A stretch of DNA of 64,000 bases. Origin: Anaerocolumna cellulosilytica. GTDB taxonomy: Bacteria; Bacillota; Clostridia; Lachnospirales; Lachnospiraceae. Below the pieces are notes generated by a model that was given only the letters and a program-made list of their open reading frames with translations, was not told where the DNA came from and did not search any database. The position numbers were made by a program, and so were the translations under genes. The stretch lies in contig NZ_AP023367.1 of NCBI RefSeq assembly GCF_014218335.1, positions 2,605,501 through 2,669,500 of the forward strand, in the 5' to 3' direction. Below, in pieces: positions 1-64,000 of the stretch (positions within the stretch are counted from its first letter, which is position 1; each line of letters opens with the position of its first letter).

Positions 1-1
1 A

Positions 2-208
2 GAAGTATTTATAAGCGGCGGCGGACAGGTTTATGAAGAAGCACTGCCATTTCTTGATAGAATATATCTGACTGTAATTGATAAAGAATACGATGGAGAT
101 ATATACTTCCCCGTTTTTGATACCAATATATATCGTAAAATCTATGAACATCGAATAGAAGGCGAAATACCCTATACTTATTATACCTATGAAAAGTATA
201 GAATTTAA
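2..208 (+). CDS. folA: Dihydrofolate reductase, C-terminal part
   Basis: Cut by the left window edge; about 68 C-terminal codons remain in frame 2. The translation begins EVFISGGGQVYEEALPF and continues with DRIYLTVID and DGDIYFP, which match the C-terminal half of dihydrofolate reductases (the conserved Gly-Gly before the last helix, then the GDxxFP strand). The enzyme reduces dihydrofolate to tetrahydrofolate with NADPH in the cytoplasm. The stop TAA lies at 206-208. The N-terminal half, the start and any thyA neighbour are outside the window. Identification rests on motif recognition only. Confidence 0.85.
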   Translation, partial: EVFISGGGQVYEEALPFLDRIYLTVIDKEYDGDIYFPVFDTNIYRKIYEHRIEGEIPYTYYTYEKYRI

Positions 209-308
209 TGTGATGTACTGAGACTGTGTACAGCTACAGGTTACATTTTACAGACAGTTTTAGTATTAGGTACAATTAATTTTTCGCAGAAAAGAAAGGA
301 AGATTTTC

Positions 309-1430
309 ATGATTTATTTAGATTATGCAGCCAATACACCAGTGGACAAGGAGGTTGCCGATACCTTTTATCAAATGTGTATGAATTATATAGGCAACCC
401 CAACTCCCCCCATTCTCTTGGTGTTGGAGCGGCTGAAAGAATGTTAGAGTCAACCACTAAAATTGCAGGTCTTTTAGGTGTAAAGGAACAAGAGATTATC
501 TATACTTCCGGTGCAAGCGAATCCAATAATATGGCAATCAAAGGAATTGCAGGAAGTTATAAAAGATACGGGAAACATATTATTACAACCTTTCTTGAGC
601 ATGCTTCTGTAACGGGACCCTTTACAGCACTTCAAAATGACGGTTTTGAAGTTGATTTTGTCAATATAGAGAAAAATGGACAAGTGGATTTACACCATTT
701 AAAGGAGTTAATACGAGAAGATACCATATTAGTATCCGTTGGACTAGTAGATAGTGAAATCGGTACAATCCAGCCAATAACTGAAATTAATCAGATAATA
801 AAAGAAAGAGACCATCTCTTCTTACATGTAGATGCCACTCAGGCAGTGGGTAAGATTCCGGTAAACTTTCAGGAAGCAGATCTTATTACTTTTTCTGCTC
901 ATAAATTTTATGGTGTTAATGGAAGCGGAATCTTAATTAAAAAAGAACATGTAATGCTGGAACCTTTGATTCATGGCGGATTAAGTACAACCTCTTTTCG
1001 AAGTGGAACCCCTGCACTTGCTCTGGCAGCGTCTACAGAAAAAGCACTTTCTTTGGCAATAGAAAACCAGGCCAAACGCTTAACTTACGTTAGGGGATTA
1101 AATCAACTGCTCAGAGAAAAGTTGTCTGTCTCTAAACCAATTGTAATTAATTCTCCCAAAGAAGCTTCTCCTTATATCTTAAATATAAGTGTAAAGGGAG
1201 TAAATACAAATAAACTTCAAGCAGAATTAGATCAAAAAGAAATCTATATCGCGACCAAGTCAGCCTGTTGTGCACCAAATACTGTATCAAAACCCGTGTA
1301 TGCCATGACAAAAGACAGGAAACTAGCCCTTGCAACAGTTCGTATCAGTTTAAGCCACTTAACTACGAAAACTGAATTAGAAGAATTTATTTCAGTATTT
1401 TTAGAACAACTGCAAGTATTAAATAATTGA
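309..1430 (+). CDS. Cysteine desulfurase-like class V aminotransferase (NifS/IscS family)
   Basis: A PLP enzyme of 373 residues starting MIYLDYAANTPVD, the usual NifS/IscS opening. TSGASESNN near residue 67 and SAHKFYG near 197 (the PLP-binding lysine) are present. TKSACCAPN near residue 317 supplies the probable catalytic cysteine that would carry the persulfide. The family releases sulfur from cysteine for Fe-S clusters or tRNA thiolation. The next gene is a TtcA-like tRNA sulfur-transfer protein, so sulfur donation for tRNA modification is a reasonable inference. An AAAGGAAG site lies about 6 bases before the ATG. No iscU-like scaffold gene is adjacent. Which housekeeping desulfurase it represents cannot be told from sequence alone. 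Confidence 0.88.
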   Translation: MIYLDYAANTPVDKEVADTFYQMCMNYIGNPNSPHSLGVGAAERMLESTTKIAGLLGVKEQEIIYTSGASESNNMAIKGIAGSYKRYGKHIITTFLEHASVTGPFTALQNDGFEVDFVNIEKNGQVDLHHLKELIREDTILVSVGLVDSEIGTIQPITEINQIIKERDHLFLHVDATQAVGKIPVNFQEADLITFSAHKFYGVNGSGILIKKEHVMLEPLIHGGLSTTSFRSGTPALALAASTEKALSLAIENQAKRLTYVRGLNQLLREKLSVSKPIVINSPKEASPYILNISVKGVNTNKLQAELDQKEIYIATKSACCAPNTVSKPVYAMTKDRKLALATVRISLSHLTTKTELEEFISVFLEQLQVLNN

Positions 1431-1479
1431 CAATGTATAGGCATTATATTGTATTAGTAAGTAAAAAGAATACTGAATA

Positions 1480-1544
1480 GAAAGGAAGCCGCGTTTGTGG
1501 CTGTAACACATCAGCATAAGGTGTGTTATCCAATGAATATTATT
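1480..1544 (+). promoter_or_regulatory. Start-codon-proximal two-hairpin RNA element, copy 1 (ttcA-like gene)
   Basis: GAAAGGA at 1480-1486 is followed at once by hairpin 1 (AGCCGC 1487-1492 / GTGGCT 1497-1502, loop GTTT) and hairpin 2 (TAACACA 1504-1510 / TGTGTTA 1522-1528). This is the short-loop form, without the loop-to-upstream pairing seen in other copies. There is no recognisable Shine-Dalgarno between hairpin 2 and the ATG at 1545. The structure is read directly from the sequence; the function is inferred. Confidence 0.75.
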
Positions 1545-2396
1545 ATGGAAAAGCATATTGAGATAGAGAGAAGCCTTATAAAAAGGTTTCGCAAAGAAAT
1601 ATGGCGTAAGTTTATTACAGCAGTAAATGAGTATCAATTAATTAAAGAAGGCGATAAAATTGCCGTCTGTATATCCGGTGGTAAAGATTCCATGTTACTT
1701 GCAAAATGTATGCAGGAGCTTCAACGACACGGAAAATTTAAATTTGAATTAGTCTTTATGGTTATGGATCCTGGATACAATCCATATAATAGACAAATCA
1801 TCATTGATAACGCAAAATACCTAAATATTCCTATTCATATATTTGAGACGGATATTTTTGATATTGTGGCAGATATAGAAGATTCACCCTGCTATTTATG
1901 TGCCAGAATGCGAAGAGGTTATTTATATAAGCATGCACAAGAATTAGGATGCAACAAAATTGCCTTAGGTCATCACTTTGACGATGTGATTGAAACTATC
2001 TTAATGAGTATGTTATATAGTGGACAAATGAAAGGTATGATGCCAAAACTTCACAGCACCAATTATAAAGGAATGGAGTTAATCAGACCGTTATATATGG
2101 TCAAGGAAGCTGACATTTTAGCTTGGAAAAAATACAATAACCTTCAGTTTATCCAGTGTGCTTGCCGTTTGACAGAAAACTGTATGTTAGGAGATGCAGG
2201 TATGGGGTCGAAACGCCAGGAAATGAAAGAACTTATTAAAAAGTTCAGACAGACAAGCTCTATTATTGATATGAATATTTTTAGAAGTGTTCATAATGTT
2301 AATTTGGATACAATGATTGGATATCAAAAAAAGCAAGTGACACATAGCTTTTTAGAAGATTATGATGAAGAAGACGGTATAACAGAAGAGGAATAG
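1545..2396 (+). CDS. TtcA-like tRNA 2-thiolation protein (PP-loop ATPase)
   Basis: An N-type ATP pyrophosphatase of about 283 residues. The PP-loop SGGKDSM is near residue 41. CYLCARMRRG holds a Cys-x-x-Cys pair, and CACRLTENC supplies further cysteines, as in TtcA enzymes that bind an Fe-S cluster and thiolate cytidine 32 of tRNA. The longest frame starts at GTG 1497, but that codon lies inside the stem of hairpin 1, so I prefer ATG 1545 (MEKHIEIE). ATG 1533 is an alternative, and neither has a clear local Shine-Dalgarno. It lies between a cysteine desulfurase and queA, which suggests a tRNA-modification group. The exact target nucleoside is not certain. Confidence 0.82.
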   Translation: MEKHIEIERSLIKRFRKEIWRKFITAVNEYQLIKEGDKIAVCISGGKDSMLLAKCMQELQRHGKFKFELVFMVMDPGYNPYNRQIIIDNAKYLNIPIHIFETDIFDIVADIEDSPCYLCARMRRGYLYKHAQELGCNKIALGHHFDDVIETILMSMLYSGQMKGMMPKLHSTNYKGMELIRPLYMVKEADILAWKKYNNLQFIQCACRLTENCMLGDAGMGSKRQEMKELIKKFRQTSSIIDMNIFRSVHNVNLDTMIGYQKKQVTHSFLEDYDEEDGITEEE

Positions 2397-2447
2397 ATTT
2401 TCTAATTTGTGATGCTGTATGAATTGCATAGCATCCTATCACGAAGG

Positions 2448-2559
2448 TTGTAAGAAAGTATAGTAATAGAGAAAGGAAGCCACATAATGATTCTTTCAAT
2501 TAGTTCTATTTGTGGCAATATCGCAGGCAGCAATCTTGCGATATGCAATAGGTATAAAG
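2448..2559 (+). promoter_or_regulatory. Start-codon-proximal RNA element, copy 2 (queA)
   Basis: GAAAGGA lies at 2471-2477. Hairpin 1 is GCCACA 2479-2484 / TGTGGC 2511-2516 and hairpin 2 is ATATCGCA 2518-2525 / TGCGATAT 2537-2544. The loop segment TTCTTTCAA (2491-2499) can pair with TTGTAAGAA (2448-2456) with one central T-T mismatch, giving a pseudoknot across the first Shine-Dalgarno. A weak second site (AGG) precedes the ATG at 2560. Confidence 0.8.
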
Positions 2560-3585
2560 ATGAATAAAGAAGATTTTTACTTTGATTTACCGGAGGAATT
2601 AATAGCACAAGATCCACTGGAAGACAGATCCAGTTCAAGACTTCTAGTGCTTGATAAAGAATCAGGCCAAACCAGCCATAAAATATTTAAAGATATTGTT
2701 CAATACTTAAAATCCGGTGATTGCCTTGTAATAAACAATACAAAGGTTATTCCTGCCAGATTAATTGGTGAGAAGGAAGGAACTGGTGCAAAGGTTGAAT
2801 TATTACTGTTAAAACGCAGAGAGGGTGATGTATGGGAAGCTCTTGTAAAACCTGGTAAAAAAGCTAAGCCTGGTACTAAAATCAGCTTCGGGGATGGCAT
2901 ACTTACCTGCGAAATACTGGAAATAGTTGACGAAGGAAACCGTATGGTTCAGTTTAACTATGAAGGTATTTTTGAGGAAATCCTGGACAGATTGGGGCAG
3001 ATGCCACTGCCTCCGTATATTACCCATCAATTACAGGATAAGAACAGATACCAGACGGTCTATGCCAAACACGAAGGTTCCGCAGCGGCTCCCACAGCAG
3101 GACTTCATTTTACTAAAGAACTCATAGATGAGCTAACGCAAAAAGGGGTTATAATTGCCAATGTTACACTTCACGTTGGACTAGGTACATTTCGCCCGGT
3201 TAAAGTGGAGAATATCTTAGAGCATCATATGCATTCAGAGTTTTATCAAATCGAAGCGGAAGAGGCAGAAAAAATAAATGGGACGAAAGAAAAGGGAGGC
3301 AGGGTAATCTGTGTTGGCACTACAAGTTGCAGAACCGTAGAATCAGCAGCGGACGAAAACGGTCTTGTAAAAGCTGGCAGCGGTAATACCGCGATTTTTA
3401 TTTATCCTGGTTATAAATTTAAAGTTCTAGATGCTTTAATAACTAATTTTCATCTGCCGGAGTCCACTCTGATTATGCTGGTATCGGCTCTTGCCGGAAG
3501 AGAACCTGTACTAAAAGCATATGAAGAAGCAGTAAAAGAGAGATACAGGTTTTTCAGTTTCGGAGATGCTATGTTCATACAATAA
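2560..3585 (+). CDS. queA: S-adenosylmethionine:tRNA ribosyltransferase-isomerase
   Basis: A 341-residue protein, the normal QueA length. It transfers the ribosyl part of S-adenosylmethionine to 7-aminomethyl-7-deazaguanine in tRNA, giving epoxyqueuosine. Recognisable features are [16 protein letters not shown] at the N-terminus, [24 protein letters not shown] near residue 170, [10 protein letters not shown], and a C-terminal NFHLPESTL. The longest frame starts at GTG 2512 inside a hairpin. ATG 2560 ([10 protein letters not shown]) fits the family start and follows the RNA element. No other queuosine gene (tgt, queC-F) is visible within the window. Confidence 0.96.
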
Positions 3586-3624
3586 TACCTTTAACTTAAT
3601 ATACAAACAAAGGTTTGCTTAAAG

Positions 3625-3673
3625 AAAGCACAGCTCATAATTTAAAACAGACTATAAGCTGTGCCTTCTTTTT
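3625..3673 (+). terminator. Rho-independent terminator after queA
   Basis: GCACAGCT (3628-3635) pairs with AGCTGTGC (3657-3664), followed by CTTCTTTTT. It lies 40 bases after the queA stop. Confidence 0.85.
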
Positions 3674-3809
3674 ATTATTTGCAACTGAAAAGGTGATTGT
3701 AATTTAAAGTATTACTTTCCTAGTAAAATGTTGCTCAGGAGTTTTAGCTCAAATTATATAATAAACCTTGTTCTTATCCGTCTGTTTAAATATAAACAAT
3801 ATGCTTATA

Positions 3810-5102
3810 TCAACCTTGTATTAAGCCATTTAAATCGGCATAAAAGTTTGGATAAGAAATATTTACGCATTCTGCCCCAAGTATCTCTGTATCTCCTTCC
3901 GACAGAAGACCGGCTATGGCAAAGGACATGGCTATACGGTGGTCAGCTTTACTTTCAATAGAAGTACCTTTTAGTCCGTTGCCCCCTTCGATAATCATAC
4001 CATCCTCTGTAGCTGTAACGTTTGCACCCATCAAGGTAAGGTTCTGAACCATTACATCGATACGGTTAGATTCTTTTACTTTTAACTCTGCGGCATCCTT
4101 TATGATAGTAGTACCTTTTGCAAAACATGCCATAACTGCAATAACAGGAATTTCATCAATAAGAGTAGGAATTAATTCACCACCAACAATCGTTCCTTTA
4201 AGAGAGGTACTGCGGACAATAATGTCTGCAATTGCTTCTGTGTCAGTATTCCGAATATTATCAAGAGAAATATCTGCTCCCATCTGTTCACAAACTTTTA
4301 TAATACCATCTCTGGTCGGATTAATACCGACGTTTTTTATAACCAGTTCGGAATTTGGGACCAGCAGACCGGCGGCAATAAAGTAAGCTGCAGAGGAGAT
4401 ATCGCCGGGAACCTCAATTTTATCACCCTTTAATTTAGGCTCAGGTAATATACTTGCTGTTGTATTGTTGATGATAATTTCCGCACCAAGCCGTTTCAGC
4501 ATGAGTTCCGTATGGTTTCTGGATACATAGGGTTCTGTAACAGAAGTCGGACGGTCTGCATATAAACCGGCGAGAAGAATGGCAGACTTTATTTGAGCTG
4601 AAGCAACAGGTGATTCATAGAGGATTCCTTTTAAAGAAGTTTCTTTTCCACGGATTTTCAGGGGTGCCCTTCCATCTCCCGTAAGGCTTTTGATATCAGC
4701 CTCCATCTGAGATAAAGGAGCAATAACTCTATCCATAGGCCTTCTTTGTATAGATTCATCCCCTGTCATAACAGAATCAAAGGACTGACCAGAAAGAATC
4801 CCTGACATAAGTCTCATAGTAGTGCCACTGTTACCCACATCTAAAACACCGGAAGGTCTTTTTAGACCTCTTAACCCCTTCCCCCTGACAATTACTTTAT
4901 TAGAAGCAGTCTGATTTACAATTTCAATTCCCATATCGCTAAAACAGGAGATGGTTGAGAGGCAGTCAGCACCCTGAAGGAAATGGGTAATTTCTGTAAT
5001 TCCTTCTGACAATGAGCCAAACATGACGGCTCGGTGGGATATAGACTTATCACCAGGAACTTCAAGTTCGCCTTTTAATTGCTTTGCATTTTTTATTACC
5101 AT
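3810..5102 (-). CDS. aroA: 3-phosphoshikimate 1-carboxyvinyltransferase (EPSP synthase)
   Basis: A 430-residue enzyme that joins shikimate 3-phosphate and phosphoenolpyruvate in the shikimate pathway. Family hallmarks are GDKSISHR near residue 17, NSGTTMRLMSG near 90 (phosphoenolpyruvate site), RRPMDRV, and KVKESNRID near 335. I chose ATG 5102 (MVIKNAKQLKG) because the longer GTG start at 5123 lies within hairpin 1 of the upstream RNA element, and GGGATGG sits just before 5102. It is the last gene of the aroF-tyrA-aroA operon, 69 bases after the tyrA stop. No convincing terminator was found after it. Confidence 0.96.
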   Translation of the reverse strand: MVIKNAKQLKGELEVPGDKSISHRAVMFGSLSEGITEITHFLQGADCLSTISCFSDMGIEIVNQTASNKVIVRGKGLRGLKRPSGVLDVGNSGTTMRLMSGILSGQSFDSVMTGDESIQRRPMDRVIAPLSQMEADIKSLTGDGRAPLKIRGKETSLKGILYESPVASAQIKSAILLAGLYADRPTSVTEPYVSRNHTELMLKRLGAEIIINNTTASILPEPKLKGDKIEVPGDISSAAYFIAAGLLVPNSELVIKNVGINPTRDGIIKVCEQMGADISLDNIRNTDTEAIADIIVRSTSLKGTIVGGELIPTLIDEIPVIAVMACFAKGTTIIKDAAELKVKESNRIDVMVQNLTLMGANVTATEDGMIIEGGNGLKGTSIESKADHRIAMSFAIAGLLSEGDTEILGAECVNISYPNFYADLNGLIQG

Positions 5103-5181
5103 GTTATACCATCCCATTGCCACAATAAAAGTGTGAAGGTATTAATATGTGGCATTCCTTTCTTTTGTTAATTATCTTTCA
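5103..5181 (-). promoter_or_regulatory. Start-codon-proximal RNA element, copy 3 (aroA)
   Basis: On the minus strand, GAAAGGA (5162-5156) precedes hairpin 1, GCCACA (5153-5148) / TGTGGC (5124-5119). Hairpin 2 is missing here; GGGATGG follows directly and acts as a local Shine-Dalgarno for ATG 5102. Pairing of the loop to the upstream strand is weak (about five bases near 5176-5181, inside the tyrA 3' end). This copy is reduced relative to the others. Confidence 0.65.
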
Positions 5182-6278
5182 TAAACTGTGTAGCGATATT
5201 TTTTTAAAAGCAGAGAGGCTTTATTGCAGGCCCCCTCTTCATAAAACTCAATTCGCAGAACACCCTGTTCAAACTCCCTGTTATGAATGATGCCTATATT
5301 TTTTATGCTGATAAGATTAGTGGCTAACAGTGTTGCTACCGTAGCAATAGCTCCGGCTTCATCAATAACATCCAGATAAATTTCATAAGACCTATTGATT
5401 AGACCGGTGACTTTCACCGGAAGAGAATCTCTGTAATCTCCGGCAGTCTCAAAGAATTCAAACAAATAAGAGGCATCTTGGCTTGACAATGCATCTGAAA
5501 CATCTTGAAGGGAGGTAATATACAGCTTAAGAAATTGTTTAATGCTGACCGTATTGGTCAGACATATATTCTGCCACATAACCGGTGATGAAGAAGCGAT
5601 TCTTGTAATATCCTTAAAACCACCTGCTGCAAGGGTTTTCATCTTTTCTTCAGGATCGTCGGAGTCCTTAACCATATTAACCAAAGCAGCGGCAATAATA
5701 TGAGGTACGTGACTTATAGCAGCTGTTATATCGTCATGTTCACCTGCATTTATTATGACCGGAATGGCACTCATGGATACTACCAGACTGCGTAAAAACT
5801 CTAATCTATCAGGAGGCGTTAAGTCAGTAGGAGAGAGGATATAATATGCATTTTCAAGTAAACGACTGGAAGAACTTTCATAACCTGTTTTTTCAGAACC
5901 TGCCATCGGGTGACCACCAATAAAATTTCTGTCAAGGTTCAGTTCCAGCGCGGCTTTATGTATATTACCCTTTACACTCCCAACATCCGTTATGATACAA
6001 TCTGATTTAATGATGCTTTTAAGTTGGCTAAGATAAGATATATTTGATAAGACCGGTGCACATAAAAAGATGATATCACAAACAGAAAAATCCGTTAAAT
6101 CTTCTGTTATTATATCCAGTATCCGGTCCTCTTTTGCCCCTATCAAACCGATTGATGGTTTTTTCTTACTATAGTGATAGGCTAATAAAGTGTTCTTTGG
6201 ATTTAGCTCTTTCAGGGCACGTGCAATAGAGCCGCCTATTAATCCAAAGCCAATAAAGCCAACGGTTATGCTATCCAT
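5172..6278 (-). CDS. tyrA: Prephenate dehydrogenase with C-terminal ACT-like domain
   Basis: A 368-residue enzyme of tyrosine biosynthesis that oxidatively decarboxylates prephenate with NAD. The Rossmann motif GFGLIGGS is at residues 10-17, GGHPMAGSEKTGY near 140 is the family's catalytic region, and SHVPHIIAAALV follows. The last 70 or so residues (LDVIDEAGAIATVATLL onward) look like an ACT domain, which usually mediates feedback inhibition by tyrosine. It is the middle gene between aroF and aroA. No ordinary Shine-Dalgarno precedes ATG 6278; the only strong one lies upstream of the hairpin at 6346-6354. Confidence 0.94.
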   Translation of the reverse strand: MDSITVGFIGFGLIGGSIARALKELNPKNTLLAYHYSKKKPSIGLIGAKEDRILDIITEDLTDFSVCDIIFLCAPVLSNISYLSQLKSIIKSDCIITDVGSVKGNIHKAALELNLDRNFIGGHPMAGSEKTGYESSSSRLLENAYYILSPTDLTPPDRLEFLRSLVVSMSAIPVIINAGEHDDITAAISHVPHIIAAALVNMVKDSDDPEEKMKTLAAGGFKDITRIASSSPVMWQNICLTNTVSIKQFLKLYITSLQDVSDALSSQDASYLFEFFETAGDYRDSLPVKVTGLINRSYEIYLDVIDEAGAIATVATLLATNLISIKNIGIIHNREFEQGVLRIEFYEEGACNKASLLLKKYRYTVYER

Positions 6279-6372
6279 AATACAATGATTGCCACATACA
6301 AAATATTGAAATACGTATCATTGGTTGAAAGAATGGTAATGTGGCATCCTCCCTGTTATTGATTTTCCTTCA
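6279..6372 (-). promoter_or_regulatory. Start-codon-proximal RNA element, copy 4 (tyrA)
   Basis: On the minus strand, AGGGAGGAT (6354-6346) is followed by hairpin 1, GCCACA (6345-6340) / TGTGGC (6296-6291). Loop TTCTTTCA (6333-6326) pairs with upstream TGAAGGAA (6372-6365) with one G-U wobble. A second loop segment CAATGAT (6323-6317) can pair with ATCATTG (6289-6283) just before the start codon, replacing hairpin 2. There is no local Shine-Dalgarno at ATG 6278. Confidence 0.75.
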
Positions 6373-6430
6373 TCCTAACATGATTGGTCTGACCGAGTAT
6401 GATACATAATACTCCTTAAAAAGGTGGCTA

Positions 6431-7444
6431 CTAGAATTTTCTACCCATCAATTCTGCAAATGGTCTAAGTTCCTGGCACAGTTCTTCGAATTGAGGAAAA
6501 GTCAGAGACTGAGGGCCATCGGATAAAGCAATTGCAGGATTGGGATGCGTTTCTATCATTAAGCCATCCGCACCTGCTGCAACGGCACATCTAGCTAAAG
6601 GGTTCACATATTCTCTTACACCGGTAGCATGGCTTGGGTCAACAATAATCGGCAGATGACTTTTGGATTTTATTACAGGAACAGCACTGATGTCTAGAGT
6701 GTTCCTTGTTGCCGTTTCAAAGGTACGTATACCTCGTTCGCATAATACCACGTTAGGATTTCCTTCTGCAATAATGTATTCAGCAGCATTCAGCCATTCA
6801 TCTATGGTAGCAGATAATCCGCGTTTTAACAAGACGGGAAGACCGGTTTTTCCTGCTTCTTTTAAAAGATAAAAATTCTGCATATTTCTTGCTCCGATTT
6901 GAAGCATGTCAACATATTTTACTGCTGATTCAATGGCAGCAAGGCTGGTTACTTCACAAACGACAGCTAATCCTGTTTCTTCTCTGGCTTCCTTCATGTA
7001 CTTTAAACCTTCTTCCTCCAATCCCTGGAATGCATAAGGTGAAGTTCTTGGCTTATAAGCACCACCTCTTAAAATCTGAGCACCGGATTTTTTGATAGCA
7101 TGTGCTGTATCAAAAAGCTGTTCTCTGCTTTCAACGGCACAGGGTCCGGACATAATTACAAGATTACCGCCTCCAATCGATACATTGCCAACCTTTACTA
7201 TAGAGGGCTCAGGATGAAACTTTTTATTTGCTAATTTATAAGATTCGGTAACGGGAACGATACGTTCTACTTCCGGAGCAATTTCAAGATTCTGATCGTG
7301 AAGTTTTGTTTTATCACCGACAACGCCAATAATAGTTACTTCCTTACCATCTGAAATATGGGCGCTCAACCCCTTATCTTCAATAATTCTAATAATATTT
7401 TTTATGGATTCTTTTTTCGCATTTTGTTTCATAACAATTATCAT
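6431..7444 (-). CDS. aroF: 3-deoxy-7-phosphoheptulonate synthase (DAHP synthase, type I-beta)
   Basis: A 337-residue enzyme for the first step of the shikimate pathway, condensing phosphoenolpyruvate and erythrose 4-phosphate. An N-terminal ferredoxin-like domain ([11 protein letters not shown] ... [15 protein letters not shown]) precedes the barrel, in which [30 protein letters not shown] and DPSHATG are clear. The extended open frame to 7483 runs through the palindromic hairpins, so I set the start at ATG 7444, with AGGG seven bases upstream. It is the first gene of the operon, behind a good promoter at 7586-7614. Confidence 0.96.
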
Positions 7445-7515
7445 TTTGTACCCTGAGTGTACACAAGCTTTGGGTGTACACACACTGCAACCTTATCGTG
7501 TTGCAGTATCCTTTC
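7445..7515 (-). promoter_or_regulatory. Start-codon-proximal two-hairpin RNA element, copy 5 (aroF)
   Basis: Minus strand: GAAAGGA (7515-7509), hairpin 1 ACTGCAAC (7507-7500) / GTTGCAGT (7491-7484), hairpin 2 GTGTACAC (7481-7474) / GTGTACAC (7464-7457), then CAGGGTAC and ATG 7444. The stem sequences differ completely from GCCACA/TGTGGC yet pair perfectly, which supports selection on structure. Hairpin 1 is the short-loop form. Confidence 0.75.
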
Positions 7516-7585
7516 TTTAATTTTCTATACCTATAGAAACATACCTGACAGTATATACTGGCATATGTATTTTTTACTTATACTA

Positions 7586-7614
7586 ATTCTACTCCATTCA
7601 CAAATAAATGTCAA
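7586..7614 (-). promoter_or_regulatory. Sigma-A-type promoter of the aroF-tyrA-aroA operon
   Basis: Minus strand TTGACA (7614-7609), a 17-base spacer, TAGAAT (7591-7586). This is one mismatch from consensus over both boxes and lies about 140 bases upstream of the aroF start. Confidence 0.8.
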
Positions 7615-7615
7615 T

Positions 7616-7924
7616 ACTGCAAAACATTAAAGCGTAACAGTTTAAAGTGTAGCGGTTTAAAGTGAAAAATACTTTCGGAAAAATAGTAGGAATTAATAGA
7701 ATAATCAGGAAGAATGTATGAAATCATAGAAATATAACATATATATGCTGCAAAGATTCAATATTATTATGATGGACAAATTAAATCTGTTAATTATAGA
7801 TAATTAAGTTGTAATATCAGACATTATTTAGTAAAATATATACATAGGTATATTACGGTATTATATCCATAATGTAGAAATGCCCTAATGTATTTACAAA
7901 AATATTATTCATGGAGGAAAAAGT
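7616..7924. other. AT-rich intergenic region between aroF and the EF-G paralogue
   Basis: This divergent spacer holds no credible open frame. Near 7630-7665 the sequence AGTTTAAAGTG / GGTTTAAAGTG occurs as a short direct repeat. The stretch 7700-7900 is very AT-rich and must hold the promoter of the plus-strand EF-G-like gene, but I could not choose one convincing box pair. Confidence 0.5.
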
Positions 7925-10015
7925 ATGAATGTTTACACTTCAGAAAAGATTCGAAATGTTGTTCTGTTAGGCCACGGCAGCTGTGGCAAGACTACTTTAG
8001 TCGAAGCCATGGCATACTCCACGGGAATTACAAAGAGACAAGGTAAAGTTGAAGAAGGTAATACCATTAGTGATTATGACAAGGAAGAAGTGAAACGACT
8101 TTTTTCAATCAGTACCACAGTCGTTCCAATTGCTTACGAGGATACAAAAATAAACATATTGGATACACCTGGATATTTTGACTTTGTAGGTGAAGTGGAA
8201 GAAGCTATGCAGGCTGCGGATGCCGCCGTAATTGTTATAGCTGCAAAATCAGGAGTTGAGGTTGGTACCTTAAAGGCATGGGAATACTGCGAAAAGTATA
8301 ATCTGCCCAGAATGTTTTTTGTAACGGATATGGATGACGATAATGCCAGCTACCGTCAGGTAGTAGAAGCTTTGACCGAGAATTTCGGTAAACGGATTGC
8401 ACCCTTTCATATACCAATCAGAGAAAATGGTAAATTTGTAGGTTTTGTAAACGTAGTTAAGATGGCAGGAAGAAGATTTACCACAATGGGAAAATATGAA
8501 GAATGCCCCATTCCCGACTATTCCAAGGAAAATCTGAATAAATTCAGAGAAACGCTTTTAGAGGCAGTGGCTGAGACCAATGAAGAATTAATGGAGAAGT
8601 ATTTTTCAGGAGAAGATTTTACCCAGGAGGAGATATCCACAGCACTCCGTGGGAATGTCATAGATGGAACTGTAGTTCCGGTTTTAATGGGGTCCGGTTT
8701 ATATGCACAAGGAGCCTTAATGTTGTTACAAGCTATTGAAAAGTATTTCCCTGCGCCGAATAAACGGCAGTGTAGTGGAAAGTTATTAAAATCCAGTGAA
8801 ATATTTCATGCTGATTATAAAGAGGATTTACCTATGTCTGCAAAAGTTTTTAAAACCATTGCTGATCCGTTCATCGGTAAATTTACATTATTTAAAGTGT
8901 GTTCTGGTGTATTAAATTCAGATTCTGTCATATACAATGCTGCAAAAGGCACAGAAGAAAAAATTTCAAGGTTATACATATTAAGAGGAAAAGAACAGAT
9001 TGAAGTCACTAAGTTACATGCCGGAGATATCGGAGCAATCGGAAAACTTTCGGATACTGCCACAGGAGATACCTTATCCTCAAAAGCAGTACCTATAGAG
9101 TATGCAGTACCGGTTATGCCAAAACCTTATACCAGTCAGCGGTTTAAAACAAGAAATAAAGGAGATGACGATAAGGTCGCACAGGCATTATCTAAGTTAA
9201 TGGATGAAGATTTAACCTTGAAGGTAGTAAATGACAACGAGAACCGCCAGACTTTGTTATATGGCATCGGAGAACAGCAGCTTGATGTTACTGTGCATAA
9301 ATTATTCACTAGATATAAGGTAGAAATAGACATTATGAAACCGAAAGTTCCTTACCGTGAAACCTTACGGAAGAAGGTAAAGGTACAGGGGAAATATAAA
9401 AAGCAGTCAGGAGGTCACGGACAATACGGTGATGTTCATATAGAATTCGAACCTTTGGGAGATAACGAAAAGATATTCGTTTTTGAAGAAAAAATATTCG
9501 GAGGCAGTGTGCCTAGGAATTACTTTCCGGCGGTGGAAAAAGGAATTGCTGAATGCGTGTTAAAAGGTCCTTTGGCGGGCTATCCGGTAGTAGGATTAAA
9601 AGCAGTACTTGTAGATGGCTCCTACCATCCGGTGGATTCCTCTGAAATGGCATTTAAAATGGCTACGATTCAAGCTTTTAAACAGGGATTCATGGAGGCG
9701 TCTCCAGTACTATTAGAGCCAATAGGTTCCTTAAAGGTAATGATACCCGATAAATTCACGGGAGATATTATGGGTGACCTGAATAAGCGTCGTGGAAGGG
9801 TTCTTGGAATGAATCCTCTTCCTAATAATAAACAGGAAATTCTTGCTGATATTCCGTTAGCCGAACTTTACGGATATTCCACCGATTTACGCTCTATGAC
9901 CGGAGGTGCCGGCGATTTTTCCTATGACTTTGCCAGATATGAACAGGCACCGGCAGACATTCAACAAAAAGTAATTGAAGAAAATGAGAAAGAATTAATG
10001 GCAAGTGGGGAATAA
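7925..10015 (+). CDS. Elongation factor G-like GTPase (EF-G paralogue)
   Basis: A 696-residue translational GTPase with the complete EF-G domain order: GTPase domain, domain II, and domains III-V. The P-loop is GHGSCGKTT (residues 17-25) and the switch II region is DTPGYFDF. The G4 motif reads VTDMDDDN where canonical EF-G has NKMD, so guanine recognition looks divergent. KKQSGGHGQYGDV near residue 493 and the domain V segment VMIPDKFTGDIMGDLNKRRG are well kept. It stands alone rather than in a str operon with rpsL, rpsG and tuf, so I read it as the second, EF-G2-like paralogue of Clostridia with an unsettled role. GGAGG lies seven bases before the ATG. Confidence 0.88.
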   Translation: MNVYTSEKIRNVVLLGHGSCGKTTLVEAMAYSTGITKRQGKVEEGNTISDYDKEEVKRLFSISTTVVPIAYEDTKINILDTPGYFDFVGEVEEAMQAADAAVIVIAAKSGVEVGTLKAWEYCEKYNLPRMFFVTDMDDDNASYRQVVEALTENFGKRIAPFHIPIRENGKFVGFVNVVKMAGRRFTTMGKYEECPIPDYSKENLNKFRETLLEAVAETNEELMEKYFSGEDFTQEEISTALRGNVIDGTVVPVLMGSGLYAQGALMLLQAIEKYFPAPNKRQCSGKLLKSSEIFHADYKEDLPMSAKVFKTIADPFIGKFTLFKVCSGVLNSDSVIYNAAKGTEEKISRLYILRGKEQIEVTKLHAGDIGAIGKLSDTATGDTLSSKAVPIEYAVPVMPKPYTSQRFKTRNKGDDDKVAQALSKLMDEDLTLKVVNDNENRQTLLYGIGEQQLDVTVHKLFTRYKVEIDIMKPKVPYRETLRKKVKVQGKYKKQSGGHGQYGDVHIEFEPLGDNEKIFVFEEKIFGGSVPRNYFPAVEKGIAECVLKGPLAGYPVVGLKAVLVDGSYHPVDSSEMAFKMATIQAFKQGFMEASPVLLEPIGSLKVMIPDKFTGDIMGDLNKRRGRVLGMNPLPNNKQEILADIPLAELYGYSTDLRSMTGGAGDFSYDFARYEQAPADIQQKVIEENEKELMASGE

Positions 10016-10024
10016 TCAAAATAC

Positions 10025-10075
10025 GCTGAATCAGCTTCTTAAAGATATTATGACAAAGCTGGTTCAGCTTTTTTA
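10025..10075 (+). terminator. Rho-independent terminator after the EF-G paralogue
   Basis: GCTGAATCAGCTT (10025-10037) pairs with AAGCTGGTTCAGC (10056-10068) with one wobble, followed by six T. Confidence 0.92.
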
Positions 10076-10286
10076 GTATATGCTCAATCTATATCTTTAA
10101 CGATTCTTTAACTAATCTTAAGAAAAATGTACTATAAAAGGAAAATTTTTAGGGTTATAATGGGATTTGAGGTACCATCGCAAACTTGAATATGATTTGG
10201 CATAACTACATTATAATAATTTTTGTATATACATTTAAAAAATATAATAAAATTATAGTTATCAAAGGATAGCGAGGAATTAACCG

Positions 10287-12710
10287 ATGAATTTTAATAT
10301 AAGAAGTAAGATATCTAAAGTGACCTCTACGGGAAGAGTTTGTAGTCGTAATTCATATTATTTAAAGAAACGAAAAGAGCGAATTAAAAACACAGCCATA
10401 TTGTTTGAATCAAAAGCAGGAGCAGATTTAGCCGGTAATATTTTTTACCTGCTCAAAGAATTGACTAAAACAGAGTATAATAAATTTCAATGTTATCTTA
10501 GTGTAAACATGGCAAGTAAAGTAAGAATTCAAAGGCTGCTTAAGAAATATCAGCTTTATAATATCTTACTGATTGATATGGATTCTAAAAAATATTTAGA
10601 AATACTGGCTACTGCAAAGTATATTGTTAATGACACCAGTTTTCCCACCTGGTTCTATAAAAGGACAGAACAGGTATATTTAAACACTTGGCATGGAACT
10701 CCTTTAAAACGCATGGGATATGAAGTAGAAAACCGTGCGTATGCCATGGGAAATATTCAGAAGAATTTTCAGGTTGCTGACTATTTATTATATCCGAATG
10801 ATTATATGAAAGAAAAGATGCTAAATGCATACCACCTTAATAACACATATCAAGGAAAGGTTCTTTGCGAGGGTTACCCAAGAAATGCTGTGTTTTACCA
10901 AAATGACCGTATACAGAAAGTTAGGAAAGAATTAAAATTAACGAATCAGCAGGTTATTGTTTATATGCCTACCTGGCGTGGGACCTTAACAGAAACTAAT
11001 AATACGGAGCAGATAGAAGCATGTGCCTGTAACTTTGCATTACTGGATAAGTTATTGAAGAATAACCAGGTGTTCTATGTAAAATTCCATGTATTTTTAC
11101 AGAACAGCTTTGATTTTACTCAATATTCTCATATAAAGCCATTTCCGAAAGAGTATGAAACTTATGATTTTTTAAATGCCGCAGATGTTTTGGTTACTGA
11201 TTATTCAAGTGTTTTTTTTGACTTTGCTAATACCAGAAAGAAAATTATTTTATTTACGTATGACCGTAAAGACTATTTAGATGAGAGAGGACTATATATC
11301 CCAATTAATTCGCTGCCATTTCCTCAAGCAGAAAATGTAACAGAATTAAATGAAGAACTAAACCGTCCTAAAGAATATGATGAAGCAGACTTTTTAAGAA
11401 CCTACTGTACCTATGACAATATGAACGCAGCTAACAGGATTGCCAGACATGTTTTCCTTCAGCAGAAAGTATGTAAAGAAGAAAAAGCAAGAGAAAATGG
11501 AAAACAAAACATTTTAATATACTGCTCCAATCTGGCAAAAAATGGTATCACAACATCTATGTTAAATTTGATACATCTGGTGGACAGAGAAAAGGCTAAT
11601 TATTTTTTCTTTTTTAAACAAAATCAATTTGCCAAAACCCCAACGCGGCTGTCAGTAGTTCCGCCTAATACCGGAATAATGCCACTTTGCGGCAGTACTA
11701 TTGAATGGACCTGGTTGGAAGCTGTCCTTCACAAATTGTATTTTAGACTTCATATTGATTCAAAATTTATACAAAAACATATGAACTCCCTGTATCAAAG
11801 AGAGTACGATAAACGGTTTCATAATGTACGGATTGATAAGGTGGTACATTTTACCGGATATGCACCGGATATAACCTTATATTTGCAGCAGGCTAAGGCT
11901 CCTAAAGTCATCTTTGTGCATAATGATATGTACGAGGAATATAAGGAAAAGCAGAATTTTGACCTTAATATTCTAAAACATGCATTTGAAAGTTATAATA
12001 AAATTATAGCAGTAAGTGATGCAACTAGAATCTCTATTAAAAAAATCGGTAATTTTATGGATAAAGTTGAGGTATTGCAAAACGCTCATAATGTTGACGG
12101 AATAATTGAAAAAGCAAACCTACCATTTATTATGGAAGAGGAAACGGAACTTTCTGTACCTTATGAGGAGTTTACCTCTATGTTAGAAGGTGATTCTATG
12201 AAATTTATTACCATTGGACGCTTTTCGCCGGAAAAGGGACATATAAAATTAATGTCTGCTTTTAATCAATTTCACAAGAAGCATCCTGGTACTAAACTTA
12301 TTATTATAGGCGGCTATGGTGTTCTGCACCAGAAAACAGTGGAATATTCAAAAAAATTAGATTGTGCAAAAGATATTTATATCGTAAAATCAACTTCAAA
12401 TCCTTTTACAATACTCAAACGATGCCATTTATTCCTTTTACCATCTGACCGAGAACCACTTGGTTTAGTGTTATTAGAAGCGGATACCTTAGGAATACCG
12501 ATTGTTGCAACTAATATTCCGGGATCAGGAGATTTTATCAGGGAACATAAAGGCTATCTTGTGGAAAACAGTGAGAATGGATTATTAAAAGGTATGAACG
12601 AGTTTATAGAAGGAAAAGTGAAACCCCTGAATATTTCTTTTACACAATATAATCAATCCATTGTAAATCAATTCGAAGAATTAATATCAGTTAATGAGTC
12701 AGAAAAATAA
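10287..12710 (+). CDS. Bifunctional CDP-glycerol glycerophosphotransferase-like and GT4 glycosyltransferase
   Basis: An 807-residue fusion. The first ~400 residues resemble TagB/TagF poly(glycerol phosphate) transferases: LNTWHGTPLKRMGYE near residue 137, GYPRNAVFY, VYMPTWRGT and VTDYSSVFFDFA near 305. From about residue 415 a GT-B glycosyltransferase of family 4 follows, with IGRFSPEKGHIKLM near 650 and PSDREPLGLVLLEAD near 728 (the nucleotide-sugar-binding E-x7-E region). The combination points to building a teichoic-acid-like or other phosphopolyol glycopolymer at the inner membrane face; the exact product cannot be told. The next gene encodes a pyruvyltransferase-family protein, which fits surface-polymer work. 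GAGGA lies eleven bases upstream of the ATG. Confidence 0.85.
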   Translation: MNFNIRSKISKVTSTGRVCSRNSYYLKKRKERIKNTAILFESKAGADLAGNIFYLLKELTKTEYNKFQCYLSVNMASKVRIQRLLKKYQLYNILLIDMDSKKYLEILATAKYIVNDTSFPTWFYKRTEQVYLNTWHGTPLKRMGYEVENRAYAMGNIQKNFQVADYLLYPNDYMKEKMLNAYHLNNTYQGKVLCEGYPRNAVFYQNDRIQKVRKELKLTNQQVIVYMPTWRGTLTETNNTEQIEACACNFALLDKLLKNNQVFYVKFHVFLQNSFDFTQYSHIKPFPKEYETYDFLNAADVLVTDYSSVFFDFANTRKKIILFTYDRKDYLDERGLYIPINSLPFPQAENVTELNEELNRPKEYDEADFLRTYCTYDNMNAANRIARHVFLQQKVCKEEKARENGKQNILIYCSNLAKNGITTSMLNLIHLVDREKANYFFFFKQNQFAKTPTRLSVVPPNTGIMPLCGSTIEWTWLEAVLHKLYFRLHIDSKFIQKHMNSLYQREYDKRFHNVRIDKVVHFTGYAPDITLYLQQAKAPKVIFVHNDMYEEYKEKQNFDLNILKHAFESYNKIIAVSDATRISIKKIGNFMDKVEVLQNAHNVDGIIEKANLPFIMEEETELSVPYEEFTSMLEGDSMKFITIGRFSPEKGHIKLMSAFNQFHKKHPGTKLIIIGGYGVLHQKTVEYSKKLDCAKDIYIVKSTSNPFTILKRCHLFLLPSDREPLGLVLLEADTLGIPIVATNIPGSGDFIREHKGYLVENSENGLLKGMNEFIEGKVKPLNISFTQYNQSIVNQFEELISVNESEK

Positions 12711-12737
12711 GATTCATTCGAAAATTAGAATGGAAAG

Positions 12738-12839
12738 GTTGAAAGAAAATATATGATAGAAAGGATGCCATGAACGGATTCTTTCAACTTGTTAGTGGCA
12801 GTATCGCAAGCAGACTTGCGATAGCAGCGGGAGCTAAAC
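12738..12839 (+). promoter_or_regulatory. Start-codon-proximal RNA element, copy 6 (pyruvyltransferase gene)
   Basis: This is the clearest pseudoknot copy. GTTGAAAGAA (12738-12747) is fully complementary to loop segment TTCTTTCAAC (12779-12788). Between them lie GAAAGGA (12759-12765) and the 5' strand of hairpin 1, TGCCA 12766-12770 / TGGCA 12796-12800. Hairpin 2 is TATCGCAAG 12802-12810 / CTTGCGATA 12815-12823. GGGAG and ATG 12840 follow. Confidence 0.85.
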
Positions 12840-13991
12840 ATGAAAGTCGGAATTATAACCATATCCTCAGCTCATAATTATGGTTGCATGCTGCAAGCCT
12901 GGGGCTTGCAGGAATATGTTAAAAAACTGGGTTATGAAGTTGATATAATTAATCTCAGACTAGATTGCATAGATAACCTTTATAAACCACTTAATTTATA
13001 TAAAGGTTTAGTGAAAGCTAAAAGATTTCGTAAACTACGTGCTTTTCTGTGGCAAAATCTAAAAACAAAAGGAATCCGTGCCAAACGTAAATATTTAAAA
13101 TTTGAAGCATTTATTGCAAAGCAACTGCATACGACTACCTGCTATCGAAGTTATCAGGAATTAGTTGATGCAAAAGTTGGAGATGCCTATGATATATTAA
13201 TAACCGGCAGTGACCAGGTTTGGAATGGAGCTATAACCGGCGGTTTAAATCGTGCATTTTTCTTAGATTTCACGAATAAACCGGTTAGAAAGATATCGTT
13301 TGCCTCTAGTGTTGGTAAGACTGTGTTAAAAGATTACGAGAAAGATTTCTTTCAACACTATTTAGAGAATTTTGATGCAATCGCAGTAAGAGAAGAATCC
13401 GCAAAAGAAATGCTATCAACGCTAACGAATAAATCGATTGATGTAGTTGTAGATCCTACCTTGTTATTGGAGGGCTCTGATTTTGATAACTTAAAGAAGA
13501 GACCAAACTATAACAGAGGCTATATATTAGTTCATGTCATCAATGCAGATTCTATGGTTCGTCCTATTGCAGAGAAATTATCAAAACTTACAGGGCTTCC
13601 GGTTATTCATAATAGGTCGGACAAGCGTTATTCCAATGAATTAGGGAGATTTGACGATGCTGGCGTTGAAGAGTTCTTAGGTCTGATAGAACAGGCTGCT
13701 TACGTTGTAACGAATTCTTTTCATGCAACTGTATTTGCAATCATTTACAGGCGTAAGTTCTTCACCATACCACACGAAAAATACCCCGAAAGAATGGTAC
13801 ATTTGTTAAGTATGTTGGAACTAAGCAACTATTTAGTCAAAGATGTGCAAGATATTCCCACTAATCTAAATGGTTTAGACTATCACTATGACAAGGTGTA
13901 TGAATTATTGGATATCCAAAGAAAACATTCGCAGAATATTCTAAGGAATGAATTGGAGAACGAAAGCACATACTCTACAATATACAAATAA
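12840..13991 (+). CDS. Polysaccharide pyruvyl transferase family protein
   Basis: A 383-residue protein of the WcaK/CsaB-like pyruvyltransferase family. It opens KVGIITISSAHNYGCMLQAW, has ITGSDQVWNG near residue 120, FASSVGK near 158, a second-domain segment VDPTLLLEG, and TNSFHATVFAIIYRRKFF near 300. Such enzymes put ketal-linked pyruvate from phosphoenolpyruvate on cell-surface sugars, though many members of this subgroup are uncharacterised. It lies 129 bases after the TagF/GT4 fusion and probably works on the same polymer. A local GGGAG lies seven bases from the ATG, after the RNA element. A strong terminator follows. Confidence 0.88.
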   Translation: MKVGIITISSAHNYGCMLQAWGLQEYVKKLGYEVDIINLRLDCIDNLYKPLNLYKGLVKAKRFRKLRAFLWQNLKTKGIRAKRKYLKFEAFIAKQLHTTTCYRSYQELVDAKVGDAYDILITGSDQVWNGAITGGLNRAFFLDFTNKPVRKISFASSVGKTVLKDYEKDFFQHYLENFDAIAVREESAKEMLSTLTNKSIDVVVDPTLLLEGSDFDNLKKRPNYNRGYILVHVINADSMVRPIAEKLSKLTGLPVIHNRSDKRYSNELGRFDDAGVEEFLGLIEQAAYVVTNSFHATVFAIIYRRKFFTIPHEKYPERMVHLLSMLELSNYLVKDVQDIPTNLNGLDYHYDKVYELLDIQRKHSQNILRNELENESTYSTIYK

Positions 13992-14001
13992 ACAGCTATA
14001 A

Positions 14002-14047
14002 CATCAAAAAACCGGAATCGTATTTTATGATTCTGGTTTTTTGATGT
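14002..14047 (+). terminator. Terminator after the surface-polymer operon
   Basis: A long inverted repeat, ATCAAAAAACC (from 14003) against GGTTTTTTGAT (ending 14045), with inner GAATC/GATTC. The T-run lies within the 3' arm. Its symmetry means it could work in both directions. Confidence 0.85.
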
Positions 14048-14662
14048 GGGAACCGTATCAATCTGTATACATCCTCTATATAATTCGTATTGTAACCTAT
14101 AATAATTCTATATATAAATGAATTTTCTGATTCAGATTATGTATTGTAAAAATTATCTTGAAAATATTTCGAAAACTCGGAATATTTCAAATACAGGAAA
14201 AATTTATTGTTTTATTGAAAGGAAAAAATTAATAGTACAAAAATTTATTGTTTTTTTATTGAATTATAAACAAAAATATTATAGAATTATATGGAAAGGA
14301 GGGCACAAAGAGACTTAGTACATAAATTTAGTTCTCTGAGTTCTCATTTATGTCCTTAAATGTCAGTATGAACGCGGCAGTTTTATAGCAGATGCTTCTA
14401 GCTTATCAGATTTTTATACCACTTATCATTATTTAATGTAAAAAGTCCGGTATTTTCAAAGATGTTTCGGCGAGTTCCCGGTATATGAAATTATATGATG
14501 TATCATGCAATAGCTCAACTGTTGTTAAATACATTTTGAAATGTATTTTCACTGATATTAGGGCGGGGGCATGCTTTATCTACGTGCATGCAATTTGTAA
14601 CTTGTAAACCATATGATTCAAGGCAGTGAAATTAACTGCCAAAAGGCAGAATGGAGGATAAC
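14048..14662 (+). promoter_or_regulatory. Long leader of the DUF1538 gene with alternative hairpins
   Basis: Over 600 bases without a convincing gene. Visible structures are ACATAAAT/ATTTATGT (about 14321-14356), a perfect AAATACATT/AATGTATTT hairpin near 14525-14550, and GCATGC/GCATGC near 14570-14592. Next to the start, GGCAGT 14622-14627 pairs with ACTGCC 14635-14640, but CTGCC 14636-14640 can instead pair with GGCAG 14645-14649, three bases before the Shine-Dalgarno GGAGG 14653-14657. The two hairpins exclude each other. No named riboswitch is recognised. Confidence 0.5.
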
Positions 14663-16252
14663 ATGAATACTAATTTTTTGTTAAAAATCAAGGAGTCAAT
14701 CTCCGCAGTCCTGCCCATTACCATATTGGTTCTTGTACTAAATTTTACAATCGTTCCAATGAGTACAGGTACACTTCTTATGTTCCTGGTAGGTGCATTA
14801 ATGCTTATTCTAGGTATGGGCTTGTTTACTTTAGGTGCCGATATTTCTATGATGGTAATGGGTGAAAAAATCGGTTCCTTTCTGGCACATTCTAGGAAAA
14901 TATGGGTATTAATACCAATTACTTTTCTTATGGGTGTTCTTATAACAATCGCTGAACCTGACTTACAGGTTTTAGCCAGACAAACGCCTGGTGTACCTGA
15001 CCCTGTTTTAATTTGGGCAGTTGCTTTGGGTGTAGGTATTTTTCTTATTGCAGCATTTCTTAGGACTTTACTGCAAATCAGACTCTCTTATATTCTGATT
15101 GTTTTATATTCTATTGTTTTTATACTTGCTGCTTTTGCACCTAATAACTTTATTGCTGTAGCTTTTGATTCCGGCGGAGTAACAACAGGCCCTATTACAG
15201 TACCTTTTATTATGGCACTTGGTATCGGTATGGCGGCCGTACGTACAGACAAAGCATCTCAGGAAGACAGTTTTGGCATGGTAGCACTATGTTCCGTGGG
15301 ACCAATACTGGCAGTTTTACTGTTAGGTATTTTTTATCATCCCACAGGTTCTGAATATTCTGTTATAAAGACAGCAGAAAGCAACAGTTTTGCTTACATC
15401 ATAAAAGAGTTTTTGCATCATTTTCCTGATTATATGAAAGAAGTGGCTATTGCATTATCACCAATATTGATTTTCTTTCTGGTCTTTCAGGCTACTGTAT
15501 TAAAAATACCTGTAAAGCCTTTAATAAAAATAATGATTGGATTGTTGTATACGTATTTAGGCCTTGTTTTATTTTTAACTGGAGTTAATGTTGGTTTTAT
15601 GCCCGCAGGTTATTTTATTGGCGGTGAAATTATCAGTGGTAATTATTCCTGGCTCTTAATACCTCTTGGAATGGTAATAGGTTTTGTTATTGTAGCTGCT
15701 GAACCGGCAGTTCACGTATTGAATAAACAAGTAGAAGAGATCTCAGAAGGTAATATTACCGGAAAATCCATGCTTTTAAGCCTTTCTATCGGAGTAGCGA
15801 TTTCTGTTGGTCTGGCAATGTTAAGAGTATCAACCGGTCTGTCAATTTGGTATTTAGTCGTTCCCGGATATTTATTAGCTGTCATTATGACATTTTTTGT
15901 ACCGCCAATCTTTACTTCTATTGCTTTTGATTCTGGCGGTGTAGCATCCGGACCTATGACGGCAACCTTTCTGTTACCGATGGCTATGGGAGCTTGTAAT
16001 GCGGTAGGCGGTGATATGCTGTTAGATGCTTTTGGAATTGTAGCTATGGTAGCTATGACACCACTAATAACAATACAGGCACTGGGACTCTTATATCGTT
16101 TTAAAACCAAACGCAGTCAAATACTTGAAACTGCCAGTGAGCCGGGTATTGGAGAGTTTATTTTTTATGATTTGGATGAGTATGAAGAGGATTTTATAGA
16201 TATGAGTGCTGATAATGATACGATAGAAGGTGAAGGCACAAAGGTAATATAA
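14663..16252 (+). CDS. DUF1538 family integral membrane protein (putative transporter)
   Basis: A very hydrophobic protein of 529 residues with about a dozen membrane segments. It is an internal duplication: the first half carries AFDSGGVTTGP near residue 170 and the second AFDSGGVASGPMTATF near 420, each before a further membrane helix, and each half has an AEP motif (IAEPDLQVL, AAEPAVHVL). Symmetric repeats of this kind suggest a transporter, but no substrate is established to my knowledge. The next gene encodes a tandem P-II-like protein, which suggests control by a small-molecule sensor. ATG 14663 is preferred over 14651, which overlaps the GGAGG. Confidence 0.85.
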   Translation: MNTNFLLKIKESISAVLPITILVLVLNFTIVPMSTGTLLMFLVGALMLILGMGLFTLGADISMMVMGEKIGSFLAHSRKIWVLIPITFLMGVLITIAEPDLQVLARQTPGVPDPVLIWAVALGVGIFLIAAFLRTLLQIRLSYILIVLYSIVFILAAFAPNNFIAVAFDSGGVTTGPITVPFIMALGIGMAAVRTDKASQEDSFGMVALCSVGPILAVLLLGIFYHPTGSEYSVIKTAESNSFAYIIKEFLHHFPDYMKEVAIALSPILIFFLVFQATVLKIPVKPLIKIMIGLLYTYLGLVLFLTGVNVGFMPAGYFIGGEIISGNYSWLLIPLGMVIGFVIVAAEPAVHVLNKQVEEISEGNITGKSMLLSLSIGVAISVGLAMLRVSTGLSIWYLVVPGYLLAVIMTFFVPPIFTSIAFDSGGVASGPMTATFLLPMAMGACNAVGGDMLLDAFGIVAMVAMTPLITIQALGLLYRFKTKRSQILETASEPGIGEFIFYDLDEYEEDFIDMSADNDTIEGEGTKVI

Positions 16253-16306
16253 AAATATATAAATAATATCACCAGTGTATTAAGGAATAGTATCTTATTA
16301 GTAATA

Positions 16307-16408
16307 TTGGAAAGAAAATATAGAAGAAAGGGATGCCACATGTGGATTCTTACAACCAGTTTCTGTGGCAATAACGCACGATTGTTGTTTGCGTTATGGT
16401 AGGATATC
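16307..16408 (+). promoter_or_regulatory. Start-codon-proximal RNA element, copy 7 (P-II gene)
   Basis: GAAAGGGA lies at 16326-16333. Hairpin 1 is GCCACA 16335-16340 / TGTGGC 16364-16369 and hairpin 2 is TAACGCA 16372-16378 / TGCGTTA 16390-16396. Loop TTCTTACAA (16347-16355) can pair with upstream TTGGAAAGAA (16307-16316) with a small internal loop. A local AGGA lies five bases before ATG 16409. Confidence 0.8.
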
Positions 16409-17116
16409 ATGGAAGGTATAAAACCTAAAATATTAAAGAAAAAGCTATTGGTTGCTATTATTGATTCTATACAAGAAAAACAGCTTACAGACATATATCT
16501 AGAAAATCACCTGCCTCTTAATGTTGTTACGCATGGTCATGGTACTGCAAGTTCAGAGATGCTTGATTATCTGGGTTTGGGAGAAACAAAGAAAAGTCTG
16601 ACAATTAGCGTGATAAGTGAAGATAAGATATCATTTATATTAGGACTGCTGGCTCAAAAACTACATTTTGAACAACCAGGAAAAGGTGTAGCTTTTACCT
16701 TGCCGATATCTTGTATAAGTAGTATTATTACCTCAATGGATGTGGAGAATATGGCAAACCCAAGTGCCGGAAGTGTATGTGAGGAGAAATCAATGAAAAA
16801 AGAAAGAAAGCATGAACTAATTTTAATTATTGTAAATCAAGGTTATGCAGACCAGACTATGGAAGCTGCTAAAAAAGCCGGTGCAAATGGTGGAACGGTC
16901 GTACACGCCCGTGGCCTTGGCGACGCAGAAGCGGCTAAATTCTTAGAAATCACTGTACAGCCTGAAAAGGAACTAATATTAATATTAACAAATAGAGAAG
17001 ATAAAATGAAGATTATGGAAAGTGTAAATTTAGAGGTTGGTCTTACCACCCAAGGAAAAGGTATTATGTTCTCCTTACCTGTTGATGAAACAGTAGGGAT
17101 AGGAGCAGACATGTAA
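16409..17116 (+). CDS. Tandem P-II-like regulatory protein
   Basis: 235 residues forming two P-II-type units joined by a linker near residues 112-130. Unit 1 contains VVTHGHGTASSEMLDYLGL and ends EQPGKGVAFTLPIS. Unit 2 begins after MKKERKHELILIIVNQGYA and contains GANGGTVVHARGLG and TTQGKGIMFSLPV. Both keep the turn-and-strand layout of P-II trimers and the GKG before the last strand, while the long uridylylated T-loop of GlnB is not obvious. P-II proteins sense nucleotides or 2-oxoglutarate and bind membrane transporters. The partner here is very probably the DUF1538 protein, whose gene ends 156 bases upstream. The ligand is unknown. Confidence 0.85.
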   Translation: MEGIKPKILKKKLLVAIIDSIQEKQLTDIYLENHLPLNVVTHGHGTASSEMLDYLGLGETKKSLTISVISEDKISFILGLLAQKLHFEQPGKGVAFTLPISCISSIITSMDVENMANPSAGSVCEEKSMKKERKHELILIIVNQGYADQTMEAAKKAGANGGTVVHARGLGDAEAAKFLEITVQPEKELILILTNREDKMKIMESVNLEVGLTTQGKGIMFSLPVDETVGIGADM

Positions 17117-17183
17117 GGAGGTTGCATTCATATCTTCTAAAAGCAGAATATCCATCCGGCAAATTAGTACATTATCTTAAACA

Positions 17184-17240
17184 TTAACTAGACCTGTTCA
17201 AAATTATACATTAATATGAATAGGTCTAGTTTAATATTTT
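17184..17240 (+). terminator. Terminator after the P-II gene
   Basis: TTAACTAGACCTGTTCA is mirrored by TGAATAGGTCTAGTTTAA ending at 17234, followed by TATTTT. Confidence 0.8.
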
Positions 17241-17362
17241 CTGGTAGTGCTTTATGTCAAGCTATAAAAAAATAAAAAAACAGTGTACGAATTCTTTCTG
17301 ATAAGCTATACTTAGGAAGTATGCAGACAGAGAAGAGCTGTCTGTAATTATTCAACGTATCT

Positions 17363-17408
17363 GAAAGGAGTATGGTCGTAAAATTTAATTTTACAGCCAA
17401 TATTATAC
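17363..17408 (+). promoter_or_regulatory. Split ribosome site: Shine-Dalgarno, hairpin, ATG (ygiQ)
   Basis: A strong GAAAGGAG (17363-17370) lies 38 bases from the family-typical ATG 17409, and there is no other Shine-Dalgarno. Between them GTAAAAT 17378-17384 / ATTTTAC 17388-17394 forms a hairpin that can extend through TATGG/CCAATA. Folding it leaves about six bases between GGAG and ATG, a normal spacing. It may be a single-hairpin relative of the larger element family. Confidence 0.6.
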
Positions 17409-19481
17409 ATGATAAGAGATTTTTTACCGATTTGTAAGGCTGATATGGAAAAACGCGGATGGGACCAGTGTGATTTTGTTTATATTACAGGGGATGCTTA
17501 CGTAGACCATCATTCTTTTGGACCTGCCATAATCAGCAGAGTGTTAGAGAGCCATGGCTTTAAGGTGGGAATTATTCCTCAACCGAACTGGAAGGATGTA
17601 AACAGTATTAAGATACTTGGCACCCCAAGGCTGGGATTTTTAGTCAGCGGAGGGAATATGGATACGATGGTTAACCATTATTCCGTAGCAAAGAAACGTA
17701 GGAAGCAGGATGCTTATTCACCAGGCGGTGTTATGGGCAAAAGACCGGATAGAGCAACCATAGTATATTGTAATTTGATCCGTAAGGTTTATAAAAATTC
17801 TCCCATCGTTATAGGAGGAATTGAGGCAAGTTTAAGAAGATTTGGACATTATGATTATTGGAGTGATTCTGTAAAACGTTCTATATTACTGGATTCTCAG
17901 GCTGATATTATTTCATATGGAATGGGAGAGCATTCTATTGTTGAAATTGCGGAAGCACTTGAGAGCGGACTTGATGTAAAAGATATTACTTTTATTGATG
18001 GAACTGTTTATAAGACAAAGGATTTATCCTCGGTATACGATGCAGTAACCCTGCCATCCTTTGATGATATCTTAAAGAGAAAGAAAGCATTTGCACAAAG
18101 CTTTTTCGTACAATATAGTAATACAGATCCTTATTCAGGAAAGCGGTTGGTAGAAAAGTACAAAGATAATGAATATGTTGTTCAAAATCCTCCCTCTAAG
18201 CCGTTAACGCAAACAGAGATGGACAGGGTGTATTCTCTCCCCTTTATGAGAGATTATCATCCTTCTTATGTGGAACAGGGTGGTATTCCTGCTATAGAAG
18301 AATTGAAATTCAGTTTAATCAGTAATCGTGGCTGTTTTGGAGGGTGCAGTTTTTGTGCCTTAACCTTTCATCAGGGCAGGATTATACAGACCAGAAGTCA
18401 TGAATCCATTCTAGCGGAAGCCAATCATTTGATTTGGGATAAAGACTTTAAAGGATATATAAACGATGTCGGCGGTCCTACAGCCAACTTTAGACATACA
18501 GCCTGTGCGAAGCAGAATACAAAAGGTGCTTGTATCAATAAACAATGTCTATATCCGAAACCTTGCAGTAATTTAAAGATAGACCATTCTGATTATTTGG
18601 TATTGCTTAAAAAACTTCGGGAACTGCCTAATGTAAAGAAAGTATTTGTTCGTTCCGGTATCCGCTTTGATTATTTAATCAATGATTCCGACGACACTTT
18701 TATGAAGGAACTTTGCGAGCACCATATCAGCGGACAGTTAAAAGTAGCACCGGAGCATATCAGTGACAGGGTATTAGATATGATGGGCAAACCCAAGAAT
18801 TCAGTCTATGAAGAATTCATACGAAAATATAAGAGAACCAATGAAAAAGTAGGTAAAAATCAGTTCGTTGTACCTTATCTTATGTCCTCCCATCCTGGGT
18901 CTACCATAAAAGAAGCAGTAGCATTAGCAGAATATCTGCGTGATTTAGGATATATGCCGGAGCAGGTACAGGATTTTTATCCGACTCCCTCCACTATATC
19001 AACCTGTATGTATTATACCGGCTTAGATCCAAGAACCATGCAGGCAGTATATACCCCAAAATCTCCTCATGAAAAAGCTATGCAGAGGGCGTTAATACAA
19101 TACAGGAATCCCAAGAATTATGACCTGGTAGTAGAAGCACTAAACATGGCTAACCGTACTGACTTAATCGGTTTTGATAAGAATTGTCTGATACGTCCAA
19201 AGGCTGGCATAAATCACTACAAAAGAAAGAGCGATGGGAAGTCAAGCAGCGGCAGTAGAGACGGCAGTAAAAAGAATAACCGGAATACGAAGCAAACAAA
19301 AAACTCCAGACAAGATGCTGCTTCCAATACAGGGAAAGGAAATAAAGGCAGCACAAAATCAAATGTTGCCTCAAAAGTAAGCGTAAATGTTAGCAGCAGA
19401 AATACCTTGGATAGAAAGAATAGCGGCAACGGTAAGTCCGTTACAAAATCTTCCAAGAACAGGTCTTCCAAAAGAAAATAA
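17409..19481 (+). CDS. YgiQ family radical SAM protein
   Basis: A 690-residue protein of the UPF0313/YgiQ group. The N-terminal part has [20 protein letters not shown] and [12 protein letters not shown], typical of the family's B12-binding-like domain. The radical SAM cluster motif is CFGGCSFC near residue 311. [14 protein letters not shown] and [15 protein letters not shown] follow. The reaction is not known. The final ~85 residues are a low-complexity basic tail rich in Lys, Ser and Asn, beyond the conserved region. ATG 17409 is the family start, though the only good Shine-Dalgarno lies upstream of a hairpin. No clear terminator separates it from the converging GATase gene. Confidence 0.92.
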
Positions 19482-19542
19482 GCCTTTGCAATACCTATAA
19501 AAACAAGTGGATTAGCAGTATACTTAACTTCACTATTCTAAA

Positions 19543-20259
19543 TCATGTATGGTTGCACGCATTAATAAAAGCAATAAATACCTTGGCGGCATCTTTATTG
19601 ACAGCATATAGATGTTCTGGATGCCATTGAACAGCCAGAAAGAACTTGTGATTCGGATGGTAGACAGCTTCAATCAGGTTATCAGATGAGATACCCGCAA
19701 TACGCAATGCCGGTGCAATATCCTTAATTGCCTGGTGATGAAAACTGTTTACCTGAATATAGTCCTTACCTAAGATATCATAAAGAAGGGAGCTTTGTTC
19801 CACAATAACACTGTGGGACAAAACGCTTCTCCCAGATTTTTGGGAATGAGCTATTAATAAATCTGAAGTATATTGGGAATCAATATCCTGATATAAAGTA
19901 CCTCCAAGAAAAACATTAAGTACCTGTATACCCCGGCAAATCCCAAGGATTGGTTTATCGTTCTCCATAGCTATCTGAAATAATTCTTCTTCCATAGTAT
20001 CTCTCTCTGGATAAACAGAGCCGCATCCGAGTAATGTTTCTTCTCCAAAGCGGAAGGGATTAATATCTGGTCCTCCAGTATATAAGAATCCATCGCATAC
20101 ATTTGCTGCAATACGCAGTTCATTTGTATCAGCCATAAGCGGCAGAAGGAGCGGAACACCACCGCCAAAACGTATGGCTTCCAGATAATTATTAGCAATA
20201 CATACTCTGGAATTCTCATAGTCGTAGTGGGGTGTAACTCCAATAATCGGTTTCTTCAT
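19543..20259 (-). CDS. Class I glutamine amidotransferase-like hydrolase (PuuD family)
   Basis: A 238-residue protein. LGICRGIQVLN near residue 108 holds the nucleophilic cysteine and QWHPEHL near 218 the catalytic His-Glu pair. The N-terminus (KPIIGVTPHYDY) and TGGPDINPFRFGE match gamma-glutamyl-GABA hydrolase relatives, which cleave gamma-glutamyl amides; the true substrate here is unknown. AAGGGG sits eight bases before ATG 20259; a second ATG two codons upstream is less well spaced. It follows the aldose-epimerase-like gene by 75 bases on the same strand and may be cotranscribed. Confidence 0.87.
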   Translation of the reverse strand: MKKPIIGVTPHYDYENSRVCIANNYLEAIRFGGGVPLLLPLMADTNELRIAANVCDGFLYTGGPDINPFRFGEETLLGCGSVYPERDTMEEELFQIAMENDKPILGICRGIQVLNVFLGGTLYQDIDSQYTSDLLIAHSQKSGRSVLSHSVIVEQSSLLYDILGKDYIQVNSFHHQAIKDIAPALRIAGISSDNLIEAVYHPNHKFFLAVQWHPEHLYAVNKDAAKVFIAFINACNHT

Positions 20260-20334
20260 TACCATTTCCCCTTACTAAATTTATTTAGTCTCCATTATAA
20301 CCTTTTAATTACATCATACGAATATGATAAATTA

Positions 20335-21216
20335 CTAGTGGATATCTATAGTATATTCAGAAGAAAAGATTTTGCCAGCGTCTAGAACATTTCCCCATTC
20401 TCGTTCTTCTAGGCTTCCATTAAAATGACTGCTGTCACAGCGTCCATACCAGGGTTCAATACAGATGAAAGGAGCATTTTTACCGGCTGGTGACCATAGA
20501 CCGAATAAAGGCGCTTCAAAAGAAACCGTAATATAGGGTTTCTTATTTGGTAAGGTTAAAGATATCTTATGACTCTGATTGTTTTCGAATATAAGAGCAT
20601 CCTTATCAAACATGCCCTGACGTATCGATAACATACCGTTTTCTGTATTTAGTATCTCCGGCTGCTCCTTAACGGCCAGACCTTCCTGATTTATAAGCAG
20701 ATAATTAAGTGGATTTAAGGAATCAAATTGCAGAAAGTAATCTGTTTGATTATCCTCGTCTCTTAAGGGACAAAGAAAAGCCGGATGAGCACCAATAGAA
20801 AAATACATGGTGTCTGTTCCAGAGTTTTTTACTTTCCACAAAACAGTAATCTGCCGGTTACGTAACCGATATCCAATATCCAGTGTAAAATTGAAGGGAT
20901 ACACTTTTTTGGTAGCCTCCGTAGCTGTAAGTTGGAACCATATCTCTGTTTCAGTTACTTCAGTTAATTTAAATTCCATATCTCTGGCAAAACCATGTTG
21001 CGACATGTGATAACTTTTGTTTTTATAAATATAACTCTGATTTTTTAAGCTTCCTACAATAGGAAAGAGAACCGGTGAGTTTCTCTTCCAATAAAGAGGA
21101 TTTCCGCTCCATAAATATTCAGTTGAATTATCAACCGTCTGTATGGATTTTAGTTCAGCACCAAAAGTATCAATACAGAGACACAATTCATTATTTTTTA
21201 AGTAGTGAATTGACAT
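20335..21216 (-). CDS. Aldose 1-epimerase family protein
   Basis: A 293-residue beta-sandwich protein of the galactose-mutarotase superfamily. It starts MSIHYLKNNELCLCIDTFGAEL and has HGFARDMEF near residue 77, GAHPAFLCPL (with a probable catalytic His) near 154, and a C-terminal APFICIEPWYGRCD with the expected acidic residue. This subgroup (LacX/YeaD-like) is thought to interconvert anomers of sugars or sugar phosphates; the substrate is not known. The open frame extends to 21261 through the RNA element, so ATG 21216, with GGGTG five bases before it, is preferred. Confidence 0.88.
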   Translation of the reverse strand: MSIHYLKNNELCLCIDTFGAELKSIQTVDNSTEYLWSGNPLYWKRNSPVLFPIVGSLKNQSYIYKNKSYHMSQHGFARDMEFKLTEVTETEIWFQLTATEATKKVYPFNFTLDIGYRLRNRQITVLWKVKNSGTDTMYFSIGAHPAFLCPLRDEDNQTDYFLQFDSLNPLNYLLINQEGLAVKEQPEILNTENGMLSIRQGMFDKDALIFENNQSHKISLTLPNKKPYITVSFEAPLFGLWSPAGKNAPFICIEPWYGRCDSSHFNGSLEEREWGNVLDAGKIFSSEYTIDIH

Positions 21217-21321
21217 AATAACACCCATTGACACATCCGCTAACAGATGTATCACTGCCACAATTATAAAATATGAAAATCATTACGTGGCATTCCTTTC
21301 TTCTATTTATTCTTTTATAAT
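21217..21321 (-). promoter_or_regulatory. Start-codon-proximal RNA element, copy 8 (aldose epimerase gene)
   Basis: Minus strand: GAAAGGA (21300-21294), hairpin 1 GCCAC (21291-21287) / GTGGC (21261-21257), hairpin 2 TGATACATC (21254-21246) / GATGTGTCA (21237-21229). Upstream ATTATAAAA (21321-21313) is fully complementary to loop segment TTTTATAAT (21271-21263). This pairing has a sequence unrelated to the UUCUUUCA type of other copies. GGGTG precedes ATG 21216. Confidence 0.82.
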
Positions 21322-21467
21322 GTCTATGCAGTCCTGCTTTCTATAAGCCGGTAGACTGCCCATAAATGAATTATCCTAAGAATACTTTGTTCACTTATTA
21401 CGCATATTGTAACATGTGATACTCATATTTACTATATAAAATTTGTAAGCTAAAAAATACCAATGTA

Positions 21468-21497
21468 TTGCCAAAACAATCATAGGTCTGCTATAAT
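21468..21497 (+). promoter_or_regulatory. Promoter of yqeG-aroK-aroQ
   Basis: TTGCCA (21468-21473), an 18-base spacer and a consensus TATAAT (21492-21497), 64 bases upstream of the yqeG start. Confidence 0.75.
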
Positions 21498-21561
21498 AAA
21501 TTGGAATACAGGGATACTGCTGTGGCAGATGTCTATGTAACAAATATTCTGGAGGTTTTCA

Positions 21562-22071
21562 ATGTTGCGGATATTTTACCCGAATGAATGTGCAGATTCT
21601 GCATATGTAATTGACTATAAAGCACTGTACGAACAGGGATACAAAGGTTTGCTGTTTGATATAGACAACACCTTGGTAGAACACGGAGCCAACGCCGACG
21701 AGAGAGCAGTTAACCTGATAAAAGATTTGCGGGACATAGGTTTTAAAATTTGCTTCATATCCAATAACCATGAAGAAAGAGTAAAGCGGTTTAATAAGGA
21801 CATTAAAGCAAAATATATTTATGATGCTAATAAACCCTTAAAAAAAAGTTATTATAAGGCCTTAAAACTTATGGGCACGAAACCTTCTAATACGATTTTT
21901 GTTGGTGATCAGTTATTTACAGATGTTTGGGGAGCAAAGAGGGCAGGGCTTAAAAGCTTTTTTGTAAAACCTATAGGACCGGAAAAAGAAATACAGATTG
22001 TTATAAAGCGTTATTTGGAGCGTGTTGTCTTGTATTTTTACCGAAAAGAAAAGCGATACTATAAAATTTAA
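21562..22071 (+). CDS. yqeG: YqeG family HAD-type phosphatase
   Basis: A 169-residue HAD superfamily protein. LLFDIDNTLVEHGA near residue 31 is motif I with the nucleophilic aspartate, ICFISNN is motif II, and GDQLFTDVWGAKRAG near 116 holds motifs III/IV. YqeG proteins are conserved in Firmicutes and assigned as HAD subfamily IIIA phosphatases; the substrate is not settled. GGAGG lies six bases before the ATG. It leads the yqeG-aroK-aroQ group, with 23 bases to aroK. Confidence 0.9.
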   Translation: MLRIFYPNECADSAYVIDYKALYEQGYKGLLFDIDNTLVEHGANADERAVNLIKDLRDIGFKICFISNNHEERVKRFNKDIKAKYIYDANKPLKKSYYKALKLMGTKPSNTIFVGDQLFTDVWGAKRAGLKSFFVKPIGPEKEIQIVIKRYLERVVLYFYRKEKRYYKI

Positions 22072-22094
22072 TATTTACCACGGAGAACATAAAT

Positions 22095-22610
22095 ATGAAC
22101 AATATTATACTGATTGGTTTTATGGGCAGTGGAAAGACAAGCATAGGTACCTTATTGGCAAGAAAGCTTTCCTATGATTTTATGGATACAGATCAGTTAA
22201 TCGAAAAAAGAGCAGGTAAAAGCATTAAGGAAATCTTTGCATTAGATGGCGAAGAGCACTTTCGTAAAATGGAGACAGATGAAATCCTTTCTATGCAGGA
22301 CTATTTACAGCATACGGTTCTGTCAGTTGGCGGCGGTCTCCCCATACGGACAGGAAATGCAGAGATATTAAGGAAATTAGGCACAGTAGTTTTTTTGAAG
22401 GCTCATATAGATACCCTAAAAGCAAGGTTAGCCGGAGATACCAAAAGACCCTTGTTATCCGGTGAGGAATGGGATAAGAAAGTAACTCTACTATTGCAAA
22501 GTAGAGAACCAGTATATGAAAATGCTGCTCATCTTATAATTACTACTGATTCGAAATGCTTTGAAGAAATACTTGATGAGATACTAGAGAAAATAGTAGA
22601 ACCTATTTAA
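22095..22610 (+). CDS. aroK: Shikimate kinase
   Basis: A 171-residue P-loop kinase that phosphorylates shikimate at the 3-hydroxyl. Walker A is GFMGSGKTS (residues 8-16), followed by the shikimate-binding DTDQLIEKRAGKSIKEIF, FRKMET, and GGGLPIR near 81. TKRPLL belongs to the lid region. It shares the aromatic pathway with aroQ next door and with aroF and aroA in the other cluster. A CGGAGAA site precedes the ATG. Confidence 0.95.
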   Translation: MNNIILIGFMGSGKTSIGTLLARKLSYDFMDTDQLIEKRAGKSIKEIFALDGEEHFRKMETDEILSMQDYLQHTVLSVGGGLPIRTGNAEILRKLGTVVFLKAHIDTLKARLAGDTKRPLLSGEEWDKKVTLLLQSREPVYENAAHLIITTDSKCFEEILDEILEKIVEPI

Positions 22611-22615
22611 AAAAT

Positions 22616-22705
22616 ATAGAAAGGACGCCACATAACGATTATTATAGCCTTTTCTATTTGTGGCAGTATCTCAGGCTAGCCTGTGATATGTATAAGGGTA
22701 TAGAT
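22616..22705 (+). promoter_or_regulatory. Start-codon-proximal RNA element, copy 9 (aroQ)
   Basis: GAAAGGA at 22619-22625, hairpin 1 GCCACA 22627-22632 / TGTGGC 22659-22664, and hairpin 2 TATCTCAGG 22667-22675 / CCTGTGATA 22680-22688 with one mismatch. Loop CCTTTTCTAT (22648-22657) is complementary, with one bulge, to ATAGAAAGG (22616-22624). Here the loop would pair with the first Shine-Dalgarno itself. AAGGG precedes ATG 22706. Confidence 0.8.
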
Positions 22706-23140
22706 ATGAAAATATTAGTTATAAACGGGCCTAATATTAATTTTCTGGGTATCCGTGAGAAGAGCATATACGGTAATCAAGATTTTAAGTATCTCCTTGA
22801 AATTCTGGAGAAGAAGGCAACAGAAGAAGAAATTACTATTGACACCTATCAAAGTAATGTAGAGGGATATATTATAGACAGGCTTCAAGAGGCATATTCT
22901 GACGGAACGCAGGGAATAATTATTAACCCGGGAGCATTTACCCATTATAGCTACGCCATACGTGATGCATTGGCTTCTCTTGATATACCTAAAATCGAAG
23001 TACATATCTCTAATGTACATAAGAGAGAAGAATTCAGGCATATATCTGTAACTGCACCTGTGTGTACCGGGCAAATTATTGGACTGGGATTGCAAGGATA
23101 TTTACTTGCAGTAGATGCACTAAAACAAATAGTAGCGTAG
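22706..23140 (+). CDS. aroQ: 3-dehydroquinate dehydratase, type II
   Basis: A 144-residue enzyme, the standard type II size, that dehydrates 3-dehydroquinate. It opens KILVINGPNINFLGIRE with the catalytic tyrosine in SIYGNQ, and has NPGAFTHYSYAIRDAL near residue 75 and EVHISNVHKREEFRH near 99 with the catalytic histidine. The open frame reaches back to TTG 22658 inside the RNA element, but ATG 22706 matches the family start. It lies 95 bases downstream of aroK. Confidence 0.96.
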   Translation: MKILVINGPNINFLGIREKSIYGNQDFKYLLEILEKKATEEEITIDTYQSNVEGYIIDRLQEAYSDGTQGIIINPGAFTHYSYAIRDALASLDIPKIEVHISNVHKREEFRHISVTAPVCTGQIIGLGLQGYLLAVDALKQIVA

Positions 23141-23316
23141 TAATGCAGTTATTTCATGTAACAAATATAACTGTATGAATACTATGCCATATTTGTTTGA
23201 ATTTTCGGATTCGTTCAATTTTTATATTTTTTTTCGAATTAAGAAAAAATAGTTGAAAAAAGTTGTCGGATAATATAAACTATAGAGTAGTTAATTTAAG
23301 GAGGAAAATATCATTT

Positions 23317-23874
23317 ATGGTATCAGCAGGCGATTTTAGAAATGGCTTAACAATCGAAATGGACAATAATATATATCAAGTTATTGAATTCCAGCACGTA
23401 AAACCCGGTAAAGGAGCTGCGTTTGTTCGAACAAAATTAAGAAATATAAAGAGTGGCGGTGTTGTTGAAAAAACTTTTAGACCAACTGAGAAGTGTCCAC
23501 AGGCTCACATCGAACGTTCTGATATGCAATACTTATATCAGGATGGAGATTTATTCCATTTTATGGATATAAATACTTATGATCAGTTTGCATTAAACGA
23601 AGATGCAATTGGTGATTCTTTGAAATTTGTAAAAGAAAACGATATGGTTAAAATGCTTTCCCATAACAATCAAGTATTTGCAATTGAACCACCTTTATTT
23701 GTGGAATTAGTTATTACAGATACAGAACCAGGCTTCAAGGGAGATACTGCTACAGGTGCAACTAAACCTGCTGTTGTTGAAACCGGTGCAACCGTTTATG
23801 TTCCTTTATTCGTAGAACAGGGCGACAAAATAAGTATTGATACCAGAACTGGTGATTATTTAAAACGAGTATAA
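23317..23874 (+). CDS. efp: Translation elongation factor P
   Basis: 185 residues, exactly the usual EF-P length, starting [40 protein letters not shown] near residues 26-40 carries the lysine that some bacteria modify, and GDYLKRV is at the C-terminus. EF-P binds ribosomes stalled at proline runs and promotes peptide-bond formation. AAGGAGG is 12 bases from ATG 23317, rather far, but no better start exists; the frame upstream to 23263 is not conserved in the family. Confidence 0.96.
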
Positions 23875-23898
23875 AAGTATATCAAGTTTATTAAAAAC

Positions 23899-23943
23899 GT
23901 ACCCCAAAGAAAACCGGTGTTTTCAATGGGGTACTTATTTTTT
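23899..23943 (+). terminator. Terminator after efp
   Basis: GTACCCC (23899-23905) pairs with GGGGTAC (23928-23934), with inner GAAAAC/GTTTTC pairing, followed by TTATTTTTT. Confidence 0.9.
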
Positions 23944-24005
23944 GCAGGATTAGTTATAGACAGTATATGGGGAGCAAAGCCACAGCAGCCGTTAATAAGT
24001 TCCGA

Positions 24006-24320
24006 TTATAAAAAGGTCATAATCCATTTACAAGAGTCCTTAAAAAATATAAGTTTTACATCATGTGAAAAACCCTGACATATAATCGTGCATCCATATT
24101 CTATTGATTGTATGCCGGAGTAATTTTTGGTTTCTGCGTATTTAACGTGTATCTTATCAATTGTCTGCAATTCGTCATTTTCATCAATAAATTTTATCAT
24201 ACGAGGAATAGATTTACCAGTACTAGTAAACCAGCAATCACAAGCAATTTCCTTTTGTGTTCCTTTAATATCACCTGAATTTGTTCCTTGTGTATTTATT
24301 CCAATCCCAAAGGCAGACAT
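24006..24320 (-). CDS. Small protein of unknown function downstream of a Y-family polymerase
   Basis: 104 residues; I do not recognise the family. It starts MSAFGIGINTQGTNSGDIKG and is rich in isolated strand-like segments (CDCWFTSTGKSIPRMIKFID, QTIDKIHVKYAE), with three to four cysteines and no signal peptide or membrane segment. AAAGGAG lies eight bases before ATG 24320, and the gene begins 14 bases after the polymerase stop, so the two are surely cotranscribed under the LexA-like sites at 25624-25664. By position it takes the place of the small YolD-type accessory gene seen beside UmuC in other Firmicutes, but it does not look like YolD. Confidence 0.75.
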   Translation of the reverse strand: MSAFGIGINTQGTNSGDIKGTQKEIACDCWFTSTGKSIPRMIKFIDENDELQTIDKIHVKYAETKNYSGIQSIEYGCTIICQGFSHDVKLIFFKDSCKWIMTFL

Positions 24321-24334
24321 ATAAGGTTCTCCTT

Positions 24335-25603
24335 TCAACAGTTGTCTATTTTTAATTTATCATAATCCACTGTACGTTTTTCTCTTGATATTCCACCGGA
24401 CATGTGATCTATCTGACTTTTTATAAATACAGCCCTTTTTAATGAATCTATTCCATATCTTCCTCGTATAGTATCAACCATAATATCTGCATATTCTAGT
24501 TTTTCATAGTCCTCATTATCAAACATGTTCATTTGCCTAGTAAAATCGTAATCTTTTAATCGACTTGTATGGATTCCAAGATGACGAATAGGATTTCCAC
24601 CCCATGATTCATTAAATAGATTACATGAGATTTTATAGATTTCCTTTGTTATGTTGGTCGCATTCATCAAAACAGTTTGGTGAGACATGTAATTAAAATC
24701 ACAATCTTTAATACCTATAGCAATGACCTCCGCTTTAACATTATCTTTTCGCAACCTAGCAGATACTGTTTCAGCTAGGGCTAAAAGGACAATGTAAGCA
24801 TCCTTTGCATCCGTAACATCGTATGGGATTGTAGTGCTATTTCCGTATCCCTTTTGTGGGGGTGTTTCCGATGCGACGGAAGAAAAGTCATAACCATTAG
24901 CAAATCCCCATACAATCTCCCCATGCTTTTTTAGATGTGCTTTTAATATATTTGGATTTGCATTAGCCAGTTCACCAATTGTTTTTATTCCAAGGTTAAA
25001 AAGTTTCTTGGTTGTTGCCCTCCCTACAAAAAATAATTCACTGACTGGCAACGGCCACATTTTATCTTTAATCTCTTCTGGAAAAAGAGTGTGTACAAGG
25101 TCTGGCTTTTTGAAGTCAGAAGCCATCTTCGCCAGTAACTTATTTGACGAAACACCGATGTTAACCGTAAATCCCAATTCGTCGCGTATTCTATTCTTTA
25201 TCAAATTAGCAACAACAACAGGAGCTCCCCACAAGCACTCTGTTCCAGTCATATCGATAAAAGCCTCGTCAATGGAATACTGTTCTACGTCAGGAGTGTA
25301 TTCGCGAAGAATGTTCATAAATGCAACAGAAGATTTCTCATATAAGCTGTAATTAGGTGGCACTAATATAAGCTCTGGACATTTTTGCTTTGCCTCCAAG
25401 ATGCTCTCTCCGGTTTGGATGCTATACTTTTTAGCTGGTATTGATTTTGCCAATATAATACCATGTCTCATAGTCACATCCCCACCAACGGCTGATACCA
25501 TTTCTCTTAAATCTTGATTGCTGCCAAGATGCTTTATCCTGTAGACAGCTTCCCAACTTAAAAATGCAGAATTAACGTCAATATGAAAAATTATTTTCTC
25601 CAT
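24335..25603 (-). CDS. Y-family DNA polymerase (DinB/UmuC type)
   Basis: A 422-residue translesion polymerase. IIFHIDVNSAFLSWEAVYR at the N-terminus supplies the first catalytic aspartate, YSIDEAFIDMTG near residue 113 the DE pair, and NIGVSSNKLLAKMASDFKKP near 157 the fingers/palm region. A helix-hairpin-helix region (KLFNLGIKTIGELANANP) and a C-terminal little-finger domain follow. No clear clamp-binding motif was picked out. Two LexA-like sites lie between this gene and the upstream yedK-like gene, so damage induction is likely. The small unknown gene follows after 14 bases. Confidence 0.92.
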   Translation of the reverse strand: MEKIIFHIDVNSAFLSWEAVYRIKHLGSNQDLREMVSAVGGDVTMRHGIILAKSIPAKKYSIQTGESILEAKQKCPELILVPPNYSLYEKSSVAFMNILREYTPDVEQYSIDEAFIDMTGTECLWGAPVVVANLIKNRIRDELGFTVNIGVSSNKLLAKMASDFKKPDLVHTLFPEEIKDKMWPLPVSELFFVGRATTKKLFNLGIKTIGELANANPNILKAHLKKHGEIVWGFANGYDFSSVASETPPQKGYGNSTTIPYDVTDAKDAYIVLLALAETVSARLRKDNVKAEVIAIGIKDCDFNYMSHQTVLMNATNITKEIYKISCNLFNESWGGNPIRHLGIHTSRLKDYDFTRQMNMFDNEDYEKLEYADIMVDTIRGRYGIDSLKRAVFIKSQIDHMSGGISREKRTVDYDKLKIDNC

Positions 25604-25623
25604 TTCACTACCTCATATATATC

Positions 25624-25664
25624 AGAACGTTTGTTTGTTCTAAATTATAGCAAACAGATGTTCT
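25624..25664 (-). promoter_or_regulatory. Two LexA (SOS) box-like sites
   Basis: GAAC-GTTT-GTTT (25625-25636) and AAAC-AGAT-GTTC (25652-25663) each differ by one core base from the Gram-positive LexA pattern GAAC-N4-GTTC. They lie in the 87 bases between the yedK-like stop and the polymerase start. Assignment is by pattern only. Confidence 0.6.
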
Positions 25665-25690
25665 TGTGTAAAGAGGAATTAAATGTATAT

Positions 25691-26284
25691 TTAGTTAAAC
25701 CTAAGACCGATTTGTTCGTAATTAGATTTTCGATTTAACATTGTGGGTGTTTGGTTCAAGTAGGCCTGTGTTTTAGCACTATCATTTAGCCAGTCACTTA
25801 TTTGGTCTTTGTTTAATATTAGCGGCATCCTATCGTGTACGTCCGATATAGAGTTGTTTGCAGCTGTAGTCAATATTACGAATCGGGCTTCTTCTTGAAA
25901 AGTATTATATATACCAGCCATATACATGATATTTGAATCTCGTTGTGTAAAGAATATCTTTTCCTTGTTCTTATTCCACTCATAAAAACCGTTAGCGGGA
26001 ATGATGCAACGTCTAGATAGTAGGCTCTCCCTGAAAGTCTTCTTTTCAAATGCTGTTTCAGACCTGGCGTTGATGATGACGCCCTTATTTTTAAAATTAG
26101 GAAATCCCCATATGCACAAATTTGGAGTGATACTTTCTTGTTGTGATACCAAAATAGGAACTGTATTAGTAGGAAATATTTCACCGGTTTTATAATTCTT
26201 ATTTGAGTTTCTAGAATCGATATCTTTAATTATTTTTTCAATTTCTCTAGATGTTTCATCATCTATATAATATCTACCGCACAT
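25691..26284 (-). CDS. SOS response-associated peptidase (HMCES/YedK family)
   Basis: A 197-residue protein starting MCGRYYID, in which Cys2 forms the thiazolidine crosslink to abasic sites in single-stranded DNA. INARSETAFEK near residue 72 and RCIIPANGFYEWNK near 91 are the other conserved catalytic segments, and HDRMPLIL near 147 holds the conserved histidine. The family shields abasic sites at stalled forks. It lies immediately upstream of a translesion polymerase on the same strand, consistent with a damage-response cassette. GAGGAG lies seven bases upstream of the ATG. Confidence 0.93.
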   Translation of the reverse strand: MCGRYYIDDETSREIEKIIKDIDSRNSNKNYKTGEIFPTNTVPILVSQQESITPNLCIWGFPNFKNKGVIINARSETAFEKKTFRESLLSRRCIIPANGFYEWNKNKEKIFFTQRDSNIMYMAGIYNTFQEEARFVILTTAANNSISDVHDRMPLILNKDQISDWLNDSAKTQAYLNQTPTMLNRKSNYEQIGLRFN

Positions 26285-26871
26285 AGGAATGTCTCCTCTA
26301 TAATATAATTGTTAATTTTATTATGCAGTAAAAGAACAGTTTTTAGCAATAATTATTTAACCAAGATATATTCATCATGGCTTTTAATCTTACAGTATGC
26401 CTTTTGAAGAGTATGGACATGACATTGCTTATGGTAATTATCGTTTTTATTATATTTATGTAAAGTTACAATCATAGGTGAACGGGGCATAAAAATGAGT
26501 GAAAAATATGAACGATAGCGAACAAGTAGCGACAAATATCAAATCTCATTGTAATCATTCTTCTGAAAATTTCTATACCCTGCTCTTATTGACCTAGGAA
26601 ACGAAATATTAGAATTACTAAACTTTTCGAGTCGGAGTTTAAGTAAAAGTAGTACCTGCACCTGCAACATTTTATAGAAAAGTATTTTATTTAATTGGAA
26701 TATATTGTACAATATACCTGTTGAGTGAATAATAGACACGAAAACAAGAACCAACGTTCTGTGGCTATATAAATGGAACGTTAGGCACAGGAATAAAGGT
26801 AATATAGTTGTAATAGAATAAATGAGCATATAATTTTATATGTTAACACTGCAATTATGGGGGGATATGAA
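26285..26871. other. AT-rich gap without a recognisable gene
   Basis: About 590 bases between the divergent yedK-like gene and the lipoprotein gene. Open frames of 60-96 codons exist on the minus strand (26353-26535 and 26539-26829), but they lack Shine-Dalgarno sites and look like random low-complexity translation. I see no clear terminator pair, repeat or mobile-element remnant. The lipoprotein promoter must lie in the right-hand part. Confidence 0.5.
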
Positions 26872-27933
26872 ATGAAGTTAAAAAAAGTACTTTTAATTGA
26901 TTTGTTAATAATAACCGCAGCTTTAAGTGGATGTCAAAAAGAAATGCTTGAAAAGCAAGAGACAAGTCCTGCAATATCTGAGCAGTCGCAATCCATGGAG
27001 GGTAATGCAACAGAAGCTGTTAAAAAGACGGAAGTTACACAAGAACCTGAGAATACCATAATACCTGAAGAAAAACCTAATGAAGCTAATATGGCGGATT
27101 CGAACGAAGAGAATGCAAAAAATAAAACAGGAGAATTAATTAGTCCATATCCTTACTTGATGGAAACACCTCCTTTTGCATATTACATAGCGGAAGATAT
27201 AAAAAATACCTCAACTATTCCACTTAAGTTAACAGAACTATTATCTAAAAAGAATCAGATTACAGATGAAGCTGAATGGTTTACTACAAATAATCTAGTT
27301 CAAAATACGTATTCTGTGTCTGATTTATATAAGGATGGCGGTGATAGCCTTCCGGATGATATACCCGCAACATGGAATGATTTGACTTTAACCATGGCCT
27401 TTTATGATGATTCCTATATATATTGTACTTATGGAACAGATGGTTCCTATGGATATATTCTAAAAGTTTATGAAAAGGACTCCTATAAAGAGGCATACTG
27501 CATTGACTTTTCAAATTATACCTATTCACCTGAATACAAGGAAAGTGATTACAATTATATACAGCAAAAAGTAAATGGTGCTGCTATAAAAGATAATATA
27601 CTGTATGTTTCCCACAGTCATCTTACCTATGCTGACAGTTCAAATGGAATGAACGCTTATATTACTGCCATAGATTTGTCTGATATGAACGTTTTATGGA
27701 GGTCAGAGGCTTTAGTCAGTAATGCTAATAATATAGTGCTTTTAGATGATGTAATAATCTCTGGATACGGTTTCACGGATGAATCAGATTATCTATACCA
27801 GATAGATAGAATTACAGGAAAGGTTATTGCTAAGACACCTTTGGCTTCTGCAGCCTCTTATATTATTGTAAAAGAAGATAAGTTATATATTAGAACATAT
27901 CATACGGATTATGTATACCAGGTTACCCATTAA
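26872..27933 (+). CDS. Secreted lipoprotein, possibly beta-propeller-like, function unknown
   Basis: 353 residues with a lipoprotein signal: basic start MKLKKVLLIDLLIITAALSG, then a lipobox ending in Cys near residue 19. An acidic, Thr/Glu-rich linker follows to about residue 85. The rest is rich in Tyr, Asp and Ser with recurring YIYCTYGTDGS, ILYVSHSHL and LYQIDRITGKVIAKT segments, reminiscent of PQQ-like propeller blades. ATG 26872 is chosen because GGGGG lies upstream at the right spacing; ATG 26857 overlaps it. A perfect 18-bp terminator follows, so it is probably a single-gene unit. No enzymatic residues are recognised. Confidence 0.75.
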   Translation: MKLKKVLLIDLLIITAALSGCQKEMLEKQETSPAISEQSQSMEGNATEAVKKTEVTQEPENTIIPEEKPNEANMADSNEENAKNKTGELISPYPYLMETPPFAYYIAEDIKNTSTIPLKLTELLSKKNQITDEAEWFTTNNLVQNTYSVSDLYKDGGDSLPDDIPATWNDLTLTMAFYDDSYIYCTYGTDGSYGYILKVYEKDSYKEAYCIDFSNYTYSPEYKESDYNYIQQKVNGAAIKDNILYVSHSHLTYADSSNGMNAYITAIDLSDMNVLWRSEALVSNANNIVLLDDVIISGYGFTDESDYLYQIDRITGKVIAKTPLASAASYIIVKEDKLYIRTYHTDYVYQVTH

Positions 27934-27953
27934 TATCTGCTATTAATACCAAC

Positions 27954-28005
27954 AATCCATGAACTGTTGCTTAAACCATTAGCAACAGTTCATGGATTAT
28001 ATTTT
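27954..28005 (+). terminator. Strong terminator after the lipoprotein gene
   Basis: AATCCATGAACTGTTGCT (27954-27971) and AGCAACAGTTCATGGATT (27981-27998) form a perfect 18-bp stem with a nine-base loop, followed by ATATTTTT. Confidence 0.93.
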
Positions 28006-28052
28006 TAATAAGGGTATAAATCGGAACTTTAGCAGAATAAGTTAGATAAAGC

Positions 28053-28080
28053 TTGACTTTTTAAGTAAACCAATTAAAAT
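28053..28080 (+). promoter_or_regulatory. Promoter of the cobalamin-riboswitch transporter operon
   Basis: TTGACT (28053-28058), a 16-base spacer and TAAAAT (28075-28080), directly upstream of the riboswitch. Confidence 0.65.
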
Positions 28081-28109
28081 GATAGTGTTCAACTTAATAT
28101 GATTTTAGG

Positions 28110-28290
28110 GAATTATGTTAATTAATACTAAGAATCACTAATATTAATTACATAGGAAGTTGGGTGAAATCCCCACGCAGACCCGCTGCTGTGATAACAT
28201 AGCTGCTTTTAGATACCACTGGCTTTGCCGGGAAGGTGAAAGCGGCGGTAAAGAGTGTTTAAGCCAGAAGACCTCCTTAAAATTGACTTA
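28110..28290 (+). ncRNA. Cobalamin (B12) riboswitch
   Basis: The sequence AGTTGGGTGAAATCCCCACG, then GCAGACCCGCTGCTGTGA, and a closing GCCAGAAGACCTCC match the adenosylcobalamin riboswitch core (GGTGAAATCC, CCCGC-CTGTGA and the GCCAGxAGACC B12 box). It lies upstream of an ABC uptake operon, and an intrinsic terminator at 28345 follows, so ligand-induced premature termination is the likely mode. Boundaries are approximate. Confidence 0.93.
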
Positions 28291-28344
28291 AAGCTTCTTC
28301 GGGCCTAAGAAGTAATACAAGCATTCTCTTTAAAATGCTTTATT

Positions 28345-28377
28345 AGCTGTGCCTAAATACTTGGCACAGCTTTTTTT
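28345..28377 (+). terminator. Riboswitch expression-platform terminator
   Basis: AGCTGTGCC (28345-28353) pairs with GGCACAGCT (28363-28371), followed by seven or more T. It lies between the cobalamin aptamer and the first gene, the usual place for regulated termination. Confidence 0.9.
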
Positions 28378-28431
28378 AAGCAAAATATTAGGTTATATAT
28401 ACCATTCAAAAAAAATTCAAAGGAGAAAAGA

Positions 28432-29475
28432 ATGAGAAAATTAAAAATGAATCGGGTGACGAGTATTCTTGTACTAGGGGCAATCATCCTTGTTTTATCA
28501 GGCTGTGCAAAAGATGAGATTTTGACCCCTGCTGTTACGGTAGCTCCCCAGGAACAGGTTACACCAGATAGTTTATCTAAAACTGACAATAACGATTACG
28601 GTGAGGTTGTTGTACAAAATGGCGATAGAACACTGGTATTTAATAAAATGCCAGATAAGGTAATTACAGCTAACATGGCAGCAACAGAAAACATGTTGCT
28701 TCTTGGACTTAAGGATTATTTAGTGGGTAGAAATGTAAGAACGAATCCGGCAGAAGAACCGTTGCCGGAAATAGAGGCCGATTTCTACAGCGTTACTGAA
28801 ATAGAACGGACGCATGAGCTGGCTATAGCAAATGAGGCCGAACTAATGATAGGTCAAATATCTTCCTTTAAAGAAGATACCTGGGGAAGCTTTGAAATGT
28901 TTGAAGAAAAAGGCGTTCACTGTTATGTTATATCAGGCACTGTTGCTGAGGATGAGACGATTGAAAATGTGTATGAAGATATCGAAGCTCTTGGGAAAAT
29001 ATTCAAGGTAGAAGATAGAGCAGAAAAACTGATTTCTGATGCTAAAGAAATTGTTGCAGGCGTCACCGCAAAAACCGATGGCATCACAGAAAATGAAAAA
29101 GTTAAAGTATTTGTTATGGACAGTTTTAAAGGCAATGAAATATATACAACATCCAAAGGACTTCAGAGTAACTTAATTGAGCTGGCCGGTGGAATTAATG
29201 TCACAAGAAATATGGCCGATTCAAGATGGTTTAATACCAGTATAGAAACAATCGTTGCTGCAAATCCTGACGTTATTATATTCAATGACTATGGAACGCA
29301 GAACATTCAGGAAAAAATAGACTTTATTAAAAACAATGCAGCGCTTCAGGATGTTCCTGCCGTAAAAAACGAAAATTTTGTAATAATCTCCCTGGTTCAG
29401 GTCATGCAGGATATCAGAGCCGCAAGCACCTGTGAATTTTTTGCAAATAGCTTCTATCCAGAACTATTTAAATAA
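28432..29475 (+). CDS. ABC transporter substrate-binding lipoprotein (FecB/BtuF type), probable corrinoid uptake
   Basis: A 347-residue lipoprotein: the signal peptide ends in the lipobox LSGC near residue 24, followed by a Thr/Pro-rich linker. The mature part is a helical-backbone binding protein of the FecB/BtuF fold (KVITANMAATENMLLLGL near 78, DSFKGNEIYTTSKGLQSNLIE, and AANPDVIIFND near 282). The upstream cobalamin riboswitch argues for corrinoids or cobalt chelates as cargo rather than siderophores, but binding specificity cannot be read from the sequence. AAGGAG lies six bases before the ATG. The permease gene begins five bases after the stop. Confidence 0.88.
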   Translation: MRKLKMNRVTSILVLGAIILVLSGCAKDEILTPAVTVAPQEQVTPDSLSKTDNNDYGEVVVQNGDRTLVFNKMPDKVITANMAATENMLLLGLKDYLVGRNVRTNPAEEPLPEIEADFYSVTEIERTHELAIANEAELMIGQISSFKEDTWGSFEMFEEKGVHCYVISGTVAEDETIENVYEDIEALGKIFKVEDRAEKLISDAKEIVAGVTAKTDGITENEKVKVFVMDSFKGNEIYTTSKGLQSNLIELAGGINVTRNMADSRWFNTSIETIVAANPDVIIFNDYGTQNIQEKIDFIKNNAALQDVPAVKNENFVIISLVQVMQDIRAASTCEFFANSFYPELFK

Positions 29476-29480
29476 TTCCT

Positions 29481-30518
29481 ATGAGAAAAAGAATAATTGT
29501 ACTAATTGCTTTACTGGTATTGTCAGTTGTTGCCACCATAAGCATTGGTTCCGCCAATGTAGCAATCAGTAAAGTATATACTGTACTTATTGATGCTATT
29601 TTTAAGTATAAAAGCAATTTGGGTGAATTATATACTACCTCTGATTTTCAGATTATATGGAACATACGGCTGCCTCGTGTGCTGATGGGGCTTATTGTTG
29701 GCGCAGGTTTATCTATCTGCGGCATGGCAATGCAGGCTTTGTTATTAAACCCCATAGCAGACCCCTATATACTTGGTGTATCCAGTGGTGCTTCTGCCGG
29801 AGCTTCTCTGGCACTTTTATTCCCGATAGGTATTCTGGCAGGAGGTTATCAGGTTACCGCTTTTGCTATGATTGGTGCTTTAACTTCCTCTCTGTTAGTG
29901 TACAGTATGGCTAGAATAGGAAGCGGCGGCAGAATACAGCCAGTATCAATGCTTTTATCCGGAATGGCAGTAAATGCCATGATGTCTGCAATGACCAGTT
30001 TCTTCATATTTATAGCGAAAAGTAATGAAGGAATAGCTGCTGTTTATAATTGGCAGATGGGAAGCATTGCATCAGCTCAGTGGAAAACGTTACTCTTGCC
30101 CATGTTAGCAGTAGTAATAGCTGGAATTGTCTTTATTATAAAAAGTCAAAGCTTTCATCTGCTTATGGCAGGAGAGGATGAAGCGAATGCACTTGGACTA
30201 AATGTCAGTCGATTCCGGGTAACCATGACCCTATTTATAGCCTTCGTGATAGCCACTCTAGTTTCTGTAACCGGAATTGTAGGTTTTGTTGGGCTAATTA
30301 TACCGCATGTGACAAGAATGCTGTGTAAATCCAATAATAGTAAAACTGTGTTTATTTACTGTAGTATTCTTGGCGGAATGTTTGTAATGTGGGCGGATGC
30401 GGCTGCAAGAGGACTTTTTGGTGCTGCTGAGGTTCCCCTTGGAATTATAACTGCATTTATCGGCGGTCCCTTCTTCTTGTATTTGATGATAATGAAAAAT
30501 AAGAAAGGCAGGGAATAG
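29481..30518 (+). CDS. FecCD/BtuC-type ABC transporter permease
   Basis: A 345-residue membrane protein with about nine or ten helices. PRVLMGLIVGAGLSICGMAM near residue 55 and NPIADPYILGVSSGASAGAS near 92 are FecCD signatures, and GFVGLIIPHVTRML near 268 is the segment that contacts the ATPase. The start ATG lies five bases after the binding-protein stop with no strong Shine-Dalgarno, so translational coupling is likely. It forms the membrane channel of the riboswitch-controlled importer. Confidence 0.92.
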   Translation: MRKRIIVLIALLVLSVVATISIGSANVAISKVYTVLIDAIFKYKSNLGELYTTSDFQIIWNIRLPRVLMGLIVGAGLSICGMAMQALLLNPIADPYILGVSSGASAGASLALLFPIGILAGGYQVTAFAMIGALTSSLLVYSMARIGSGGRIQPVSMLLSGMAVNAMMSAMTSFFIFIAKSNEGIAAVYNWQMGSIASAQWKTLLLPMLAVVIAGIVFIIKSQSFHLLMAGEDEANALGLNVSRFRVTMTLFIAFVIATLVSVTGIVGFVGLIIPHVTRMLCKSNNSKTVFIYCSILGGMFVMWADAAARGLFGAAEVPLGIITAFIGGPFFLYLMIMKNKKGRE

Positions 30519-30619
30519 GTTGAAAAAGCAGGATACTTTTTTCAACATCCTGGTTAATCGTGTGCAAGTGTATATAATGCTGGTGCTATTAGCACTAGAG
30601 TATACAGATGGGAGTTAAC
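30519..30619 (+). promoter_or_regulatory. Divergent member of the start-proximal RNA element family (ABC ATPase)
   Basis: Strands interleave as a pseudoknot: GTTGAAAAA (30519-30527), CAGGAT (30529-30534), TTTTTCAAC (30538-30546) pairing with the first, and ATCCTG (30547-30552) pairing with the second. A long hairpin follows, TGTATA 30569-30574 / TATACA 30601-30606, with an inner CTGGTGCT/AGCACTAG stem. GGGAG and ATG 30620 follow. The order matches the other copies, but the stem sequences are unrelated. Confidence 0.6.
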
Positions 30620-31366
30620 ATGTCTATTCAGTTTAGAGATATAGAGGTTAAAATTGGGAATAAGGATATTCTTAAAAAGGTTTCACTTAAAGCAGAGGAC
30701 AACAAGATAACAGGCATTATTGGACCAAATGGAAGCGGAAAGTCTACTCTGATAAAAACTTTCTTTTCTCTTCTTCCACATCACCATGGAGAAATTTTCT
30801 TAGATGATCATAACGTAAAGGCTATGTCTTCTAAGGAGATTGCCAGAAATGTAGCTTATATCGGCCAGGATAGTAATAGTATGTTTGACTTTACGGTAGA
30901 AGAGATTATAAAGATGGGCAGATTTCCCCATGATAGCACAACTAGAAATATTAAAGATATCGTATATGACGCTCTTGACACTCTTAAAATAAATGAATTT
31001 GCTAAAAGGAGTATACGTACATTGTCTGGAGGAGAGCGAAAATTAGTTTATTTGGCCCGTTCTATCGCTCAGAATACGGATAGTATTATACTGGATGAAC
31101 CCACAAACCATCTTGATATTAAGCATCAGTATATGATAATGAATTATCTTAAGAGTTGCAACAAAACAATATTAGTTGTTATACATGATATAAATCTGGC
31201 GTTAAGATTTTGCGATAAGATATATATGATGAAGGAGGGAACTGTCTATCAAAGTGGTTCCGTACATGAAGTCTTTACCGAGCAAAATATCAAAAGTGTT
31301 TTTGAGGTAGATGGAGTAATAAATAGAGATAGTAAAAATAATATATTTTTTACGGTAGAGAAATAA
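30620..31366 (+). CDS. ABC transporter ATP-binding protein (FecE/BtuD type)
   Basis: 248 residues with Walker A GPNGSGKST near residue 35, the signature LSGGERKLVYLAR near 134, Walker B SIILDEPTNHLD near 155 and the H-loop VVIHDINLA. It powers the uptake system formed with the two preceding genes. The open frame starts at ATG 30608, but GGGAG overlaps that codon and is correctly spaced for ATG 30620 (MSIQFRDIEV). The 101-base gap from the permease gene is unusually long for such an operon and is filled by a structured element. Confidence 0.94.
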   Translation: MSIQFRDIEVKIGNKDILKKVSLKAEDNKITGIIGPNGSGKSTLIKTFFSLLPHHHGEIFLDDHNVKAMSSKEIARNVAYIGQDSNSMFDFTVEEIIKMGRFPHDSTTRNIKDIVYDALDTLKINEFAKRSIRTLSGGERKLVYLARSIAQNTDSIILDEPTNHLDIKHQYMIMNYLKSCNKTILVVIHDINLALRFCDKIYMMKEGTVYQSGSVHEVFTEQNIKSVFEVDGVINRDSKNNIFFTVEK

Positions 31367-31372
31367 TGAAAG

Positions 31373-31424
31373 ACACCAGTAATGTATGCGGTAGTATTGC
31401 TAACATTACTGGTGTAATTTTTTA
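31373..31424 (+). terminator. Terminator after the ABC transporter operon
   Basis: ACACCAGTAATGT (31373-31385) and ACATTACTGGTGT (31403-31415) form a perfect 13-bp stem followed by AATTTTTT. Confidence 0.94.
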
Positions 31425-31546
31425 CAGGAAGTGGAATAAGATATTTTATAAATCTTAAACTTACCAGAATTATTTTAAAGTAAGTGTACTGCTTTTAATG
31501 GCTTCTTCCTTCATTAAATTGCGTCTTTCTTTGTACATCTTTTCTC

Positions 31547-31603
31547 AAATGTAGTAAATGTTGCTACATTTTGCATTGTAATTTATAAGATATGATTTAT
31601 AAT
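31547..31603 (+). promoter_or_regulatory. pepT promoter with adjacent operator-like inverted repeat
   Basis: TTGTAA (31576-31581), a 16-base spacer and TATAAT (31598-31603). Just upstream, AAATGTAG (31547-31554) and CTACATTT (31564-31571) form a perfect 8-bp inverted repeat with a nine-base spacer, suggestive of a repressor or activator site. The regulator is unknown. Confidence 0.55.
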
Positions 31604-31726
31604 AGAAGAACACAGTACTTTAAACGAATTAACTTGTACTGTATATTAACATATGGGATTGTTTTTTAACTGGAAAACATAATTTATACAGTATCTAAAG
31701 CAAGGTTGGTTATACAAGGGAATTCT

Positions 31727-31836
31727 GTGAAAGAAAATTTTAAGAGAAGAAAGGATGCCACAATTGATTCTTTCACGCTTTGTAATTGTGGCAGTAACAC
31801 ATCGCTTCACGGATGTGTTACTCAATAGGTAATAGT
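31727..31836 (+). promoter_or_regulatory. Start-codon-proximal RNA element, copy 10 (pepT)
   Basis: GTGAAAGAA (31727-31735) is fully complementary to loop segment TTCTTTCAC (31768-31776). GAAAGGA lies at 31749-31755. Hairpin 1 is GCCACAATT 31757-31765 / AATTGTGGC 31784-31792 and hairpin 2 is GTAACACATC 31794-31803 / GATGTGTTAC 31812-31821. A weak AGG precedes ATG 31837. This is the copy with the strongest hairpins. Confidence 0.85.
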
Positions 31837-33060
31837 ATGCAAAAAGTGATAGAAAGATTTTTAAAGTATGTCAAAGTGGATACGCAGTCCTTAGATGATA
31901 TGGAACAAGTACCCAGCACAGAAAAACAAAAGAATTTGGCAGCAATTCTAGTAGAAGAGTTAATAGAAATCGGTGCGGCAGATGTTAAAATGGATGACCA
32001 TTGCTATGTCTATGCCACCATTCCTGCCACTACCGATAAAAAGCTGCCTGTACTTGGCTTAATTGCACACATGGACACCTCCAATGCTATCAGCGGTGAG
32101 AATGTGAAACCTCAGATTATTCAAAACTATGACGGGAAATCGATTGTTCTCAATAAAGAATTAAGCATCTTCTTAGACCCGTCAGAACATCCCTCTCTTA
32201 TAAACTATATAGGGCAGGATTTAATTGTAACAGATGGTACGACCCTATTAGGAGCGGATGATAAAGCAGGTGTAGCTGAAATTATGACGCTAGCAGAGTA
32301 CTTATTGAACCATCCTGAAATTAAACATGGTACCATTAAGATTGGCTTTACACCGGACGAAGAAGTGGGAAGAGGTGTTGATTTCTTCGATGTAGAAGGT
32401 TTTGGTGCTGATTTTGCTTATACAGTTGACGGTGGCGAATTAGGTGAAATCGAATATGAGAATTTTAATGCGGCAGGCGGAAAAGTAGAGATACAAGGTA
32501 AAAGTATTCATCCCGGTTCTGCAAAGGATAAGATGTTAAATGCTCTTTTACTTGCCATGGAATTTCAGTCCATGCTTCCGGTACAGCAAAACCCTATGTA
32601 TACAGAGAATTATGAGGGCTTCTTTATGCTTTCTAATTTGGAAGGCGGTGTAGACTTCGCTAAAGCTTCTTATATCATCAGAGACCATGATAAAGTAAAA
32701 TTCGAAGAAAAGAAAGCACGTTTTCTAAAAATAGGAGATTATCTGAATGATAAATACGGGGAAGGTACCTTTACAGTTACCGTTAAAGACTCCTATTATA
32801 ATATGAAGGAAAAAATTGAACCGCATATCCATTTAATTGATAATGCCAAACTTGCCATGGAGGAACTAGGTGTAACCCCTATAGTAGTACCTATCCGTGG
32901 AGGTACTGACGGAGCCAGATTGTCTTATATGGGTCTGCCTTGCCCCAACCTTTGTACCGGCGGCCATAATTATCATGGAAGATATGAATATATTTCCATT
33001 CAGTCTATGGAGAAAGTTGTTGAGATTTTACTTAAGCTGGTTGAGTCATATTCAAAATAA
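31837..33060 (+). CDS. pepT: Peptidase T (tripeptide aminopeptidase)
   Basis: A 407-residue M20-family metallopeptidase that removes the N-terminal residue of tripeptides in the cytoplasm. LIAHMDTS near residue 78, [12 protein letters not shown] near 140, TPDEEVGRG near 174 and the C-terminal [19 protein letters not shown] and [11 protein letters not shown] supply the two-zinc site and the dimer-domain residues. The open frame extends to 31813 inside hairpin 2, so ATG 31837 is the start. It is a single-gene unit with its own promoter. Confidence 0.96.
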
Positions 33061-33169
33061 ACGAAATTAAAATATATATAATGTATTATTTTAACTTGCT
33101 TTAATCTTAAGACACAAGATGTAGCTTCTAATGTTAAATTTGTAATGGTTTCTTGGATATATAATATCA

Positions 33170-33198
33170 TTGATTTTTTGCTTAAAGTAAGTTATGAT
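33170..33198 (+). promoter_or_regulatory. Probable ilvD promoter
   Basis: TTGATT (33170-33175), a 17-base spacer and TATGAT (33193-33198), about 210 bases upstream of ilvD. The rest of the 33061-33408 gap is AT-rich. I looked for a T-box (AGGGTGG with a specifier stem) and did not find one. Confidence 0.55.
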
Positions 33199-33408
33199 AT
33201 ACAGAAACCCGTAACTTTATACACAAAGTATGCGTTTATATGTATAAATAATAGCAATACATTCTCAGATATTCCTTAAGCTGGTTAAAGTTACAGGCAA
33301 ACTAATTAACAAAAGTATAGATTATTTACAAAGCTTTTCTAGAACTTAGCTTCATTTATTGTAGATAATCCATTTACTATACATTATATAGAAAAGGTGG
33401 GAATGAAT

Positions 33409-35076
33409 ATGAAAAGTGATTCTGTTAAATCAGGTGTACAGCAAGCTCCGCACAGGTCTCTCTTAAATGCGCTGGGACTAACCAAAGAAGAGCTTCGCAA
33501 GCCTATGGTAGGTATTGTAAGTTCCTATAATGAAATTGTACCCGGACACATGAACCTGGATAAAATTGTTGAGGCAGTAAAATTAGGTGTTGCTATGGCA
33601 GGGGGTACTCCCATTGTCTTTCCGGCAATCGCTGTGTGTGATGGTATTGCCATGGGACATACGGGCATGAAATATTCATTAGTCACCAGAGATTTAATTG
33701 CAGATTCTACCGAAGCTATGGCTATGGCACATGCTTTTGATGCACTTGTTATGGTGCCAAACTGTGACAAAAATGTTCCGGGACTATTAATGGCAGCCGC
33801 CAGAGTGAATATTCCTACTATATTTGTTAGTGGTGGTCCCATGCTTGCCGGCAAGGTTAAAGGAGAAAAGACCAGCCTATCCAGCATGTTTGAAGCGGTA
33901 GGTGCTTACAGTGCTGGAAAGTTATCAGAAGAAGAAGTGGAGGAATATGCTTGTAAGACATGTCCTACCGCAGGTTCCTGCTCGGGTATGTATACCGCTA
34001 ATAGTATGAACTGCCTGACAGAAGTGCTGGGTATGGGGTTAAAAGGTAACGGAACCATTCCTGCGGTATATTCCGAAAGAATACGCTTGGCAAAACACGC
34101 CGGGATGAAAATTATGGAATTATACGAAAATGATATTAAACCAAGGGATATTATGACAGATAAAGCGTTTTTGAATGCTCTCACGGTAGATATGGCGCTA
34201 GGTTGTTCCACAAATAGTATGCTCCATCTTCCGGCTATTGCTCATGAAGCCGGTATTGAACTTAATGTAGATATAGCAAATGATATTAGTGCAAAGACCC
34301 CGAATCTGTGTCATCTTGCACCTGCCGGTAGAACATATATGGAAGATTTGAATGAAGCCGGTGGAGTATATGCGGTTATGAACGAATTAAATAAGAAGAA
34401 TCTTATATATACAGAACTGATTACTGCTACTGGAAAAACAGTAGGAGAAAATATTGAAGGCTGTATCAATCTCGACTCTGAAGTTATCAGACCTATTGAC
34501 AATCCTTATAGTGAAACTGGCGGTATTGCCATATTAAAGGGTAATCTTGCACCGGATTCGGCAGTTGTAAAGCGCTCTGCCGTAGCACCAGAAATGATGA
34601 AACATGAAGGACCGGCAAGGGTATTTGATTGTGAGGATGATGCCATAGAAGCAATAAAAGGTGGTAAGATTGTTTCTGGCGATGTTGTAGTTATACGCTA
34701 CGAAGGCCCCAAAGGTGGTCCGGGTATGAGGGAAATGTTAAATCCTACTTCTGCCATAATGGGTATGGGCTTGGGTTCAACCGTTGCATTAATTACAGAC
34801 GGACGTTTTTCCGGTGCCTCCAGAGGTGCTTCAATCGGACATGTATCACCGGAAGCCGCAGTAGGCGGCAATATTGCTTTAATTGAAGAAGGTGATATAA
34901 TTAAGATTGATATTATGGCAAATACTCTTGATTTTGTCGTTTCAGAAGAAGAACTTAACGCCAGAAGGGCAAAATGGAAACCAAGGGAACCTAAGATTAC
35001 AACAGGCTATCTGGCTCGTTATGCATCCATGGTTACCTCTGGAAATCGTGGTGCTATACTAGAGGTACCAAAATAA
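33409..35076 (+). CDS. ilvD: Dihydroxy-acid dehydratase
   Basis: A 555-residue Fe-S dehydratase of branched-chain amino acid synthesis (dihydroxy-acids to 2-keto acids). [11 protein letters not shown] near residue 118 and [17 protein letters not shown] near 188 carry cluster-ligand cysteines, and [14 protein letters not shown] and [20 protein letters not shown] are the classic C-terminal motifs. The longest frame starts at GTG 33397, but GGTGGG is correctly spaced for ATG 33409. ilvB follows after 104 bases, on one probable transcript. Confidence 0.96.
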
Positions 35077-35180
35077 GATACTAAGAAGCGGTAATGTGAA
35101 TTAGTGAAAAACATACTTCACACGCAAATAAGTGCCTGCAACTCACAGTTTGCAGGTATCGGAAAGGGTATGACTATACT

Positions 35181-36866
35181 ATGCAATTAACAGGTTCACA
35201 GATACTAATTGAATGTTTAAAGGAGCAGGGAGTTGATACCATCTTTGGTTATCCAGGAGGAGCTGTTTTAAACATTTATGATGAATTATACAGACACCAG
35301 GATGAAATCAGACATATTTTAACTTCCCATGAGCAGGGGGCTTCCCATGCTGCCGATGGTTATGCAAGATCAACAGGTAAGGTTGGTGTTTGTCTTGCAA
35401 CCAGTGGTCCTGGGGCAACAAATCTGGTTACAGGAATAGCGACTGCTTATATGGATTCTGTACCCATGATTGCCATTACGGGTAATGTAGCTGTTAACCT
35501 ATTAGGAAAAGACAGTTTTCAGGAGGTAGACATTGCCGGCATTACCATGCCTATAACAAAACATAACTTCATTGTTAAGGATGTTGATAAACTCGCCGAT
35601 ACCCTAAGAAAAGCATTTGTAATTGCCCAAACCGGAAGACCCGGACCTGTTTTGGTAGATATCGCAAAGGATGTTACTGCTAACAAAGCGGAGTACGTAA
35701 AAGCTGAAATTTCAGATATTGAGAGAGTAAAAGATACGATTATCGGTTCTGATGTGGAAATAGCTCTTACTATGATAAAAGAATCTAAAAAACCTATGAT
35801 ATTTGTAGGTGGGGGAGCCGTAATATCGGAGGCAGAAGATGCATTGATGGAGTTCGTCTTAAAGGTGGACGCTCCGGTTACTGACACCTTAATGGGTAAG
35901 GGTGCTTTTAGCGGAGAGCATTCTTATTATACTGGGATGTTAGGTATGCATGGAACAAAAACTGCTAACTTAAGTGTTACGGAATGCGATCTGCTTATTA
36001 CCGTTGGTGCAAGGTTCAGTGACAGAGTAACCGGAAATGCTAAAAAATTTGCCAAAAATGCAAAGATTCTCCAAATAGACATCGATCCAGTTGAAATTAA
36101 TAAAAATGTCCTGGTAAGTCACTGTATTACCGGCGACATTAAAGAGGTTTTAACAATTCTAAATGAAAAATTAGAACAACATAATAATAAAGAATGGGTA
36201 GAGCATGTTCTTTCTATGAAAGAAAAATTCCCCTTAAAATACAGAGGAGATGTGCTTACCGGTCCTTATATCTTAGAAACCCTTTATAAACTTACAGAAG
36301 GTAATGCCATTATTACGACTGAGGTAGGTCAGCATCAGATGTGGTCAGCCCAGTATTTTATATATAAGACGCCAAGAACATTTTTAACTTCTGGTGGACT
36401 TGGAACCATGGGTTACGGTTTGGGAGCCTGTATTGGTGCTAAAATCGGGAATCCGGACAAAACCGTAGTTAACATCGCAGGTGATGGATGTTTTCGGATG
36501 AATATGAATGAGATAGCTACTGCTGCAAGATATCAAATACCAATTATTCAGATAGTTTTTAATAACCATGTGTTAGGAATGGTTAGACAATGGCAAACTT
36601 TATTCTACGGACAACGATATTCCCATACTACTTTAAATGATAATGTTGATTTTGTTAAACTGGCAGAAGCCATGGGTGCAAAAGCCTATCGAATTACAAA
36701 GCGGGAAGAAGTAGAACCGATTTTAAAAAAAGTTTTAGCCTTGAATGAACCGGTAGTACTTGACTGTCAAATTGCCAGTGATGATAAGGTATGGCCAATG
36801 GTAGCCCCCGGTGCGGCTATTGAAGAGGTGTTCACAGAAGAAGATTTAGAGGCAAAAAAAGGATAA
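35181..36866 (+). CDS. ilvB: Acetolactate synthase, large (catalytic) subunit
   Basis: A 561-residue thiamine-diphosphate enzyme. YPGGAVLNIYDEL near residue 24, the activating glutamate in HEQGASHAADGYAR near 51, and the ThDP motif GDGCFRMNMNEIATA near 434 are present. It condenses two pyruvates, or pyruvate with 2-ketobutyrate, for valine, leucine and isoleucine. No small regulatory subunit (ilvN/ilvH) or ilvC is adjacent. The Shine-Dalgarno (AAAGGG) is about 12 bases from the ATG, and a CCTGCAA/TTGCAGG hairpin lies just upstream of it. Confidence 0.95.
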   Translation: MQLTGSQILIECLKEQGVDTIFGYPGGAVLNIYDELYRHQDEIRHILTSHEQGASHAADGYARSTGKVGVCLATSGPGATNLVTGIATAYMDSVPMIAITGNVAVNLLGKDSFQEVDIAGITMPITKHNFIVKDVDKLADTLRKAFVIAQTGRPGPVLVDIAKDVTANKAEYVKAEISDIERVKDTIIGSDVEIALTMIKESKKPMIFVGGGAVISEAEDALMEFVLKVDAPVTDTLMGKGAFSGEHSYYTGMLGMHGTKTANLSVTECDLLITVGARFSDRVTGNAKKFAKNAKILQIDIDPVEINKNVLVSHCITGDIKEVLTILNEKLEQHNNKEWVEHVLSMKEKFPLKYRGDVLTGPYILETLYKLTEGNAIITTEVGQHQMWSAQYFIYKTPRTFLTSGGLGTMGYGLGACIGAKIGNPDKTVVNIAGDGCFRMNMNEIATAARYQIPIIQIVFNNHVLGMVRQWQTLFYGQRYSHTTLNDNVDFVKLAEAMGAKAYRITKREEVEPILKKVLALNEPVVLDCQIASDDKVWPMVAPGAAIEEVFTEEDLEAKKG

Positions 36867-36964
36867 TAATTATAAGGCAAATATTAGCAGGGCCTATGCA
36901 AAAATTTAGTATTGACTCACAAACGATAAATATGAATTTTGCATAGGTTCTTTGTAATTAATTA

Positions 36965-36993
36965 TTGACTAAATTTTAACTAAGTTTTATAAT
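36965..36993 (+). promoter_or_regulatory. Promoter of serC-serA
   Basis: TTGACT (36965-36970), a 17-base spacer and a perfect TATAAT (36988-36993), 152 bases upstream of the serC start codon. Confidence 0.82.
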
Positions 36994-37144
36994 GTAATTG
37001 ATTAAAGTGGTATAGTGTAGAAATTTATCGATTTATTCAATGAAAGTAAATATAAATAGGAGAGTAAATTGTACAAGCTTTAGCAGGCTATTCATATACA
37101 AATACCAGAATTATTCTTATTTTATATTAAAGGAGGATATATCA

Positions 37145-38230
37145 GTGGGCAGAATTTATAATTTTTCAGCAGGTCCAGCCGTGTTGCCGGAGGAAGTATT
37201 AAAAGAAGCAGCAGAAGAAATGTTAGATTACAAGGGTACCGGAATGTCAGTTATGGAGATGAGCCACAGGTCTAAAGCCTATGAGACAATCATTTTGGAG
37301 GCGGAACAGGACTTAAGAGACTTAATGAACATACCGGATAATTATAAGGTTTTATTTTTGCAAGGCGGAGCTTCTCTTCAATTTGCAATGATACCTATGA
37401 ATCTTATGAAGAACAAGGTAGCTGATTACATTGTCACAGGCCAATGGGCAAAAAAAGCGTACCAGGAAGCAAAGATATATGGAACAGCTAACCAAATTGC
37501 ATCCTCAGCGGATAAGACGTTTTCCTACATACCGGATTGTTCCGATCTGCCTATCAGTGAAGATGCAGATTATGTCTATATCTGTGAGAATAACACTATA
37601 TATGGAACTAAGTTTAAAACGCTACCGAATACAAAAGGAAAACCTCTGGTTGCTGACGTATCCTCCTGCTTTTTATCTGAACCAGTTGATGTAAGTAAAT
37701 ACGGTTTAATCTACGGTGGTGTACAAAAGAATGTTGGTCCCGCTGGTGTTGTAATTGCAATCATACGAGAAGATTTAATCACAGAAGATACCCTTCCCGG
37801 TACACCAACTATGATGCAATATAAAATTCATGAAGACAATAAATCTCTATACAATACGCCGCCAGCTTATGGCATATATATCTGCGGAAAAGTATTTAAG
37901 TGGCTGAAAAAACTGGGCGGTCTCGAAGTAATGAAAGAACGTAATGAAAAGAAAGCAGCCTTTTTATATGATTTCTTAGATAGCAGTAAATTATTTAAAG
38001 GAACTGTCGTGAAAGAAGACCGTTCTTTAATGAACGTTCCTTTTATAACCGGAGATGATGAATTAGATGCAAAATTCATTAAAGAAGCAAAAGCTGCGGG
38101 CTTTGAAAATCTGAAAGGTCACAGAAGTGTCGGTGGTATGAGAGCTAGTATCTATAATGCCATGCCTATTGATGGTGTTGAAAAATTAGTGGAATTCATG
38201 AGAAAATTCGAAGCCGAGAACACAAAATAA
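37145..38230 (+). CDS. serC: Phosphoserine aminotransferase
   Basis: A 361-residue PLP enzyme converting 3-phosphohydroxypyruvate to phosphoserine. It begins at GTG 37145 (VGRIYNFSAGPAVLPEEVL), preceded by AAAGGAGG eight bases upstream. The open frame extends 35 codons further to 37040, but that part is not like the family. GGASLQFAMIPMNL near residue 76 and GGVQKNVGPAGV near 196 (PLP lysine) are clear, as is GHRSVGGMRASIYNA near the C-terminus. It is followed directly by serA, which catalyses the preceding step. Confidence 0.96.
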   Translation: MGRIYNFSAGPAVLPEEVLKEAAEEMLDYKGTGMSVMEMSHRSKAYETIILEAEQDLRDLMNIPDNYKVLFLQGGASLQFAMIPMNLMKNKVADYIVTGQWAKKAYQEAKIYGTANQIASSADKTFSYIPDCSDLPISEDADYVYICENNTIYGTKFKTLPNTKGKPLVADVSSCFLSEPVDVSKYGLIYGGVQKNVGPAGVVIAIIREDLITEDTLPGTPTMMQYKIHEDNKSLYNTPPAYGIYICGKVFKWLKKLGGLEVMKERNEKKAAFLYDFLDSSKLFKGTVVKEDRSLMNVPFITGDDELDAKFIKEAKAAGFENLKGHRSVGGMRASIYNAMPIDGVEKLVEFMRKFEAENTK

Positions 38231-38259
38231 AACAAGTAAACACAAGAAGGAGTGTCGTA

Positions 38260-39420
38260 ATGGTAAAATATAATTGTCTTAATCCCATCGCACCAATTGG
38301 GCTTAATTTGTTTACTGAAAAATATGAAAAAATAGAATCTCTGGAAAGTGCCGATGCGGTATTAGTAAGAAGTGCTTCTATGCTGGATCTTAATTTACCG
38401 GAGAACCTAAAGGCAATTGCAAGAGCTGGTGCTGGTGTGAATAATATTCCCCTAGATAAATGTGCAGAAAAAGGGATAGTTGTATTTAATACCCCAGGTG
38501 CCAATGCCAATGGTGTAAAAGAGCTGGTTATTGCAGGACTTATGTTAGCTTCCAGAGATATTGTTGGTGGTATTAACTGGGTTCAATCCATTCGTGAAGA
38601 TGAAAATGTTGCAAAGCTTGTTGAAAAAGGAAAATCAAAATTTGCAGGAAAAGAAATCTTAGGCAAAAAATTTGGTGTAATTGGTCTTGGTGCTATTGGT
38701 GTTTTAGTTGCTAATGCAGCAAAACGTTTGGGAATGGAAGTATACGGCTGTGACCCATATATCTCAGTAGAACATGCCTGGAATCTTTCCAGAGATATTA
38801 TCTCTGTTAAAACAAAAGAGGATATCTATAAGGAATGTGATTATATCACTGTGCATGTACCTTTATTGGACGACACGAAGAAAATGATTAATAAAGATAC
38901 CATTGCTATGATGAAAGATGGCGTTGTTATCCTCAACTTTGCCAGAGACCTGCTTGTAAATGATGAGGATATGGAGGAAGCTTTAAAAAGTGGAAAAGTA
39001 GCTAAGTATGTAACAGACTTCCCGAATGCAAAGACGGCCGGAATGGAAGGTGTTATTGCAATTCCTCATTTAGGTGCTTCTACGGAAGAATCTGAAGACA
39101 ATTGTGCGGTAATGGCAGTAAAAGAAATCAAGGATTATATGGAATATGGTATTATAAAGAATTCCGTGAATTATCCGGATTGTGATGCGGGAGTATGTGC
39201 CTCTGGAAAACGTATTACCATAAACCATAAAAATATACCTAACATGCTTTCTCAATTTACCGGTACTGTATCTGCTGAAAATATAAATATCTCCAACCTT
39301 ATTAATAAGAGCAAAGGCGACTATGCCTATACGGTATTAGATATCGAAGGAAATGTCACAGATACCATTATTAAGAAGTTAAATGATATTACCGGCGTAC
39401 TAAAGGTACGTGTTATTTAG
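38260..39420 (+). CDS. serA: D-3-phosphoglycerate dehydrogenase, short form with ACT domain
   Basis: 386 residues, the short SerA type. The substrate domain contains ARAGAGVNNIPLDKC, the NAD domain GVIGLGAIGVLVANAAKRLG near residue 145 and the catalytic HLGASTEESEDN near 268. A C-terminal ACT domain (NIPNMLSQFTGTVSAENINI onward) probably gives serine feedback. It oxidises 3-phosphoglycerate to phosphohydroxypyruvate and forms an operon with serC, 29 bases upstream. AAGGAG lies eight bases before the ATG. Confidence 0.95.
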   Translation: MVKYNCLNPIAPIGLNLFTEKYEKIESLESADAVLVRSASMLDLNLPENLKAIARAGAGVNNIPLDKCAEKGIVVFNTPGANANGVKELVIAGLMLASRDIVGGINWVQSIREDENVAKLVEKGKSKFAGKEILGKKFGVIGLGAIGVLVANAAKRLGMEVYGCDPYISVEHAWNLSRDIISVKTKEDIYKECDYITVHVPLLDDTKKMINKDTIAMMKDGVVILNFARDLLVNDEDMEEALKSGKVAKYVTDFPNAKTAGMEGVIAIPHLGASTEESEDNCAVMAVKEIKDYMEYGIIKNSVNYPDCDAGVCASGKRITINHKNIPNMLSQFTGTVSAENINISNLINKSKGDYAYTVLDIEGNVTDTIIKKLNDITGVLKVRVI

Positions 39421-39488
39421 TCTATATTTCATTCAGACTATTATATTAAGATTAACGCTTGGCATGACCGGACTTTCATCCTGATAAT

Positions 39489-39556
39489 ACTAAAATCCAT
39501 GCATCGCAGAAAGGGCTTATTGCCTTTTTAAGGCGGTACATGGATTTTTAGTTTTA
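39489..39556. terminator. Shared bidirectional terminator between serA and the YibE/F gene
   Basis: AAATCCATG (39493-39501) pairs with CATGGATTT (39539-39547), extended by CTAA/TTAG, with T-runs on the plus-strand 3' side and A-runs on the other. An inner AAGGGC...GCCTTTTT segment may add a second stem. Confidence 0.8.
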
Positions 39557-40750
39557 GAGTTCACTCATTTCATTACCTGTCCCGTTTTTAGAAGTTAGCA
39601 AGAGGCTGCCAGTCAAGGCTGTAAAAGGAGCAACTGTAATGAGTCCGATACTTCCTACCATAGTATCAATGATTTCCGCAGATACGTATTTATAATTCAA
39701 AATATTTTGAATCGGTGTTCCTTGTGCCATAAATACCATCAAAAGGGCTATATAACCGCCGGAATACGCAAGTAAGAGAGTAGTGGTCATAGTCCCCATT
39801 GCAGCTCTGCCAACGTTCATTCCTGAGAAAAAAGCTTCTTTCCATCGAATCTCCGGTTTTTTTGATATAACCTCTATAATAGAAGAAGTAATATCAACCG
39901 ATAAATCCATAACCGCCCCGGAAGAACCTATAAAAATACTAGCCATAAAGATTTTAGTAAGATTCAAATCTTGAAAACCACTATATAACAAACTTTCTGA
40001 GTTTGGCATAATGGCACCATGAATTTGAAAAGCATTGGTAAAGATGATACCGAGAACAGCCGTTACAAGTATTCCTAAGGAAGCGCCAGACACCGCAGAC
40101 AGTGCTTTTTTATTAAAACCATAGACTAGTGAAATTGTCAAAAAGGCTAATATTATAGTTATTACCAAACCAAAATAGATAGGATTATGTCCATTAAGAT
40201 ATGCTGGAATAAGTATTTTCCAGATAAAAAGTACAGTAATTATAAAAGAAAGTAAAGCACGAAGCCCGGTTCGTCCGGCAACAAGTATTAATAGGAGAGC
40301 AAAACCAACGGCCAATAAGATTTCTTTATTAATCCGATAATGATCTATTAGATTAACAGATAGAATACTATCTTCATTATGGCTGATTACTACCAACGCT
40401 TTATCACCTTCCTTAAATATTTTGTCAGTTTCCAAAGAACCATTTAACAGATTAAATCCCTTAACCTGCCTGCCTTTAAAACGGCCATTCAATAGTTCGA
40501 CCATACAGGTCTGTTCCCCGGAGCGTACTAATCCAGTATCTATGATAGTATCATTATTGACAGTCAACACACGAGCGGAGGTTCGTTCCGTCCCTTTGTA
40601 TATAATGGCGTCTTCATAGCCGGTCGGGATTAAGATTAAAACAATTAAAACCAATAAGGAAACTAATACAGGCAGATAATACGGTAGGTTGTCTTTCCAG
40701 GCGTTTTTATCTAAAGGGGGCAGTAAGGAATTACGAAATTTAGTTAGCAT
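39554..40750 (-). CDS. YibE/F family membrane protein
   Basis: A 398-residue protein. An N-terminal membrane helix (LPVLVSLLVLIVLILIPTGY) is followed by a soluble domain of about 100 residues (VLTVNNDTIIDTG ... GDKALVVIS) and then seven or so membrane segments, the YibE/F plan. The family is common in Firmicutes; transport activity is suspected but not proven, to my knowledge. It lies 96 bases downstream of the alkaline phosphatase gene on the same strand, with an ACTCCCCT/AGGGGAGT hairpin (40791-40816) between them, so coexpression is possible. Confidence 0.88.
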   Translation of the reverse strand: MLTKFRNSLLPPLDKNAWKDNLPYYLPVLVSLLVLIVLILIPTGYEDAIIYKGTERTSARVLTVNNDTIIDTGLVRSGEQTCMVELLNGRFKGRQVKGFNLLNGSLETDKIFKEGDKALVVISHNEDSILSVNLIDHYRINKEILLAVGFALLLILVAGRTGLRALLSFIITVLFIWKILIPAYLNGHNPIYFGLVITIILAFLTISLVYGFNKKALSAVSGASLGILVTAVLGIIFTNAFQIHGAIMPNSESLLYSGFQDLNLTKIFMASIFIGSSGAVMDLSVDITSSIIEVISKKPEIRWKEAFFSGMNVGRAAMGTMTTTLLLAYSGGYIALLMVFMAQGTPIQNILNYKYVSAEIIDTMVGSIGLITVAPFTALTGSLLLTSKNGTGNEMSEL

Positions 40751-40846
40751 AGTAAGAACCCTTTCTTTATTATCAATTTTATATCAGAATACTCCCCTAA
40801 AAAAAGACAGGGGAGTGGTAAGTTGCGAAGGCATGCCTGAATACAA

Positions 40847-42382
40847 TTAATTAACTTTCAATAAACTGGCAAGATTTTTGTAAATCTCTGTATTGTCATA
40901 ATAACCGCTAAAAAGCTCCGCACCCTGTCCTTGTGCAAAGACACCGACCGGTAGACCTGTATGAGCATAGGAGGAAAAGTTAATGCCCGACTTGTTATTT
41001 AAGATATGGGTTATGGTTACAGTTAAAGGTTCATAAGTACCATATAAGATGTATTCTTCTTGTGATCTGCTGGTATCGCCACTTAATGTTTTTTCATAGG
41101 CTTGCTTTAACTTCGTATATTCATAATCTGTTAATACCAACTTGGAAGTAGAATTGGCATCCTTATCTGAGGAAGGCAATAATCCAAAGTTTTCTTTGAT
41201 ATCAGCTAATACTGTTTTGAATTCGGTTTTATTTGCCTTATAGTTTTTAACATAATTCGTATCAAACTTAGCATAGGAGATTTTTTGATTGCTTAAATTG
41301 GTAAGATATGTATCATAATCTGTACCAGCATAGCCAATAGTTAAACCGCCGGTTTCATGATCACCGGTTACAATTATTAATGTTTCTTGTGGGTGTTGAT
41401 TATAGAATTTAATAGCTTCGTTCACTGCGTCATCTAAGGCAATCGTATCTGCAATAGTAGATCCGGCATCGTTTGCATGACATGCCCAGTCAATTTTACC
41501 GGCTTCAACCATCATAAAAAACCCGGTTTCATTATCGAGTACTTCAATCCCTTTTTTTACATAATCTTTTAATGCCCATTCACTCTCTTTGGCATCATTA
41601 GCATAGGATAAAGTATCGCTGTCTGCAAGAGTTTCACCAATTACGATTGCTTTACCGTCAGCAGCTGTTAACTTCTCAGCCTCAGCCTGTGTTTTGATTA
41701 CCTTATAACCATCGTTTTGAGCAAGTTCATATAGATTCGTTTGCGGATTATTCTTATCATCACCGTTAGGATTTTTTAAAGCACCTCCGGCAAAGTAATC
41801 AAATCCACTTTGAATCATTTCAAGACCAATCCCATAGTAATTGTTTCTGGATGCCTGATGTGCATAATAAGCAGCAGGAGTTGCATGATTTAAATTAACA
41901 GTTGATATAATACCAATTTTATACCTTAACTGTTCTTTTAATTTTTCACTTATGGTTTCATAAGAAATTGTCATGGATTCATTCATGTTGATAGTACCAC
42001 TATATGTTTTAAAGCCTGTTGCAAGTGAAGTCGCAGTGGATGCTGAATCAGGACAAAAAGATGTGGAATCATATGTAACTGCGGAACCTGCCACAGGGAA
42101 TTTCATAAAATTAAGATATTTATTTCCACTTAAGATATCAGAAGTTCGGTTTTGACCCAAAGCACCAAGATAGTCACTGGCTGCCTGTATTTGGGGATAA
42201 CTCATACCATCACCAATAAACATAAAAACATATTTGGGTGCCTGTGTTAAAGAGGCAGTGGCTGCTTTTTTACTACTGGCTGCAGTACTGTTTATTGTAG
42301 TCTGTTTTGAGGTTAATATTACGGAAAATACCAAAATACCTGTCACGGCACAGGCTAAAACTCTTTTAAATATTTTATGCAT
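40847..42382 (-). CDS. Secreted alkaline phosphatase (PhoA family)
   Basis: A 511-residue exported phosphomonoesterase. An N-terminal signal peptide (RVLACAVTGILVFSVIL) is followed by a Ser/Ala/Thr-rich stretch. FMFIGDGMSYPQ near residue 53 holds the first metal aspartate, DSASTATSLATG near 110 the serine nucleophile, and VTGDHETGG near 343 further metal ligands. It releases phosphate outside the membrane. ATG 42382 is preferred, with GGAG six bases upstream, over the first in-frame ATG. No Pho-box-like repeats were recognised upstream. Confidence 0.93.
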   Translation of the reverse strand: MHKIFKRVLACAVTGILVFSVILTSKQTTINSTAASSKKAATASLTQAPKYVFMFIGDGMSYPQIQAASDYLGALGQNRTSDILSGNKYLNFMKFPVAGSAVTYDSTSFCPDSASTATSLATGFKTYSGTINMNESMTISYETISEKLKEQLRYKIGIISTVNLNHATPAAYYAHQASRNNYYGIGLEMIQSGFDYFAGGALKNPNGDDKNNPQTNLYELAQNDGYKVIKTQAEAEKLTAADGKAIVIGETLADSDTLSYANDAKESEWALKDYVKKGIEVLDNETGFFMMVEAGKIDWACHANDAGSTIADTIALDDAVNEAIKFYNQHPQETLIIVTGDHETGGLTIGYAGTDYDTYLTNLSNQKISYAKFDTNYVKNYKANKTEFKTVLADIKENFGLLPSSDKDANSTSKLVLTDYEYTKLKQAYEKTLSGDTSRSQEEYILYGTYEPLTVTITHILNNKSGINFSSYAHTGLPVGVFAQGQGAELFSGYYDNTEIYKNLASLLKVN

Positions 42383-42576
42383 TTCATACTCCATTCTGCC
42401 TAAAGAAGGCCTGTTATTTCTTAACCCTAATTAAATCTAACTAGTATCTCTGCCAATTTAGCATTTTTAAACATTATTTAGACATCAACAATCCACCCCT
42501 TCTTATCTTGTCTTAACAAAGAGTTCCATATTGTGGAACTTGCTCTTCATACCATAAATAACATATGAAAGAGATA

Positions 42577-42606
42577 TTGACAATAGTATGAAAAAACATT
42601 TAACAT
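42577..42606 (+). promoter_or_regulatory. Probable promoter of the DUF1015 gene
   Basis: A perfect TTGACA (42577-42582), an 18-base spacer and TAACAT (42601-42606). Two palindromes flank it in the 42383-42733 gap: TTCCATATTGTGGAA upstream near 42525-42540 and CTTTACTT/AAGTAAAG near 42611-42628. Confidence 0.5.
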
Positions 42607-42733
42607 AAGCTTTACTTAAAGTAAAAAGTTTTTACAATTACGAAACAAGGTTCTCTTGGCTTTTTTACTAGTTTACTTTATAATAGTAATATACTTTTGG
42701 AACTTAAAAGATAAATACAAGGAGGATACAAGT

Positions 42734-43972
42734 ATGGCAGATATTAAACCATTTCCCTGCATCAGACCAAGGGAAGATGTTGCTCACCGGATTGCAGCAT
42801 TACCTTACGATGTATATAACAGAGAAGAGGCAAAGAAAGAGGTTATAAAAGAGTCCTTATCCTTTCTGAAAATAGACCGGGCAGAGACTGGATTAGCAGA
42901 TTCTGTAGATATATATGATGATAAAGTATACGAAAAGGCAAAAGAAACTCTCAATTCTATGATTGAAGAGGGATTATTTATAACCGAGGAAATGGAGTGC
43001 TATTATGTATACGAGCTGATTATGAATGGGAGATCCCAAACCGGTCTGACAGCCTGTTGTTCCATTGATGATTATCAAAATAATATAATCAAAAAGCATG
43101 AAAATACAAGGGAAGAAAAGGAACTTGACAGAATACGCCATGTAGATACATGTAATGCGCAAACAGGTCCCATATTCCTAGCTTACCGCTCTAACGATGT
43201 TATACAAAAAGTGATAGATAAAACGAAAGAAAAAGAAGCTGTATATGATTTCACATCTCCAGATGCTATAACCCATAGGGTATGGAGAATTGATGATAAA
43301 AGTCATATAACTGCTATTAGAACAGCTTTTCATGAAATAGGAGATATTTATATAGCTGATGGTCATCACCGGGCCGCTTCCGCAGTTAAAGTCGGTTTAA
43401 AAAGGAGAGAAGAGGCAGGCGGCTATACAAAAGAGGATGAATTTAACTATTTTTTATCCGTCTTATTTCCTGAAGATCAGTTAATGATACTTCCATACAA
43501 CCGGGTAGTAAAGGATTTAAACAATCATACGGTGGAAGAATTTCTTGATAAGATTTCGGAGCATTTTACCATCATTCCAAAAGGGACTGATAAGGTAACC
43601 CCTGAACAAAAAGGAGATTTTGGAATGTATTTACAGGGAATCTGGTATAAATTAGAAGTTAAAGAACATATAAAGAACAACCTTGATCCGGTTGAAAGTT
43701 TGGATGTATCAATATTACAGAAACATTTGCTTTCTAAAATTCTTGGCATTCGTGATCCGAGAACAGATAAACGAATAGATTTTATCGGAGGAATCCGAGG
43801 ATTAACAGAGTTAGAAGAACGGGTACATACGGATATGGAAGTGGCATTCTCTATGTATCCAACTAGTATTTCAGAGTTGTTTTCCGTATCAGATGCCGGA
43901 CTTTTAATGCCTCCTAAATCAACATGGTTTGAGCCTAAATTACGTAGTGGTTTATTTATTCATAAGCTATAG
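42734..43972 (+). CDS. DUF1015 family protein
   Basis: A 412-residue soluble protein starting MADIKPFPCIRPREDVAHRI, the family opening. HENTREEKELDRIRHVDTC near residue 118 and YIADGHHRAASAVK near 206 are the conserved segments; the latter resembles the nucleotide- or metal-binding DGHHR of ParB/sulfiredoxin-like folds. The biochemical role is not established; in some genomes the family lies near serine genes, as it does loosely here. The open frame extends 26 codons upstream, but AAGGAGG is spaced for ATG 42734. Confidence 0.9.
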   Translation: MADIKPFPCIRPREDVAHRIAALPYDVYNREEAKKEVIKESLSFLKIDRAETGLADSVDIYDDKVYEKAKETLNSMIEEGLFITEEMECYYVYELIMNGRSQTGLTACCSIDDYQNNIIKKHENTREEKELDRIRHVDTCNAQTGPIFLAYRSNDVIQKVIDKTKEKEAVYDFTSPDAITHRVWRIDDKSHITAIRTAFHEIGDIYIADGHHRAASAVKVGLKRREEAGGYTKEDEFNYFLSVLFPEDQLMILPYNRVVKDLNNHTVEEFLDKISEHFTIIPKGTDKVTPEQKGDFGMYLQGIWYKLEVKEHIKNNLDPVESLDVSILQKHLLSKILGIRDPRTDKRIDFIGGIRGLTELEERVHTDMEVAFSMYPTSISELFSVSDAGLLMPPKSTWFEPKLRSGLFIHKL

Positions 43973-44003
43973 GTTCCATCCTTTTTAGCAAAAACCTCAC
44001 ATT

Positions 44004-44045
44004 AAAAAAAATCCTACAACTTTACTAAGGTTGTAGGAATATTTA
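44004..44045. terminator. Bidirectional terminator between DUF1015 and azlD
   Basis: TCCTACAAC (44012-44020) pairs with GTTGTAGGA (44030-44038). An A-run lies on the left and AATATTT on the right, so it can serve both converging genes. Confidence 0.82.
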
Positions 44046-44145
44046 ATAGGAGACGAATTAAAGCCTTCGTAGGGAGATATCTTATTGGCTATAAGACGTC
44101 TGTATAGCTTGCTACACTTGTAGAATTCAATCGTTTTTTATACTA

Positions 44146-44478
44146 TTAAAACACAAATTGCAATAATATCATATACAGGACGGTCCCGACACCTATACTT
44201 AATAGCGTATTGCTTTTCCACACATGTAGAATGATAATAACCAGAATCGCTAAGGCTTCCGGTAATCCAAAAGGATAGGAAATAACGGATACATCCTTTA
44301 AGCAGTAAACTACCAACATACCAATAATCGTAAAGGGCAGAACTCTTCCAAGGTATTCAATATATTTTGGTGTCTTTTTATTTTCCGGAAATAATAAAAA
44401 AGGTAAAAAACGTATTAATATAGTTGTAATGCTTATAATACCAAAAAACAGAAAGTTTTCACCGGTTGTCAAATTCAT
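44146..44478 (-). CDS. azlD: AzlD family branched-chain amino acid transport subunit
   Basis: A 110-residue membrane protein with about four helices, including ISITTILIRFLPFLLFPE near the N-terminus, a family-typical segment with charged residues in a helix. With AzlC it forms an exporter of branched-chain amino acids. Its ATG overlaps the azlC stop by four bases (ATGA), so translation is coupled. Confidence 0.92.
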   Translation of the reverse strand: MNLTTGENFLFFGIISITTILIRFLPFLLFPENKKTPKYIEYLGRVLPFTIIGMLVVYCLKDVSVISYPFGLPEALAILVIIILHVWKSNTLLSIGVGTVLYMILLQFVF

Positions 44479-45173
44479 TTTGCGACCTCCCTGTCAATTT
44501 TCTTTTGTAAAAAGCTTACAAACAGTAAGATAACCGCCATAGAAGGCACAATAAACTTACCTGCACCAAAGAGTATCCTGCAAACAATAGAGGTCCCAAC
44601 ACCAATAAGAACGGGTGTATGACTCTTTGCAGCTTTCCATTGATTCACAAAGATTACTACAAACAACGCTGTCAAAACGAAATCTATGCCTCTTGTATTA
44701 AAATCTATCAGGCTTCCCAGCAAACACCCTAATACAGAACCCACAATCCAATATATTTGATTTAGAAGTGTAATAAAAAACATAAATTTACCTTTGTCTA
44801 CTCCCTCTGCCGGTTCTGCCACGCATAAAACTGAGAATGTTTCATCTGTTAACCCAAAGATTAGATACGGCTTATAAGAACCGGTTCCTTTGAATTTTGA
44901 AAGCATAGAAACTCCATAAAATAAATGTCTTGCATTTACCATCAGAGTCATCATACAAGCGTAGAATGGATGAAATCCCATTGTTAAAAGGCTTACAGCG
45001 ACAAATTGCATGGAGCCTGCATAGATAAAAAGACTTGCGAAGATTGTCCAAAAATAGGAATAGCCTTTGCTGTTCATTAAAATCCCAAAAGCAGCACCAA
45101 GAACTAGATATCCTGTCATTACAGGAATCGTTAATGGAAAAGCTGCCTTAAGTGCAGAGGTTCTTTTGTTCAT
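44475..45173 (-). CDS. azlC: AzlC family branched-chain amino acid transport permease
   Basis: A 232-residue protein with seven or eight membrane segments. AFPLTIPVMTGYLVLGAAFG at the N-terminus, FIYAGSMQFVAVSLL near residue 50 and MVNARHLFYGVSML near 80 are AzlC signatures. It works with the overlapping azlD gene. AAAGGAAA lies about seven bases before the ATG. The nearby ilvD-ilvB genes make the same amino acids, but they are 8 kb away and there is no evidence of shared control. Confidence 0.93.
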   Translation of the reverse strand: MNKRTSALKAAFPLTIPVMTGYLVLGAAFGILMNSKGYSYFWTIFASLFIYAGSMQFVAVSLLTMGFHPFYACMMTLMVNARHLFYGVSMLSKFKGTGSYKPYLIFGLTDETFSVLCVAEPAEGVDKGKFMFFITLLNQIYWIVGSVLGCLLGSLIDFNTRGIDFVLTALFVVIFVNQWKAAKSHTPVLIGVGTSIVCRILFGAGKFIVPSMAVILLFVSFLQKKIDREVAK

Positions 45174-45516
45174 GTTTATGGTTTCCTTTCTTTTACTGCC
45201 TGATTACAGCCGAACGTTTTACATGCAATGTCCGTAAACAATAACGTTAGGTATACATGTATCGATAAACCCGGCAAAAATTAATTATAATATATACTTT
45301 TAAAACCTACAATAGAAAAAGTTCGAAAGATAGGCCAGATGACTCAAAAGTAAAAATTATATTTATTTTAAAAATATAGAAATTTTATGGAACTTAACCA
45401 ATATTTACATCGTCTAATATTTGAAAAGCAAAAAAGGAAGCTTTTAGAAAATAAAAACAGAGCATCCAATGCTTTCCGATACTATACGGAAAGCCAAGTA
45501 TAAAGGAGGAATTCAT
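45174..45516. other. AT-rich divergent spacer with a start-proximal hairpin
   Basis: This gap between azlC (minus) and the SLH protein gene (plus) contains no gene. GCTTTCCG (45471-45478) and CGGAAAGC (45487-45494) form a perfect hairpin 15 bases upstream of the AAGGAGG of the plus-strand gene. AAAAAGGAAG at 45431-45440 is a second Shine-Dalgarno-like run, but the hairpin order of the main element family is not complete here. Confidence 0.45.
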
Positions 45517-47775
45517 ATGTTAAGAAAAAAAATTGTACCGGTTGTTTTAGCCAGTTGTTTAGTTACTGCAATTCTACCTACATCCTATCATGCATGGGCA
45601 GACACATATAGGTTTGGAGGTATCGCTGCTTCTAGTAATATTGCCGTAACAGGTGAGACGACTACAGCAGAAGTTAAAGCTACAGAAGCTACAGCAGAGG
45701 AGCTTGAAAAAATTATTAAAGCAGTAAAAGGGAAAATATCCATACCTTCAGATTTAACCGTATTTAATTACAATTACAATTCAGACAGTTATACTACAGG
45801 TGCTATGTGGGATTTAAGTTGGAGTGATGAAGACTCAACAAAAGTAATCTATGTAACAAGTGACCAGAACGGTAACATTATAGCTTATAATAATCAGGAC
45901 GGCTTAAATGTCTATGCACCGAAATACCTGAAAACAGAACTAAAAGCTACCGCAGATTCCTATATTAAAAAAGTTGCCTCGGATATTTCAGGTAAATTGG
46001 AGTATGTAAGTACAATTTCCCAGGGCAGCTATACAGGATTATATCTTTATGAATATCAAAGAGTCGAAAATGGTATTCCGATGCCGGATAATACAATTAC
46101 AGTAGGCATTAATTATAATACCGGAAAAGTCATGCGCTATAATGCAAACTGGCTTTATAACGCAGAAATACCTAATGCTGAGACTAAGATTACCAAAAGT
46201 CAGGCGATTGAAAAGATTGGTAAAAAGGTTACTATGAAATTAACTTACCAGAATGCATATTCAACAGATGCCAATGGCAAAACAAAGGTGAAAGCTTACC
46301 TGGTTTACGTTCCGGACAATTCTTATGTGGCAGTGGATGCAAAAACCGGTGAAGTATATACGACACAAAACGAATGGATTTCTGTAAATACAACTGCCGG
46401 TGAAAAATCAGCCGATACAGAATCTAGCGGAAGCAGTTTTGGTTTGTCAAAAGAAGAAATTACAAAGTTAGATGAAATAAAAGGACTTATATCAAAGGAG
46501 AAAGCAATCGCCGCAGTTACCGGAAATAAAAGCCTGCTCATAGATGATAACCTAAAATCCATTTCCGCAAAACTGTATAAACAGGACGGATATTATAAGC
46601 ACGGAGAAAATACAAAGTATATTTGGAGTATTTCCTTAAATGATCCCAGAGAGATTGATGAAAATTCTAAGGATACGTACCGTGCTTTTGCATATGCTGA
46701 AGTAGACGCAAAAACCGGCAATTTGATTTCCTACCGTTCAAGTGTTAGAGATTACTATAATAGCAATACAAAAGAGTGGGAATCTGTAAAGGTTAAATAT
46801 ACCATAGATCAAGGTCAGAAACTACTTGAAGATTTCTTTAAAATACAGATTCCTGATATCTATAAAAATACTGTATTTACATCTAATGACGAAGCCTATG
46901 TGATTGGTCTTAAAGAAGATAATAAAGAAATTTATGGTGGCTATAGCTATAATTATGACAGAGTAAATGAGGGCGTTAATTACTCTTATAATGGAATCAC
47001 TGGTTCTGTAGACGGTGTTACCGGTAAAATTTATGCCTTCTCATATAATTGGAGTGACAACGTAACTTTTGAATCTCCAAAAGGTGCAATGACGCCAGCA
47101 AGTGCATTTAATACCTATATTGCAAAAGAAGGTTTCCAACTTGCTTATGAAATTAACAGTATTCATAAATTTAGCAATAAAAATACTATTAGTACAGATG
47201 ATTATTCCGTGACAAATGAAATACGTCTTGTTTACAGAACGGATATATCTCCTGCACAGATATCACCATTTACCGGAAAACAGTTGGATTATGAAGGAAA
47301 TGAGTATGTAAAGAGTGATAGTCTATACAGCTACTCTGATATTGGCAACAGTGCTTCTGCTAAAAACATTAAACTTCTCGCAGAACTTGGAATCGGCTTT
47401 AAGGGTGGTGAATATAAACCGGCGCAGCCTATTACTGCAAAAGAACTGACTGATTTCTTTAATGAAGCAGGTATTTACTTTAATAGCAGTAAATATACCT
47501 TAAGTAAGAATGCTTCGAGTATTAAGAGAGTAGATGCCTCCAAATTCACGATTCAAGTACTAGGATTTGAAAGTGTTGCAAAATTAAAGGATATTTATAA
47601 TGTCAATTTAAAAGACCAATCTCAAATTAAAGAAGCAGATTTAGGATATGTGGCTCTTGCACAGGGATTAGGGCTGATTACAGCAAACAGCGAAACCGAA
47701 TTTAGACCTGGTGATAATTTAACCCGTGGAGAAGCTGCGGATTTAATCATTACAATGCTTGGTATCGAAAAGTAG
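45517..47775 (+). CDS. Secreted protein with YcdB/YcdC-type repeats and S-layer homology domains
   Basis: 752 residues. A signal peptide (KKIVPVVLASCLVTAIL, likely cut after HAWA) leads into a Tyr/Asn/Thr-rich region. Two units resemble the PepSY-like YcdB/YcdC domains, with recurring VDAKTGEVYTTQ and VDAKTGNLISYRS strands. The last ~150 residues contain SLH-type repeats (ELGIGFKGGEYKPAQPITAK and AQGLGLITANSETEFRPG), which bind secondary cell-wall polymers, so a wall-anchored location is likely. Role unknown; it may restrain an extracellular peptidase by analogy with PepSY proteins. ATG 45517 is chosen for the AAGGAGG seven bases upstream. Confidence 0.83.
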   Translation: MLRKKIVPVVLASCLVTAILPTSYHAWADTYRFGGIAASSNIAVTGETTTAEVKATEATAEELEKIIKAVKGKISIPSDLTVFNYNYNSDSYTTGAMWDLSWSDEDSTKVIYVTSDQNGNIIAYNNQDGLNVYAPKYLKTELKATADSYIKKVASDISGKLEYVSTISQGSYTGLYLYEYQRVENGIPMPDNTITVGINYNTGKVMRYNANWLYNAEIPNAETKITKSQAIEKIGKKVTMKLTYQNAYSTDANGKTKVKAYLVYVPDNSYVAVDAKTGEVYTTQNEWISVNTTAGEKSADTESSGSSFGLSKEEITKLDEIKGLISKEKAIAAVTGNKSLLIDDNLKSISAKLYKQDGYYKHGENTKYIWSISLNDPREIDENSKDTYRAFAYAEVDAKTGNLISYRSSVRDYYNSNTKEWESVKVKYTIDQGQKLLEDFFKIQIPDIYKNTVFTSNDEAYVIGLKEDNKEIYGGYSYNYDRVNEGVNYSYNGITGSVDGVTGKIYAFSYNWSDNVTFESPKGAMTPASAFNTYIAKEGFQLAYEINSIHKFSNKNTISTDDYSVTNEIRLVYRTDISPAQISPFTGKQLDYEGNEYVKSDSLYSYSDIGNSASAKNIKLLAELGIGFKGGEYKPAQPITAKELTDFFNEAGIYFNSSKYTLSKNASSIKRVDASKFTIQVLGFESVAKLKDIYNVNLKDQSQIKEADLGYVALAQGLGLITANSETEFRPGDNLTRGEAADLIITMLGIEK

Positions 47776-47834
47776 AGATGATAGACTAATCAATTAAAGT
47801 TGTAACTTAAGAATACGTAAATAGTAACAATCTT

Positions 47835-47906
47835 AAGAAGCACTGTAGCATTGCTTTTATATACGGATTGAATCCGGTGTATAAGAGTAGGCGCAGTGCT
47901 TCTTTT
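47835..47906 (+). terminator. Terminator after the SLH protein gene
   Basis: AAGAAGCACTG (47835-47845) pairs with CAGTGCTTCTT (47894-47904), with an inner TATACGGATT/AATCCGGTGTA hairpin. A CTGCTAA/TTAGCAG repeat further on (47987-48032) may be a leader structure for the next gene. Confidence 0.75.
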
Positions 47907-48119
47907 ACGAATTTAGTTATGTTTCTTTAGTAGTATAAACAAATATTTGGTTTTGGTGAAGAACTACAAAAAACAGAATAAAAAGGGCTGCTAAGAGTAC
48001 GTTTATCAATTCATTATCGTCTCAGATTAGCAGAATAATAATTTTAGATAATTTTCACTTTTGAATAAGACAATTCTGTGGTAATATATTCTTAAGTGAT
48101 TAACATTTAGGAGGCTGTA

Positions 48120-49052
48120 ATGAAAGAAGTCATATTTTTAGAACCTGTATTTAAGGAAATGATTTGGGGAGGCAATAGACTAAAAACAGATTTTGGCTAT
48201 GCTATCCCCAGTGACCATACAGGTGAATGCTGGGCTGTCAGTGCTCATGCCAATGGAGACTGTACCGTAAAAAACGGTACGTATAAAGGTGAAAAATTAA
48301 GCCGCTTGTGGCAGAATCATAAAGAATTATTTGGTAATGCAAAAGGTGACACTTTCCCATTACTAATTAAAATTATAGATGCTAAAGCTGATTTGAGTAT
48401 TCAGGTACATCCTGATGATGCATATGCTAAAGTACATGAAAATGGTTCCCTTGGAAAAACCGAATGTTGGTATATTCTTAATTGCGATACAGACGGAAAG
48501 ATTATAGTAGGTCATAATGCGAAGAACAAAGAAGAATTGCAGCAGATGATTGGTGAGCACAAGTGGGACGAGTTAATTCGTGTACTGCCTATCACTAAAG
48601 GTGACTTTTTTCAAATTGAACCCGGAACCGTTCATGCAATAAAGGCAGGAACCGTTATTTTGGAAACCCAGCAAAATAGTGATATTACCTACCGCTTATA
48701 CGATTACGACAGATTGTCTGATGGTAAACCAAGAGAACTGCATATTGATAAAAGTATTGATGTTATACCATGTCCTCATAAAAGCCAGACTACGGATAGA
48801 AAATCCATTCATCTATCACAGGCGATAATTGAAGAATTAGTTAGCTGCGAATTTTATACTGTAAACAAAGTGACAGTTAACGGGCAGGAAACATTGCAGC
48901 AAACAGAGCCTTTTACAATCCTTAGTGTGATTGAAGGCAGCGGTGAAGTGGACGGAACTTCGATTAATAAGGGTGATCATTTTATACTACCTTTTGGCTA
49001 TGGAGCATTTCAGCTAAAGGGCAGCTTACAGCTGATTACTTCACACATTTAA
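48120..49052 (+). CDS. manA: Mannose-6-phosphate isomerase, class I
   Basis: A 310-residue cupin enzyme interconverting mannose 6-phosphate and fructose 6-phosphate. MIWGGNRLKTDFG near residue 14, ECWAVSAHANGDC near 37, the metal-binding QVHPDDAYAKVHE near 96 and GTVHAIKAGT with ETQQNSDITYRLYDYDR near 185 match the short Firmicutes form. GGAGG lies eight bases before the ATG. The yesL-like gene follows after 19 bases and glgB after that, suggesting one sugar-related transcript. Confidence 0.94.
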   Translation: MKEVIFLEPVFKEMIWGGNRLKTDFGYAIPSDHTGECWAVSAHANGDCTVKNGTYKGEKLSRLWQNHKELFGNAKGDTFPLLIKIIDAKADLSIQVHPDDAYAKVHENGSLGKTECWYILNCDTDGKIIVGHNAKNKEELQQMIGEHKWDELIRVLPITKGDFFQIEPGTVHAIKAGTVILETQQNSDITYRLYDYDRLSDGKPRELHIDKSIDVIPCPHKSQTTDRKSIHLSQAIIEELVSCEFYTVNKVTVNGQETLQQTEPFTILSVIEGSGEVDGTSINKGDHFILPFGYGAFQLKGSLQLITSHI

Positions 49053-49071
49053 CGAGAATAGGAGATTTTTT

Positions 49072-49722
49072 ATGGGTAACTTTTTTAATATGGATAACGG
49101 GTTTTTTACAACCCTTGGAAAAATTGTAGATATTGTTATAGTCAGCATAGTATGGCTTTTGCTGTGCATACCTTTAATTACTATAGGTCCTGCAACAACT
49201 GCATTGTACTATACTATGGTCAAAGTAATCCGCAGAGAACGCGGTTATGTAATGAGAGAATACTTTAGTTCCTTTAAAAGTAATTTTAAAGTTGGAGCGA
49301 TTTCCGGTATATGTATCCTCCTTGCATCACTGGTGTTATTTTTTGATCGTTCCTTTGCTAAAGAAATGAAGGGAAATTTTGGAATTGTACTATTTAGTAT
49401 ATTTAATGCATTAATCTTTATCGTACTTTGTATTACTATTTATATTTTCCCTCTATTGTCAAGATTTAAAATAGGTGTATTACAGTTATTTAAAACATCT
49501 CTCTTTATGGCTATGAAACATTTGCCTACCACTATTTTACTGGTATTAATCACTGCTGTATTTGTGCTGGGCACGTATATCCTGCCGATTGTTATTTTGC
49601 TTACTCCCGGGCTTTGCCTCCTGCTATGGTCATTTCTCCTGGAGCGTGTTTTCAAAAAATATATGCCTGAAAAATCAGAAGAAGCTGAAGCATCCGGCAT
49701 TGATGAGTGGTATCTTGAATAA
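49072..49722 (+). CDS. YesL family (DUF624) membrane protein
   Basis: A 216-residue protein with about five membrane segments. LLLCIPLITIGPATTALYYT near residue 30 is the DUF624 hallmark, and the C-terminus is charged and cytoplasmic. YesL-like proteins often lie beside carbohydrate-uptake genes, but no function is established. Here it sits between manA and glgB with spacers of 19 and 46 bases, so it shares their transcript. AATAGGAGA precedes the ATG. Confidence 0.88.
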   Translation: MGNFFNMDNGFFTTLGKIVDIVIVSIVWLLLCIPLITIGPATTALYYTMVKVIRRERGYVMREYFSSFKSNFKVGAISGICILLASLVLFFDRSFAKEMKGNFGIVLFSIFNALIFIVLCITIYIFPLLSRFKIGVLQLFKTSLFMAMKHLPTTILLVLITAVFVLGTYILPIVILLTPGLCLLLWSFLLERVFKKYMPEKSEEAEASGIDEWYLE

Positions 49723-49768
49723 GATTATAAAAGTATTTATATATCCCAAGCCTTAGGAGGAGCCGTAT

Positions 49769-52015
49769 ATGGACGACACCCTTTATGATTTGATGGATTG
49801 GGCTGAAATAGAAACCATAGTTTATTCTGAGCATGATAATCCCCATAAGATTCTTGGAGCACATATAACAGAACACGGCATGCTGATAAATGTATTTATA
49901 CCGGAAGCTGTTAAGGTTAAGGTTAAACTTACTGTAACAAAAAAACAGTATTTAATGACCTGTGCGGATAAGGAAGGTTTTTATACAGTTCTAATCCCTG
50001 GTAAGAAGTTTAGAGCTTATACATTGATCATTACCTATGATAATCATACGGAAGAGGAAGTATATGATCCCTATTGTTTTTCTACTATCATAGAAAAAAC
50101 TGACTTGGAGCAATTTGCAAAAGGGATACATTATACCATATACGATATATTAGGAGCACATTTTATAAGACAGCAAGGCGTAGAAGGAGTAGTATTCGCT
50201 GTATGGGCACCAAATGCTGCAAGAGTCAGTGTTGTTGGTGATTTTAATAAATGGGATGGCCGCAGGCATCCAATGCGAAGAAGAGAATCTTTTGGTGTAT
50301 TCGAGTTATTTATCCCAGGTTTAACAAGCTGCAAGCTTTATAAATACGAGATCAAGACCAGAGGTGGTGCCTGTTTTTTAAAAGCTGATCCTTATGCCAA
50401 CCGGACGGAATGCCGTCCGGGCACTGCTTCTGTAACAGAAAACCTATCTAAATATATCTGGAAAGATAAGAAATGGATGGCGGAAAGAAAAAGTACTGAT
50501 TTTTATAGTCAGCCGGTTAATATTTATGAATTACATCTAGGATCGTTTAAAAAACCGTCCGATGGAACCCGGGAGTTCTATAATTACCGGGAATTAGCCC
50601 CTATGATATCAGAATATGTGAAAGACATGGGGTATACTCATGTGGAACTTTTACCTGTTATGGAACACCCCTATGATGGTTCATGGGGATATCAGGTTAC
50701 AGGTTATTACGCTCCTACGGCAAGGTACGGTACTCCGGATGATTTTATGTATTTCATTGATTACATGCACGAGGAAGGAATCGGCGTCATACTTGACTGG
50801 GTACCGGCTCACTTTCCCAAAGATACCTTTGGACTTTCTAATTTTGACGGAACCTCCCTTTATGAACATAAAGACCCCAAGCAAGGAGAGCATCCACACT
50901 GGGGTACTCTAATCTATAATTACGGAAGGCCTGAGGTAACGAATTTTTTAATCGGAAATGTATTATTCTGGGCAGATAAGTACCACATCGACGGTATCCG
51001 CATGGATGCAGTTGCCTCAATGCTGTATCTGGATTACGGTAAGAGAAATGGGGAATGGATTGCTAACTGCCATGGAGGCAGAGAAAATCTAGAAGCCCTA
51101 GAATTTTTAAAGCATCTAAATTCTGTTTTTAAAAGCAGGTTTATGGATGTTATGTTAATAGCAGAAGAGTCCACGGCCTGGCCTATGGTTACTGGAGATA
51201 TTAATAACGATGGACTAGGATTTGATTTAAAGTGGAATCTAGGCTGGATGAATGATTTTACCACTTACATGAAGTGTGACCCGTTATTTCGCAAAGGTAG
51301 ACATGGCGAGCTAACGTTTAGTATGGTTTATGCATATAGTGAAAAATTTCTTCTTGTTTTATCACATGATGAAGTAGTGCATGAAAAAGGTTCCATGCTT
51401 CAAAAGATGCCTGGGAACTTGGAGGATAAATTCTCTAATTTAAGAGTTGCATTTGGCTTTATGATGTGTCATCCAGGAAAAAAATTGTTATTTATGGGGC
51501 AGGAGTTTGCCCAAAATACAGAATGGAACGAAGCTGTGGAACTTCCCTGGGATTTATTGAATCAGATAAATCATAAGATGTTTCAGGATTTCGTCAGAGA
51601 CTTGAATAAATTTTATTTAGAACATCCCCCTTTGTTTAGGCAGGATTTCAATCCCACAGGCTTTGAATGGATTCGTTGTATGGATGCAGACCATAGTATT
51701 CTGGTATTTTTAAGAAGGTGTTTAGAATTAGAACAAACTCTATTGGTTGTATGTAATTTTACTCCTGTTGTGCGCAAAAATTTTAGAATAGGAGTTCCCT
51801 TTCATGGAAAATACAAAGAAATCTTTAATAGCGATAGTACAACTTATGGTGGTGAGAATTATATAAATCCCAGAACAAAAACCTCAAGACATGTTCCAGG
51901 TGATGGAAGAGAAGAATCCATCCAATTGTCTGTACCGCCCTTAGGTATTAGTATATTTACCTGTATCCCTGTCCTTATGCTAGAAGATGAGACATTAAAA
52001 AAACACCTGAATTAA
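49769..52015 (+). CDS. glgB: 1,4-alpha-glucan branching enzyme
   Basis: A 748-residue GH13 enzyme that introduces alpha-1,6 branches in glycogen. An N-terminal domain of about 110 residues precedes the carbohydrate-binding module (VFAVWAPNAARVSVVGDFN near 135). The barrel has YELHLGSF, DGIRMDAVASMLYLDY near 407 (nucleophile aspartate), AEESTAWP near 468 (acid glutamate) and LSHDEVVHEKGSM near 530. The extra N-terminal domain makes it the long GlgB type. No other glg genes are in view. It follows yesL by 46 bases, with GGAGGAG upstream. Confidence 0.95.
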   Translation: MDDTLYDLMDWAEIETIVYSEHDNPHKILGAHITEHGMLINVFIPEAVKVKVKLTVTKKQYLMTCADKEGFYTVLIPGKKFRAYTLIITYDNHTEEEVYDPYCFSTIIEKTDLEQFAKGIHYTIYDILGAHFIRQQGVEGVVFAVWAPNAARVSVVGDFNKWDGRRHPMRRRESFGVFELFIPGLTSCKLYKYEIKTRGGACFLKADPYANRTECRPGTASVTENLSKYIWKDKKWMAERKSTDFYSQPVNIYELHLGSFKKPSDGTREFYNYRELAPMISEYVKDMGYTHVELLPVMEHPYDGSWGYQVTGYYAPTARYGTPDDFMYFIDYMHEEGIGVILDWVPAHFPKDTFGLSNFDGTSLYEHKDPKQGEHPHWGTLIYNYGRPEVTNFLIGNVLFWADKYHIDGIRMDAVASMLYLDYGKRNGEWIANCHGGRENLEALEFLKHLNSVFKSRFMDVMLIAEESTAWPMVTGDINNDGLGFDLKWNLGWMNDFTTYMKCDPLFRKGRHGELTFSMVYAYSEKFLLVLSHDEVVHEKGSMLQKMPGNLEDKFSNLRVAFGFMMCHPGKKLLFMGQEFAQNTEWNEAVELPWDLLNQINHKMFQDFVRDLNKFYLEHPPLFRQDFNPTGFEWIRCMDADHSILVFLRRCLELEQTLLVVCNFTPVVRKNFRIGVPFHGKYKEIFNSDSTTYGGENYINPRTKTSRHVPGDGREESIQLSVPPLGISIFTCIPVLMLEDETLKKHLN

Positions 52016-52056
52016 AACAGTAGAGTGGAAAATAAGATACAAAAGGAGGATAGCCT

Positions 52057-52878
52057 ATGGTCTATGGAATATTTTTAGAAGGAGGCTTTAAATTAAGCAC
52101 CTTTGACCTGGAGTCACTGGCTGGTGTTTTTATAACTAAAGGACTTAATTTTATTATTAAATTGATTTTATCCCTGATTCTAATTATAATAGGCAAAAAG
52201 CTAATACAGTTTATAATAAATATCTTAGAAAAATCCCTAGCTAAATCAAAGGCAGAGGCTAGTGTTTCTGGTTTTTTGCTGGCTATTGTACGGGCTGTTT
52301 TATATACCCTGCTGGTAGTTATTATTGTAACCAGTATTCTTGGAGTAGAAAGTTCCTCCATCGTTGCTATCATTGGTTCAGTGGGACTAAGTATTGGTCT
52401 TGCCTTACAGGGGAGTTTATCAAACTTTGCGGGTGGTGTACTTATTTTGTTGTTGAAGCCATTTAAAGTTGGTGATTATATTATTGCAGGTATCAATGAA
52501 GGTACGGTAACTACCATAGATATCTTTTACACCAGACTTTTAACGGTTGATAACCGCCTTCTGGTTATGCCTAATGGTTCTCTTTCAAACACTAGTGTAA
52601 TAAATGTGACCTCTGAACCGATACGAAGACTGGATATAGCAGTAACCGTCAATAATTCCCAAGATGTTAGTAAGGTAAAATCCCTGCTTTTTGAACGAAT
52701 CAACAATCATGAATGGGTTTTACCGGATAAGGAGTTATCTGTCTTTGTAAGCAGCTTTGATGCTAATACCACTAGTATAGGCATCCGGGTATGGACCGAA
52801 AAAGAAAACTTTTGGAATTTGAAATGTCAATTATTAGAACAAATAAAAGATTTATTTAATCGGCATGATATTAAATAA
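52057..52878 (+). CDS. Small-conductance mechanosensitive channel (MscS family)
   Basis: A 273-residue channel protein with three N-terminal membrane segments. The pore helix and beta-domain entry are clear: GSVGLSIGLALQGSLSNFAG near residue 107, then LKPFKVGDYIIAG near 134 and MPNGSLSNTSVIN near 175. It opens under membrane tension to release solutes after osmotic downshock. AAAGGAGG lies seven bases before the ATG, 41 bases after glgB. Confidence 0.94.
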   Translation: MVYGIFLEGGFKLSTFDLESLAGVFITKGLNFIIKLILSLILIIIGKKLIQFIINILEKSLAKSKAEASVSGFLLAIVRAVLYTLLVVIIVTSILGVESSSIVAIIGSVGLSIGLALQGSLSNFAGGVLILLLKPFKVGDYIIAGINEGTVTTIDIFYTRLLTVDNRLLVMPNGSLSNTSVINVTSEPIRRLDIAVTVNNSQDVSKVKSLLFERINNHEWVLPDKELSVFVSSFDANTTSIGIRVWTEKENFWNLKCQLLEQIKDLFNRHDIK

Positions 52879-53078
52879 ACTTTTTCATTCATCTTTTATA
52901 ATTCGTTTTGAAATGTAAAAAAATCCTACTTACAAAAGAAAGTTTTTAAGATTATTTCATACCTTTCGAAAGAAAATAGCAAAAATAATAAAAATACAAA
53001 AAAAATTAATTTTTTTGAAAAAAAAGCTTTTCTTTTTCATCAAAAAGTGGTATTTTATTTCTAGACGATTAATCGTTA

Positions 53079-53122
53079 AGAGCGAAGATGTTCTCAAGTG
53101 TTTATTTGAGGACATTTTTTTT
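53079..53122 (+). promoter_or_regulatory. Attenuator-like leader of glnN with overlapping hairpins
   Basis: A terminator stem ATGTTCTCAA (53088-53097) / TTTGAGGACAT (53105-53115) ends in eight T. Its left arm overlaps GTTCT (53090-53094), which can instead pair with AGAGC (53079-53083) around a six-base loop. The two folds exclude each other, as in antiterminator/terminator switches. ACGATTAATCGT lies just upstream. The stem-with-hexaloop layout recalls ANTAR targets, but the expected A at loop position 1 is absent, so the effector is unknown. Confidence 0.6.
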
Positions 53123-53203
53123 ATACAAATTCTGGTATAGCCAGTTTGTATCCAAAATAAATATGTAATTAGCAAATATAAAGTGTTAGGAAGGAGTTAT
53201 AGT

Positions 53204-55309
53204 ATGGCAGCTAAATTAACAGAAATTTTTGGTATGGACGTTTTTAGTGAAGCAACAATGATTGAACGTTTACCAAAGAAAACTTATGCAGCTTTAAAGA
53301 AAACAATCAAAAATGGTGAGGATTTAGACCCGGCAGTTGCAGAACTAGTTGCTAATGCCATGAAAGATTGGGCAATAGAAAGAGGAGCAACACATTACAC
53401 CCACTGGTTCCAGCCAATGACCGGTATCACAGCTGAAAAACATGATTCCTTTATAAGCCCTACCCCCGACGGAAAGATTATTATGGAGTTTTCTGGTAAA
53501 GAACTAATAAAAGGTGAACCTGATGCCTCCTCTTTCCCTTCTGGCGGACTAAGAGCAACCTTTGAAGCAAGAGGATATACAGCTTGGGATTGTACTTCAC
53601 CTGCCTTCTTAAGAGAAGATGCCGCTGGTGTAACTTTATGCATTCCAACCGCTTTTTGCTCTTATACTGGTGAGGCTCTGGATAAGAAAACACCCCTTCT
53701 TCGTTCTATGGAAGCTATCAGTACCCAGGCTGTGCGTATCCTTAAATTATTTGGACATGATGATGTGAAATCCATTTCATGCTCAGTAGGTCCGGAACAA
53801 GAATATTTCTTGGTAGATAAAGCGAAATATTTAAAGCGAGAAGACTTAATATTCAGTGGTCGTACTCTTTTTGGTGCTTTGCCTCCCAAAGGGCAAGAAA
53901 TGGAAGATCATTATTTCGGTATTCTGAAAGAGAGAATTGCGGCTTTCATGAAAGAATTAAATGAAGAATGCTGGAAACTTGGTATATTAGCAAAAACGCA
54001 GCACAATGAAGTAGCTCCTGCTCAGCACGAAATTGCACCTATCTACTCAACTGCTAATATTGCAACGGATCATAATCAATTAGTAATGGAAACGATGAAA
54101 AAGGTAGCGAACCGTCATGGCCTTGCCTGCCTTTTACACGAAAAACCTTTCGCTGGTGTAAATGGTTCCGGTAAGCATAATAACTGGTCTGTTGTAACAG
54201 ATACGGGTAAAAACCTTCTTGACCCAGGTAAAACTCCTCATGAAAACATTCAGTTTTTACTATTCTTAGCGGCTGTTTTAAAAGCGGTTGATGATAATGC
54301 TGACTTATTACGTTTGTCTGCTTCTAATGCTGGAAATGATCATAGACTTGGTGCAAATGAAGCACCACCTGCCATTATTTCAGTGTTCCTGGGTGACCAG
54401 TTGGAAGATGTTGTGAAACAGTTAGTTGAAACCGGTGAAGCTACAAGCAGCAGACAGGGCGGTAAATTAAACGTAGGTGTACACACACTTCCGAAGTTTA
54501 ACAAGGATGCTACAGACAGAAACCGTACTTCACCATTTGCTTTTACAGGTAACAAATTTGAATTTAGAATGGTTGGATCTTCTATGTCTATAGCAGGACC
54601 TAACACTATATTAAATACAATTGTTGCAGAAGTTCTATCTAATTTTTCTGATGAATTAGAAAAAGCTGAAAATTTTGATATCGCAGTACATGATTTGATT
54701 AAGAAAACATTTACTGAACATCAAAGAATTATCTTCAACGGTAACGGATATTCTGATGAATGGGTAGTGGAAGCTGAAAGAAGAGGCTTACCAAATATCA
54801 AGTCTTTGGTAGAAGCCATTCCTACACTCGTTACTGAAAAAGCTATTAAACTATTCGAAAAACATAATGTATTCACAGAAGTGGAACTTCATTCCCGTGC
54901 GGAAATTGAATTTGAAACATACTCAAAAACAATTAATATCGAAGCTAAGACTATGATAGAAATGGCAAGTAAATTATATATTCCTGCTGTAATTAAATAT
55001 GTATCCAGCCTGGCTGCTTCTATTAACTCCATTAAGTCTGCCGTACCCACTGCTGACGTTAGTGTTCAGGAAGGCTTATTAACAAAAGCATCTTCACTTT
55101 TAGCAACTGCAAATGACGCTCTTGTAAAACTTCAGGGTTATGTGGTAGAAGCTGCTGAAAAAGAAGGGCAGGAACAAGCTCTTTACTTTAAACAGGTTGT
55201 ATTCCCTGCAATGTCCGTTTTAAGAACACCTATCGATGAACTCGAATTAATTGTAGAAAAAGAAGTATGGCCTGTACCAACTTACGGCGATTTGTTATTT
55301 GAAGTATAA
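53204..55309 (+). CDS. glnN: Glutamine synthetase, type III
   Basis: A 701-residue enzyme, the long type III form, which joins ammonia to glutamate. [11 protein letters not shown] near residue 195 and [13 protein letters not shown] near 270 supply metal-binding glutamates, [17 protein letters not shown] near 318 the glutamate/ATP region, and [20 protein letters not shown] near 372 the latch segment. Translation starts at ATG 53204 after AAGGAG. The preceding 325-base gap holds an intrinsic terminator within an attenuator-like leader, so expression is probably controlled by premature termination according to nitrogen state. Confidence 0.96.
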
Positions 55310-55368
55310 GAATTAGACTGTGTGCAGTTATTTGGTTGAAAAACAACTGTACACAAGATTGAAGAATT

Positions 55369-55430
55369 ACTAAGCCCTCCATGACTATCCTATAATACAG
55401 TGGGAAGTTATGGAGGGTTTCTTAGTTTTA
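55369..55430 (+). terminator. Terminator after glnN
   Basis: ACTAAGCCCTCCATGAC is mirrored by GTTATGGAGGGTTTCTTAGT ending in TTTTA. A smaller GTGTGCAGTT/AACTGTACAC stem lies just before it (55320-55354). Confidence 0.85.
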
Positions 55431-55657
55431 ATAAAATTTGTCTATAAAATCGCAGAAATAAAAGAAAGATAATTGCTTTTTTAACCTCTATGTAGTACAC
55501 TGGAACATGCGTCTGAGTAGATGTTTTACTCTACCTTAACTGTTTAATTACTAAAATAAATTGAATACTCCATACTTGAAAAGAAAACATCGGATGATGT
55601 ATATAAGAATAAATGGATTTACTTCATAATTAACACCAAATAATAAAAGAAAGAATT

Positions 55658-55724
55658 GCTTTTAAAGCAGGAACTGTTTTAAAAGCTGAAACATATCAAT
55701 TTTGATATGTACATGAGGAAGCCT
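55658..55724 (+). promoter_or_regulatory. Two-hairpin leader of the truA paralogue, possible family relative
   Basis: Hairpin GCTTTTAAA (55658-55666) / TTTAAAAGC (55678-55686) with inner CAG/CTG, then ACATATCA/TGATATGT (55691-55710), then GAGGAAG and ATG 55725. GAAAGAA at 55649-55655 takes the place of the first Shine-Dalgarno. Spacing from hairpin 2 to ATG (14 bases) equals that of the main family, but no sequence is shared. Confidence 0.45.
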
Positions 55725-56471
55725 ATGAGAAATATAAAATTAGTATTAGAATATGATGGTTCCCGTTATGACGGTTGGCAGAAACAGCCTGGAAACAATA
55801 AGAGTCTTACCATCCAAGAAAAATTAGAAAGTGTTTTAGAAAAAATGGAGGGTGAGCCGGTAACTGTTATAGGTGCAGCCAGAACAGAAGCAGGTGTTCA
55901 TGCCTATGCGCAGATTGCTAATTTCAAAACCAATACCGATATGAAATTATATGAAATTAAACATTACTTAAACCGTTTTCTGCCAAGGGATATTGCAGTT
56001 GTGGAAGTAGCCGAAGTTCCGGAACGGTTTCACAGCAGTTTCAGTGCCAAGGCTTTTCGTTTTGAATACAAAATCACTATGGGAGAGGTGCCTTCTGTAT
56101 TCGAAAGAAAATATAACTATTATAGCTTCCATAAGCTTGATATACTCAAAATGAGAAAGGGTGCGGCTTATCTTATTGGTTCACATGACTTCAAGGCATT
56201 CTCTGATAATAAGAGAATGAAAAAGTCGACAGAAAGAAATATTAATAAAATTGATATATATTCTGATATTAACGAAATCGTAATTACCATTGAAGCTGAT
56301 GATTTTTGGCCTAATATGGCAAGGATAATTGTAGGAACATTAATTGAAATCGGTGAGGGAATAAAAGAAGCGGACCTTATGAAAGATATTTTACAAAGCA
56401 AAGATAGAGAGCAAGCAGGCGAGACAGCCGAAGCAAAAGGGCTGTTCCTACAAGAGGTACTATATCAATAA
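55725..56471 (+). CDS. tRNA pseudouridine synthase A-like protein with Glu in place of catalytic Asp
   Basis: A 248-residue TruA-family protein: IKLVLEYDGSRYDGWQKQPG at the N-terminus, FHSSFSAKAFRFEYKI near residue 107, SHDFKAFSD near 156 and EADDFWPNMARIIVGTLIEI near 190. The catalytic motif, RTDAGVHA in known TruA enzymes, reads RTEAGVHA here (near residue 53), replacing the essential aspartate by glutamate. It stands alone rather than with the ribosomal-protein and ecf genes where truA often lies, so it is probably a second paralogue. GAGGAAG lies three bases before ATG 55725; the open frame begins six codons earlier. Confidence 0.85.
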   Translation: MRNIKLVLEYDGSRYDGWQKQPGNNKSLTIQEKLESVLEKMEGEPVTVIGAARTEAGVHAYAQIANFKTNTDMKLYEIKHYLNRFLPRDIAVVEVAEVPERFHSSFSAKAFRFEYKITMGEVPSVFERKYNYYSFHKLDILKMRKGAAYLIGSHDFKAFSDNKRMKKSTERNINKIDIYSDINEIVITIEADDFWPNMARIIVGTLIEIGEGIKEADLMKDILQSKDREQAGETAEAKGLFLQEVLYQ

Positions 56472-56602
56472 CATAAATTTATGATAAGCTAATTTTATAA
56501 AACCCGAGAGCCTTTTATTTAAAGATATATTAAAGCGTTGTAAAGATAGGCTATCAAGTGTCTTAGGAGACTCGTATACAACATGGCAGGTAAAAATCAG
56601 AA

Positions 56603-56657
56603 AGAGCCTTAACCGCTTTAGAAATTATTCTAAAAACTGTGTAAGGCTCTTCTAGTT
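56603..56657. terminator. Shared terminator between truA-like and flavin reductase genes
   Basis: AGAGCCTTA (56603-56611) pairs with TAAGGCTCT (56642-56650), with flanking AAA and TTCTAGTTT, and an inner TTTAGAA/TTCTAAA stem. It can serve both converging genes. Confidence 0.8.
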
Positions 56658-56673
56658 TACTCTTATTCAATAA

Positions 56674-57192
56674 TTATTGATTCATTTCTTTTATCAAAAC
56701 CTTTGTAATTTCACCAATATATAAAGTATGCAAATCTTTCTTGGGATAATTGATATCCAGAATACTAGTATCCAGAAAAGCTGCTTCTGTATAAGGCTGT
56801 GCAAACAGTTTTCTGCAAATCAGGACCGTTTTTGCTTCTTCAAAATAAGGGGTGGCGGCATCATGTACAAGAGTTAGACCAGCTTCTGTAATTTTATTTT
56901 CATCCCGTCCGGACACAGAACCTAAATAACCTAACACTTTACGATAACTTTCGTCGAAAAACGTTAAGGAAAAAGTTTCCGAATTATCTATAAATTCTTT
57001 TGTAAATCGTTGTGGTCTGATAGTTATATAGGCTACATTTTTATTCCACATAAATCCAAGCCCACCCCAAGAGGCCGTCATGGTATTCGCTTTGTTATCC
57101 TTTTCGGCAGTAATCAACATCCACTCATGACTAATCATTTCAAAAGGGTTGCCTTGCAATTGCATCACTGATATTTCTCTCCACTGACTCAT
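56674..57192 (-). CDS. Flavin reductase family protein
   Basis: A 172-residue FMN-binding split-barrel protein. NTMTASWGGLGFMWNKNVAYI near residue 37 and FTKEFIDNSETFSLTFF near 63 are typical FMN-contacting segments, followed by SGRDENKITEAGL. Relatives reduce flavins or other small acceptors with NAD(P)H; the partner here is unknown. AAGGAGG lies six bases before the ATG. It is transcribed alone, with terminators or long spacers on both sides. Confidence 0.88.
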   Translation of the reverse strand: MSQWREISVMQLQGNPFEMISHEWMLITAEKDNKANTMTASWGGLGFMWNKNVAYITIRPQRFTKEFIDNSETFSLTFFDESYRKVLGYLGSVSGRDENKITEAGLTLVHDAATPYFEEAKTVLICRKLFAQPYTEAAFLDTSILDINYPKKDLHTLYIGEITKVLIKEMNQ

Positions 57193-57387
57193 CTTATTCC
57201 TCCTTGTTACTTGTTAATTTACCAGTATAATATGTATTTTAATATAACACAAGTTAAAGTATAGTATTTAGTTATGGCAATAATAATTTAATAAACGAAT
57301 ATTACCAGTTTTATAAGTATTAAAAGAAAAGTTCTTCATTACTTATATAACTGGTAATATAGTATATATTATTCAAGAAAACTGCGT

Positions 57388-59211
57388 TTATTCCACTGTA
57401 ACTGATTTTGCAAGGTTACGAGGCTGGTCAACATTTAATTCTCGATGTACCGAAGTGTGATAAGCCAGTAATTGTAATACGATAGCAGCAGTAAACGGTG
57501 CAAGAGAGTCCTCTAATTCCGGCAATGCAATGTGATAGTCATAAATAGATTCGTCTACTTCCTTTTCTCCATTGGTAACTAATATCACAAAGGCATTTCT
57601 TGCTCTTACTTCACGGATGTTAGATATCATTTTTGAAAATACAGAATCCTGTGTAGCTAACGCTATTACAGGTATTCCATCTGTAACCAATGAGAGAGTA
57701 CCATGTTTTAATTCTCCGGCAGCATAAGCTTCTGAGTGGATATAGCTGATTTCCTTTAGTTTTATAGAACCTTCGCAGGATAGAGCATAATCAAGTCCTC
57801 TGCCAATAAAAAACAGGTCTTCTTTTTCTTTTAAGTTTTTACAGATTTCTTCTATTTTCTTATCAAATTTCAAGGTTTCCTCAATTGCAGGTACTACGGC
57901 CTGAAGTTGTTCCATATAGTTAACACATTCTTCTTCTGTTATAGTTCTTTTAACCAGTGCAAAACGGAAGGCTAAAAGATATAAGCAGGAGAGTTGAGCC
58001 GTATAAGCTTTTGTACTTGCTACTGCAATTTCTGGACCTGCATGGGTATATAATACATAGTCACTGCTTCTTGCAATAGAAGACCCTTTTACATTTACAA
58101 TAGACAGGGTAGTACCCTGATATTCTTTCGCCAGATTTAGAGCTGCCAGAGTATCCGCTGTTTCGCCGGATTGGGAAATAGTAATAACCAGTGTGTTTTT
58201 GTCAATAATTGGTTCTTGATAGCGGAATTCAGATGCGATTTCCACTGAAACCGGAATTCTAAGAAGCTTTTCAAGCATTACCTTTCCAACTAATCCGGCA
58301 TGCATGGCAGTTCCGCAGGCTGCAATTACAATACGGTTTACTCCTTCAAAAACAGTATCTGGAATTCCATCTGCTGTAAAATCTGGAATGTGTTTGTTCT
58401 TAATTCTTGGCAGAATAGTAGAACGAATTGTTTCAGGCTGCTCATAAATCTCTTTTATCATGAAATGAGGATAACCGCCTTTTTGGGCAGCTGTCATATC
58501 CCAGTTAACATGCAATAGCTTAGGCACAATAATTTCATCCTCTAAATTCGTAACAACAATATTTTCTTTGGTCAGCCTTGCAATATGCATCTCCGGAAGA
58601 ACGAAATAATCTTTGGAATATTTTATTAATGCTACCATATCGGAAGCGATAATAGCTCCTTGTTTTGAATGGCAGGCCACTAAAGGACTTCCATTACGAA
58701 GGCTGTAAATAACACCTGGTTCATCTTTAAAGAGAATACAAAATGCATAAGCACCTTCTAACTTGGCAATGGCTTTTTTAATTGCAGCAAAAGCATTTCC
58801 TTCATAAAGACTGTCAAGAAGCATAGCAACAATTTCAGTATCCGTCTGAGATACAGGCTGTCTTCCGGTTTTAGCAAGTTCTAACTCCAATTCATGGTAA
58901 TTCTCAATAATACCATTATGAATTAAAGTTACATTACCGTAGGTATGAGGATGAGAATTCGTATCACTTACTCCACCATGGGTAGCCCATCTTGTGTGCC
59001 CAATTCCGCAAGTACTATCAGAGATTGTATCAAAAGCTGCTTTTTCCCTGAGTACAGATACCTTTCCGGTCGTTTTAATTGTTTTGATAACCTCTTTATC
59101 AAAAAATGCAATGCCAGCACTGTCATAACCACGGTATTCCAATGACTCCAATCCGTCTAACAAAACACTTTTAGCCTCAATGTCTCCTGTAAAGCCAATA
59201 ATTCCACACAT
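57388..59211 (-). CDS. glmS: Glutamine:fructose-6-phosphate aminotransferase
   Basis: A 607-residue enzyme making glucosamine 6-phosphate for cell-wall precursors. Cys2 in MCGIIGFTGD is the glutaminase nucleophile; HTRWATHGGVSDTNSHPH near residue 73 and HNGIIENYHELE follow. The synthase half has two SIS domains, ACGTAMHAGLVGK near 300, SQSGETADTLAAL near 348 and LDQPRNLAKSVTVE-like VDQPRNLAKSVTVE at the C-terminus. AAGGAG precedes the ATG. A glmS ribozyme lies in its leader, so the mRNA is self-cleaved when the product accumulates. Confidence 0.97.
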   Translation of the reverse strand: MCGIIGFTGDIEAKSVLLDGLESLEYRGYDSAGIAFFDKEVIKTIKTTGKVSVLREKAAFDTISDSTCGIGHTRWATHGGVSDTNSHPHTYGNVTLIHNGIIENYHELELELAKTGRQPVSQTDTEIVAMLLDSLYEGNAFAAIKKAIAKLEGAYAFCILFKDEPGVIYSLRNGSPLVACHSKQGAIIASDMVALIKYSKDYFVLPEMHIARLTKENIVVTNLEDEIIVPKLLHVNWDMTAAQKGGYPHFMIKEIYEQPETIRSTILPRIKNKHIPDFTADGIPDTVFEGVNRIVIAACGTAMHAGLVGKVMLEKLLRIPVSVEIASEFRYQEPIIDKNTLVITISQSGETADTLAALNLAKEYQGTTLSIVNVKGSSIARSSDYVLYTHAGPEIAVASTKAYTAQLSCLYLLAFRFALVKRTITEEECVNYMEQLQAVVPAIEETLKFDKKIEEICKNLKEKEDLFFIGRGLDYALSCEGSIKLKEISYIHSEAYAAGELKHGTLSLVTDGIPVIALATQDSVFSKMISNIREVRARNAFVILVTNGEKEVDESIYDYHIALPELEDSLAPFTAAIVLQLLAYHTSVHRELNVDQPRNLAKSVTVE

Positions 59212-59319
59212 AAAATTTCTCCTTTTATTCTATTATCAAAGTTCTTATTCTTTTGAATACGATTCATTACTACTTAGTTCTATTAAACGTAATATTGCCT
59301 ATTTTAAATTACACAAATT

Positions 59320-59536
59320 CACAGCCCTCTAAAGAGTTGCTCTAAAGATAACAACTCGATACAGAACCTAATTTATGCTCTTGGTTATGACGCTGTTGTG
59401 CTCCGGTTACCCGAAGTTTTTTCGACATATAACACATCCAAGTATGCGAGAGAGCATCCGCCGAATAGTTCGCTGACTCCCTACCTCGTTAACCTCTAAA
59501 CTTCATTTGACCCAATAGAGGTACATGGCGCTAATT
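59320..59536 (-). ncRNA. glmS ribozyme (glucosamine-6-phosphate riboswitch)
   Basis: On the minus strand the leader reads TTAGCGCC (59534-59527), then GGTTAACGAGGT, GGGAGTCAGCGAAC, TTCGGCGGATGCTCTCTCGC and CCGGAGCACAACAGCGTCAT. These match the conserved ribozyme segments in order. Self-cleavage is expected between A 59532 and G 59531. It lies about 100 bases upstream of the glmS ATG. The 3' boundary is approximate. Confidence 0.95.
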
Positions 59537-59680
59537 TAAACATTTCTGTTAGACAGGTTTTGGGTTAACCCGGTTTATAGTTACGATATCACAAAACCAA
59601 TATATGCTTAATCCTCCTTTCTGTTACTTTTTTACTAAGTATTTGTTTACTTACTTATGTATTTGCTTTGTGATGTTGCT

Positions 59681-59709
59681 ATGGTAACACGGATATAACC
59701 AAAAGTCAA
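59681..59709 (-). promoter_or_regulatory. glmS promoter
   Basis: Minus strand TTGACT (59709-59704), a 17-base spacer and TACCAT (59686-59681), about 150 bases upstream of the ribozyme cleavage site. Confidence 0.65.
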
Positions 59710-59935
59710 TTGTCATATCTTAAACTAACTTTTACATAAATTATGACCTATTTATTTAACAACCTATTGATTGAATTGATAAATCAGGACGTAATATTTT
59801 GCAATTAACGTTCTTATTTTTTTGTTTAAAATGGTTTATAATATGATTGCAGCAAAAATATATTTCGTATTAAAAGTTAACACAACTGATAAAATATACA
59901 TGATTGTATTTGGACTTTCAGAAAGAGAGGTATAT

Positions 59936-60775
59936 ATGAAGATTTTAGATACAGAGTTTGTAAAAGGTTTTATTAAAATGGCTAATGATGGTTTTATGCA
60001 GGGATGGCATGAGAGAAATGGCGGTAATTTATCTTACCGATTAAAAACAGAGGAAGCAGACAGTATAAAATCAAGACTTAATGAATGTGTGGAATGGCAG
60101 CCTATCGGCACAAAAGTACCAGGGCTTGCAGGCGAATTTTTTCTTGTAACCGGAAGCGGTAAATACTTCCGTAATATTATCGTGGATCCGGAAGCCTGCA
60201 TCGCTATCATAGAATTGGATGAGCGTGGTGAGAACTATAGAATTAGCTGGGGATTGGTGGATGGTGGCAAACCTACCAGTGAGTTAGCCTCCCATTTAAT
60301 GAATCATGAAGTGAAAAAAAACGTAACCGGTGGAATACACCGAGTAATCTATCATGCACATACAACCAATGTCATAGCACTTACCTTTGTTCTTCCTCTT
60401 TCCGATGAAGTATTTACAAGAGAACTTTGGGAAATGGCCACAGAATGCCCTGTAGTATTCCCTGATGGAGTAGGTATTGTTCCTTGGATGGTTCCCGGCG
60501 GCAGAGATATTGCGGTGGCTACCAGCGAATTAATGAAGCAGTATGATGTTGCAATATGGGCACATCACGGCATGTTCTGTTCCGGTGAGAACTTCGACCT
60601 GACCTTCGGTCTTATGCATACGGTTGAAAAATCAGCAGAAATACTCGTAAAGACCTTATCGATGTCACCTACTAAGTTACAGACCATACAACCGCAGAAT
60701 TTCAGGGACTTAGCGACAGACTTTAAGGTTCATTTGCCCGAACGCTTCTTGTTTGATAAAGATACGCACAAATAA
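59936..60775 (+). CDS. rhaD: Rhamnulose-1-phosphate aldolase
   Basis: A 279-residue class II aldolase that splits L-rhamnulose 1-phosphate into dihydroxyacetone phosphate and lactaldehyde. MQGWHERNGGNLSYR near residue 21, FFLVTGSGKYFRNI near 70, PTSELASHLMNHE near 112, YHAHTTNVIALTFVL near 139 (zinc histidines) and FPDGVGIVPWMVPGG near 178 closely follow RhaD. The open frame extends 38 codons upstream, but AGAGAGG is spaced for ATG 59936. No other rhamnose genes (rhaA, rhaB, transporter, regulator) are visible here, so it is an orphan in this window. Confidence 0.94.
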   Translation: MKILDTEFVKGFIKMANDGFMQGWHERNGGNLSYRLKTEEADSIKSRLNECVEWQPIGTKVPGLAGEFFLVTGSGKYFRNIIVDPEACIAIIELDERGENYRISWGLVDGGKPTSELASHLMNHEVKKNVTGGIHRVIYHAHTTNVIALTFVLPLSDEVFTRELWEMATECPVVFPDGVGIVPWMVPGGRDIAVATSELMKQYDVAIWAHHGMFCSGENFDLTFGLMHTVEKSAEILVKTLSMSPTKLQTIQPQNFRDLATDFKVHLPERFLFDKDTHK

Positions 60776-60797
60776 TAATAAAAATTATACTTTTTAG

Positions 60798-60852
60798 AGC
60801 ACAGACTGCTAGAGTTTTGTTTATCGAACTATGAACAGTCTGTGCTTTTATT
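60798..60852 (+). terminator. Terminator after rhaD
   Basis: AGCACAGACTG (60798-60808) and CAGTCTGTGCT (60836-60846) form a perfect 11-bp stem followed by TTTT. Confidence 0.9.
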
Positions 60853-60936
60853 ATCATGGATAAATAATTTATTTGGTATCATTTATGAATAACTTCTTAA
60901 TATTCAAGATAGTCAAATTAAATTTTATCAACAGAC

Positions 60937-60966
60937 TTGAGAAAACTTGACTACAAATGGTAGAAT
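60937..60966 (+). promoter_or_regulatory. Promoter of fbp
   Basis: TTGAGA (60937-60942), an 18-base spacer and TAGAAT (60961-60966), 49 bases upstream of the start codon. Confidence 0.6.
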
Positions 60967-61014
60967 AGAAAGAAGATATGAGGTGAAATGGGAATCTATT
61001 ATAAGGAGAACATC

Positions 61015-62964
61015 ATGGACATAAAGTACCTGCAACTTTTGGCTAAAGAATATCCAAATGTCGAAACTGTTGCCAGTGAAATCATTAACTTAAACGCAAT
61101 TACATGCCTTCCCAAGGGGACAGAGCTCTTTTTCAGTGACATTCATGGAGAATACGAGGCTTTTTTATACCAACTGCGCAGTGCCTCCGGAGAGATAAAA
61201 AATAAGATTGACCAGGAATTTTGTAAAACAGTCACAGAGCAAGAGCGAATACAGCTTTCTAGACTTATCTGCTACCCGGAGCAGGTTCTTTCCGAAGTAA
61301 CATTTAGCAAAGTGCAGCTTAGAGAGTGGAAAAAAATCACTATATACCGCCTGGTACATATGTGCAAAACCGTATCCTCAAAATATACTCGCTCAAAAGT
61401 CAGAAAAAAAATGCCCAAAGACTTTGCGTACATATTTGATGAATTCCTCAATGTAACAGATGACATGAATCAAGAATATTATTATGCTAAAATTATAGAT
61501 ACAATACTAGATATTCAGATGGAGGATAATTTTATTATCGCTATCTGTGAATTGATCCGAAAGCTTAGCGTTGACAGGCTGCATATTATCGGCGATATTT
61601 ATGACAGGGGACCAAGACCTGACATTATAATGGAGGAGCTGCACAATTATCAGGATGTTGATATACAATGGGGGAATCATGATATCTCTTGGATGGGAGC
61701 GGCCGCAGGCAACAGAGCCTTAATGGCAAATGTAATACGGATGGCAATCAGTTACAATAATTTTGATGTGCTAGAGGATGGTTACGGAATAAATTTAAGG
61801 GCTTTATCTAACTTCGCCGCTGAAACGTATAAAGAGGATGACTGCAAACAATTTATGCCCCATGTTCATGACCGTAATCAATTCGATCCTGTTGATTTTT
61901 TACTTGCTGCTAAAATGCACAAAGCAATTACTATAATACAGCTGAAATTAGAAGGTCAGTTGCTGAACCGCCATCCTGAATATAGCATGGAAGACAGAAG
62001 GTTATTAGAAAAGATTAACATTGAGAAAAATTCAGTCGCCATTGACGGAAAAGAATACCCTTTAATTGATTGTAATTTTCCTACCGTAAATACAGAATCT
62101 CCTCTGGAGTTATCACAGGAAGAGCAGTATTTAATGGATGTTTTGGCACATTCTTTTCATAACAGCAGACTTCTTCATAAACATATCCGCTTTCTGTATG
62201 CAAAAGGCTCTATGTATAAAAAAATCAATGGAAATCTGCTTTATCATGGTTGTATTCCAATGACGGAAGAAGGGGAATTTTATCCAGTTTCTTTTGGAAA
62301 TAAGGACTATAAAGGAGTAGAATTGCTGGATTTTTTAGATGTCATGGTTAATAAAGCATATTTTCATTGGGATAATACCAAAGAGCAGGAGGAAGCAAGA
62401 GACTTTTTGTGGTATTTATGGTGCGGCAGCAATTCACCTTTATTTGGTAAGAGTAAGTTATCCATGTTTGAGAATTACTTCATTAAGGGAAGCAAGGGAA
62501 AGACAGAGATTTATAATCCTTACTTCCGATTAATTCAACAGGAAGAGATATGTAAAAAAATACTAAAAGAGTTTGATTTGGACGAAAACACCTCCCATAT
62601 CATAAATGGTCATGTACCTGTTAGGCTAAAAGAAGGTGAGTCCCCTATAAAAGGCAATGGTAGGCTTTTTATCATAGACGGGGGGCTTTCTAAGGCGTAT
62701 CAGCCAAAAACCGGTATTGCAGGTTATACCTTAATCTATAGCTCCAGGCATCTAAGTCTTGCCGAGCATAAGCCCTTCTGTCCTGAAAAAGAAGACCATC
62801 TGATTGGTTGTGCTCCTGCTCTTAAAGTTGTGGAAACAATGCCTACTCGCATATTAGTTGGTGATACTGATAACGGAACAATCATAAGGGAAAGAATAAA
62901 AGAATTAAGAATACTTCTAAACCATTACAGAGACGGTATAATAAAAGAGACCAAACAAAAGTAA
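61015..62964 (+). CDS. fbp: Fructose-1,6-bisphosphatase, class III
   Basis: A 649-residue enzyme of the Firmicutes-type class III, a metallophosphoesterase unrelated to class I Fbp. FFSDIHGEYEAF near residue 42, HIIGDIYDRGPRPD near 193 and QWGNHDISWMGAAAGN near 222 form the two-metal site, with NGHVPV near 533 and FIIDGGLSKAYQ near 558 downstream. It supports gluconeogenesis by hydrolysing fructose 1,6-bisphosphate. AAGGAG is spaced for ATG 61015 (MDIKYLQLL); the open frame begins nine codons earlier. Confidence 0.96.
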   Translation: MDIKYLQLLAKEYPNVETVASEIINLNAITCLPKGTELFFSDIHGEYEAFLYQLRSASGEIKNKIDQEFCKTVTEQERIQLSRLICYPEQVLSEVTFSKVQLREWKKITIYRLVHMCKTVSSKYTRSKVRKKMPKDFAYIFDEFLNVTDDMNQEYYYAKIIDTILDIQMEDNFIIAICELIRKLSVDRLHIIGDIYDRGPRPDIIMEELHNYQDVDIQWGNHDISWMGAAAGNRALMANVIRMAISYNNFDVLEDGYGINLRALSNFAAETYKEDDCKQFMPHVHDRNQFDPVDFLLAAKMHKAITIIQLKLEGQLLNRHPEYSMEDRRLLEKINIEKNSVAIDGKEYPLIDCNFPTVNTESPLELSQEEQYLMDVLAHSFHNSRLLHKHIRFLYAKGSMYKKINGNLLYHGCIPMTEEGEFYPVSFGNKDYKGVELLDFLDVMVNKAYFHWDNTKEQEEARDFLWYLWCGSNSPLFGKSKLSMFENYFIKGSKGKTEIYNPYFRLIQQEEICKKILKEFDLDENTSHIINGHVPVRLKEGESPIKGNGRLFIIDGGLSKAYQPKTGIAGYTLIYSSRHLSLAEHKPFCPEKEDHLIGCAPALKVVETMPTRILVGDTDNGTIIRERIKELRILLNHYRDGIIKETKQK

Positions 62965-62982
62965 TAAATAAGCTGTAAAAGT

Positions 62983-63036
62983 AAAAGCCTGTTAGCAGTT
63001 ATAAGAAAAACTTAAAACAACTAACAGGCTTTTATG
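62983..63036. terminator. Bidirectional terminator between fbp and degV
   Basis: AAAAGCCTGTTAG (62983-62995) and CTAACAGGCTTTT (63021-63033) form a perfect 13-bp stem with A- and T-tracts at the ends, suited to both converging genes. Confidence 0.92.
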
Positions 63037-63091
63037 ATTACTGGCAAACAGTAAAAATTTCAGTTTTATAAAATAAAAAATCTTCTATGCT

Positions 63092-63937
63092 TTAACCTTT
63101 CTGAAAGTAAGCAATACCACAGACTCCTGGACCAGCGTGGGTACCAACTACAATACCAATCGGACTTTCCAGTGCATCACTTAACTTTAGTGATTTATTG
63201 GCATATGTTAAAAAGGTTTCCATATTAGTCTTGGTCTTAGAATAGCCAGTGCAAATGTAATCCTCATAATCAATGGGTCCACTTTGCTCCGTAAGCGCTA
63301 CTAACTTATTATAAGCTCCTGACATACCTCTTGCTTTGGCAGCAACTCCCACCAGACCGTCCTTTACTTCTATAATAGGCTTGATATTTAATATAGTCCC
63401 AGCTAGAGCACTAACACCCGTTAAACGTCCGCCCTTTTTCAAATATTCCAGACTTTCTACCAGTGCAAACAAACGGATTCTCTGTTTTGCCTGCTCCAGT
63501 GCATCGACTAGGGCTTTGATGTCTAACCCTTTCTTAATTAAGTCTGTTGCTTTCCTTACCAGTATCTGAAGACCTATAGTAACAGTAGTACTATCAATAA
63601 TATAAATATTATCATATTCTGCCATATCTTTGGCAATTACAGCACTCTGGTAAGTTCCGCTTAATTTAGAAGACACAGTAATTACCAAAACATCGTCATT
63701 GGCTGACTTTGCCGCTTCAAAATGAGGAAGGAATTGTTCCGGCGTAAGCTGACTGGTAGTAGGCAGAGTTGCTGACTGTGCTAATTTCTGATAAAATTCA
63801 TCCGGTGACAAATCAATACCATCAGAATACTCCCCATCTGGAAATATTACCTTTAAAGGCAATATTGTTACATTTAATTCATTCGCCTGCTGCTGGCTAA
63901 GATCTGACGTAGAATCGGTTATAATTTTTATTCCCAT
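63092..63937 (-). CDS. DegV family fatty-acid-binding protein
   Basis: A 281-residue DegV/FakB-like protein. IKIITDSTSDLSQQQA at the N-terminus, TTSQLTPEQF near residue 60, VITVSSKLSGTYQSA near 85 and LKKGGRLTGVSALAG near 165 are family signatures; these residues surround a bound fatty acid. The proteins present fatty acids to a FakA kinase for phospholipid synthesis, but no fakA is visible. ATG 63937 follows a copy of the recurrent RNA element, with AAAGGG as local Shine-Dalgarno. Confidence 0.93.
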   Translation of the reverse strand: MGIKIITDSTSDLSQQQANELNVTILPLKVIFPDGEYSDGIDLSPDEFYQKLAQSATLPTTSQLTPEQFLPHFEAAKSANDDVLVITVSSKLSGTYQSAVIAKDMAEYDNIYIIDSTTVTIGLQILVRKATDLIKKGLDIKALVDALEQAKQRIRLFALVESLEYLKKGGRLTGVSALAGTILNIKPIIEVKDGLVGVAAKARGMSGAYNKLVALTEQSGPIDYEDYICTGYSKTKTNMETFLTYANKSLKLSDALESPIGIVVGTHAGPGVCGIAYFQKG

Positions 63938-64000
63938 AATTTACACCCTTTGCATACCGCAGACAATTCCGCGGTACAGCCACAAATAGAAGTAGTTGAA
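63938..64000 (-). promoter_or_regulatory. Start-codon-proximal RNA element, copy 11 (degV), cut by window end
   Basis: Minus strand: TTCTATTTGTGGC (63991-63979) is the 3' side of hairpin 1, as at queA and aroQ. Hairpin 2 is GTACCGC (63977-63971) / GCGGTAT (63960-63954), then AAAGGG and ATG 63937. The 5' strand of hairpin 1 and the first Shine-Dalgarno lie beyond the window. Confidence 0.7.

Follow-up and report, generated by a model that had tools for sequence, protein, structure and literature searches.

Among known mobile elements are some that carry promoters, terminators or genes. In the preQ1 and SAM-II riboswitches, an H-type pseudoknot involves the Shine-Dalgarno (SD) region; pseudoknot translational riboswitches of this kind are few per genome and precede metabolically related genes. 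In an allosteric group I ribozyme of Clostridioides difficile, splicing acts on the region of the SD and the start codon. This ribozyme is combined with a c-di-GMP-II aptamer (excerpt of PMC3649979), and the mRNAs of the T4 genes 38 and 25 are folded between SD and AUG in a way that cuts the effective spacing from 22 to 5 nt and from 27 to 11 nt, respectively (excerpt of PMC3014915). BOX, RUP and SPRITE of Streptococcus pneumoniae are small many-copy repeats with predicted RNA structure that are thought to be mobile; BOX is modular, and all three are over-represented between convergent genes (excerpt of PMC3049150). Prokaryotic MITEs are short and non-autonomous; they end in terminal inverted repeats and are accompanied by target duplications. 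One of them, the Correia element, often located immediately upstream of genes, carries promoters (excerpt of the review PMC10969869).

The element described here, ~106 nt long, was studied in a 64,000-nucleotide stretch of the Anaerocolumna cellulosilytica genome (the window) and resembles each of these systems in part. It shares small size, copy number, predicted RNA structure and presumed mobility with BOX, RUP and SPRITE, but lies in sense orientation at start codons, with a ribosome-binding site (RBS), whereas those, in the excerpted account, lie between convergent genes. It is short like the MITEs and, like Correia, directly 5' of genes, but it shows no inverted repeats and no clear duplications, and its signal is translational, where that of Correia, as excerpted, is a promoter. 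As described for T4 genes 38 and 25, RNA structure between SD and AUG would shorten the spacing, here by prediction; those are single, non-mobile phage genes, whereas the element appears mobile and has a pseudoknot around the SD, yet its predicted geometry and its conservation fit SD-AUG bridging of the gene 38 type. With the C. difficile ribozyme, to the extent that the source covers it, it has in common that a structured RNA lies at the translation start, but that RNA is self-splicing and ligand-controlled, whereas the element is much smaller and the native SD upstream of it decays. Its pseudoknot with an SD recalls preQ1 and SAM-II, but the genome contains 147 or more matches to it, and the genes that follow the window copies are mostly unrelated. 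Nothing alike was found in the open-licence literature. We propose that the element is probably a mobile, non-coding insertion in sense orientation in the spacer between SD and start codon, whose RNA becomes the translation start region.

Copies in the window and architecture of the element

A covariance model comprising P2 and P3 only, with 24 copies as input, six of them from the window, finds ten window copies at E ≤ 4e-5 and one more at lower significance (Table 1). A further match at 40735-40798 (minus strand, E 0.018) is an ordinary GAAAGGG SD with an ATG; it was excluded on inspection because the hairpins are missing, leaving a total of 11, the number counted in the earlier note. The window contains the motif GAAAGGA 20 times, where 10.3 occurrences would be expected, since it is also an ordinary SD.

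Table 1. Copies of the element in the window.
Copy	Positions	Strand	P1	SD-like motif	P2	P3	Start codon and gene	Remarks
1	1447-1560	+	absent	GAAAGGA 1480-1486	1488-1492/1497-1501 (short)	1504-1512/1520-1528	ORF start 1533 or 1545; TtcA-like, under family cut-off
2	2437-2575	+	P1a 2446-2457, P1b 2491-2501	GAAAGGA 2471-2477	2479-2484/2511-2516	2518-2527/2534-2544	ATG 2560; queA	full
3	5087-5193	-		GAAAGGA 5156-5162	5148-5153/5119-5124	absent	ATG 5102 or in-frame neighbour; aroA
4	6263-6384	-	6364-6375 region with 6323-6333, 10/11 pairs, one mismatch	AGGGAGGA 6347-6354, replacing AGAAAGGA	6339-6345/6291-6297	not clear	ATG 6278; prephenate dehydrogenase
5	7429-7542	-		GAAAGGA 7509-7515	7500-7506/7485-7491 (first hairpin, sequence unrelated)	7474-7482/7456-7464 (second hairpin)	ATG 7444; DAHP synthase	most divergent, E 0.027
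6	12728-12855	+	P1a 12736-12747, P1b 12779-12790	GAAAGGA 12759-12765	12767-12770/12796-12799	12802-12810/12815-12823	ATG 12840; CsaB-like pyruvyl transferase, weak match under cut-off	full
7	16296-16424	+	P1a 16306-16316 (imperfect), P1b 16347-16357	GAAAGGGA 16326-16333	16335-16340/16364-16369	16371-16378/16390-16397	ATG 16409; gene without family match
8	21201-21331	-		GAAAGGA 21294-21300	21287-21291/21257-21261	21246-21254/21229-21237	ATG 21216; aldose 1-epimerase, weak match under cut-off	GGGTG 21222-21226
9	22585-22721	+		GAAAGGA 22619-22625	22627-22632/22659-22664	22667-22676/22679-22688	ATG 22706; aroQ	overlaps upstream ORF end (22610)
10	31716-31852	+	P1a 31727-31735, P1b 31768-31776	GAAAGGA 31749-31755	31757-31763/31786-31792	31794-31803/31812-31821	ATG 31837; pepT	full
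11	63922-64000	-					ORF 63092-63937	cut by window end; whole copy G000:C1:2669422-2669557 (L047)

The element consists of a pseudoknot around AGAAAGGA, followed by the hairpin P3, the sequence GGGUG or GGGUA, and the AUG; in the pseudoknot, the upstream segment AGGUUGAAAGAA pairs, with covariation, with the loop of hairpin 1. It is thus larger than the hairpin-only unit described earlier, which comprised GAAAGGA, hairpin 1 (often GCCACA/TGTGGC) and hairpin 2: the upstream half and the pseudoknot had been missed, one copy has no hairpin 2, and a search for an exact GCCACA..TGTGGC pair with a loop of 2-12 nt found none, the loop of hairpin 1 spanning ~23-45 nt in most copies. Among the ten window copies checked for P1, it is clear at its usual place in four (starting at 2437, 6263, 12728 and 31716) and shorter in the one at 16296; those at 5087, 21201 and 22585 offer only other possible helices in its place, and those at 1447 and 7429 have none.

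The covariation, assessed from pair counts, agrees with the earlier description of a structured RNA: of 12 pairs in P1, which lies outside the model, 9 are changed on both sides in rows from the same genome and 6 among 96 copies from other records. G.U pairs exceed A.C in a first set (P1 99:42, P2 36:9, P3 61:17) and in a second (P1 49:31, P2 20:5, P3 33:10), which favours selection at the RNA level, the counts being drawn from related and thus non-independent copies, with P2 and P3 alignments biased towards pairing; other mismatches in P1 number 173, against 99 G.U. AGAAAGGA would be complementary to the 3' end that 16S rRNA usually has in Bacillota; a pattern search for this end gave no match. 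With P2 and P3 looped out, the spacing from AGAAAGGA to the AUG is by our own count still ~17-20 nt, above the usual one, and the tails of the element, in copies chosen by a motif that fixes TGxAAG, pair more weakly than ordinary SDs.

Rfam release 15 matches only cobalamin and glmS in the window, neither at a copy; positions 1300-33000, searched at E ≤ 5, gave no match on any copy, nor did nine loci with A (the present element), B or C elements, in line with the earlier failure to recognise a named family.

Placement at start codons

Genome-wide, the covariance model gives at least 147 matches at E ≤ 1 among the 150 candidates scored, bearing out the expectation of many copies, and a strict pattern gives 22 copies against 0 for the reversed control. 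Placement was checked on 118 rows, reduced to 116 by removal of identical rows and representing 115 copies (L047 was entered twice); ~34 of the 147 matches lie outside this set. An ORF of at least 50 aa begins no more than 45 nt past P3 in 108 of the 116 rows, and its start is near the 5' end of the frame in 103, against 25.6% and 9.2% of 4000 random positions; the location just before start codons, also remarked on earlier, is thus not random, as seen with a model that contains ATG context and so detects the final unit of an array preferentially. The eight exceptions comprise four in which an element from a different family separates the copy from the ATG, two in which the ATG comes only after further sequence or an element and a second copy, one with a 49-codon ORF behind it, and one degenerate copy.

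A co-directional open frame ends within 60 nt of the start of 39 of the 115 copies, or overlaps it, which suits a translational element. The genes after the window copies are, as had been observed, mostly unrelated (queA, aroQ, pepT, aroA, DAHP synthase and others), and the three aromatic-pathway genes among them are neighbours. A coding-side target preference was considered and dropped: the second codon is AAA in 16 of 72 cases, seven of the 72 being an artefact of an upstream ATGGGT, and in 62 of 335 controls.

Mobility

Three sites that carry a copy in one genome (G005) show a plain SD-spacer-ATG in another (G003, 63% complete); one is clean on both flanks and two have a diverged upstream flank. 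At pepT, read by eye, no copy was seen in 10 of 14 genomes. Filled and empty orthologous sites, the mark of a mobile element, are thus both found, the three sites by comparison of two genomes. Copies also form tandem arrays at start codons, with each other and with the further families B, C and D; slippage alone would leave the arrays of unlike units unexplained. In the C family, two insertions between SD and ATG in G014 are missing from G012. The covariance-model search proposed in the earlier note finds matches in the same genome, in all 15 Anaerocolumna genomes searched and, patchily, in other Lachnospiraceae. Anaerocolumna sp. AGMB13025 and Robinsoniella have nearly identical copies, which suggests that the element was active there recently. 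Carriage by phages was rejected: of three pattern matches in viral contigs, two are apparently chance (coding-like and GC-rich) and one, in L211, is a real copy. Empty sites, tandem arrays, patchy distribution and displaced native SDs together point to an inserted element that targets the spacer between SD and start codon; it is most likely a mobile insertion and not a fixed host leader. The earlier argument that a fixed position at start codons makes an inserted repeat unlikely is not supported.

The displaced native SD

SD counts, head and frame tests were made on 168 copies chosen by a motif fixing TGxAAG, of which 19 with another P2-like motif upstream were excluded from the SD counts. In the remaining 149, SD-like 5-mers are most frequent where they start 9-16 nt ahead of the first T of a TTG head, or the corresponding T of a GTG head: these 8 positions together hold 84 occurrences (overlaps counted), whereas a control stretch has 1.35 per position. 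With the model score as a proxy for copy age, partly circular for the loop L1 and with P1a possibly misplaced in poor copies, the pairing energy of the native SD in two sets, mostly from other genomes, is -7.45 and -7.08 in the best-scoring third and -4.27 and -3.28 in the worst (controls -3.42 and -3.11), the worst third of one set containing D-like matches from other genera. Copies in the same genome go from -5.38 (best third) to -3.67 (worst), with a control of -3.37 and a mean of -7.17 for genes without the element; taken whole, they are not above control (p 0.21), as expected if most copies are old, although this comparison lends the reading no support. The pairing energy of L1 is -8.3 to -9.5 across all nine thirds. 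As divergence of a copy goes along with decay of the native SD but not of AGAAAGGA, the RBS is most likely supplied by the element itself, and we infer that its RNA takes over as the translation start region of the gene.

Alternative explanations

Being small, non-coding, repeated and mobile, the element might be an ordinary MITE, inserted at random by an insertion-sequence transposase and spared by selection only near starts; this seems improbable. Its ends, GGTTGAAAG... and ...GGGTGTAAA, show no terminal inverted repeats on inspection, no clear target site duplication is apparent by eye at five sites, three of A and two of C, whose spacers are AT-rich and diverged, and none of the 116 rows, obtained with a model containing ATG context, is intergenic away from a start codon, save one degenerate copy. 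The Y1 transposase (PF01797, E ≤ 1e-10), of which A. cellulosilytica itself has four, was not found in the single-contig genomes G006, G008 and G010, each with at least 34 copies, nor in the copy-rich G011 and G012, which does not support an IS200/IS605 or REP/RAYT enzyme as the general mover. A group II intron or other retroelement is likewise not supported in this role: reverse transcriptase (RVT_1, PF00078, E ≤ 1e-10), again with four in A. cellulosilytica, was not found in the single-contig G006, G009 and G014, which have at least 34, 25 and at least 34 scored copies, G014 also having C insertions. A host translational regulon, in which the pseudoknot is a switch responding to temperature or to a metabolite, ion or protein, and spread copies are kept for regulation, is doubtful. 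It would account for the strong structural conservation, apparently at the RNA level, for AGAAAGGA in the pseudoknot loop, where the SD of some riboswitches also sits, and for the match in position of three of four sites (E ≤ 0.01) in ~200 kb of two species that are 89% identical, the fourth falling in a non-aligning stretch. Against it stand the mostly unrelated genes after the window copies, where a riboswitch would have related ones, a presence that varies among orthologues within one genus, the lack of an Rfam match, and arrays of unlike elements before a single AUG.

Two further readings are centred on the native SD. The TTG/GTG-AAA-GAA head behind it could open a regulatory upstream ORF, and TTG or GTG does stand at start-codon distance from the SD in 156 of the 168 TGxAAG-selected copies; we regard this as very improbable, since the distance between head and P2 varies modulo 3 (84/53/31) and the encoded peptides lack conservation, so that a conserved upstream peptide was rejected, and since the native SD decays. 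We give almost no credence to a removal or bypass at the RNA level, by which the element would be spliced out or bridged by the 30S subunit and the native SD would serve the AUG again. The native SD does sit where removal would restore normal spacing, but such a mechanism could not tolerate its decay towards background in diverged copies, and ~106 nt is far below the size of known self-splicing introns.

Proposed mechanism

As a mobile insertion, the element would enter the spacer between SD and start codon in sense orientation; the pseudoknot of P1 and P2 would display AGAAAGGA in the loop L1, looping out of P2 and P3 would bring this remote sequence towards the start codon, and GGGUG or GGGUA directly 5' of the AUG may act as a weak proximal SD. 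Carrying its own RBS, it would not silence the gene, so that copies could accumulate, and later insertions may join earlier ones at the same AUG. If true, the element rewires the translation of many genes, often within apparent operons, and offers natural portable structured ribosome-binding sites in which the function of a remote or split SD is directly testable; it also raises the question of what allows a mobile element to find the start of translation.

More tentatively, the element may represent a new class of mobile element with the translation start as its target, perhaps reached via the initiating ribosome on the mRNA, and with a split RBS; the open-licence literature yielded no mobile element that inserts specifically between SD and start codon and replaces the RBS. 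AGAAAGGA and the GGUG before the AUG together presumably match a contiguous 16S tail, so that one anti-SD would span the folded element and clamp both halves. Many A copies have GGUA in place of GGUG, which counts against a split SD, as do the weak SDs of some D copies (G224, -3.8 to -3.9). The D family is simpler, without L1 and with an undivided, stronger SD (mean -8.2 over 22 sites, against -6.1 over 156 sites), and would, if the SD is split in this way, be the unsplit ancestral state.

Structure and covariation of the element

The family A element, a folded RNA repeat before start codons with a unit of about 106 nt as measured in tandem arrays, comprises in its 5' half AGGTTGAAAGAA (P1a), AATATA..AGAAAGGA (loop L1), GCCACA (P2a), a short loop and TTCTTTCAACCT (P1b), and in its 3' half TTTTATTT, TGTGGC (P2b), an A, the P3 hairpin and GCAATGGGTGTAAA or GCAATGGGTATAAA, from which a few nucleotides lead to the ATG of the host gene. 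The predicted fold is an H-type pseudoknot, in which the P1a/P1b pairing crosses P2 and the Shine-Dalgarno (SD)-like AGAAAGGA lies within the first loop. No conserved reading frame was found in the element, and no description of a comparable element was found in the literature (open-licence papers).

A covariance model was trained on 24 copies with only P2 and P3 as helices; P1, which is absent from it, nevertheless covaries. Of its 12 pairs, 7 have changes on both sides in these 24 copies, 9 in 116 rows from this genome (training copies among them), and 6 in a set of 96 copies taken from other records. The covariation score of the whole structure was 0.280 in the 116 rows (shuffled mean 0.144) and 0.222 in the 96 other copies (shuffled mean 0.116). 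In P1, P2 and P3 of both copy sets, sense-strand G.U exceeds A.C; the counts are not independent, but this excess favours selection on RNA folding rather than on DNA folding.

Copy number, placement and distribution

All eleven copies that an earlier note had claimed in the window were recovered by the P2+P3 model, and one weaker, false match was discarded. The source genome, a single contig of 5,430,627 bases, holds at least 147 matches at E ≤ 1 among the 150 candidates that were scored. The 116 rows examined represent 115 copies; in 108 of these rows an open reading frame of at least 50 amino acids begins no more than 45 nt past P3, as compared to 25.6% of random positions, and six of the eight exceptions have a further element or copy next, followed by an ATG. 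Upstream, a co-directional open frame of at least 100 codons overlaps the start of the copy or lies no more than 60 nt from it in 39 of the 115 copies; 41 have such a frame 61-300 nt away, and 35 have none within 300 nt; judging by these distances, many copies may be operon-internal.

All 15 Anaerocolumna genomes searched match at E ≤ 0.001, 11 of them with at least 34 copies and two with very few (three in G003, four in G004), as against 2 of 83 other relatives. Family-wide, 17 of 397 genomes match at E ≤ 1e-4, three of them from the genus; Robinsoniella peoriensis has many pattern matches among the matches listed. The matches that bear the labels Herbinix and Pelosinus come from single MAG contigs, which may be contaminants.

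Insertion between ribosome-binding site and start codon

SD-like 5-mers were counted in 149 copies that have no second P2-like motif upstream; they peak 9-16 nt upstream of the T in the element's TTG/GTG head. Three sites occupied in G005 are empty in its relative G003, which has an ordinary SD-spacer-ATG there; one is clean on both flanks, one has a diverged and one a changed upstream flank. Among 14 pepT orthologues compared by eye, this genome carries a copy and G012, G014 and G011 a diverged or truncated one; none was seen in the remaining ten, of which G003 offered only 51 nt of upstream sequence. Judged from these sequences, family A is an inserted element. The ATG-adjacent copy far outscores the upstream one in two arrays from this genome (127.2 vs 29.6 and 116.9 vs 45.3), as expected if new insertions enter beside the ATG, though the number of arrays is small and the ATG context in the model slightly favours the last unit. 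Two G010 stretches (L081, L083) hold arrays of four similar A units, some identical, which suggests recent amplification.

The Y1 domain PF01797 was not found in G006, G008 and G010, nor PF00078 in G006, G009 and G014, all copy-rich single-contig genomes; neither is thus a general requirement, unless the families use different movers. Contigs C3-C5 of G012 contain 24 RVT_1 matches, several equal in score and perhaps group II introns; none was found in its near relative G014.

In genes without the element, pairing with the usual Bacillota 16S rRNA tail averages -7.2 kcal/mol; where the element is present, the means are -9.2 in L1, -6.1 at the proximal site just before the AUG and -5.75 at the native upstream site, as against -3.6 in a control stretch. 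In two sets dominated by other genomes, the native SD has ordinary-gene strength in the best-scoring third of copies and has dropped towards background in the worst-scoring third, model-score rank being a mere proxy for copy age; L1 holds at -8.3 to -9.5 in every third. For the copies of this genome taken together, the native SD was not above control (p 0.21). The native SD thus seems to be freed from selection, which argues for an element-borne start region and against the element being spliced out or bypassed, and speaks for family A supplying the ribosome-binding site of the gene. In its predicted fold the element is similar to T4 genes 38 and 25, in which structure reduces the SD-AUG distance (PMC3014915).

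Other start-codon families and features

Family B, of the form ..TTGATTT..AGATAGGAG..ATG, occurs before start codons singly or arrayed with A (three strict-pattern matches in this genome) and consists of a hairpin GTTGAA../..TTCAAC, TTGATTT, a small hairpin, AGATAGGAG and ATG. In family C, the loop of the second hairpin appears by eye complementary to the family's own 3' part. In family D, from other genera, P1 is a plain hairpin, without L1 and P2a; its proximal SD is stronger on average than that of A (mean -8.2 at 22 sites vs -6.1, p 6e-4), with B coming next at 3 of the 22 sites and some D sites weak. Family A may be a D whose SD was shifted into an enlarged P1 loop. A D-B-D-B-D array precedes a single ATG in G158 (L297, 994-1382).

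Features located in the window and in other analysed stretches (L-numbers)
Feature	Location	Strand	Remark
Cobalamin riboswitch	window 28090-28294	+	above Rfam gathering score
glmS ribozyme	window 59376-59543	-	above Rfam gathering score
Family B elements	L138 about 7480-7640; L230, L264, L261, L254, L085, L239	+ (L138)	tandem in L138
Family C insertions, about 90 bp	G014: L322 about 18430-18520, L320 about 830-990		in the SD-ATG spacer; not present in G012

In syntenic stretches of G012 and G014 (L307-L326), other small repeats away from start codons also differ between the two species, among them elements ending in CTGAAA..AGACAC and tandem arrays of short units.
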